A DNA stretch of 40,403 nucleotides from Armatimonadetes bacterium 13_1_40CM_64_14 (GTDB lineage Bacteria; Sysuimicrobiota; Sysuimicrobiia; Sysuimicrobiales; Kaftiobacteriaceae). A program made the translations under genes and the position numbers. The notes under the pieces were generated by a model. It made no database searches and was not told where the DNA came from. It was given only the letters and a program-made list of their open reading frames with translations. Shown piece by piece: positions 1 through 40,403 of the stretch. The DNA is taken from positions 1 to 40,403 of the forward strand of contig MNEU01000019.1 of NCBI GenBank assembly GCA_001917855.1, given 5' to 3'. Positions within the stretch are counted from its first letter, which is position 1, and each line of letters begins with the position of its first letter.

Positions 1-228
1 CGTCTGTTCGGACACTTCGTCGGCCATCTCCGCGTAGGTCTGGTGTTCTGTGGTCTTCACCTGGATGTTCGCCAACATGTTGGCCTCGATCTCGCGCAGA
101 AAGCTGACGATCTCGTCGGTCGGGAACTCGCCAAACTCCCCCGACTTCAGGCGGTGCACAAACTCCTCCAGCGGAACCATTTCGACCATGCAGAGTTGCT
201 CGTAGAGCTCCCAGAGCCGCTCGTTCAC
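1..228 (-). CDS. Hypothetical small protein, partial (3' end beyond window); GTG start
   Basis: Open minus-strand frame upstream of pyruvate kinase gene; translation begins (V/M)NERLWELYEQLCMVEMVPLEEFVHRLKSGEFGEFPTDEIVSFLREIEANMLANIQVKTTEHQTYAEMADEVSEQT. Confidence 0.45.
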   Translation of the reverse strand, partial: MNERLWELYEQLCMVEMVPLEEFVHRLKSGEFGEFPTDEIVSFLREIEANMLANIQVKTTEHQTYAEMADEVSEQT

Positions 229-309
229 GGTCGCCTCTCTCCCGCCGCAGAGCTGGACAAGTTGTGGGGCATGTTCGTGTGCGTGGGAAGGATTCCTCTC
301 CGATCGAGG

Positions 310-1680
310 TCAGGCGTCAGGCCGACGGATGCGGTGCATCTTCACGAAGTTCACTCGTCCGCGGAGGACCAGCGGCGCCGATCCGACGATGGTCACGGTA
401 TCTCCGACCTCCACCAGGCCGCGGCGCAGCAGTTCGTCTTCGAGGTGGTCGATCATCGCGTCGGTATTGTCCATGAAGGAGGTGGTGAAACTCTGCACCC
501 CCCACCACAACCCCAGGCGCCGCACCGTAGCTTCCTGCTCGGTGAAGGCGATCAAGGGTTCACGGGGGCGGAGCTTGGAGAGCAGTTGTGCGGTGAGCCC
601 GGATCGGGTGATGGCGACGATGGCGCGCACCCGACCTTCGTGGGCCAGGGCTGCGGCGGCGGTCGCAATCGACGCGGTGGTGCTGTGCTGCACGAGCCCA
701 TGGGAGCCAAAGATGGCGGGGTTAGAGGATTCTGCGACCCGCGCGATGCGATCCATCATCTGGACCGCCTCGACCGGGTACTCGCCTATAGCCGTCTCGG
801 CCGAGAGCATGACCGCGTCTGTTCCATCGAGGATGGCGTTGGCAACATCCGACGTCTCCGCGCGGGTGGGCCGCGGGCTGTGCACCATGGATTCCAGCAT
901 CTGGGTGGCGATGATCACCGGCTTGCCCACAGCATTGGCTTTGCTGGTGATGGTTTTCTGAAGCACCGGGCCCCACTCGGGGGCCAGCTCAACACCCAGA
1001 TCTCCGCGGGCCACCATCACGCCATCCGCTTCGGCGATGATTTCGTCTAGGGCAGTGATCGCTTCGGCCTTCCGCCGTACGAAACTTAGGGCAACGTAGT
1101 CGACCCCGAGGTGAAGGCCAAACTCCAGGTCTTTTCGGTCCTTCTCGGTTAACGAGGGGACATCCAAGGAGACATTGGGGAGGTTCACACCCTTCTGTTC
1201 GCGGAGGACTCCTCCCCGAACCACGCGCGTGGTGACCGATGACGCTGTCGTGGATTCGACGACGAGTTCCAGATTGCCGTCGTCTAAGAGGATACGGTTC
1301 CCCGCTTTGACGTCGCGAGGCAGTTGCGGGTAGTTAATCGAGGCCTCGCGGTCAGTGCCGAGGAGGTTAGTCGTCGTCAGCGTGAACAGCTGGCCCTCGC
1401 GGAGAGTAACGGCGCCATTAGAGAGGTGTCCGACGCGAATCTTGGGCCCGGCGAGATCCTGTATGACCGCTATAGGTCTACCGAGTTGCTGTTCTGTGTC
1501 CCGCACCAGGCCACAGATGCGAGCATGTTCGTCCGCTTCGCCATGAGAAAAGTTCAGGCGGACGACGTTGATGCCCGCTTCCAGCAAGGTCCGGATTCGC
1601 GCGGGGTCACTGGTGGCCGGCCCGAGGGTGGCGACGATACAGGTGCGGCGGCGCCACTCTTTCGGCGGGTGGAGGTCCAT
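310..1680 (-). CDS. pyk: Pyruvate kinase, apparently with an internal in-frame deletion
   Basis: CIVATLGPATSD, GINVVRLNFSHG, DGVMVARGDLGVEL, ATQMLESM, PTRAETSDVANAILDGTDAVMLSAETAIGEYP; the segment between LSFVRR and KAEAI is shorter than in canonical enzymes. Confidence 0.9.
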   Translation of the reverse strand: MDLHPPKEWRRRTCIVATLGPATSDPARIRTLLEAGINVVRLNFSHGEADEHARICGLVRDTEQQLGRPIAVIQDLAGPKIRVGHLSNGAVTLREGQLFTLTTTNLLGTDREASINYPQLPRDVKAGNRILLDDGNLELVVESTTASSVTTRVVRGGVLREQKGVNLPNVSLDVPSLTEKDRKDLEFGLHLGVDYVALSFVRRKAEAITALDEIIAEADGVMVARGDLGVELAPEWGPVLQKTITSKANAVGKPVIIATQMLESMVHSPRPTRAETSDVANAILDGTDAVMLSAETAIGEYPVEAVQMMDRIARVAESSNPAIFGSHGLVQHSTTASIATAAAALAHEGRVRAIVAITRSGLTAQLLSKLRPREPLIAFTEQEATVRRLGLWWGVQSFTTSFMDNTDAMIDHLEDELLRRGLVEVGDTVTIVGSAPLVLRGRVNFVKMHRIRRPDA

Positions 1681-1782
1681 CGGTTTGAGGGTGTTCGTCG
1701 CCAGCAGAATTCGTCCCTTGCTCAGTCAAGCGTGCCATCGGCCTTTGCCTCTGCGGGGGCGTTTGTTATCATGCATGTGCGG

Positions 1783-1857
1783 GCCGGCGTAGCTCAGTGG
1801 TAGAGCAGCGCACTCGTAATGCGCAGGTCATCGGTTCGAGTCCGATCGCCGGCTCCA
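1783..1857 (+). tRNA. tRNA-Thr (anticodon CGT), CCA encoded
   Basis: Full cloverleaf: GCCGGCG acceptor, GCTCAGTGGTAGAGC D-arm, GCGCA-CTCGTAA-TGCGC anticodon arm, ATCGGTTCGAGTCCGAT T-arm, CGCCGGC-T-CCA. Confidence 0.95.
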
Positions 1858-1858
1858 G
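1809..1858 (+). repeat. att copy 1 (3' half of tRNA-Thr plus CCAG)
   Basis: CGCACTCGTAATGCGCAGGTCATCGGTTCGAGTCCGATCGCCGGCTCCAG, repeated identically at 18419-18468. Confidence 0.85.
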
Positions 1859-1952
1859 TTCTATACGGATTTCTGCACGGTTTTTCTTTCGGGGTTTGCG
1901 GTCTCAATTGCACCCTAGTAGCACCGCGAAACGCGTCCTCGTAGCGCCTAAG
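1858..1952 (-). pseudogene. C-terminal remnant of a tyrosine integrase-like gene reading into the att core
   Basis: Minus-strand translation LRRYEDAFRGATRVQLRPQ...TGAGDRTRTDDLRIT aligns with the tail beside att copy 3 (LRKLEGAFDGATRVLLKPT...PGAGDRTRTDDLRIT). Confidence 0.45.
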
Positions 1953-2177
1953 ACCGTCGCCGCCCCGACCCACCATCGGTTGTCGGGCGTACATTCGGTC
2001 ATACGGTTCCGTGCGACAACCATCCCCCCTGGCGTCCGAAACTTCCTAGGCTTGCATGAGCGCGGTCCATTCCCACCCGCTCCGTAACTCCATGGCTGGA
2101 CAATAACAGGAGGTGACGCACGCACGGCGGAACTTGCCCCCGAGTCCGGATTGGAGCAACGAAGGGAGTCGTGACCT

Positions 2178-3557
2178 ATGCGGTATGAAGTCGTCGTTGC
2201 GGGTGGCCTCCTGGTAACGGGTCAGGGTGTAGTGGAGGCACACTTGGGCATTACCGGCGGGAGGATTGTCGCTATCGCGCAGGAGCCACTGACTGGCGAT
2301 GAGATGATCGACGCACGCCAGCGTGTCATTCTTCCAGGAGCGGTCGACCTTCACGTGCACTTCAACGACCCCGGACGCGCTCACTGGGAAGGGTGGGGCC
2401 CTGGGAGTCGCGCTGCCGCTGCGGGCGGCGTGACGTCTGTCGTGGACATGCCGCTCAACTGCCTGCCGCCAGTGACCACTGTCGAGGCCCTTCGGGCGAA
2501 ACTTGCTGCCGCGTCCGGGCAGTCCATGGTGGACTACGCGCTGTGGGGCGGGCTGATTACCGACAATCGCGAGCACCTCGCCGGTCTGGCCGATGGAGGT
2601 GTGATCGGGTTCAAGGCTTTCATGAGCCACAGCAGCACAGAGGAGTTCACACATGTCGAGGACGGCGTGTTGTTCGATGGACTGCTCCGTCTCCGAGAAT
2701 TGGGACACTTCCTGGCCGTCCACGCGGAGAGCAACGCGATCACCCAGGATCGGATGCGCCGGTTGCAGGCGTCAGGCCGCCGGGATCGGCGCGCGTGGGG
2801 CGAGGCCCGGCCGCCAATCGCGGAACTCGAAGCTATTCACCGGATACTGTTCCTGGCCAGACAGGCGAACTGCCCAGTCCACATCGTACACATGAGCCTG
2901 CCGGAAGGAGCCGAGATGATCCACGCGGCCCGTACCGGCGGGCAGGCGGTGACCGTGGAAACGTGCGCGCACTATCTGTCATTGACTGAAAACGATCTCA
3001 TACGTCTGGGTCCTGTGGCCAAGTGCGCGCCGCCGTTGCGCGACCCTGATCGACAGCGCGGCCTGTGGGAGGCGGTGCTGGACGGCCGTATCGACTGCAT
3101 CACTTCCGACCACTCGCCGTGTCCTGTCGAAGATAAGGCCCGCGGCGAGGACGACATTTGGGCGGCCTGGGGCGGCATCACGGGGATCCAAACGCTCGTG
3201 CCGCTGATGCTGACGGAGGGAGTGCATCGACGAGGCCTGGGTCTGGAACGGCTGGTCGCATTGCTGTCCACCACTCCGGCGAAGATCGCCGGCCTGTGGC
3301 CCCGGAAGGGGGAGATCCGCCTGGGCGCCGACGCCGATCTGCTCGTCGTGGAGCTGGAGCGTCCCTGGCGGGTGGAGGCGGAATGGTTGTATTCACGTCA
3401 CCGGCAGTCCCCATTCATCAGCCGGGAGTCGATCGGGTGGATTGAGCGCGTGTTGCTACGCGGTCGAACGATCGCCCTCGACGGCCGGGTGGTAGACGAG
3501 CCGCACGGGGAGTGGCTCCGCCCCGTGCGGTCGGGACGAGGAGGAGCAGAATCGTGA
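2178..3557 (+). CDS. Dihydroorotase/allantoinase-like cyclic amidohydrolase
   Basis: LPGAVDLHVHFNDPGR, GGVTSVVDMPLN, GFKAFMSHSS, VHAESN, VHIVHMS, ETCAHYLSLT, KCAPPLR, CITSDHSPCP. Confidence 0.85.
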   Translation: MRYEVVVAGGLLVTGQGVVEAHLGITGGRIVAIAQEPLTGDEMIDARQRVILPGAVDLHVHFNDPGRAHWEGWGPGSRAAAAGGVTSVVDMPLNCLPPVTTVEALRAKLAAASGQSMVDYALWGGLITDNREHLAGLADGGVIGFKAFMSHSSTEEFTHVEDGVLFDGLLRLRELGHFLAVHAESNAITQDRMRRLQASGRRDRRAWGEARPPIAELEAIHRILFLARQANCPVHIVHMSLPEGAEMIHAARTGGQAVTVETCAHYLSLTENDLIRLGPVAKCAPPLRDPDRQRGLWEAVLDGRIDCITSDHSPCPVEDKARGEDDIWAAWGGITGIQTLVPLMLTEGVHRRGLGLERLVALLSTTPAKIAGLWPRKGEIRLGADADLLVVELERPWRVEAEWLYSRHRQSPFISRESIGWIERVLLRGRTIALDGRVVDEPHGEWLRPVRSGRGGAES

Positions 3558-3568
3558 AGGGCGAAAAC

Positions 3569-3580
3569 CATATTAATATG
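3569..3580. promoter_or_regulatory. Perfect 12-bp palindrome CATATTAATATG just upstream of gntR; candidate operator or -10 region
   Basis: AT-only core in GC-rich context, ending 7 bp before the ATG at 3587. Confidence 0.4.
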
Positions 3581-3586
3581 TAAATC

Positions 3587-4438
3587 ATGCCTCCCAAGAC
3601 TCCTTCGCCCTTCCCGATGACTCCGGAGGCGTCGCTTACCCGCGATGCCGGCCGGCCTTACTACGAGCGGCTGAAGCACTCGATCACCGCGATGATCGAG
3701 ACTGGCCTCCTCAAGGACGGGGATCGCGTGCCAAGCACGCAGGATCTCTGTCGGCGGTTCGGCGTCAGCCACATCACTGTCACCAAGGCGCTGCAGGATC
3801 TCGCGCGCGAGGGCGTTCTCTCGCGGGTCCAGGGCAAAGGCACCTTCGTGAGTGGCCGGCCAATCGAACGACGCCTGACCAACTTGGTGTCTTTCACCCG
3901 CGAGATGGCCCGCCAGGGGTTGGTTGTGCGCTCGCGCGTCCTGAGCGTGCACGAGCGCGCCAGCACGCCTGGCCTCAACCGTCGCTTCGGCCGCCCAGCT
4001 GAAGAGTCGGCGCGTTACATCGAGATCAAACGCCTGCGATTCGTGGCCGGGACGCCGGCATGCGTAGCTACGTCGATTTTCCCGGAGGCGATAGGAGGCC
4101 GTCTAGCCGGCCTGCCGCTAGAAAATGCGTCATTCTATGACCTGCTTGAGCGTGAATTCGGCTTGCGCTTGCTCCGGGAGGAGCGGTGGATCACGCCTAT
4201 TGTGGCGACACCCCCGCTGGCGCGGCTGCTGGAGGTGCCCCGAGGCGCACCGCTGTTCCGACTGGAAGGTCTGACCTTCTTGGAAGGCGATATCCCCGTC
4301 GAGTTGACCGATAGCGTCTTCCGGGGTGATCGATTTCGCTTTGTTGCGAACTTGTTCCGCTTTGTGGGAAACCAAGAGCGCGAGGACGCCACGGCCGTGG
4401 TCGTTCCGTCGCAGCACGGGAGGGGGGAAGCAAGATGA
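3587..4438 (+). CDS. GntR family (HutC/UTRA type) transcriptional regulator
   Basis: wHTH GDRVPSTQDLCRRFGVSHITVTKALQDLAREGVLSRVQGKGTFV; UTRA-like C-terminal region. Confidence 0.9.
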   Translation: MPPKTPSPFPMTPEASLTRDAGRPYYERLKHSITAMIETGLLKDGDRVPSTQDLCRRFGVSHITVTKALQDLAREGVLSRVQGKGTFVSGRPIERRLTNLVSFTREMARQGLVVRSRVLSVHERASTPGLNRRFGRPAEESARYIEIKRLRFVAGTPACVATSIFPEAIGGRLAGLPLENASFYDLLEREFGLRLLREERWITPIVATPPLARLLEVPRGAPLFRLEGLTFLEGDIPVELTDSVFRGDRFRFVANLFRFVGNQEREDATAVVVPSQHGRGEAR

Positions 4439-5484
4439 GACAGGCAGTGATACTGGGGCTGTGCTTTGGAGTGCTTGGTGCAATGATGGTCGCACCGCCG
4501 CTCAGCGGGCAATCCGGCGAAATCGTCATGATCAGCTACGCCGGGCCGTCGCAGGAACCACATCGATTCTATCTGGTTGAGCCGTTCCAGCAAGCGCATC
4601 CGGGTCTGACAGTCCGGTTAGTGCCCGACGAGGCGGGGGAGTATGTGGCGCGCGTGCAGGCCGCGCTCGCCGCGAGCCGGCCGTCGCCGGTGGACCTGGC
4701 GCCCAACGGTGAGCCGCCCCACCTGCGTCTGATCGGGCTCGGGCTGCTGGAGCGTACCAACACCGACCTGGTGCCGAACCTCAAGCTCGCGTATCAAGCT
4801 TTCGTAGAGAAGAGCCAGGGCTACGGCGTGCCGGCGACCTATTCGTTGATCGGCATCGCCTACAATAGCCAGAAGGTCACAAAGGTCCCGACCTCCTGGA
4901 AAGACTTGTGGGACCCCGCGTACCGGGGCAAGGTAGGGCTGACGTCATCATCCAGCAACCTGGGCCTAGGCTTCCTAGTGGCAGCGGCCAAGATGAATGG
5001 TGGGGATGAAGCGAATCTGGAGCCCGCGTGGCAGGCGATCAGATCGCTCCAGCCGTTCGTCATCGCGCCGAATCCGACGGCACTCGCCCAATTGTTCGAG
5101 CGCGAAGAGATCGTCATCGCACCACTGTGGAGCACGGACGCCGCGGTGCTCGCCAGCAAGGGCCTGCCGATCAAATTCGTGAAACCGCAGCCAGGTGCGA
5201 TCGCTATCGTGTCGTTCCTGAGTATCATCAAGGGAAGCCAGTTCACGCAGATCGCACACGAGTTACTTAATCGCGTGCTCAGCGAAGAGTATCAAAGCAA
5301 AGCGGCCGCTAAGCCATACTTCTTCGGTCCTACTAACGTGAAAGTCGCAGTGCCACCAGAAGCGGCCGACTACATCCCCACGACGCTAAATGAGATCCGC
5401 CGCCTGCAAACCGTAAACTGGCCCGTGATAGTTCCTGTGCGCGCGGCGATCGTTGAGCGCTGGAACCGCGAGTTTGCCCGTTAG
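4435..5484 (+). CDS. ABC transporter substrate-binding protein (spermidine/putrescine/opine-like)
   Basis: Signal peptide; YGVPATYSLIGIAYNSQKV, SWKDLWDPAYRGKVGL; start overlaps the gntR stop. Confidence 0.85.
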   Translation: MRQAVILGLCFGVLGAMMVAPPLSGQSGEIVMISYAGPSQEPHRFYLVEPFQQAHPGLTVRLVPDEAGEYVARVQAALAASRPSPVDLAPNGEPPHLRLIGLGLLERTNTDLVPNLKLAYQAFVEKSQGYGVPATYSLIGIAYNSQKVTKVPTSWKDLWDPAYRGKVGLTSSSSNLGLGFLVAAAKMNGGDEANLEPAWQAIRSLQPFVIAPNPTALAQLFEREEIVIAPLWSTDAAVLASKGLPIKFVKPQPGAIAIVSFLSIIKGSQFTQIAHELLNRVLSEEYQSKAAAKPYFFGPTNVKVAVPPEAADYIPTTLNEIRRLQTVNWPVIVPVRAAIVERWNREFAR

Positions 5485-5489
5485 GCAGG

Positions 5490-6356
5490 ATGCGATCCCC
5501 ACGGGTCGGGACGTGGCATCAGGCAGAGCTCGCCGCCCCGGCTGTAGTGTTTCTAATCATCTTCCTGGCGATCCCACTGCTGCTGCTGTTCGCGTTTGGA
5601 CTGGTTGACATCCGCGCGGCCCGGGTTGTGCCCGGCTCCTGGACGTTAGAACACTACGCGCGGATCCTGGGCGATCCATTCTACTACCGTATTTTCCTGC
5701 GTACGTTCTGGATGGGCCTGGGTGCGACGATCTTCTGCCTGCTCTTCGGCTATCCGGTCGCCTACCTCTTTACCCGCGTGGGGCCCGCGGCGCGACAGGT
5801 TCTGCTCGTCCTGATTCTAGCGCCGCTGCTGACGAACGCGGTCGTGCGGACGTTTGGCTGGATGATCATTCTGGGTGGACAGAAAGGTCTAATCAACGCC
5901 CTGCTGCTGCGCGTGGGGCTGATCGACGAGCCGGTCAGAATTCTCTACACGATGAGCGGCGTGCTGATCGGCCTGACGCAAATCCAGCTCCCGTTCATGA
6001 TCCTGCCGGTCATCGCCGCCTTGGAGGGACAGGACCGTAGCTTGCAGGAGGCCGCGGCCGGGCTGGGTGCCACGTGGGCGCAGACCTTTTTCCATGTCGT
6101 CGTGCCGCTGAGCATGCCCGGTGTGCTCACCGGATCCGCGCTTGTCTTCGTGATTTCGTACACGAACTTTGCTGTACCGGCGCTGCTGGGCGGCGGATCG
6201 TTCGCCGTGATCCCTACCTTTATCTTCGAACAGATCTCGGCACTGCTGCAGTGGAATAACGGCGCTGTCCTTTCGTCGCTGCTGCTGGGTACGGCCATGG
6301 TCATGTTGTGGCTATTCAATCGAGCCTCGGCCCGACTGCTGCGGTGGACGCGGTGA
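5490..6356 (+). CDS. ABC transporter permease (PotB-like)
   Basis: Multiple TM segments; EAAAGLGATWAQTFFHVVVPLSMPGVLTG EAA motif. Confidence 0.9.
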   Translation: MRSPRVGTWHQAELAAPAVVFLIIFLAIPLLLLFAFGLVDIRAARVVPGSWTLEHYARILGDPFYYRIFLRTFWMGLGATIFCLLFGYPVAYLFTRVGPAARQVLLVLILAPLLTNAVVRTFGWMIILGGQKGLINALLLRVGLIDEPVRILYTMSGVLIGLTQIQLPFMILPVIAALEGQDRSLQEAAAGLGATWAQTFFHVVVPLSMPGVLTGSALVFVISYTNFAVPALLGGGSFAVIPTFIFEQISALLQWNNGAVLSSLLLGTAMVMLWLFNRASARLLRWTR

Positions 6357-7183
6357 GGCGGCCGCGCGCCCCGGCAGGCGACCTGTTGCTGACGGCGGCA
6401 CTCGGCGCGCTGAGCGGTGTATCTCTGCTTGCGCTGGTGTTTCCGAGCGTGCTGGTGGTAATCACGTCGTTCAACGCCTCAGACTTCCTAACGTTTCCGC
6501 CGCAGGGGTGGTCACTCCGCTGGTACCAGGCCATGGCCGGCAACTGGGAAGTCCGCCAGGCGGCGACGCTGAGTCTGAAGGTCGCCGCCTTGGTCGTAGC
6601 GATCGACCTGCTGCTTGGCGTCCCTGCAGCGTTCCCGCTGACGCGCACCCGCTTCCGCGGCCGAGAGCTGGTCAGGACGTTCCTCTTCTCCCCATTGATG
6701 CTACCCGGTATCGTCATCGGCATCGGACTGCTATTTTTTTTCATGCTGCTGGGATGGTCCTTGTCGCTCCCGCTGCTCGTGATCAGCCATGTGGTCGTGA
6801 CCCTGCCGTTCATCGTGAGCATGACAAGCGCGCGCCTGGCGGCTCTTGACCCCACGTACGAGGAGGCGGCCTTGAGCCTCGGCGCAAGTCAGGTGCAGAA
6901 GTTCGCGCACATTGTCTTGCCGCAACTGTGGTCGGGCATCGCTGCAGGCGCAGCCTTCGCCTTTTTGCTGTCGTTCGACAACTTCACGGTCTCGCTGTTC
7001 ACAGCCAGCGACCGACTGCGACCGCTGCCTATCGTGCTGTTCTACCTGTTGCGGTACGACATCAACCCGCTGGTGGGTGCGGTATCCAGCCTGGAAATCG
7101 GACTGGCGCTGTTCGTACTGCTGGTCGGTAGCCGCCTGCTGGGCCTGGCCCGGCTGACACAGTTGAGTCGGAGGGTCACGTGA
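6353..7183 (+). CDS. ABC transporter permease (PotC-like); GTG start overlapping upstream stop
   Basis: EEAALSLGASQVQKFAHIVLPQLWSGIAAG EAA motif; GTGA overlap at 6353-6356. Confidence 0.88.
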   Translation: MRRPRAPAGDLLLTAALGALSGVSLLALVFPSVLVVITSFNASDFLTFPPQGWSLRWYQAMAGNWEVRQAATLSLKVAALVVAIDLLLGVPAAFPLTRTRFRGRELVRTFLFSPLMLPGIVIGIGLLFFFMLLGWSLSLPLLVISHVVVTLPFIVSMTSARLAALDPTYEEAALSLGASQVQKFAHIVLPQLWSGIAAGAAFAFLLSFDNFTVSLFTASDRLRPLPIVLFYLLRYDINPLVGAVSSLEIGLALFVLLVGSRLLGLARLTQLSRRVT

Positions 7184-8478
7184 CCTCGCCGGTCCTGTAC
7201 CTCGCCGATACGCTGATCGACGGCACTGGGTCGGCGCCGCAGCGACGTGGTGCCGTTTTGGTCGATGGAGAACGTATCGCCGCGGTAGGCGAGCAGGCGC
7301 GGGCCGCGGCACCAGCGGGTGTGCACGTCGTCGAATTGGCCGGCTGCACCCTGCTGCCCGGGCTGATCGATGCGCACCTGCACCTCGACGGGTGGCGCAG
7401 CCTCAATCGGACCGACTGGGTCCTCATGGACGATGGCCTGCGCGCGATCGACGCTGCGCATGACGCTGCCCGGATGCTGGCCGCCGGGTTCACCAGCGTG
7501 CGCGACATGGGCAGCGTAGCCGCGGTCTCGCTCAGGGAGGCTGTACGGGCAGGTGAGGTGCCCGGGCCGCGGATGCAGGTCGCCGTAAAAGGGATCTATC
7601 AGACCGGCGGGCAGGGCGACCGGGCATGGCTGCCCCTGGACATGGTGCGAGCGCGCGAGTCGTGCCGCCTCGCCGACGGCCCGGACGATTGCCGCCGGGC
7701 CGTACGCGAGATGGTCCGTGCGGGCGCCGACGTCATCAAGATCGCTGCATCTGGAGGCCCGCGTTCGATGGTGCCGCACTTCTCGCCCGAAGAGCTGGCC
7801 GCACTGGTGGATGAGGCCCACCGGATGGGGTTCCGCGTGGCCTGCCACGCACTTGGGGCGGTGGCGATCCGCAACGCGGTCGACGCGGGTGTGGACAGCA
7901 TCGAGCACGGCTACGGACTTGACGCGGCCACAGCAGAGCGGATGGCGCAGCGCGGCACCTTTCTCGTATGCGACCTGTTGATGCGCGAGCGATACGCCAC
8001 ACGCGGGCCCGCGTTTAGGTATCCGCAGGCCGAGGCGGACGCGGCAGCCCGTGCCCTGGAGACCGGCATGGCTTCGCTGCGGCTGGCACATGAAGCGGGC
8101 GTGCGCGTCGCATTCGGGACAGATTACGGCGGGCAGCCGATCCTGCCGCCCAATGAACTCGCCGACGGACTGCTGCTGATGATTGAGGCGGGCCTCTCCG
8201 CGCTTGAGGCGATCCGTGCCGCAACAGCCACAGCCGCCGCCGTGATGGGATGGGAGGATCGGCTCGGGACGCTCCAGGCTGGCCGGCTGGCCGACATGAT
8301 CGCAGTGTCCGCCGACCCCCTCATGGATCTCCACATCGTTCGTCGGCCGGTCCTGGTGATGCAGGGTGGCCGACTGATTCCGCCGGACGTCGGCACCTGG
8401 CCGCGCGAGGCACAGGTGCCGTCCACTCACCGCCAGGGAGCGATGACACTCCCCATGGCCCCGGTGGAACAGAGATGA
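7180..8478 (+). CDS. Amidohydrolase (imidazolonepropionase/prolidase-like)
   Basis: LLPGLIDAHLHLDGW, GFTSVRDMG, DVIKIAASGG, ACHALG, SIEHGYGL, FGTDYGG, GRLADMIAVSADPL. Confidence 0.85.
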   Translation: MTSPVLYLADTLIDGTGSAPQRRGAVLVDGERIAAVGEQARAAAPAGVHVVELAGCTLLPGLIDAHLHLDGWRSLNRTDWVLMDDGLRAIDAAHDAARMLAAGFTSVRDMGSVAAVSLREAVRAGEVPGPRMQVAVKGIYQTGGQGDRAWLPLDMVRARESCRLADGPDDCRRAVREMVRAGADVIKIAASGGPRSMVPHFSPEELAALVDEAHRMGFRVACHALGAVAIRNAVDAGVDSIEHGYGLDAATAERMAQRGTFLVCDLLMRERYATRGPAFRYPQAEADAAARALETGMASLRLAHEAGVRVAFGTDYGGQPILPPNELADGLLLMIEAGLSALEAIRAATATAAAVMGWEDRLGTLQAGRLADMIAVSADPLMDLHIVRRPVLVMQGGRLIPPDVGTWPREAQVPSTHRQGAMTLPMAPVEQR

Positions 8479-9632
8479 CAGCCGGTATCCTGGAGCGCCT
8501 AGTCGACATCGGGGGATCCTTCGATCTGCCGACCCTAGTGCGGTGTGTCGCCGAGACCACCGGCCCTGCGTGGGCCGCGGCGCTGCCCGCCGATCGCGCC
8601 CGAGTCTTTCGGCGTGTAGTGATCAGTGGGTGCGGTGATTCGCTCTTCGCGGCGACCTCGGCGCGCCTCGCGCTGGAGCGTTTCAGCGGTCTGCCTTGCG
8701 AGCCGATGGATGCGCTAGAGTGTGGGCGATACGAGGCGGCGCGCTTTGGGCCGGATGTGCTGGTCCTGGGGATCTCCAACTCTGGAACGACCTCACGAGT
8801 GATCGAATCGATCGTGCTGGCGGCACGAGCCAGAGCTGCAACCGTGGCGCTGACCGGCGCCGCCGACTCGCCCCTGGAGCGCGCGGCCGGGGCCGCTGTC
8901 GTTCGCGCCATTGTCGGGGCCGGGGACCGGGAAAGTCCCACGGCGCGTGTTGAACGCCACCTCGGAGAGTATGTAGGGACGGTCGCGGCGCTCTTTCATC
9001 TGGCGCTGTGGCTGGGCGAAGCGCGAGGAATGACGAGTACGCGCGACACGCGCCACCAAGTCGAGGCAATCGAGGCCGCTGCTGCGGTCGCGCAGCGAGC
9101 GCTTGTCGACGCCCCACCACAGGTTGTGCATGCCCTCGAACTCTTGGGCAACGCTGACCGCATCTTCTACCTCGGGGCGGGTCCAGCATACGGAACCGCG
9201 CTGTTCGGTGCCGCCAAGCTGGTGGAGGAAGTGCCGATGTGCGGTGTGCCGCAGCACCTAGAAGAGTGGGCGCATCTGGAATACTTCCTGACGATGATCG
9301 AAGGAAAGCATTCGCGTGCCGTGGTAGTGGCGCCGCCCGGCGATAGCACCGACCGCGTGGTCGAGATCATTCAAGCCATCCGAGAGGACCACGGCATCGC
9401 AGTGGCAGTGACGCATCCCCGCGAGGACGCGGTTTGTCAGACTGCAGCCACGACCATCGCGGTGGACGGCACCATCTGGGAGGGATACGCACCGATACCC
9501 TACGTTGTTCCGGTGCAGCTGCTGAGTATCGCGCTGGCGTTGCACGCCGGGCAGGCGGTGGTGCCACTGGGCCGCCGTGACGGTGGCCGCCTCATCCGCG
9601 GCAGCGCCATACGCGGGCTGCCACACGCGTGA
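8475..9632 (+). CDS. SIS (sugar isomerase) domain protein 1, possible FrlB/FraB-like deglycase
   Basis: ISGCGDSLFAATSARLA, GISNSGTTSRVIE, FYLGAGPAYGTALFGAAKLVEE, HLEEWAHLEYF; ATGA overlap with upstream gene. Confidence 0.82.
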   Translation: MTAGILERLVDIGGSFDLPTLVRCVAETTGPAWAAALPADRARVFRRVVISGCGDSLFAATSARLALERFSGLPCEPMDALECGRYEAARFGPDVLVLGISNSGTTSRVIESIVLAARARAATVALTGAADSPLERAAGAAVVRAIVGAGDRESPTARVERHLGEYVGTVAALFHLALWLGEARGMTSTRDTRHQVEAIEAAAAVAQRALVDAPPQVVHALELLGNADRIFYLGAGPAYGTALFGAAKLVEEVPMCGVPQHLEEWAHLEYFLTMIEGKHSRAVVVAPPGDSTDRVVEIIQAIREDHGIAVAVTHPREDAVCQTAATTIAVDGTIWEGYAPIPYVVPVQLLSIALALHAGQAVVPLGRRDGGRLIRGSAIRGLPHA

Positions 9633-9684
9633 GCGGGGTGGGGTCGGTGCGGAGCGGGGCGTTTGCGGAAGGGTGGCCTGACCG

Positions 9685-10752
9685 TTGAATGTAGAGCTGC
9701 GCGGCGTGACCAAGCGGTTTGGCGAGACAACCGCCATCGACGACATCTCGTACGCCGTGCCGGCCAAGCGCCTCGTCACCCTGCTGGGGCCGTCGGGCTG
9801 TGGGAAGACCACGCTGCTGCGCCTTGTCGCAGGGTTTGCGGCGCCTGACACGGGCGACGTACTGCTAGGCGGCGAGGTTATCACGCACGTACCGTCCAAC
9901 CAGCGGCAGATCGGCATGGTGTTTCAGAACTACGCGTTATTCCCCCACATGACTGTTGAAAGGAACGTTTCGTTCGGGCTCCGGATGCGACATGCTCCGG
10001 CCAGCCTCGTCGCGCGGCGGACGGAAGAGACGCTGGACCTTGTGGGACTGCGCGGCCTCCGCGATCGCTATCCGCATCAGCTGTCCGGGGGCCAGCAGCA
10101 ACGCGCAGCCCTCGCGCGGGCTCTGGCCATCCAGCCGCGCGTCCTGCTGCTCGACGAGCCGTTCGGCGCGCTCGACCGCAAGCTCAGATTGCAGATGCAG
10201 GTCGACGTCAAGAAGATCATCCGGCAGCTCGGCATCACGACCGTCTTCGTGACGCACGATCAGGAAGAGGCATTCACGATGTCCGACCTGATCGCGGTTA
10301 TGAACGCTGGCCGGATTGTGCAGAGCGGCGCACCCATGGAGATCTATGACAAGCCGAAGGACTCATTCGTGGCAGACTTCGTGGGCGGGAGCAATTTCAT
10401 CCCTGTCGAGGTGGCCGAGGTCGCACAGGACGGCTTAAACCTGCGCCACGGCACGGTCGTGTTTGCAGTGCCGTGGGCTGCGGACATGCTGGTGGGCCAG
10501 CGAGCTGTGCTCGTGGTGCGGCCAGAAAACCTGCGACTCGTGCAGGCCGGCCAGGGCAGTGGAGGGCTCGCTGCGACAGTGACGTTTGTGCGCCCGATCG
10601 GGCCGCTGCTGGAGTTTGAAGTCGAGACGGCGACGGGCATGCGGCTCAAGGTCGCTTCGGTGCGCGCACGTGATGCGCTGCCATTTAGCCTCGGCGACGC
10701 GGCGCGTGTCGAACTCGCGGACCCACAGGCCTGCACGGTGTTCGCAGTGTGA
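9685..10752 (+). CDS. ABC transporter ATP-binding protein (PotA-like); TTG start
   Basis: LLGPSGCGKTTLLR Walker A, LSGGQQQRAALARAL signature, LLLDEPFGALD Walker B, TOBE-like C-terminus. Confidence 0.93.
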   Translation: MNVELRGVTKRFGETTAIDDISYAVPAKRLVTLLGPSGCGKTTLLRLVAGFAAPDTGDVLLGGEVITHVPSNQRQIGMVFQNYALFPHMTVERNVSFGLRMRHAPASLVARRTEETLDLVGLRGLRDRYPHQLSGGQQQRAALARALAIQPRVLLLDEPFGALDRKLRLQMQVDVKKIIRQLGITTVFVTHDQEEAFTMSDLIAVMNAGRIVQSGAPMEIYDKPKDSFVADFVGGSNFIPVEVAEVAQDGLNLRHGTVVFAVPWAADMLVGQRAVLVVRPENLRLVQAGQGSGGLAATVTFVRPIGPLLEFEVETATGMRLKVASVRARDALPFSLGDAARVELADPQACTVFAV

Positions 10753-11699
10753 CCGTGGACATCGTTGCAGCAGGCGGCTGCACGGTGGACATCGTACATT
10801 CTGCCGATGGAACCACACGCGGCCAGCAACTCGGCGGCAACGCCATCTACGCCGCCGCCGGAGCGCGCATATGGAACCTGCGGACGGGTGTGGTGGCGCT
10901 TCGCGGCACGGGGCTGCCGGTAGGATGGGACAAGCTGTTGACCGATCTGGGGATTGACACAGAGGGTCTAATCCCGGTGGACGTCCCGGCCTCGGTGACG
11001 GAGTTCTTCTACAGCGCCGATGAGGAACGGACACAGCGGGTCTGGTCGCATGCTGGCACCGGCGCCGCCGTGCCCCACCTGCCGGCTGAGACCGGCGAGC
11101 CCATCCGCCGGCTCCGGCTGTCGGCGGATCACGTGCCCGAGCGGTACCGTCATGCGAGGGGAGCCCATGTGGGGCCGGCACACGGAGACGCGCAACGGGC
11201 GTTGATCAAGGCCTTCGCGCCTGACACAGTGCTAACGCTTGACCCCTATCCGTATCTGATGGCCGAGGCCACTGATGAGGAGCTGAGATTACTCCTGGAA
11301 CCCGTAGCTGCATTTCTGCCGAGCCACGAGGAAGTCCGAGCCAGATTCCCTGATCTAGCGCCCGAGGACGCCCTGGACCGGCTCGCGGGATTCGCTCGGG
11401 TCGCGACCGTTATCAAGGTAGGACGGCGCGGGGCGCTTGTTTACGACCGTGCCGCGGGCCGGCGCCATGCGATACCTGCGGTACCCGTGGCGGTCATCGA
11501 CCCTACCGGTGCCGGCGACGCGTTCTGTGGCGGCATGCTGGCAGGTCTGGTCGAGGCTCGCGGTGTGCTGGAGACGGTGGCGCGGGGCGCAGTCTCGGCC
11601 TCGTTCGCGGTGGAAGACTTTGGACTCGGCGCCATCCTGCGGGCCATGCCGGCCGAACGCGACCGCCGGCTGCGCTGGGTGCTGGAGCGGGTCCAGTGA
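10749..11699 (+). CDS. PfkB family carbohydrate kinase
   Basis: LGGNAIYAAAGARIW; IDPTGAGDAFCGGMLAGL signature; GTGA overlap. Confidence 0.88.
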   Translation: MTVDIVAAGGCTVDIVHSADGTTRGQQLGGNAIYAAAGARIWNLRTGVVALRGTGLPVGWDKLLTDLGIDTEGLIPVDVPASVTEFFYSADEERTQRVWSHAGTGAAVPHLPAETGEPIRRLRLSADHVPERYRHARGAHVGPAHGDAQRALIKAFAPDTVLTLDPYPYLMAEATDEELRLLLEPVAAFLPSHEEVRARFPDLAPEDALDRLAGFARVATVIKVGRRGALVYDRAAGRRHAIPAVPVAVIDPTGAGDAFCGGMLAGLVEARGVLETVARGAVSASFAVEDFGLGAILRAMPAERDRRLRWVLERVQ

Positions 11700-12796
11700 G
11701 CCAGGTGCCGCACCCCATGCGCGACCAGATTGCCGGCCAGCCGGCGGCGCTGCGTGCGCTGCTGGCGCGACAGGATGAGATTGCTAGCATCGTCGCGCAT
11801 GCCACGTCCGGCACAGAGCGTGTTTGGGCGGTAGGGCACGGCGACTCTTTCTTCGCGCCGCTCGCCGCCGCGGCCGCGTTTGGCCGATGGACGCGCCTGC
11901 CGTATCGGCCGCTACCGGCACAGGAGATGGCTGCTTACCCACCGTCCGGACTCGATGCCACGGCGCTGGTGATCGCGATATCCATGTCGGGCGGAGGACG
12001 GTCGATCGACGCAGCGCATGTGGCGCGATCGCGCGGGGCGCGCGTGCTGGTCATCACGAACACGCCGGGCAGCCCACTCACCCAGGTAGCCGATCAAACT
12101 GTCCTGCTGGGGATTACTGAACCGGTGCCGTTCCTGGCCGGAACGGTGACCTACACGGCGTCCGTGCTGGCATTGATAATGATCGCGTCAGTGCTATCCT
12201 CGGCCGAAACCGACGGATCGGTGACGGTGCGAGCGGGACCGACGACGGCCGACCGCGCCGGGGCGCTATCCTCGCTCCGGCACGCGGTGTCCGCGCTGGA
12301 TGCAGCAGTCGCCATCGAGCCGGTGATCCGCGAGTCGGTATTTCCGCTAGCCCGGGCACGCGTATGGTACTTGCTCGGTATGGGATGCCAGGAGGCAACG
12401 GCGCGATACGGCGCGGCCAAAATGGCCGAAGTTGCCGATGCCATCGGGATCCCGCACGAGACTGAGGAGTTCTTCCACGAGCATCATTGGGTGATGACCA
12501 GCGATGATGCAGTTGTGATCATCGCGCATGACGAGCCGTCGCGTCGCCGCTCGGCCGCTGCGGCTGCGCACCTCCAGGAGCTCGAAATTCCGGTCTGGCT
12601 GATCGGCGGCGATGCCATCGATGGTGTGCGCCATGTCCCGCTGGGGGATGTCGATCCGTGGGCCTCGCCGCTGTCTGCGGCGGTGGCACTTCAGTGGCTT
12701 GCGTACTGGCTATCACGAGCGAAGGGCCTGGATCCGGACCAGCGCAGCCATCTCCGCGGGAGCCCGCGCTATGTTGTCTCGCGCAAGTACCGGTAG
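11696..12796 (+). CDS. SIS domain protein 2, diverged paralogue of 8475-9632
   Basis: WAVGHGDSFFAPLAAAAAFG, ISMSGGGRSIDAAHVARSRGARVLVITNTPGSPL, YLLGMGCQEATARYGAAKMAEVADA, ETEEFFHEHHW. Confidence 0.82.
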   Translation: MSQVPHPMRDQIAGQPAALRALLARQDEIASIVAHATSGTERVWAVGHGDSFFAPLAAAAAFGRWTRLPYRPLPAQEMAAYPPSGLDATALVIAISMSGGGRSIDAAHVARSRGARVLVITNTPGSPLTQVADQTVLLGITEPVPFLAGTVTYTASVLALIMIASVLSSAETDGSVTVRAGPTTADRAGALSSLRHAVSALDAAVAIEPVIRESVFPLARARVWYLLGMGCQEATARYGAAKMAEVADAIGIPHETEEFFHEHHWVMTSDDAVVIIAHDEPSRRRSAAAAAHLQELEIPVWLIGGDAIDGVRHVPLGDVDPWASPLSAAVALQWLAYWLSRAKGLDPDQRSHLRGSPRYVVSRKYR

Positions 12797-12845
12797 GCAG
12801 TCCCCCGGCGCACAAGCCGGGAATCGTTGAGGGGGGGGTGCGGCA

Positions 12846-13892
12846 ATGCGACAGTTAGTCACCGTCACACTGGTCCTGCTGCTCGTGGCCTCGGGGCTTG
12901 GCCTGTCAGCCCTGCGGGCTGCGTCGGCGCCTGAGATCGTCATGTCATCCTACGGCGGGCAGCTCGACGAGCCATTCCGCTGGTTCCTGGCCGATCCATT
13001 CGAGCGCCGGACCGGTGCCCGCGTCACGCTCGTCCCGTCGCTCTCATTAGAGGTTCTCGCGAAGATCAAAGCCTCTCCAGACAGTCCACCGTTCGACGTG
13101 ATCGTTCTCGATGAAGGTCCGCATCTACAGGCGGCCGCCGACGGCGTCGTCCAGCGTATCGACGAGAAGGTCGTTCCGAATCTCACTCAGGTCTATCCAG
13201 CGTACCAGAGAGTGACGCACGGATTCGGCGTGCCGCAGGCGTACTCGGTCGTCGGCCTGGCCTACAACACGAAAAAGGTCAAGACGCCACCGACATCGTG
13301 GCGGGATCTATTCAAGCCCGAGTTCAAGGGCCAGGTCGGTGTCGTGAACCTGAACAGCTCGCTGGGTGTGGCCTTCCTGGTCATGTTGGCGCAACTGAAC
13401 GGCGGCGGCGAAGACAATATCGAGCCGGGCTTCGCGACGTTCAAGGACCTGATGGGGAGTGTATCAGCGGTTGCTCCACGACCCGGAGCACTCGCGGCGC
13501 TGTTTGAGCGAGATGAGGTGGCAATCGGCCCACTATGGAACAACACGATCCTGACGCTGCGCGAAAAGGGTTTGCCCGTGGACTGGGTCGTGCCAAAGGA
13601 GGGCGCTATTGTTGTCATGTCAGTGATGAACGTGGTGACCAACACGAAGCAGCCACAACTGGCGGCGCAGTTCACCAACGATGCCATCAGCAAGGACTAC
13701 CAGTTGAAGGCGGCGGTGCCGCCGTACTTCTTCGGGCCCACCAACAGCAGCGTGAACCTGCCCGCGGCGCTCCGGCGTTACCTGCCCACGCGACCCGAGG
13801 AGGTCGCCCGGCTGCTGTCGCTGGATTGGACGATGATCAACCGAAACCGGCAGGCGTGGACAGACCGGTTCAATCGGGAATTCGCACGCTGA
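12846..13892 (+). CDS. ABC transporter substrate-binding protein 2, paralogue of 4435-5484
   Basis: FGVPQAYSVVGLAYNTKKVKTPPTSWRDLFKPEFKGQVGV aligns with the first SBP. Confidence 0.87.
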   Translation: MRQLVTVTLVLLLVASGLGLSALRAASAPEIVMSSYGGQLDEPFRWFLADPFERRTGARVTLVPSLSLEVLAKIKASPDSPPFDVIVLDEGPHLQAAADGVVQRIDEKVVPNLTQVYPAYQRVTHGFGVPQAYSVVGLAYNTKKVKTPPTSWRDLFKPEFKGQVGVVNLNSSLGVAFLVMLAQLNGGGEDNIEPGFATFKDLMGSVSAVAPRPGALAALFERDEVAIGPLWNNTILTLREKGLPVDWVVPKEGAIVVMSVMNVVTNTKQPQLAAQFTNDAISKDYQLKAAVPPYFFGPTNSSVNLPAALRRYLPTRPEEVARLLSLDWTMINRNRQAWTDRFNREFAR

Positions 13893-13959
13893 AGGCCCGC
13901 GGGAAGAGCCGTCAGGGCAGCCAGCCCGAGCGTTCCATGATCGCGTCTCACGAGGGCAG

Positions 13960-14814
13960 GTGATGCTGGGGCGTTCCTCAGCGCTCGTCCTTCCAGCGCT
14001 TGTGTTGTTGACGGGGCTGTTCGTGTTGCCCCTGCTGCTCCTTGCGGCAATCGGCGTGTTTCCGGTACGGGGCACGACCATCATTTGGGAGCGGCCCGAC
14101 CTGGCGCCGTACCTGCGTTACTTGGCCGACCCGTTCTATCGGTGGGTGACCCTGCGCACGGTTGGAATGGCGGCCGCAGTGACGCTGGCGTGCTTGGCGT
14201 TGGGCTTTCCATACGCGTATGCCTTCACCCGCGTGCGGCCGGTCTGGCAGACCGCGCTGCTGGTACTGGTCATTTCGCCGATTCTGACTGGGACCGTGGT
14301 GCGCTCGTACGGCTGGCTGGTGATCCTGGGGCGCCGTGGTCTCGTCAACGATCTGCTGGTTGGACTGGGAGTCATCGATGTGCCGATTCGATTGCTCTTC
14401 TCCATGTCGGGCGTCGTGATCGCCCTGACGCAGGTGATGCTTCCGTTTATGGTATTGCCCATCATCAGCGGGCTGGCCCGGCAGAACCCTTCGCTCTACG
14501 ACGCGGCCCTGGGCTTGGGTGCTTCGCGGGCGCAGGCCATCCGCCACGTCGTCCTGCCGCTCAGCCTGCCCGGGATCCTGGCAGGGTCGGTCCTGGTGTT
14601 CGTGTTGGCGTTCGCGTCATTCACCACGCCGGCCCTGGTGGGTGGGGGGAATTTTATTATTCTTCCCACCTTAATCTACCAGCAGACGCAGCAGTCCCTG
14701 GATTGGGGAGTGCTGTCGGCCATTTCCTTCGTATTGCTGGGAACATCGATGATCATCGTCTGGGCGTACTCGATGCTGGTGCAGCGACTGGGCCTGACTT
14801 GGGCCGAGCGATGA
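13960..14814 (+). CDS. ABC transporter permease (PotB-like) 2
   Basis: DAALGLGASRAQAIRHVVLPLSLPGILAG EAA motif, multiple TM segments. Confidence 0.9.
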   Translation: MMLGRSSALVLPALVLLTGLFVLPLLLLAAIGVFPVRGTTIIWERPDLAPYLRYLADPFYRWVTLRTVGMAAAVTLACLALGFPYAYAFTRVRPVWQTALLVLVISPILTGTVVRSYGWLVILGRRGLVNDLLVGLGVIDVPIRLLFSMSGVVIALTQVMLPFMVLPIISGLARQNPSLYDAALGLGASRAQAIRHVVLPLSLPGILAGSVLVFVLAFASFTTPALVGGGNFIILPTLIYQQTQQSLDWGVLSAISFVLLGTSMIIVWAYSMLVQRLGLTWAER

Positions 14815-14839
14815 TCTGGTCCGGCGAGGTGGCGGCTGC

Positions 14840-15709
14840 GTGTGGCGGTTCCGGGGGATGTCCGTGAATGCGCGGCGGCTACGGCTGTTGAGCGATCATC
14901 TCACCGATAGCATGCTGGCCGGAGTGGCTGTGCTCACGGGTGTGTTTCTGGTCCTCCCCACGTGTGTCGTCGTCCTGGCATCATTCACCAGCACCTCCTA
15001 CCTGAGCTTCCCGCCGGCCGGGTTCTCGCTGCGATGGTATGCGCGTATGATGGCCAGCACCGAGATCTTGCGCGCGGCCCAGACAAGCCTGATCGTTGCC
15101 GTGCTGGCCACGGCGGGCGCAGTCGGGCTCGGTGTGCTAACGGCGTTCCCTCTTGTGCGCGGGCGGTTCCGCGGCCGCGATGCGGTACTCGCGTTTACGC
15201 TGGCACCGATTATGCTGCCGTCCATCGTCCTGGGCATCGCGCTGCTATTCTTCTTCGGATTTCTGCAGGTGCGGCTGTCGCTTGCCACGCTTGTGTTGAG
15301 CCACATCCTGATCACGTTCCCGTATGTCGTGCGAATGAGCGCGGCGGCCCTCGTGCAGGTGGATCCGGCCCTGGAAGAGGCGGCAACCAACCTGGGGGCG
15401 AGCTCGTGGCAGGCGCTCCGGCACGTAACGCTCCCGCTCCTCGCCCCGGGGCTGGCTGTTGGCGCTGGCTTTGCATTCGTCGAGTCGTTCGATAACCTGG
15501 CGCTATCGATCTTCGTAGCCGGACAGCGGCAGGAAACGCTGCCGATGCGGCTGTTTCAACTGCTTGTGTCGGATATCGATCCGGTCGTGGCGGCAGTGTC
15601 CACAACGATAATCGCCGCCTCGTTCGTGGTGCTGCTTACAGTGCACCGGCTGGCAGGGTTTGGCCAGGTCATGCGGCTCGTTGGGGAGCGGAGGGCCCGC
15701 CTGCCGTGA
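14840..15709 (+). CDS. ABC transporter permease (PotC-like) 2; true start may be GTG at about 14867
   Basis: EEAATNLGASSWQALRHVTLPLLAPGLAVG EAA motif, multiple TM segments. Confidence 0.88.
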   Translation: MWRFRGMSVNARRLRLLSDHLTDSMLAGVAVLTGVFLVLPTCVVVLASFTSTSYLSFPPAGFSLRWYARMMASTEILRAAQTSLIVAVLATAGAVGLGVLTAFPLVRGRFRGRDAVLAFTLAPIMLPSIVLGIALLFFFGFLQVRLSLATLVLSHILITFPYVVRMSAAALVQVDPALEEAATNLGASSWQALRHVTLPLLAPGLAVGAGFAFVESFDNLALSIFVAGQRQETLPMRLFQLLVSDIDPVVAAVSTTIIAASFVVLLTVHRLAGFGQVMRLVGERRARLP

Positions 15710-17250
15710 GCTGCGCCTCCGAGGCGGTGCTGATCAAGGGCGCGCGGGTGCTCACCTTTAACGACCATGAAACTGCATATCCCGAAGGTGACATCCTCGT
15801 CGAAGGGGATCGCATTAAGGCCGTGGGCCCGAGGCTACAAAGACCTCCGGGTGCCCGCGTGATCGAGGGCCGTGGTCGCTTGGTCATGCCGGGTCTGGTC
15901 AACGCGCACATGCACTCCGACGAGACCCTGTTTCGTGGCCTGCTCGACAACATGCCCCTGGAAGTCTGGATGCTCTACTCCTTGCCGCCAATCGGCTACG
16001 GCCCCGTGCCCGAACGCCTGATCTACCTGCGCACGCTGCTAGGTGCGATCGAAGCCTTGCAGTCTGGTACCACGACGATCCAGGACGATATCTCCGAAGC
16101 GCCGCGTGCCACTCTCGACGGCAGCGAGGCCGTGCTACGCGCGTATCGGGATGTCGGCATCCGCGCGAGTATCGCCTGCAATATGACCGACAGGGCCTAC
16201 CACGAGAAACTACCCTATGTCGCCGAGCTGTTGCCCGACTTGGAGATGGATGCCATCCGGGCGACTCCCGCGCAGCCCGCCGCCGAGCTGCTAGCTCTGG
16301 CGGAGACATTGCTGGACAGATGGCACGGACGCGACGGGCGGATCCGGATTGCCTTGTCGGCCTCAGCACCGCAGCGATGCACGGATGACCTCATCCTGGC
16401 GCTGGACGACTTGTCGCGCCGTTGGAAGACGCCACTACTGAGCCATGTCCTTGAGACCAAGACGCAGGTCGTGACCGGCCAGGAGTTCTATGGCAAGACG
16501 ATTGTCGCGCACCTGGCGGACCTGGGTGTCCTCTCCGACCGCATGACAATCGCGCATGGCATCTGGCTGACCGAAGGCGACGTCGCGTTACTGGCGGCGG
16601 CCAGGACGGCTATTGCGCACAATCCTATCAGCAACCTAAAGCTCGGCAGCGGGTTACTCCGGCTCGAGGCTGTACGCCGCGCCGGGGTGCCGCTGTGCCT
16701 GGGAACCGACGGGAGCAGCAGCAACGATACCTTCAACATGTTCGAGGTCATGAAGTGCGCAGCGCTGATCCACAAGATTACCTCGCCGGTCAGCAATACC
16801 TGGTCGTCCGCGCGTGATGTGCTTGCTATGGTCCTGCGGGGCGGGGCTCGGAGCGTTCTCCTGCAGGGACAAATGGGGGTGCTCGCCCCGGGCGCTCTGG
16901 CGGATGTCGTGCTCCTGCGCCTGGATGCGCCGGCGTTTGTGCCGCTGCACGATCCGGTCAATCACCTGGTGTACTGCGAATCGGGGCGCGATGTCGATAT
17001 GGTCCTGGTCGGCGGTAAGGTGGTCGTGGAGGGAGGTCGCGTCACCACGATCAATACGGGCGCTATTTATGCTGAGGTGGCCGACCTGATGCCTGGTTTT
17101 TTGCAGATGATGGACCGTGCCTACGCTGCCAGTCGACGCCTTGAGCCCGTCCTGTGGCAGGTGTACGAACGCTGCCAGCGGCAGATGCCTGAGATGAACC
17201 GCTTCGCAACTCTACCCTCAGAGTGGGAATGGTCGAAGGGGAGCCCGTAG
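15706..17250 (+). CDS. Amidohydrolase (chlorohydrolase/guanine deaminase-like)
   Basis: MPGLVNAHMHSDETLFRG, SGTTTIQDD, IAHGIWL, IAHNPISNLKLGSG, LGTDGSSSNDTFNMF. Confidence 0.87.
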   Translation: MSCASEAVLIKGARVLTFNDHETAYPEGDILVEGDRIKAVGPRLQRPPGARVIEGRGRLVMPGLVNAHMHSDETLFRGLLDNMPLEVWMLYSLPPIGYGPVPERLIYLRTLLGAIEALQSGTTTIQDDISEAPRATLDGSEAVLRAYRDVGIRASIACNMTDRAYHEKLPYVAELLPDLEMDAIRATPAQPAAELLALAETLLDRWHGRDGRIRIALSASAPQRCTDDLILALDDLSRRWKTPLLSHVLETKTQVVTGQEFYGKTIVAHLADLGVLSDRMTIAHGIWLTEGDVALLAAARTAIAHNPISNLKLGSGLLRLEAVRRAGVPLCLGTDGSSSNDTFNMFEVMKCAALIHKITSPVSNTWSSARDVLAMVLRGGARSVLLQGQMGVLAPGALADVVLLRLDAPAFVPLHDPVNHLVYCESGRDVDMVLVGGKVVVEGGRVTTINTGAIYAEVADLMPGFLQMMDRAYAASRRLEPVLWQVYERCQRQMPEMNRFATLPSEWEWSKGSP

Positions 17251-18044
17251 TGGACACCGGCAAGGCCGTGCGCATGGCAACCATTCTCCGCAGTGACGGG
17301 CGCACGTTCGTCGGCGCGCTCGATGTCTTTATCCCTCGCGGGCTGCTGCCCGGGCTGCGTGACCCGGTCGCGACCGCGCGGCTGTTCGTGGACGCGGGAG
17401 CCGACGCGCTGCTGATACACGAAGGCCTAGTGGAGGTCTGTCTGCCGGCGTTTGCCGGCCGGGCCGCTCTGATCATCAAGCTCACGACAGCCTCGGCGCA
17501 GGCAGAAGATAGCACTCGGCGTGTGCAGGTGACCTCGGTGCGGCGCGCCGTTGCCCTGGGAGCAGCGGCTGTCGCGGTGAACTGCTTTCTGGGTGTGCCT
17601 TATGACGGCGACCTACTGGCACAGCTTGGCCGCATCGCTGATGCGTGCGCAGCGTACGGGATGCCGCTGATTCCGCTGATCAACCCTCATCCCCGCGACC
17701 AGTTCGACGCCGACCGCGTGGCCTACGTTTGCCGCGTGGGAGCTGAACTCGGCGGCGACCTAGTCAAGAGTGATTATCCCGGCTCTCCCGAAGCCTTCGC
17801 TTTGGCCGTGCGCACCTGTCCTCGGCCGGTGATCATCGAAGAGAGCCCGCTCCCGACGACCCCCGAGGGCACACTGCAAACGGTCGACGGCGTGCTGCGG
17901 GCCGGGGGCGCTGGGGTGATGTTTGCGAACAGAATCTGGGACGCACCGCATCCCGCATCGCTCGCACGGTCGGTGGCTGGCATGGTGCACGATGCGTGGA
18001 CATTGGAACAAGCGCTAAAGAACGCACGTGAAGCGGGTCCTTAA
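17223..18044 (+). CDS. DhnA/LsrF-like class I aldolase; real start may be downstream of 17223
   Basis: (beta/alpha)8 pattern; GADALLIHEG, VNCFLGVPYDGD, ELGGDLVKSDYPGSPEAF with candidate Schiff-base Lys, PVIIEESPLPT. Confidence 0.75.
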   Translation: MGMVEGEPVVDTGKAVRMATILRSDGRTFVGALDVFIPRGLLPGLRDPVATARLFVDAGADALLIHEGLVEVCLPAFAGRAALIIKLTTASAQAEDSTRRVQVTSVRRAVALGAAAVAVNCFLGVPYDGDLLAQLGRIADACAAYGMPLIPLINPHPRDQFDADRVAYVCRVGAELGGDLVKSDYPGSPEAFALAVRTCPRPVIIEESPLPTTPEGTLQTVDGVLRAGGAGVMFANRIWDAPHPASLARSVAGMVHDAWTLEQALKNAREAGP

Positions 18045-18066
18045 TGGCGAGGCTGTCTAGGGCCTT

Positions 18067-18105
18067 AGAGGAGGCCCTCTAGTTAGAGGCCTCCTCTTCT
18101 CTTTG
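18067..18105 (+). terminator. Rho-independent terminator of the island A operon
   Basis: AGAGGAGGC-C-CTCT-AGTT-AGAG-GCCTCCTCT hairpin (18067-18097) followed by pyrimidine-rich TCTCTTT. Confidence 0.75.
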
Positions 18106-18293
18106 GCTGATCGTTACGCGGATGTGGATTGCAACCACGCTGCTTGGACTGGAACGACGACAGCCCCTCGGGCCCCCTACCGTAGCAGGGCCGTGAAGTC
18201 GAATCAAGTCGACGGCAACCGGGCCATGCCCACCTTAGTTTGGCAGGGCCTAAGTACTGGTCAGCGACGTTCGGCTTGGGTCCGTTTTTTGGG

Positions 18294-18313
18294 GCACCCT
18301 TGGGGCACGCTCG
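18294..18313 (+). repeat. Direct repeat GCACCCTTGGGGCACGCTCG left of att copy 2 (candidate arm-type site)
   Basis: Identical 20-mer at 18519-18538 on the other side of the att core. Confidence 0.6.
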
Positions 18314-18418
18314 CCACTGTCAGGGGGTTTGACGACTCCCCTCGGTCCCAGGAGTCTCGATGTTTCGCGGATTCTGAGACTCGGGAGACTCCGCGGATTG
18401 TGCGAGATTCCCGGAAGA

Positions 18419-18468
18419 CGCACTCGTAATGCGCAGGTCATCGGTTCGAGTCCGATCGCCGGCTCCAG
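18419..18468 (+). repeat. att copy 2 (50-bp duplicate of tRNA-Thr 3' end)
   Basis: Identical to 1809-1858; no 5' tRNA half present. Confidence 0.9.
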
Positions 18469-18518
18469 GTTCATCAAGAGTTTCACACTCCGCTCTCTTC
18501 GAACGAATTCGTCTAGGC

Positions 18519-18538
18519 GCACCCTTGGGGCACGCTCG
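18519..18538 (+). repeat. Direct repeat GCACCCTTGGGGCACGCTCG right of att copy 2 (candidate arm-type site)
   Basis: Identical to 18294-18313; 51 bp from the att core. Confidence 0.6.
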
Positions 18539-18827
18539 TAAGTTGGCTGGCTGTCTCTTAGGTTAAGGTTTATGCCGCGCGCGTGGACACAAAGACTGCC
18601 TAGCCTAGGTCGCGCCTAACCTCCCGCGGGCTGCCCAAGGGTTGCCCGATTGCTTTAGAACTCAGGATTGATGAATAGCTTGTCTTCGCTTGTGCGCGCG
18701 CTCTGGCACGGACAAGAAAGGTCCGCATGTAGGTTATTATCTCTGAGCGTTCGAGGTCAAAAGGTCGCCTGATCTTGCTAGGAACCCTTGCGAAAACCCT
18801 TAACTTGTAATCAGGCGCCCGACAGTA

Positions 18828-19556
18828 ATGGGCGTTGGAGGGACTGCGTCTGTGAGCAACGCCAAGGAATTTCTTAAACTCTACAATGAACTCACGGACT
18901 ACCTTCGGGTTATCACTCGTGCCGACAGATCGGTACCCTATACAAAATTGGTTGATAGAGCGGCCGAGATCGACGCTCCAACCAAACGTGTGAGTAACAG
19001 GCTCAAAGATTATGGCGATCTCAGAAACGCAATCGTTCATCACCGAGAATACCCCGAGGAGATCATTGCGGAACCGATTAACGATGCTGTTATTCAATTC
19101 CGGACCATCGTAGAGGAAATTCGCTCGCCTAAGAAGGTCATCCCAACATTCGAGAGGACAGTACAGACGTTTGCGGCCAGCGAGCCTTTGGCCAAGGCCT
19201 TGAGTTTCATGCTCGAGAGCGATTTCTCGCAGATCCCTGTGGTCCGAGATGGAACCCTGACACTGCTAACGGTCGAAGGCATTGCGAAGTGGCTCGAGGA
19301 TCAAGCCAGACACGATTCCGTCGTAATTTCTGAGGCTACAATCGAGGATGCGCTGAGGAAAGACATTACATCTACTTTCCTGGTCATGAGCTCAGACCAC
19401 AATGTCTACGACGCCCGAGAAGCGTTTGCGACATCGCTGGAACGAGGACGGCCAAGACTCTTCGCGATCCTGATCACTCGGAGCGGGGACCCTAGGGACA
19501 GACCGATCGGCATAATTACTCCCTGGGATCTTTTGGAAGATCGCTCGGCCCTTTAA
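18828..19556 (+). CDS. HEPN-like N-terminus fused to a CBS-domain pair; start may be GTG at 18852
   Basis: DLRNAIVHHRE contains an Rx4H HEPN-type motif; SEPLAKALSFMLESDFSQIPVVRDGTLTLLTVEGIAKWL and RPRLFAILITRSGDPRDRPIGIITPWDLLE resemble CBS motifs. Confidence 0.65.
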   Translation: MGVGGTASVSNAKEFLKLYNELTDYLRVITRADRSVPYTKLVDRAAEIDAPTKRVSNRLKDYGDLRNAIVHHREYPEEIIAEPINDAVIQFRTIVEEIRSPKKVIPTFERTVQTFAASEPLAKALSFMLESDFSQIPVVRDGTLTLLTVEGIAKWLEDQARHDSVVISEATIEDALRKDITSTFLVMSSDHNVYDAREAFATSLERGRPRLFAILITRSGDPRDRPIGIITPWDLLEDRSAL

Positions 19557-19998
19557 CTTAAGAAGGACCTGATAATCGTCCGGGCGGGGTTGACCCACGC
19601 CGTCCCTCTTCGATGAGGGACCTTGAGTCGATTCAAGAAAGGGAACGGTTTCTTGACGCGGCACAGCGGGACGGAGGCGTCCCGGCCTCGCACCGCGCCC
19701 GCAGCGATGTGCAGGAGATCCCCCAGATGAGGCCTCAATGCCCATAAGGCCTCTTCGGCTCCTACGAAGGGGCATAGGAGCAGGCTGAACTGTGGATTCG
19801 TGAGCAACGAAGCCAGGGCAAGGGTAGGTCGCGCACAAACCCTCCCCGGGTACCGTCGATTTGAGCCTTCTGGCATGGGGGGTGTGGGGGGATCCCTGTA
19901 TGGCACATTTTGCCAAAGGGGAAATGGGTGAGGTGTGAAACAATTCACGAAGGCTTGACGAACCTGATCTAGGCCGAGGTAAGGATGATTAGAATCCC

Positions 19999-21974
19999 AT
20001 GACCGAACTGATCTGGGATGGCAAGTACAAAGACGACAAGAAGCAGGGACCGGTCCGCATCGCACTGCCGTTCCAAACAATCGAGACCGTAAATGAGAGC
20101 GCGCAAGACCGTCAACGGCGGCTTGAGCTATTTGCAACGGGTCGCGACGGGGAATGGCGAAACCGATTAATCTGGGGAGACAAGAAATACGTGCTTCCGT
20201 CGCTCCTCCCCGAGTTCGCTGGCAAGGTGAATCTTGTCTATATCGACCCACCTTTTGATACTGGGTCGAATTTCTCGTTTACTGCAGCGATTGCTCGCCA
20301 CCCTGAAACGGACGCGGATGAGGCGACCTATTTCGTAAAAGAACCATCAATTATCGAGCAAAAGGCCTACCGAGACACTTGGGGGAGAGGCCTTGATTCG
20401 TATTTGCAGTGGATCTATGAATCAGCAACTCTTCTCTATGAGTTGTTGGTGCCGGACGGCTCACTCTACGTTCACATAGGCCCGAATGTTTGCCACTACG
20501 TTAAAGCCGTGCTTGATGAGGCGTTCTCTCACACAGGATTCGTCAACCAGATTGTTTGGAAACGCCAGTCAGCAAAGAGTGGAGCGTTTGAAGGGATAGG
20601 ACAATACGGGCGCATCCATGAGGTAATTCTCTTTTATGCAAAATCCGATTCTTGGAAGAAGTCGAATCCGGCAGAAAGATTCAGCTAGGTGACCTTACAG
20701 CGGCGGGCTCCAGGAAAGGTGAGTCCGGAGGGCCGATATTGGTGCGAGGCGAGAGGTTTTTGCCTCCGCCGGGTAGACACTGGGCTCTTGGGCTTGAATC
20801 GGGCGAGTCTGTTCAAATGGCGATGGACCGGCTAGTGAGGGAAGGTCGCATATGGTATGAACCCGGCAAGATGCCCCGTTACAGGCGATACCTTGATGAA
20901 ATGCCCGGGGTCATGCTTCAGGACATATGGACCGACATCAGACCCGTTCCCGCTCAAGGAGGAGAGCGCCTAAACTATGAAACTCAGAAACCCGAAGCTC
21001 TCCTTGAACGCATTATCAAATCATCGTCGAATGAGGCCGACCTCGTCCTCGACTGCTTTGTTGGCAGCGGGACTACTGCTGCTGTAGCGGAGAGGCTCAA
21101 TCGCCGTTGGATTGTTTGCGATCTCAGTCGGTTTGCGATACATACTACCCGCAAGAGACTTCTTGGAATCTCCGGAGTCAAGCCGTTCGTGGTTCAGAAT
21201 CTCGGCAAGTACGAGCGCCAAGCCTGGCAGATGGCCGAGTTTCCCGGAAACGGCGAGAACCGACTTCAAGAGCAACGACTTCGTGAAGCCGCTTATCGAG
21301 CGTTTATCCTTAATGTTCACCGGGCCACTCCCGTCTCTGGCTATTCATGGCTGCATGGCAGCAAGGGCGGTCGGATGGTGCACGTGGGAGCAGTTGATGC
21401 ACCAGTGACTCTGGCCGACGTAAAAGCCATCGGGCGAGAAGCGTGGAAGGCTATCGGCAGCAACAAGGGGGCGCCGACGAAGGCGGGAGTGGACATTCTG
21501 GGATGGGAATTTGCGTTCGAGTTGAACGAGTTGGCAAAGCAAGTTGCTGCTGAATCCCGGATCGACGTTGCGTTCAAGAAGATCCCACGTGAGGTCTTGG
21601 ACAGGAGGGCTGTCGACCAGGGAGATGTGAGATTCTTCGAGTTAGGCGCTTTGTCTGTAGAAATGAAGCAAAAGCGTCGTGAGGTGATCCTAAAGCTAAC
21701 CGACTTTGTAATTCCCACCGATGACATTCCCGAAGAAGCCCGCCAAGCTATCAAGCACTGGAGCCAACTGATTGACTACTGGGCGGTGGACTGGGATTTC
21801 AAGAGCGACACATTCCACAATCAGTGGCAGACTTATCGGACGCGCAAGGAACCCAGGATCGAGTTGGAGACGAAACACGCCTATCCTGAGCCCGGGAAGT
21901 ACACGATAGTAGTTAAAGTGATCGACATACTGGGAAACGACACGACGAAGACCCTGGACGTAAGGGTTGAATAG
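19999..21974 (+). pseudogene. mod: Type III R-M methyltransferase (Mod), split into 19999-20688 and 20652-21974 by frameshift and missing segment
   Basis: NLVYIDPPFDTGSNFSF (DPPF motif IV) in the first part; NYETQKPEALLERII and DLVLDCFVGSGTTAAVAERL (motif I) in the second; junction about 20650-20670. Confidence 0.85.
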
Positions 21975-22007
21975 GACACTGAGAGCCTGGATCCTTCTCG
22001 AAAGCTG

Positions 22008-24536
22008 ATGCCACGTAGAAAGAGGCAATCCAGCCCGTCTTCGCAAGTTGAGCTCCTCGATGTAACGGCGCGGCTGCGCACGGGGCCATGTGTCCCAGCG
22101 CTCCGAGAGGCCGTGAAGGCTTGGAAGGCGGGCGGCTACAGGGGCGTCACGGACACGACGCGCATTCTTCTGAACTATTGGTTCCACACAGACCATAAGC
22201 TGGCTGGTGGACTTCCCTTTCGGTACCACATTTCCCAGAAGGAAGCGATTGAAACACTCGTTTTTGTCTGGGAGTTTGAGAAGGTCCGGACGCGAAAGGC
22301 GCTCCTAGAGCGCTACGCTCAGGATCTAAGGAACCTCCACCTACCGTTATATGATGACCTCGCTCGGTATTGCATAAAGATGGCGACCGGCAGTGGCAAG
22401 ACCAAGGTCATGGTTTTGGCGGTAGCCTGGCAGTTCCTCAATGCGGTGCGCGAAAGAAACGAGGTTAGCGAAGACTATGCTAAAACGTTCCTAATTTTGG
22501 CCCCCAACGTCATTGTCTTCGAACGACTAAAACTCGACTTCGCAGGTGGAAGGATCTTCCGCGTGGATCCCGTGATTCCAAAGGAACTCGAGATTTTTTG
22601 GGATTTTGATTGCATCATACGGGGCGAGGCCGAGAAGGCGCACGCAGACGGAACTCTGTTCCTAACAAACATCCAGCAATTCTACGAAAGGCCCGATCGC
22701 TCAGAAGGGGAAGAACCGGAAGTCATGACGCACATTTTGGGATCCAAGCCGCCGACACAAAAGCAAGAACTCACAGACTTCGGGGAGCGCATCGGTTTGC
22801 GTGCAGGCAAACTACTTGTCGTCAACGACGAGGCTCATCACACTCACGAGGAAGACAACGAGTGGAACAAAGTGATTACCCCGCGTTTCCAAAAGGGAGC
22901 CATCTTCCCCTGGACCATTTTCGACTACCCACTCAAGCAGGCCATCATCGACGGAATCGTCAAGCGCCCAATGAAAGGTGTCGCAAAGACAACTGAGGCA
23001 AAGTCCGAGTACGCCAGCATCCGGTATCAAGCCTATCTTACTGCTGGCGTGGAGCGGTGGAGGGAGTACCGTGAGCAACTGAAGCTGCTGCACAGGAAAC
23101 CTGTCCTGTTCATCATGATGAGCGACACGGACGCTGCGGACGATGTTGAGGACTGGCTAAAGAGGAAGTACCCGGCCGAATTTGGTGGTGACAAGACTCA
23201 GGTGATCCACACGGATAAGTCAGGCGAGGTCAGCAAAAGGGACTTGGACAAGGCCCGGGTAGCAGTGCGAGAGGTTGACAAGGAAGATAGTCCCATTAAC
23301 GCTATCGTGAGCGTGCTCATGCTGCGCGAGGGCTGGGACGTACGTAACGTTACAGTCGTCGTAGGCTTGAGGCCCTACACTGCGAAGGCGAATATCCTCC
23401 CAGAGCAGACAATTGGACGCGGCCTGCGATTGATGTTCCGCGAACTCCCAACTAGCTACACCGAAAGAGTTGACATCATTGGCAACAAGGCCTTCTTGGA
23501 CTTTGTAGACGATCTCGAAAAGCTCGAAGAGTTGAAACTGGACACGTTTGAACTGGGTAAGGACAAACTGCACATTGTCACCATAATGCCCCTTAAGGAG
23601 CGGAGTGAATTTGACATTGGTGTGCCTGTGCTTACGCCGTTGCTGGTACGCAAGAAGAGCCTGGCCGAGGAGATTGAGGGTCTTGACGTAATGCAACTAA
23701 GAACCGTCGTTCTGCCCATGAGCGAAGCTGATCCACTCGCAAAGACCTTTCGTTATGAAGGGTATGACATCATTACGCTAAAGAAAGAGGTCGAACGCGA
23801 ATACACAATCCCCGAACCGCAAACGGCCCAAGAGGTGATTGGATATTATGCCCGTCGGATAGCAGAAGCTGTCAAACTCCCCTCCCAATTTGCTGTGTTG
23901 GCCCCCAAGGTCCGAGAGTTCTTTGAGCATAAGGCGTTCGGGCGCTCTGCAGACTTGGATGACCCTGCGATCGTGAAGGCAATGGCCACCCCCGTAGCCC
24001 ACTACGTCTGCGTGGATGTTTTCAAGAAAGCTTTGCTTGGTCTGATCATCGAAGAGCAGATCCCTCAACTATTGGAACCAGCCAGAATGCTTTTTACGTG
24101 CCAGCCCTTTCCCTGGTCCCGGCCCGTTTGGGAGGGTCGTAAGTGTATCTTCAATCTCGTGCCTTGCGACAACGACTTCGAAAGAGAGTTTGCCAAGTTT
24201 CTCGACAACGCTCCTGACGTCGCTGCTTTTGCCAAGCTTCCCCAGGCCTTTGGATTTTCCATTGACTACACAGACTCCGGGATGAATCTGAAATCCTACT
24301 ATCCGGACTTCGTTGTAGTGGACGGGGACGAAGTGGGCTGGCTGATCGAAACTAAGGGCCAAGAGACAGCCGAAGTGGCGCGAAAGGACAGGGCTGCAAC
24401 CCTTTGGTGCGAGAACGCGACGAAGCTTTCAGGGAGGACTTGGAAGTACAAAAAGATTCCGCAGAAGGATTTTGAGGCCTTACAACCCCACCGTTTGGCG
24501 GACCTCGCCGCGCTACAGGTTCTGCTACTCGAATAG
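22008..24536 (+). CDS. res: Type III R-M Res subunit (helicase-endonuclease)
   Basis: CIKMATGSGKTKVM Walker A, VVNDEAHHTHE, LREGWDVRNVTVVVGLR, EQTIGRGLRLMFR, C-terminal YYPDFVVVDGDEVGWLIETKG nuclease motif. Confidence 0.92.
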   Translation: MPRRKRQSSPSSQVELLDVTARLRTGPCVPALREAVKAWKAGGYRGVTDTTRILLNYWFHTDHKLAGGLPFRYHISQKEAIETLVFVWEFEKVRTRKALLERYAQDLRNLHLPLYDDLARYCIKMATGSGKTKVMVLAVAWQFLNAVRERNEVSEDYAKTFLILAPNVIVFERLKLDFAGGRIFRVDPVIPKELEIFWDFDCIIRGEAEKAHADGTLFLTNIQQFYERPDRSEGEEPEVMTHILGSKPPTQKQELTDFGERIGLRAGKLLVVNDEAHHTHEEDNEWNKVITPRFQKGAIFPWTIFDYPLKQAIIDGIVKRPMKGVAKTTEAKSEYASIRYQAYLTAGVERWREYREQLKLLHRKPVLFIMMSDTDAADDVEDWLKRKYPAEFGGDKTQVIHTDKSGEVSKRDLDKARVAVREVDKEDSPINAIVSVLMLREGWDVRNVTVVVGLRPYTAKANILPEQTIGRGLRLMFRELPTSYTERVDIIGNKAFLDFVDDLEKLEELKLDTFELGKDKLHIVTIMPLKERSEFDIGVPVLTPLLVRKKSLAEEIEGLDVMQLRTVVLPMSEADPLAKTFRYEGYDIITLKKEVEREYTIPEPQTAQEVIGYYARRIAEAVKLPSQFAVLAPKVREFFEHKAFGRSADLDDPAIVKAMATPVAHYVCVDVFKKALLGLIIEEQIPQLLEPARMLFTCQPFPWSRPVWEGRKCIFNLVPCDNDFEREFAKFLDNAPDVAAFAKLPQAFGFSIDYTDSGMNLKSYYPDFVVVDGDEVGWLIETKGQETAEVARKDRAATLWCENATKLSGRTWKYKKIPQKDFEALQPHRLADLAALQVLLLE

Positions 24537-24637
24537 ACGCATCTGATGCAACGGATGAGAACCACGAGACGCGAATTGACGGACCTCCTGCAGCAGATGC
24601 GACTGGAGCCTACTCAAACGACGGTGAGGACCGCGTT

Positions 24638-24683
24638 CTCGTAATGCGCAGGTCATCGGTTCGAGTCCGATCGCCGGCTCCAG
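24638..24683 (+). repeat. att copy 3 (46-bp duplicate of tRNA-Thr 3' end)
   Basis: CTCGTAATGCGCAGGTCATCGGTTCGAGTCCGATCGCCGGCTCCAG. Confidence 0.9.
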
Positions 24684-24831
24684 GATTGATCAGGGTTTCG
24701 GGGATCGTGGATTTCGTGTCTGTGGGTTTTAGTAGCACCCTAGTAGCACCGTCAAACGCTCCTTCGAGTTTCCGCAAGGTCACCTCCCGGTCCAGCTGCC
24801 TCCCCTCTTCCACCAGGTGCCCGTAGATATC
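24684..24831 (-). pseudogene. C-terminal fragment of a tyrosine recombinase (integrase)
   Basis: Minus translation NDIYGHLVEEGRQLDREVTLRKLEGAFDGATRVLLKPTDTKS..., resembling the region from the catalytic Tyr (xxYGHL) to the C-terminus; reads into att copy 3. Confidence 0.6.
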
Positions 24832-24951
24832 ATTGCGCGGCCATAAGGCGATGCCGGTCGAATTCTGACCGAGGATAGTCCTGCATCCGGGGAGAAAGAG
24901 GACAACGCCCAGACAATTGTTCGTCAATGCTCAAGCGGGGAGGAGCAGGAG

Positions 24952-26067
24952 ATGAGCAGAGTCCGCCTACTCGTTGGAACTCACAAGGGTGGCTTCATCC
25001 TGACGTCGGATGCGAAGCGTCAACGTTGGGATGTCAGCGGCCCTGAGTTTGCCGGATGGGAAATCTACCACATCAAAGGCTCCCCCGTCGACCCGGATCG
25101 TCTGTTTGCCTCACAGTCAACCGGCTGGTTTGGGCAACAGATCCAGCGATCCAACGATGGCGGCAAGACCTGGGCGTCGGTGGACAACAAATTCGTCTAT
25201 GAAGGCAAAACGGGCACCCACCAATGGTACGACGGGACGCCGCATCCCTGGGAGTTCAAGCGAGTGTGGCATCTTGAGCCTTCCCTCATTGACCCTGATG
25301 TGGTCTATGCAGGGGTGGAAGACGCCGCGTTCTTCCGGTCCACTGACGGCGGACAAACGTGGCACGAACTGGCCGGACTGCGCCAGCATACGACCGGGTC
25401 TGCGTGGGCGCCCGGGGCAGGAGGGTTGTGCCTCCATACGATCGTGCAAGATCCAAGCGATTCCCGGCGCATATTCATCGCCATCTCGGCGGCCGGCGTC
25501 TTCCGGACCGATGATGGCGGCGAAACATGGCGACCGATGAACCGCGGTCTTCGTTCGCAAACCATCCCCGATCAGGATGCCGAGGTCGGTCACTGCGTGC
25601 ACCGGATCGCCATGCACCCGTCCCGCCCGCGCACCCTGTTCATGCAGAAGCACTGGGATGTCATGCGGAGCACCGACGGGGGCGAGTCGTGGCACGAAGT
25701 CAGCGGGAATTTGCCATCGGACTTTGGGTTTCCGATCGACGTGCACGCCCACGAGCCGGACACCATCTACGTGATTCCGATCAAGAGCGACTCGGAGCAT
25801 TTCCCGCCTGAAGGGAAGCTGCGCGTGTACCGCAGCCGGACGGGCGGAAACGAATGGGAGGCCCTGACCAACGGCTTGCCGCAGAGCAACTGTTATGTCA
25901 ACGTGTTGCGCGAGGCCATGGCCGTTGACTCGCTTGATCCCTGCGGCGTGTACTTCGGGACCTCGGGAGGCCAGGTGTACGGGTCGCCCGACGCCGGCGA
26001 CCACTGGTCGGCCATCGTCCGCGACCTCCCGCCGGTGTTATCTGTCGAGGTTCAGACGTTGTCATGA
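24952..26067 (+). CDS. BNR/sialidase-like beta-propeller protein
   Basis: Repeated S.DGG.TW Asp-box motifs ([48 protein letters not shown]). Confidence 0.85.
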
Positions 26068-26360
26068 TTCGAATCGTGCTTCCGTACCACTTGCGCAAGC
26101 TCGCGCAGGTCGACGGCGAAGTCCGGGTGCAGGTCGATGGGCAAGTTACGCAGCGTGCGATACTCGACGCGCTCGAAGCACAGTATCCCGTGCTTCGTGG
26201 AACGATTCGCGACCACGTGACGCAGCACAGGCGAGATTTTGTGAGGTTTTTTGCGTGTTCGCAGGATTTCTCGCTCGAGGCTCCCGATACTCCCCTGCCT
26301 GAAGCGGTCGCCAAAGGCGAGGAGCCGTTCCTGGTTGTGGGGGCAATCGCAGGCGGCTAG
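26064..26360 (+). CDS. MoaD/ThiS-like ubiquitin-fold protein with C-terminal GG
   Basis: [43 protein letters not shown]...[14 protein letters not shown] overlap with the BNR gene. Confidence 0.75.
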
Positions 26361-26449
26361 ACCTTCGCCTACCTCGACGTTTGCATCCCAAGGGTGTCCT
26401 GTGGCATTTGGAGCACGGCGCCCTTCAGGCGCGCAGCCAGATGCGCGTC

Positions 26450-27160
26450 GGGCATATCCGATTTCTTCAATCAGGGCGTCGGTGGCGGCCCGAAATGCGT
26501 GTACGTGGGTGGCCTGATCCAGACGGCCGACGAGCGCGCGCTGCAGCGGCTCGGACACGCTGGGCGGCAGGCGGTCCATGCTCTGCCTTCCACGGCTGAA
26601 AGCCGGTGGCGCAGGCAGGCCAGCGCCAGGACCTGGTCGCGCATGTGGCTGATCATGTACTCCGCCTGCCACAGTTTCCCGCGGCCGACGGACCCGCGCG
26701 CGTGGAGTGCGTAGAGCCATGCGAGGCCAATGAGCTCCGATGGCGTGGACGGCGAGGCATGGGCTCGTTCCACCGCAACACCGAACTGCAGCCGGAACGT
26801 GTGCGCCCGCGCGCCGAACTCGTGTGCCGGCGCGAACGCGAGGTCCACCTGCAGGCCGATGTGGAGCAGGAACACCCTGTAGATCCAGGCGCCGATGGTC
26901 ACGTCAAAGTGATGGACCGCGCCGTGTTCTCGGTACATGCGCTCCGTCCAATCCGCGACCGCGGCCGGCATTGTGCCAGCGTCGCCAATCCCGAAGGCAA
27001 GGTCGATATCCGACCATTGGTCCTCCGCGCCGCCCGCCGCAGATCCGGTTACCGCGGCGCCGCTGATGCGCGCGTCTTGACGGGCAGCCGCAATCAGGGC
27101 GGAGCGCAGGGTCTCGCGTTGATCACTGCGCAGGGTCTCGCGTTGATCACTGGTGTACAC
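26450..27160 (-). pseudogene. Nucleotidyltransferase-domain protein, frameshifted near 26590 (3' boundary approximate)
   Basis: AVTGSAAGGAEDQWSDIDLAFGI (GS...DxD motif); reading continues in another frame as MDRLPPSVSEPLQRALVGRLDQATHVHAFRAATDALIEEIGYA. Confidence 0.65.
27104..27151 (-). repeat. Perfect 24-bp tandem duplication at the start of the nucleotidyltransferase gene
   Basis: GCGCAGGGTCTCGCGTTGATCACT twice (27104-27127, 27128-27151); encodes SDQRETLR x2. Confidence 0.9.
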
Positions 27161-27226
27161 GCCTGATCACTCCGTGAAAATAGTACGAGGTAGCATAATA
27201 ATATCGGCTCCACGCGGAGGCGTTCC

Positions 27227-27590
27227 ATGCGAACAAGCACGCACCGGTTGCCCGGCTTGGTCTTTCGAATCATCAGTTTCTCTTGCCTCTGAACCGCAAA
27301 AGACCGGGCGGAGAGAAAATAGTTGTCTTTGCCCGCGAGGTGGTGTCGGTCGAGCACGAGCACATGACCGACCTTCCATGGCTGGTCTTCTTTCAGGGCG
27401 GACCGGGCTTTCCATCGCCGCGTCCGGACAGCAAAACCGGTTGGCTGAAGCGGGCGCTAAAAGAGTATCGTGTGCTTTTGCTGGACCAGCGCGGTACAGG
27501 GCTCTCTACTCCGGTGACGTTTCAGACTCTGGCCAGGATCGAATCGCCGCAAAAGCAGGCTGATTATCTCAAAAACTTTGGGGTACGTTC
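27227..27590 (+). pseudogene. Proline iminopeptidase-like alpha/beta hydrolase, N-terminal fragment only
   Basis: PLNRKRPGGEKIVVFAREVV, DLPWLVFFQGGPGFPSPRP, YRVLLLDQRGTGLSTPV, SPQKQADYLKNF, then similarity stops; a 1-nt frame break separates the ATG at 27227 from the HQFLLPLNRKRP frame. Confidence 0.75.
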
Positions 27591-27650
27591 CACCTTGAGT
27601 TTTCGTGCGGTTCTCGGTGCGCCTCGTGCACTGAGCGTCCGAGTTTAGTT

Positions 27651-27665
27651 GCACCCTAGTAGCAC
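27651..27665 (+). repeat. GCACCCTAGTAGCAC motif left of att copy 4 (candidate arm-type site)
   Basis: Same motif at 1910-1925 and 24735-24750 beside att copies 1 and 3. Confidence 0.55.
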
Positions 27666-27786
27666 GACAGGACGCTAGTTGCCCGACTCATGTGACGGCA
27701 ATTGATGTGCGCAACAGGGGAGACGCGAGAACATTGATCGTCTGCGCCTGCTACGACGATTGTCTACTGCTGAGAGTCATCGGGCG

Positions 27787-27833
27787 GCGCACCCGTAATG
27801 CGCAGGTCATCGGTTCGAGTCCGATCGCCGGCT
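27787..27833 (+). repeat. att copy 4 (about 47-bp duplicate of tRNA-Thr 3' end with one mismatch)
   Basis: GCGCACCCGTAATGCGCAGGTCATCGGTTCGAGTCCGATCGCCGGCT; T to C change just 5' of CGTAA; identity stops before CCA. Confidence 0.85.
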
Positions 27834-29037
27834 ACCACGGCAGCGGCGGCACCGGGGGTTCGGGGGTGTAATGCTTCCCGGCTTTGAATACGTGCCGGAC
27901 ACGCCGCGTCGCGCTGATGTCCTCGAGCGGATTCCCGTCCAGCAGGACGACGTCGGCCTCCTTCCCCGGCGTGAGGGTCCCCAGGGTATCGGACCACCCC
28001 ATCAGCTCGGCACAGCTGGCGGTCGCAGCCCGAAGCGTCTGTTCGTGGGTGAGCCCGACTTGCACCATGAGCTCGAGCTCCAGCGCCAGCTCATGGTGAA
28101 AGACGCGGGGGGCGCCGGTGTCGGTGCCAGTCGCAAACTTCACCCCGGCTTTGGCGGCGCGCATGAAATACTCAAGTTTCCGGTCCCACACGCGGTGGGC
28201 GAGCTCCACGAGCCCCGGATCGAGGCCGATCTCGCGGCCTTCGCGGGACAGCTTCCAGTAGGCCGCGAACGTTGGCACGATGAAGATCCGGTGCTTGAGC
28301 AGAAGCTCGATCACGTCGTCGGGTATCTCCGTCGCGTGCTCGATGGTTTGGGCCCCCGCCCGGATCGCAGCCCGCGTCACGATGGCCGGATGCGAATGGA
28401 CCGCGACCCATTTGCCGGCCCGGTGCGCCTCGTCGACCGCGGCCCGCATCTCCTCCTCGCTGTACTCCATCCCGAACGGGTCCTCCGTCGCATTCATGAC
28501 GCCGCCGCTGGCGATCAGCTTGATACCGTCGGCCCCCGCTGCCACTTGTTCCCGCACGGCCTGACGCAGGGCCTCGGGACCGTCCACCTGCTCGTTCAGG
28601 CCGGTGCCATGCCCCCCGGTGTGCCCGAGCCAGCGGCCAGCTGCCTGCATCCGCGGCCCGGGGACGAGCCCCAGGTTGATCGCCTTCTTGAGCTGCAGGT
28701 CGATGTGGGCGTGCGCCCCGACCTCGCGCCACATCGTGATCCCGGCATTCAGGGCGTTGCGGGCGAACGTGGTCGCCTGGATCGCTTTGAGCGTGTGCGG
28801 CTGCGCGTTGATCGGCCCGGTATCCATCGTGTGCATGTACCCGCTGAAGTGCCCGTGCATCTGCCCCATCCCGGGGATGGCGGTCATGCCCCGCGCGTCG
28901 AGTAGCTCGCCGCCGGGCTCGGTGACCGGCGACGGCCGGACGGCCCGCAGCATCGTGCGTTCGATTTGAATCGCCCCCTGTTCGATCACGGGGCCGTCGA
29001 TTGGGATAATGCGGCAACCGTTGATGGTGAGCACCAC
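27832..29037 (-). CDS. Amidohydrolase (imidazolonepropionase/prolidase-like), GTG start
   Basis: IPGMGQMHGHFSGY, GPRMQAAGRWLGHTGGHGTG, DGIKLIASGGV, VHSHP, TIEHATEI, FATGTDTGAPR, GKEADVVLLDGNPLEDI; AGGAGG before GTG. Confidence 0.85.
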   Translation of the reverse strand: MVLTINGCRIIPIDGPVIEQGAIQIERTMLRAVRPSPVTEPGGELLDARGMTAIPGMGQMHGHFSGYMHTMDTGPINAQPHTLKAIQATTFARNALNAGITMWREVGAHAHIDLQLKKAINLGLVPGPRMQAAGRWLGHTGGHGTGLNEQVDGPEALRQAVREQVAAGADGIKLIASGGVMNATEDPFGMEYSEEEMRAAVDEAHRAGKWVAVHSHPAIVTRAAIRAGAQTIEHATEIPDDVIELLLKHRIFIVPTFAAYWKLSREGREIGLDPGLVELAHRVWDRKLEYFMRAAKAGVKFATGTDTGAPRVFHHELALELELMVQVGLTHEQTLRAATASCAELMGWSDTLGTLTPGKEADVVLLDGNPLEDISATRRVRHVFKAGKHYTPEPPVPPLPW

Positions 29038-29054
29038 AACCTCCTGTAGATCAG

Positions 29055-29951
29055 TTATCCGGCGCCCGCGCGCGGATCCAGAGCGTCCCGGAGCCAGTCT
29101 CCGATCAGGTTGGTCGCAAGCACGGTGAGCATGATCGCCGCCCCGGGAAACGTGGCCAGCCACCATGCCACGGACAGATACTGTGCTCCGTCGGTAAGCA
29201 TGCCGCCCCAACTCGGAATGTTCGAAGGGATCCCGAGCCCGAGGAAGGTCAGCGCCGCCTCTGAGGTGATCATGCCGCCAAGGGAAAAGCTGGCGATCGT
29301 CAGCATCGAGGGGAGCACATTCGGCACGACGTGCCGGAAGATGATCCGCTGGTCCCGCGCGCCGAGCGCCCTGGCCGCCTCGATGTACTCCCGCTCACGG
29401 ATCCCGAGGACGCGGCTTCGTGTTACCCGCGCATAGCCGACCCAGCCGGAGATCGCCAGCACGGCGATCAGGTTCCGCACGCCGGCTCCGAGAATGGCGA
29501 CGATGGCCAGGCTAAGCAGGATCGAAGGAAAGGCCAGTTGGACATCGGTGACGCGCATCAGCAGATCGTCCCAGAGGCGGCCGAAGTAGCCGCTCAACAC
29601 GCCCACGGTCGTTCCGAACGCCGCCGAAAGCGCAACGGCGCTGAAGCCGACGAGGAGCGAGATCCGGGACCCGAAGGTGACACGGCTCAAGAGATCCCGG
29701 CCGAGCTGGTCGGTCCCAAGCCAGAAGCGATGCCCGGTGCGCACGGCCATCGGCGGGAGAAGGCGGTGGATGATATCCTGGGCGTCCGGGTCCATGGGCG
29801 CGAGGTGAGGCGCCAGCCACGCGACCAGCACGACGCTCCCGAGCACGACGGCACCGACCCAGGCGCCGGGATCACGCCGAGCGGCGCGCCAGGTCGGCCA
29901 CCACGAAGACCGTCGGGGAGGCACCTCGGGAAGCACGCTGCCAACGGCCAT
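29055..29951 (-). CDS. Dipeptide/oligopeptide ABC transporter permease (DppC-like)
   Basis: FWLGTDQLGRDLLSRVTFGSRISL; EAARALGARDQRIIFRHVVPNVLP. Confidence 0.9.
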   Translation of the reverse strand: MAVGSVLPEVPPRRSSWWPTWRAARRDPGAWVGAVVLGSVVLVAWLAPHLAPMDPDAQDIIHRLLPPMAVRTGHRFWLGTDQLGRDLLSRVTFGSRISLLVGFSAVALSAAFGTTVGVLSGYFGRLWDDLLMRVTDVQLAFPSILLSLAIVAILGAGVRNLIAVLAISGWVGYARVTRSRVLGIREREYIEAARALGARDQRIIFRHVVPNVLPSMLTIASFSLGGMITSEAALTFLGLGIPSNIPSWGGMLTDGAQYLSVAWWLATFPGAAIMLTVLATNLIGDWLRDALDPRAGAG

Positions 29952-30868
29952 CAGCTGTAGTGGATGCGCGGGTCGAGCCACACGTACAACAGATCGGTGA
30001 GGAGCGTAGCCAGCACGAAGATCGTGGCGGCGAACAACACCGCGGCCTGCACGACGGGAATGTCGCGCGCGAAGATCGCCTGGACCGCCAAGCGCCCCAT
30101 CCCGGGCCAGGCAAACACGGTCTCGGTCACGACGGCGCCGCCCATGAGCGTCCCGAGCTCCAGGCCGATCCAGGTCACGATCGGCAGGCTGGCGTTCCGG
30201 AGCGCGTGCCTGCCGACGACGGCGACTTCGCGCAGCCCCTTGGCCCGGGCGGTCCGCAGATAGTCTTCCGAGATGATGTCGAGCATGGCCGAGCGGGTCA
30301 GCCGCAAGATGCCGGCGGCGGAGAAGACCCCCAGTACCACGGCCGGCAGAACGAGGTGCCGGAGGCCGCCGATGCCGCCCGTTGGGAACCAACGGAGGAC
30401 GACCCCGAACACAAGGATCGCCTGCAGGCCCAGCCAGAACGTCGGCATCGACTGGCCCACCAACGAGAACAGCAAGGCCCCACGATCAATGATGGTCCGG
30501 CGCCGCAGCGCGGCGGCGATGCCGAGCGGCACCGCCACCCCGACGGCTATCACCAGCGCTGCAGACGCTAGCTCGGCCGTGGCGGGCACGCGGTCGAGCA
30601 CGAGGGAGAGCGCTGGCGTGTTCTGCCGCACCGAGATCCCGAAATCCCCGTGCAGTACCGCACGCGCGAACCTCAGGTACTGGACGGGCAGGGGCTGGTC
30701 CAGGCCGAGCATGTGCTGCATGGCGATCACCTGGGCCTGGCTCGCCTGAAACGGCAGCAGGAGCACCACTGGGTCGCCGATGACGTGGGTCAGAGCAAAG
30801 GCGACCACAGAGATCCCTACGAGGACGAAAACCGCCTGGACCAGCCGCCGTGCCACGTACCGTTGCAT
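29951..30868 (-). CDS. Dipeptide/oligopeptide ABC transporter permease (DppB-like)
   Basis: MQRYVARRLVQAVFVLVGISVVAF; RTARAKGLREVAVVGRHALRNASLPIVTWIGLELGTLMGGAVVTETVFAWPGMGRL. Confidence 0.92.
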   Translation of the reverse strand: MQRYVARRLVQAVFVLVGISVVAFALTHVIGDPVVLLLPFQASQAQVIAMQHMLGLDQPLPVQYLRFARAVLHGDFGISVRQNTPALSLVLDRVPATAELASAALVIAVGVAVPLGIAAALRRRTIIDRGALLFSLVGQSMPTFWLGLQAILVFGVVLRWFPTGGIGGLRHLVLPAVVLGVFSAAGILRLTRSAMLDIISEDYLRTARAKGLREVAVVGRHALRNASLPIVTWIGLELGTLMGGAVVTETVFAWPGMGRLAVQAIFARDIPVVQAAVLFAATIFVLATLLTDLLYVWLDPRIHYS

Positions 30869-30899
30869 CAGCGCGCCCCGCCTCGGCGGGGCCAGGGTA

Positions 30900-32411
30900 T
30901 TACTTGAGTGTCGCCTTGGCTAGCCACAACGTCTCATCTGACCGCGGCGTCCAGTTGAGCCGCGTGTTGACGCCGTAGATGCCCTTTTGCGTGTACATGA
31001 AGATGATCGGGGCCTCATCGTAGACTAGCGACTGGATCTCCCGGTAAAGCGCCGCCCGGCGATCAGGATCGAGCGTCGCCTTGGCCTTCACGTAAATGGC
31101 CTGGATCCCCTGGTTGCAGTACCATGAGTCCCACACGTCGCAGGAAACGTTCTCCAGCGCGTCGGCCGCGTCCAACGCTGCCGACCCCGATCCGATGAGG
31201 AAGATCGGGCCGAGCTGGTGCTTGAAGTACATGTTCACAAAGTTGCCCCACTCGTAATACTTGAGGTCGGCGTTCACGCCCACCGCCTTCAGGTAGCCCA
31301 CGACCGCCTGCGATACCTGGGCGTCCGCGAGATAACGCCCCCGAGGCGACTGGAACACAATGTCGAAACCGTTAGGGTACCCCGCTTGTGCAAGCAGCGC
31401 CCTGGCCTTGGCGGGATCATACGCGTACGGCCGGAGCAGCGGGCTGAACCCGAGGTAGGCGGCCGGGACGAGCGTCGACTCCACGGTGCCGAATCCCCCG
31501 AGGATGTTCTTGACGATCGCGTCCTTATCCACGGCGTAGTTGAGTGCCTGGCGTACCAGCTTGTCACGCAGCGGCCCGGTGCCGGTGTCCAGCATGATGT
31601 TGATCGAGCGCGTGCCTGTCGTAACATCCGCCTTGATGCGGGGATCGTTGGCGATGCTGGAGACCAGGTCGGGGGCGAAATCGGTGATGATGTCCGCCTC
31701 GCCGCTCCTGAACGCCGCCACGCGCGCGGCTGGGTCCGGAATCAGCCGGAAGACGAGAGACTCGATGCTGGGCACGCCGCCCCAGTAGTCGTGATTCGCC
31801 ACGAGGGTCACGCGGTCGTCCTTCACCCACGACTGGAACCGGTACGGGCCGGTCCCCACAGGGTGCGTCGCCACGTAGCTTGCGCCCTGCGCCTGATAGT
31901 AGTGAGATGGAGCGATCCCGAGCAGCATCAAGTTGGGGAGCAGAAGCGGCATCGGGTCAGCGGTCGTGACCTGGACCGTGCGGGGATCCACGATCCGCAC
32001 ATCCTTCACGCCGTCCACCAGGTAGTTCGAGGGCGAGTCCTTGAGGAGCGCGCGGTCGAGCGTGAACTTGACCGCCGCCGCGTCGAAAGGCTCGCCGTTG
32101 TGGAATTTCACGCCCGTGCGGAGGATGAACTCCCACGTGGTCGGGTTGATGATCTTGTAGCCGGTCGCCAGCATGGGGATGATCTTGCCCGCGTCGTTCC
32201 GCATGAAGAGCGGATCGTAGATGTGCAGCGTAACGTTGTACCCTGTGCGGGAGATCTCCTGAAAGGGATCCAGCGTAGCCGGCTCGGCGCCCTGCGCAAC
32301 CGTCACCGTCCCGCCAGCGGCCTGCGACGGCGCAGGCCCCGGCGCAACCAGCGTCCCCACCATTGCGAACAACAGCAGTCCCGATAGCATCGATATTCGT
32401 GCCAATCTCAT
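30900..32411 (-). CDS. ABC transporter substrate-binding protein, family 5 (DppA/OppA-like)
   Basis: Signal peptide MRLARISMLSGLLLFAMVG; TVTVAQGAEPATLDPFQEISRTGYNVTLHIYDPLF; VRQALNYAVDKDAIVKNI. Confidence 0.9.
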   Translation of the reverse strand: MRLARISMLSGLLLFAMVGTLVAPGPAPSQAAGGTVTVAQGAEPATLDPFQEISRTGYNVTLHIYDPLFMRNDAGKIIPMLATGYKIINPTTWEFILRTGVKFHNGEPFDAAAVKFTLDRALLKDSPSNYLVDGVKDVRIVDPRTVQVTTADPMPLLLPNLMLLGIAPSHYYQAQGASYVATHPVGTGPYRFQSWVKDDRVTLVANHDYWGGVPSIESLVFRLIPDPAARVAAFRSGEADIITDFAPDLVSSIANDPRIKADVTTGTRSINIMLDTGTGPLRDKLVRQALNYAVDKDAIVKNILGGFGTVESTLVPAAYLGFSPLLRPYAYDPAKARALLAQAGYPNGFDIVFQSPRGRYLADAQVSQAVVGYLKAVGVNADLKYYEWGNFVNMYFKHQLGPIFLIGSGSAALDAADALENVSCDVWDSWYCNQGIQAIYVKAKATLDPDRRAALYREIQSLVYDEAPIIFMYTQKGIYGVNTRLNWTPRSDETLWLAKATLK

Positions 32412-32559
32412 CGCTCCTCCTCCATTCTCACGTGATCGCGTGTGCCTGCTTGTGTTGAAGACATACCGAATCATGCCGCCGTGGTGACCCTCCGGACCCC
32501 GTGCGGCCAGGAGCGCGACGTCGCGCTCCTGCACGATCTCCCGTGGCATCGTCTCCCCC

Positions 32560-33303
32560 TTACGGTTTGCCATCGCTGCCCCCGTCCACTGCGAAGCCTT
32601 GTTGCCGCAATGCGGCAATGATCACCGCGATGTTCGTGACTTCGCCGCGCTCGAGGACTGGCTGGATCTGTGCGTGCTTACTCTTGAGCTCACTCACACG
32701 TTCTAGCACCCACTCCGCGGCTTCTGAAGGGATGACCACGATCCCGTTCGTGTCCGCGATGACGACGTCGCCCGGCCGGACAACTACGCCGCCGCACGCG
32801 ATGGGCACATTGACCTCGCCCGGACCTTCGAGAGGAGGAGATCCCGTTGCCTGGGTCCGGGCAAACACCGGGAACCTCACCGCGTGAGCCTCTTCGGGAT
32901 CGCGGGCCGCGCCGTCGATGACGACGCCGGCAACACCGCGCCGCTGCATGCCCTTGCTAACGTTGCCTCCCCAGACGGCAAAGGAATCGATCTCGCAGGC
33001 ATTCACGACGAGGACGTCGCCTCGCTGCGTTTGCTCCATGGCGAACTTGATCACATTGAATGCTCCCCGGGGCACGGCAACCGTTACTGCAGGCCCAGCG
33101 ATGCGCCCGGCCAGTGGGTAAAGGGGATGAATCGCCGGGCTGACTGTATATGATCCGTTCATCACGTCAGACAGATCCGGCGGCGCGTATGCGGCGAGCC
33201 TCCGGATCACATCTGGGGAGGCTCGGGGGACCACAGTGAACCCCCGGAATCCCACGTGCGAGCGCGTCCTGTCACCATCGATCGTACGTGCAGCTCGATC
33301 CAT
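32560..33303 (-). CDS. RraA-like family protein
   Basis: LSDVMNG, GPAVTVAVPRG, DVLVVNACEIDSFAVWGGNVSKGMQRRGVAGVVIDGAARD, VRPGDVVIADTNGIVVIP. Confidence 0.85.
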   Translation of the reverse strand: MDRAARTIDGDRTRSHVGFRGFTVVPRASPDVIRRLAAYAPPDLSDVMNGSYTVSPAIHPLYPLAGRIAGPAVTVAVPRGAFNVIKFAMEQTQRGDVLVVNACEIDSFAVWGGNVSKGMQRRGVAGVVIDGAARDPEEAHAVRFPVFARTQATGSPPLEGPGEVNVPIACGGVVVRPGDVVIADTNGIVVIPSEAAEWVLERVSELKSKHAQIQPVLERGEVTNIAVIIAALRQQGFAVDGGSDGKP

Positions 33304-33327
33304 AGCACCCTCCCTTGGCATAAGCAG

Positions 33328-34113
33328 CTACTCCGCGAGCCCCCACGGGTCCACGGTGCGGAACCATCGCATGAACTCCACGCAGAAATCCACAGCATAG
33401 TTCAGCATCGCCTGGCCGCGCGCCACGGTTGCGCTTGATGGATCACCGAGGCTGCCTGTTTCAGGTGTCACGTCGCGCATATCAAGGGGCACCGCGACGC
33501 GGACACCGTGGAAGAGAAACGCCCCCAGGCCGTCGGTAGGCATCCCCCACAGGTCCTTCCGGCCGTAGCTCCCGGCACGCTCCATCTGGACTTTGCCTGG
33601 CTGCAGGACCATCATCAGCGACCCCATCGGCTCACCGCCGTGCCCGAGCTTGAACCCAGCACCATAGAGTTCCTTGATCAGCTCGGGCGCCTGGATGACC
33701 TGGAGCGGGGACACGGATGGAATCAGGATCCCGCGCTCGCGGCGCAGCTTGCGCGTGAGGAGCTCGAGGATCGGGGCGTTGCCTGCGTGACCGTTGAATA
33801 TGACAATACGCCGCACCCCATGCCGCAGGAGGCAGTCCACCGTGTCCTCGACGACGCCCGAAAGCGTTTCAGGGCGAAGCGTGATGGTCCCTGGATAGTG
33901 TCGGAAGTATTCGGAGAAGCCGAACGGCATCGTCGGCGCCACCAGATCCCTCGTACGCTCCCCCGTCTGTCCCGCGATGGCGTCGATTGCGACGTAATCC
34001 CCCATGGGGGAATGTGGGCCGTGCTCTTCGATGGATCCGAGCGGGATGATCGCGGAAGCACCCTCTGCGATCGCCTCCTGCACCATCGTCCATGTCATCT
34101 CACCGATTCGCAT
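33328..34113 (-). CDS. Creatininase family protein (creatinine amidohydrolase-like)
   Basis: AIIPLGSIEEHGPHSPMGDYVAIDAIA, VRRIVIFNGHAGNAPIL, GHGGEPMGSLMM. Confidence 0.87.
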   Translation of the reverse strand: MRIGEMTWTMVQEAIAEGASAIIPLGSIEEHGPHSPMGDYVAIDAIAGQTGERTRDLVAPTMPFGFSEYFRHYPGTITLRPETLSGVVEDTVDCLLRHGVRRIVIFNGHAGNAPILELLTRKLRRERGILIPSVSPLQVIQAPELIKELYGAGFKLGHGGEPMGSLMMVLQPGKVQMERAGSYGRKDLWGMPTDGLGAFLFHGVRVAVPLDMRDVTPETGSLGDPSSATVARGQAMLNYAVDFCVEFMRWFRTVDPWGLAE

Positions 34114-34150
34114 CCAGACCCCTCCTCCTGAGTCCGTCGAGTGCGCCTGT

Positions 34151-35752
34151 TCACGGGCGGTGGCCAGCGATGCCAATCCCTCCCCGGGGATCGCTGCCGC
34201 CAGCCAGGCCACCGTCAGCCAGGTGCACCGCCTGGTTGCAGCCCATGTAGTGGGCCGGAATGATCTCATATCCGCGCCGCCGGAGCGCTTCCACTGTCGC
34301 GGGAGGGAAGGTAGGCTCAAGATAGAGTCGGCCGTCCTGCTCGCAGTGGAACCGAGGTGCTCCGACCGCCGACTGAGGGTCCATTCGGTGCACGAATACG
34401 TTCAGGATGGTCTGGAACACCGCGCTGATCAGCCGGCTTCCGCCCGACGACCCGATAGCGAAGATCGGTCGTCCATTGCGAAACACGATCGTGGGGCATC
34501 CGCCGCCGACACGCTTGCCAGCTACGATCGAGTCCCGATACCCTGGGCGGGGATTGAAGTGGCCGAGGAAGTTGTTGTAGAGGAATCCCAGCGCAGGTGT
34601 CATGACTCCCGCGCCGGTGATGGAGCCAATGGAGTGGGTAATGGCGACCACATTATGGTCTGAATCAGCGGCGGTCACGTGCGTCGTGTGCCCTTCGCCC
34701 CCGCCATAGATGCCAGCTTCGGCTCGTGCCAGTGAAGCCGTGACGGCCCGCGCTCTCGACCGGGAGAGGAGTTGCTCGACTGGGACGACGGCGAATGCCG
34801 GGTCAGCCAGGACCCCGATGCCGTCCGCGAAAGCCCGGTTGGTCACCCGGGCCAGCACGTCGATATAGACAGGCGAGTTGAACTCAAATCGGGCGAAATC
34901 GAGATCCTCAACGGCCCGCAGCATGGCGAGCAGGATCGCGCCGTGGCTCGGCGGGGGGCTCGCCTGGAACTCCAAGTCTCGCCAACGCACAACTATCGGC
35001 ATCTCCGTCCTGACCGTATAGCTCGCGAGGTCTGCGGCGGTGACCGGTGCGTCGTGGGCAACGAAGTCAGCGACGATCTCGCCTGCGACACCACCCCGGT
35101 AGAACTCCTCAGGTCCGCCGCGTGCGATTCGCCGGAGCGTAGTCCCCAGCTCACGCTGCTGGAGCCGATCCCCGACTTGAGGGACTTGGCCTCGCGGCAG
35201 GTAAAGCGCCGCGGCCCGCGAGTCGGCTGAGAGCTTCCGAAAGATATCCGGGTACCCCGGCCGATCCGGTCCTTCAAAAGTGTAGTAGGTCTTGAGATAC
35301 GGATAGATCTGGAAGCCGTCAGTGGCGAGCGCTGCTGCTGGCTCGACCATGTCCTGCCAGGTGACGCGCCCGCTACCGAACCGGGCGGCGAGCTCCCCCA
35401 ACCCCGCGATGAACCCCGGGGACATGATCGACGCGTACCCCATCTGGTTCGGGTCGCCTTCGACGAGATACCGACCGACTCGCTCTGAGCGTCCGGAGAG
35501 GCCCGGAAGAAATCGGGCCCCATCGCTGGCGGAACCGATGGCCACGGACGCGTTCAGGTATAGGCAGACGTCGTGCGAGGCGGAGTATACCTGGATAAAT
35601 GCGAGGCCCCCGATCCCGCATCCCAGTGGGTTGGTAACCCCTTGGGCGAGCGCCGTGGCAACTGCGGCGTCGATGGCGTTTCCGCCCATGGCGAAGATCC
35701 GGCGGCCGGCTTCGACGGCAGGGGTCTCAGGGCAGACGACGATGCCTTCCAC
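34151..35752 (-). CDS. ggt: Gamma-glutamyltransferase family protein
   Basis: GGNAIDAAVATALAQGVTNPLGCGIGG; GGGEGHTTHVTAADSDHNVVAITHSIGS (nucleophile Thr region); IFAIGSSGGSRLISAVFQTILNV. Confidence 0.88.
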   Translation of the reverse strand: MEGIVVCPETPAVEAGRRIFAMGGNAIDAAVATALAQGVTNPLGCGIGGLAFIQVYSASHDVCLYLNASVAIGSASDGARFLPGLSGRSERVGRYLVEGDPNQMGYASIMSPGFIAGLGELAARFGSGRVTWQDMVEPAAALATDGFQIYPYLKTYYTFEGPDRPGYPDIFRKLSADSRAAALYLPRGQVPQVGDRLQQRELGTTLRRIARGGPEEFYRGGVAGEIVADFVAHDAPVTAADLASYTVRTEMPIVVRWRDLEFQASPPPSHGAILLAMLRAVEDLDFARFEFNSPVYIDVLARVTNRAFADGIGVLADPAFAVVPVEQLLSRSRARAVTASLARAEAGIYGGGEGHTTHVTAADSDHNVVAITHSIGSITGAGVMTPALGFLYNNFLGHFNPRPGYRDSIVAGKRVGGGCPTIVFRNGRPIFAIGSSGGSRLISAVFQTILNVFVHRMDPQSAVGAPRFHCEQDGRLYLEPTFPPATVEALRRRGYEIIPAHYMGCNQAVHLADGGLAGGSDPRGGIGIAGHRP

Positions 35753-35763
35753 CGGTTAGCCTC

Positions 35764-36678
35764 CTAGCCACGCAACCGTGGGTCGAGGACATCTCTGAGA
35801 GCGTCCCCGAGAATATTGAGGGCCAGCACGACGATGCCGATCGTGATGCCCGGAGTCAATGCAATCCACCACTGCGACCGCAGGTACGTCCGTCCCTCCG
35901 CGACCATCGTGCCCCACTCGGGGGTGGGGGGCTGCGCGCCGAGGCCCAGAAACCCTAACGACGAACCGATTATCACGGCGACCGCAAACCCCACTGTGGC
36001 GACAATGATGACCGGCGACAGCACGTTTGGGAGGACGTACCGGCGAAGGATAAGAGTATCGCGCGCACCGATCGCCCTGGCCGCTTCGATGTAGGTTTGC
36101 TCCCGCACCGTCAGCACGGCGGAGCGTACAATCCGAGTGTATGCGGGGGCCTCGCCGATCCCGACGGCGATCATTGCATTGATGAGGCCGGGTCCAAGCA
36201 TGGCCACGACCACTAGCGCGAGCAAGATGCCAGGGAACGCCATCATGATGTCCATGCCGCGCATTACAGCCGACTCAAATCGGCCACGATAGAAACCAGC
36301 GATGATCCCAAGCGGCAAGCCGATCGCCAACGACAGCGACACGGAGACGATGCCAAGACTCATTGATGCTCTGGCCCCGTAGATGATGCGGCTGAGCAGG
36401 TCGCGGCCATACTGATCCGTCCCCAACCAATGGGCCGCGCTCGGGGGGAGGAAGATCGCCTCCGGCGTAACGGCGACTGGATCGTAGCCTGTGAGTATCT
36501 GTGGAGCGGCAAGCGGCACAAGCAGAATGAGTACCACCTCGAGGCTGATCCAGCCGGCGGGGCTCAGCCGGCGTAAGGCTGCAAACCGTCGAGACCGACT
36601 CCGCCCGCTCAGACGGGGAGCATCCTCGGCTGTGCTCGGGTGATTACCCGTAACGGATCCGGGGATCAATGAATCCAT
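35764..36678 (-). CDS. Dipeptide/oligopeptide ABC transporter permease (DppC-like) 2
   Basis: HWLGTDQYGRDLLSRIIYGARASMSLGIV; EAARAIGARDTLILRRYVLPNVLSP. Confidence 0.85.
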   Translation of the reverse strand: MDSLIPGSVTGNHPSTAEDAPRLSGRSRSRRFAALRRLSPAGWISLEVVLILLVPLAAPQILTGYDPVAVTPEAIFLPPSAAHWLGTDQYGRDLLSRIIYGARASMSLGIVSVSLSLAIGLPLGIIAGFYRGRFESAVMRGMDIMMAFPGILLALVVVAMLGPGLINAMIAVGIGEAPAYTRIVRSAVLTVREQTYIEAARAIGARDTLILRRYVLPNVLSPVIIVATVGFAVAVIIGSSLGFLGLGAQPPTPEWGTMVAEGRTYLRSQWWIALTPGITIGIVVLALNILGDALRDVLDPRLRG

Positions 36679-37515
36679 ACGACAAGTCGGCGAGGAGGTT
36701 CGTGAGCGTGTACGCGATCGCGACGATGAGTACGGTGCCCTGGACCTCCGGGAAGTCTTTGTTTCGACCACAACCGCGCCGCCCAGCAGTGTCCCCAGCT
36801 GGATGCTGGCGACGGTGATCACCGGGATGAGCGCGTTCCGGAGCGTGTGCCGAATCAGTACTGTGCGCTCGGTGAGGCCCTTCGCCCGCGCTGTCGTGAC
36901 GAAGTCCTGACGCAGAATCTCAAGCATCCCGCTGCGGACAAGACGCGCGAGAATCGCCCCTGCATACCAACCAAGCGTCAGCGCAGGCAGAATTAGGTGT
37001 CGCCAGGAACCTTGGCCGGTGATTGGGATCCAGTCCAGCTTGATGCTGAACACCCAGATGAGCAATAACCCGGTCAGGAAGGACGGGAGAGAGATGCCGA
37101 CCAACGCCACAGCGGAGACGCCCCCGTCGAGCCAGCTGTTATGGGAAACGGCCGAGAGGATTCCCAGGCAAATGCCCGCGGTGACGGCGAGCCCCATGGC
37201 GACGACAGCGAGTTGGACCGTGAAGGGCAGCGCGCGCCGTATGTCGCCTGCCACTGGGCGATTGGTCTTCAGGGACCGCCCCAGGTCACCTTGTGCCACG
37301 TGCTGGATGTAATGGACAAACTGTCGCCAGAGCGGCTGGTCGAGGCCGAGCTGATGCCGAACAGCTTCGACCTGATCCTTCGGTACCGGGACATCGCCGA
37401 AAAGCACCTGAACCGGATCGCCGGGGACCAGGTGGAGCATCATAAACACGATCACCAGGACCCCGGCCATTATCAGGAACGACTGCCCGAGGCGAAGCAG
37501 GAGATAGCGGGCCAA
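36645..37515 (-). pseudogene. DppB-like permease disrupted by short deletion/frameshift near 36765
   Basis: MARYLLLRLGQSFLIMAGVLVIVF...GTLLGGAVVVET then frame change; the expected C-terminus KDFPEVQGTVLIVAIAYTLTNLLADLSYGFIDPRIRYG is in another frame just downstream. Confidence 0.75.
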
Positions 37516-37519
37516 TCTT

Positions 37520-38278
37520 TTACCTGCCGACCGTGGCCGCCGGCTCGCCCAGTTCCGCGAGGGTCGAATCGGTCGTCTCGACCCGTCCGAACATCGCTGC
37601 GAACGTCACCAAACTGCTCTCCTGAAGATACGGTGTGACCGCGGTACATGCATCTTCAACAAGCAGCACGTGGTACCCGCGATCGCCCGCATCACGCGCA
37701 GTCGTCGCGACACAGCACTCTGTCGAGACTCCCGTAGCGACGAGGGAGTCAATACCGAGATTGCGCAGCGTCTGGTCGATCGCCGTCGAGTTGAACGCCC
37801 CCATCGACGTCTTGTTGATGACCAGCTCGCCTTCTCGAGGAGCGATGGGCTCCACGACGGCGTTTGCCCGACTGCCGGTTCGCACCAATGGCCCTTGCGC
37901 CATGCGGGCCTTGAGGTCGTCGTCGATCTGCCGCAATAAGGTCAGACCGTCTCCACGATCTGGAAGGCCGAAGCCGATGGTGAGGTAGATGATAGGTCGG
38001 CCGGCGGTGCGAAAAACCCGGATTAGACGCTGGATATTGGGGATTACCATGTCACGGACCCGGCTGTAGTAGAAATCTGCAATCGCCGGATAGTGCTCAC
38101 GGAGGTATGGCCCAACACCCGTATTAGGGTCGACGGAGCCATACTGCATGTCGACGATCAACAACGCAGTAGTGGCTAAACGGAGCGGGAAACGCGGGAG
38201 TGGCAGCGGCCACTCCCGTAGCCGCTCGCGCCAGTCTCGGGCTAGGCCGCGTTCCAGAGACTCGCGCGTGATCTTCAT
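37520..38278 (-). CDS. Isochorismatase-family cysteine hydrolase
   Basis: TALLIVDMQYGS, VINKTSMGAFNSTAIDQTLRNLGIDSLVATGVSTECCVATTARDAGDRGYHVLLVEDACTA. Confidence 0.88.
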   Translation of the reverse strand: MKITRESLERGLARDWRERLREWPLPLPRFPLRLATTALLIVDMQYGSVDPNTGVGPYLREHYPAIADFYYSRVRDMVIPNIQRLIRVFRTAGRPIIYLTIGFGLPDRGDGLTLLRQIDDDLKARMAQGPLVRTGSRANAVVEPIAPREGELVINKTSMGAFNSTAIDQTLRNLGIDSLVATGVSTECCVATTARDAGDRGYHVLLVEDACTAVTPYLQESSLVTFAAMFGRVETTDSTLAELGEPAATVGR

Positions 38279-38289
38279 GGCATCCCCTC

Positions 38290-39894
38290 CTACTTGCTAG
38301 ACAGCCACGCGTCGTATACCCACGGGAAGAACCCGATGCTGTCGAACTCCAGGTCGTTGACCGCGGCGGACTTGAGGGAGATGTTGTCCCAGTTGTAGAC
38401 GGCGAGCATGTAGGCCTCGCGCATGACGAGTTTCTGTGCCTCGGCAAGGATCTGTGCCCGCTTCGTTTCATCCACCTCGATGGCCTGGCGGTCGAGGAGC
38501 CGGTCAAGTTCCTTGTCCTTGACAAAGGAGAAGTTGAACCCGCCGCCGCCGACGTTGCGCGAGTGGAGCAGCGCGCTGATGATGTCCGGGTCGCTGCGCG
38601 GCGCTGGGAGCGGGGAGAGAAGGGTCACGCTCTTGCGCTGGTTCTCGTTGACCGTCTGGATCGCTGTGCCTGTCGCAATGTAGAGTTTGACCTCAACCCC
38701 GATCTGCTTCAGCTGCCCCTGCATGACCTCGGGGACGCCATGCTCCCACGATCCAATGGGAACGACTAGGCGCTTGCCGCCCTTCACCCGGATGCCGTCC
38801 GGACCCGGTTTCCACCCGGCACTATCTAGGAGAGTCTTGGACTTGGCCGGGTCGTACTTGTAGAGATCTGCACCAGGGTCAAAGGAGTAGGTATAGGGCG
38901 TGAGGAGCCCGTATGCGGGCTGAAACGCCCCGTACCTCTGGAACGGACCGAACACGGTCTTTACGATCGTGGGACGGTCGAGTCCCCAGCTGAGCGCCTG
39001 CCGGACGGCGAGCTCGTTGGTGGGTGACCCGGTGACGTTCATCGCGAAGTCGAACGGGACCCCCGGGACGAGCCCGACCAGAGGTTGGAAGTTTGGGTTC
39101 TTTGTCAGCCGGTCGAAGTCTTGAGCTGGGGCGTTGTCAATGACCTGTACCTCGCCGGTCTCGAGCGCGGCGACACGCGTGCCGTCCTCCGGAATCATCC
39201 GGAAGATGAGCCGGTCGACGTAGGCCGAGCCCGTATGCTTAAGGATCGGGGCTGGCCAATTGTACGCGTCGTACCGCTCGAGGGTGATGTGATCGTTGGG
39301 GATCCATTCGACGAACTTGAATGGTCCGGTGCCGACCGGGTGCCGACCGAAGTCCTGATCGCCAAACTGCTGGACTGCGGCGGGAGAGACCATCCGATAG
39401 TAGAGACTGGCGGCGTCGAGGAATGGAGCCCACGGCTGCTTTAAGTAGATCTTCACCGTTTGGGCATCGACCACTTCCGCGTGGTCGTAGAATCCAACAG
39501 CGCAACCGCCACACCTGCTGGCTAACTTGGGGTCGTGCGTCCGATCGAAGTTGAACTTGACGGCGGCAGCGTCGAACGCCGTGGCGTCATGGAATTTCAC
39601 GCCGCTGCGGAGCTTGAACGTGTACACTTTTCCATCGCCAGACACGGACCAGTTCGTAGCGAGCCATGGCTTGAACTTCTTGTCTTTCTTGTCTCGCACG
39701 ATCAGCGGGTCGAAGATCTGGAAGAACACGATCTGCGACGGTCTCAGTCCCGAGAGATTCGGATCAAGCCTGTCAGGTTCGTCGCGAAGGGCATACGTCA
39801 GCGTACCTCCGCGCTGCGGCGTGGGTGCTGCCGATGCGTTTGCGAGTGGGAGCACCAGTAGCAAGGCGAGAAGAAAACTTGCATGCCTCCTCAT
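38290..39894 (-). CDS. ABC transporter substrate-binding protein, family 5
   Basis: Signal peptide MRRHASFLLALLLVLPLANASA; GGTLTYALRDEPDRLDPNLSG; VRQALSWGLDRPTIVKTVFG. Confidence 0.9.
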   Translation of the reverse strand: MRRHASFLLALLLVLPLANASAAPTPQRGGTLTYALRDEPDRLDPNLSGLRPSQIVFFQIFDPLIVRDKKDKKFKPWLATNWSVSGDGKVYTFKLRSGVKFHDATAFDAAAVKFNFDRTHDPKLASRCGGCAVGFYDHAEVVDAQTVKIYLKQPWAPFLDAASLYYRMVSPAAVQQFGDQDFGRHPVGTGPFKFVEWIPNDHITLERYDAYNWPAPILKHTGSAYVDRLIFRMIPEDGTRVAALETGEVQVIDNAPAQDFDRLTKNPNFQPLVGLVPGVPFDFAMNVTGSPTNELAVRQALSWGLDRPTIVKTVFGPFQRYGAFQPAYGLLTPYTYSFDPGADLYKYDPAKSKTLLDSAGWKPGPDGIRVKGGKRLVVPIGSWEHGVPEVMQGQLKQIGVEVKLYIATGTAIQTVNENQRKSVTLLSPLPAPRSDPDIISALLHSRNVGGGGFNFSFVKDKELDRLLDRQAIEVDETKRAQILAEAQKLVMREAYMLAVYNWDNISLKSAAVNDLEFDSIGFFPWVYDAWLSSK

Positions 39895-39958
39895 ATTACC
39901 CCCCCCAAGTGGTCGGTAAGATCGTGGCTGGAATTTGAAATTAGAGATTAGGAATCTC

Positions 39959-39987
39959 TTATTACATGTGGTACCATATACCGTCAG
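39959..39987 (-). promoter_or_regulatory. Candidate promoter CTGACG-17 bp-TAATAA with TGGTACCA palindrome (39969-39976) in the spacer
   Basis: Minus-strand reading of CGTCAG (39982-39987) and TTATTA (39959-39964) upstream of the SBP gene; the region is divergent to the gntR gene at 40107. Confidence 0.45.
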
Positions 39988-40106
39988 GACCGTCAAGGAG
40001 AATCACTCTCATCCCGTCTTTCCGGCATGAGTGTGAGAGACCTCACCGGTTTGATATTCCGGCTTGAGCTTGGCATTCAAAGTGCAGCAGTGGAAAAGGA
40101 TCGTAA

Positions 40107-40403
40107 ATGCCATCGTCCACCCACGTCTTCGCTCCGGTCTCACCACGGCGCCTCGGGGCGCAGATATACAGCCATCTGATTGAAGCAATCGCGACAAATC
40201 AGCTCCCCGAAGGTGCAGAGATTCAGGAGGACGTCCTCGCCGCGCAGATGGGAGTGAGCAAGACCCCCGTTCGCGAGGCCCTCCGACGTCTCGAAACCGA
40301 GGGGTTTATCGTCGCAGATTCGCATCGAACCCCGGAAGTCAAGCGCTTAAGCGAGCAGGACATCGCAGAGCTCTATAGTGTGCGGGAGTATCTGGAGCGG
40401 CTC
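40107..40403 (+). CDS. GntR family (FadR/FCD type) regulator, partial at window end
   Basis: RRLGAQIYSHLIEAIATNQLPEGAEIQEDVLAAQMGVSKTPVREALRRLETEGFIVADSHRTPEVKRLSEQDIAELYSVREYLERL. Confidence 0.88.
   Translation, partial: MPSSTHVFAPVSPRRLGAQIYSHLIEAIATNQLPEGAEIQEDVLAAQMGVSKTPVREALRRLETEGFIVADSHRTPEVKRLSEQDIAELYSVREYLERL

Follow-up and report, generated by a model that had tools for sequence, protein, structure and literature searches.

In genomic islands integrated at tRNA genes, a tyrosine integrase gene lies beside attL, convergent with the tRNA gene, and arm-type repeats occur on both arms. Elements without integration and transfer genes but with attL and attR are called CIMEs; they were defined, in tandem accretion, for ICESt1-related elements (reviewed in PMC5704250). 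In the ssrA arrays of Dehalococcoides, tandem islands with catabolic cargo are found between 3′-end repeats of an RNA gene, and 15 of the islands, which are without integration modules, were proposed to be CIMEs (PMC3146451). The window analyzed here is a contig of 40,403 nt (MNEU01000019.1) from Armatimonadetes bacterium 13_1_40CM_64_14, a member of the order Sysuimicrobiales; in a paper on its phylum (PMC11604079), genomic islands and integrases are not mentioned.

The window contains the tRNA-Thr, tyrosine-integrase counterpart of these already known CIME and ssrA-type arrays. As in CIMEs, its islands have attL and attR, are without integration and transfer genes, and are stacked at the 3′ end of one gene; they differ in number, three being lined up at the one gene, and in their host, which belongs to an uncultivated phylum. 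The Dehalococcoides arrays share with it the tandem islands bounded by 3′-end repeats of an RNA gene, the missing integration modules, and the catabolic cargo, but there a serine recombinase acts at ssrA, whereas here a tyrosine integrase and a tRNA-Thr gene are involved. With the genomic islands of tRNA genes it shares an att site made of the tRNA 3′ end; unlike in those, the integrase is deleted in all three islands. The explanation we favor, with a probability of about 0.86, is tandem integration of related tyrosine-integrase elements at tRNA-Thr(CGT), followed by loss of the integrases.

The tRNA-Thr(CGT) array

Only one tRNA is present in the window, an intact tRNA-Thr(CGT) at 1783-1857 on the plus strand (ARAGORN). 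The att copies and the left flank are as follows:

310..1680, minus strand: pyruvate kinase gene, left core flank (Pfam PK, 1.5e-104)
1783..1857, plus strand: intact tRNA-Thr(CGT), with the 3′ end at 1809-1858 as att copy 1 (ARAGORN)
18419..18468, plus strand: att copy 2, 50 bp of the tRNA 3′ end (repeat search)
24638..24683, plus strand: att copy 3, 46 bp (repeat search)
27787..27833, plus strand: att copy 4, 47 bp with one mismatch and without the CCA end; outermost right boundary

The start-to-start spacings of the four same-strand copies are 16610, 6215, and 3154 bp (repeat search), and 1809-1858 is identical to 18419-18468 across 50 bp. Both the sequences and the repeat search agree with the initial annotation, which had placed four 3′-end copies at these coordinates, copies 2-4 being without the tRNA 5′ half and in the orientation of the tRNA. 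With a 33-bp core and up to 3 mismatches, exactly four sites occur in the organism's own genome (2,079,062 bp, or 2.08 Mb, on 95 contigs; 77% complete), all of them these att copies, and the reversed-pattern control gives 0. Chance does not explain the copies. An intact tRNA followed by several direct copies of its 3′ end, with unrelated cargo between them, is the arrangement of a tandem tRNA genomic-island array.

That the copies arose by segmental duplication around the tRNA, or by misassembly, instead of by integration is extremely improbable. The short contig and the metagenome-assembled genome would fit it, but nothing except the 3′ end is copied, the places of the arm sites and of the integrase remnants are those expected (see below), and independent genomes are alike. 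An assembly artefact in particular is unlikely because the flanks of the four copies differ and because the same arrangement, an intact tRNA-Thr plus truncated 3′ copies, is found in the independently assembled G021 and G027.

Repeats beside the att copies

A paired 11-bp tandem repeat, with the center GCACCCTNGNNGCAC, adjoins the att copies. Two sequence types are observed, A (TAGTAGCACC) and B (TTGGGGCACC). With distances counted from the start of the CTCGTAATG core (anticodon loop), the repeats are:

1905..1925, plus strand: left arm repeat of island 1, type A, ATTGCACCCTAGTAGCACC, at +97
18289..18309, plus strand: right arm repeat of island 1, type B, TTGGGGCACCCTTGGGGCACG, at -129 from att copy 2
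18516..18534, plus strand: left arm repeat of island 2, type B, GGCGCACCCTTGGGGCACG, at +96, with a DNA match to the left end in G030
24730..24750, plus strand: left arm repeat of island 3, type A, TAGTAGCACCCTAGTAGCACC, at +97
27644..27666, plus strand: right arm repeat of island 3, type A, TAGTTGCACCCTAGTAGCACG, at -141 from att copy 4

The window thus has five occurrences of the tandem motif, where 0.04 would be expected; these five are the only ones in the whole genome, every one beside an att copy, and the reversed-pattern control is 0. In relatives, the left arm pair is at +97 in G021, G027, and G030, at +100 in G035 (with the variant TTAGCAATTCA), and at +106 at the tRNA-Thr(TGT) of G001. 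The right arm is found at -128 for type B in G017 (-129 in the window) and at -142 for type A in G001:C115 (-141 in the window), each time beside a truncated tRNA 3′ copy. An enrichment of the motif over the whole order was considered and rejected: the bare 15-bp pattern has 23 hits there versus about 40 in the reversed control. Because the pattern is no commoner in the order than its reversed control, the meaning of these sites rests on their position and not on their frequency. In the simplest reading, the 11-bp repeats are putative arm-type binding sites of the integrase in a conserved attP. In G021:C135 (L025), an IS110-family element (local 14668-16250, transposase 14780-15877) directly follows the second tRNA copy and splits it from its arm repeat.

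The left/right arm types are A/B in island 1, B/none in island 2 (the right arm repeat is missing), and A/A in island 3. Of the three islands proposed by the initial annotation, the att-bounded intervals are real, but they need not represent three events, because the arms of island 1 are of two types and island 2 is without a right arm. The chances are about even that the number of events differs from three, interval 1 being a deletion fusion and intervals 2 and 3 having perhaps been trimmed by att–att recombination; this is a refinement of tandem integration and not a replacement for it. The type A left arm and type B right arm of interval 1, together with the missing right arm of interval 2, speak for such events, while the core search allowing up to 3 mismatches gives no att relic inside interval 1, and a single element could also have mixed arms.

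Integrases and their remnants

No integrase is present among the annotated ORFs of the three islands or of the window. Integrase C-terminal remnants are found in minus-strand frames next to two of the att copies:

1859..1961, minus strand: short, decayed integrase C-terminal remnant at copy 1, LRRYEDAFRGATRVQL...
24684..24873, minus strand: clear integrase C-terminal remnant at copy 3, ...IYGHLVEEGRQLDREVTLRKLEGAFDGATRVLLKP... (genome-level search)

The remnant at copy 3 is 66% identical to a remnant in G001:C161 (E 1.3e-9) and 56% identical to the C terminus of the intact 405-aa integrase of G030 (E 2.3e-4); these matches come from the genome-level search, whereas the peptide (59-65 aa) gave no usable match in Pfam, PDB, and plasmid searches. 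The remnant at copy 1 is 55% identical to that at copy 3 over 22 aa, and its DNA matches the left end in G001 with a score of 60 (shuffle maximum, 38). At copy 2, only a few codons under the arm repeat are left. The scraps that remain at copy 1 (about 20 residues) and copy 2 (about 10) are very short and probably derive from an integrase as well.

Full-length tyrosine recombinases are present in G030 (405 aa, beside tRNA-Thr(CGT)) and in G035 (411 aa, at an att copy); each adjoins a tRNA-Thr end or copy and points toward the tRNA, and in both the arm repeat overlaps the 3′ end of the integrase gene. In G001, G021, and G027, the integrase is truncated as in the window. A common breakpoint of the remnants was rejected: counted from the tRNA end, the matches stop after about 70, 110, 120, 150, and 200 bp, and because these distances differ, the losses look independent.

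Since an integrase gene is missing from every island, all three are decayed, non-autonomous remnants with attL and attR. In terms of the known classes, each of them is bounded by attL and attR that share a core (islands 1 and 3 alone having arms at both ends), the integrase is lost (no ORF among the annotated window proteins; remnants at copies 3 and 1), and conjugative transfer genes are absent from the annotated ORFs, as in CIMEs. An integrase together with a relaxase or transfer module, as in an ICE or IME, is not found; as to descent from such an element, integrase remnants are all that is left, and no trace of a relaxase is seen. The Pfam hits of the island ORFs contain no phage structural or packaging genes, as would be found in a prophage or phage satellite.

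The tRNA-Thr(CGT) gene would thus serve as the attachment site for a lineage of tyrosine-integrase elements. On the incoming circular element, a core copied from the tRNA 3′ half would lie between two pairs of 11-bp arm-type sites; one pair would be within or beside the integrase gene's 3′ end, and the other would stand about 130-140 bp from the core on its opposite side. Each integration would rebuild an intact tRNA and displace the older 3′ end outward, and repeated integrations would yield a tandem array. Later deletions of the integrase genes, at different points, would leave the cargo surrounded by att cores, arm sites, and pieces of the integrase C terminus, and the resulting integrase-less (CIME-like) islands could be moved only by an integrase acting in trans. 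The outermost island is probably the oldest, since copy 4 is decayed and the usual mechanism displaces older ends outward. The successive site-specific integrations at a tRNA 3′ end put forward by the initial annotation are upheld by the arm-site spacing, the integrase remnants, the accessory cargo, and the single-copy tRNA-Thr of G003 and G006 (see below).

The islands may also not be dead but form a non-autonomous family kept mobile by an integrase in trans, which we regard as unlikely. Mobilization in trans would explain how cores and arm sites have outlasted the integrase: they are well kept at window copies 1-3 and in G001, G021, and G027 despite the truncation of the integrase, and intact integrases of the same group exist in G030 and G035. 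No such integrase is found, however, in the organism's own 77%-complete genome, where the recombinases are a XerD-type enzyme, a XerC-like enzyme, and, close to tRNA-Thr(TGT), an integrase fragment; the genome being incomplete, a helper integrase could be missing from the assembly. The lengths of the remnants vary from about 70 to 200 bp, as random decay predicts, the right arm of island 2 and the CCA end of copy 4 are gone, and genes of island 3 are broken. With decayed tandem integrations as the preferred reading, the islands appear immobile at present. This integrase fragment (8375-8827) follows the organism's own tRNA-Thr(TGT) (L031, G000:C92, 7934-8827) and has the same orientation as the tRNA.

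Cargo of the islands

The intervals contain the following genes:

2178..18044, plus strand: island 1 cargo, a catabolic operon entirely on the plus strand (Pfam, NCBIfam; homologous operon in G042)
18828..24536, plus strand: island 2 cargo (Pfam; 53.8% GC)
18828-19556, plus strand: CBS-domain protein, island 2
19999-20688 and 20652-21974, plus strand: type III Mod in two frames, island 2
22008-24536, plus strand: Res, island 2
24952..26360, plus strand: island 3 cargo (Pfam, NCBIfam)
24952-26067, plus strand: BNR/Asp-box repeat protein, island 3
26064-26360, plus strand: 98-aa ORF, island 3
26378..27127, minus strand: broken nucleotidyltransferase-like gene with an internal stop, 66% to G006:C152:653-1417

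The 16-kb island 1 encodes an allantoinase-like protein, a GntR-UTRA regulator, two PotABCD-like ABC sets, two SIS proteins, a PfkB kinase, amidohydrolases, and a DeoC/LacD aldolase. The ABC uptake sets (4435-7183 and 12846-15709) are paralogous, each with a binding protein and two permeases, and there is one ATPase gene. A fructoselysine-type (frl) reading of the operon was rejected, with matches to the NCBIfam frl models far below cut-off. In G042, a member of another family, the first binding protein and two permeases are 78-84% identical to those of the window and the remaining shared genes 52-70%, with a changed gene order. Because the former values exceed those between the pyruvate kinases of the two families (about 57-62%), horizontal transfer is the best explanation for part of the operon. 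The cargo is foreign, as shown by the similarity to G042 and by the absence of the island 2 Res from relatives (see below), and that of island 1 was recently transferred. In the homologous operon of G042:C307 (L248), the genes for PfkB and the ABC ATPase have changed places relative to island 1; the 7.9-kb contig is without a tRNA.

Island 2 has a GC content of 53.8% versus 62-65% elsewhere, and its Res has no counterpart in the 42 further genomes of the order that were searched. The two overlapping frames of Mod (19999-21974), beside an intact Res, suggest a frameshift or a sequencing error. Functionally distinct cargo had been proposed for the three intervals; this holds for catabolism in island 1 and type III restriction-modification in island 2, but the label of ubiquitin-like for 26064-26360 in island 3 has no support in Pfam or NCBIfam. 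The nucleotidyltransferase counterpart in G006 lies 2.5 kb from its tRNA-Thr. The gene as part of the native flank is disfavored; it is more likely cargo, because within the family only the own genome and G006 have it. At 27300-27590, the plus strand resembles the beginning of a proline-iminopeptidase-like alpha/beta-hydrolase (FFQGGPGFPSP...LLDQRGTGLST) that is truncated before copy 4.

The host locus in related genomes

Pyruvate kinase adjoins tRNA-Thr(CGT) in G002, G003, G004, G006, and G007, and also in family f3. G003 and G006, of the same family as the window genome but of a different genus, have the pyruvate kinase/tRNA-Thr neighborhood of the window, with a single tRNA and no further copies of its 3′ end; the site therefore appears unoccupied in both. 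No exact empty-site junction was found, because near their tRNA the relatives examined have nothing syntenic with the DNA beyond copy 4. A search for the native right flank by way of the amidohydrolase that follows copy 4 gave only distant paralogues in the family (best, 38%). About 90 bp past the tRNA-Thr of G003 and G006 (L023 and L024), a hairpin is followed by 15 bp of the T-arm in inverted orientation, TCGAACCGATGACCT.

Significance

On a wider scale, the tRNA-Thr genes of the Sysuimicrobiales might host a shared pool of integrase-less islands mobilized in trans by a few integrase-bearing elements, a quite unlikely proposal. If true, mobilization in trans would keep the geometry of attP, and the cores and arm sites would constitute a portable format for cargo capture. 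The att model (a core and two arm pairs at fixed spacings) is usable for finding integrase-less islands in fragmented genomes, and the number of intervals between tRNA repeats is not to be equated with the number of integration events. The array is a well-preserved fossil bed of mobile DNA, of a known kind, in an uncultivated soil-type bacterium, and it shows a route by which catabolic and defense genes are gained in a poorly known, uncultivated phylum.
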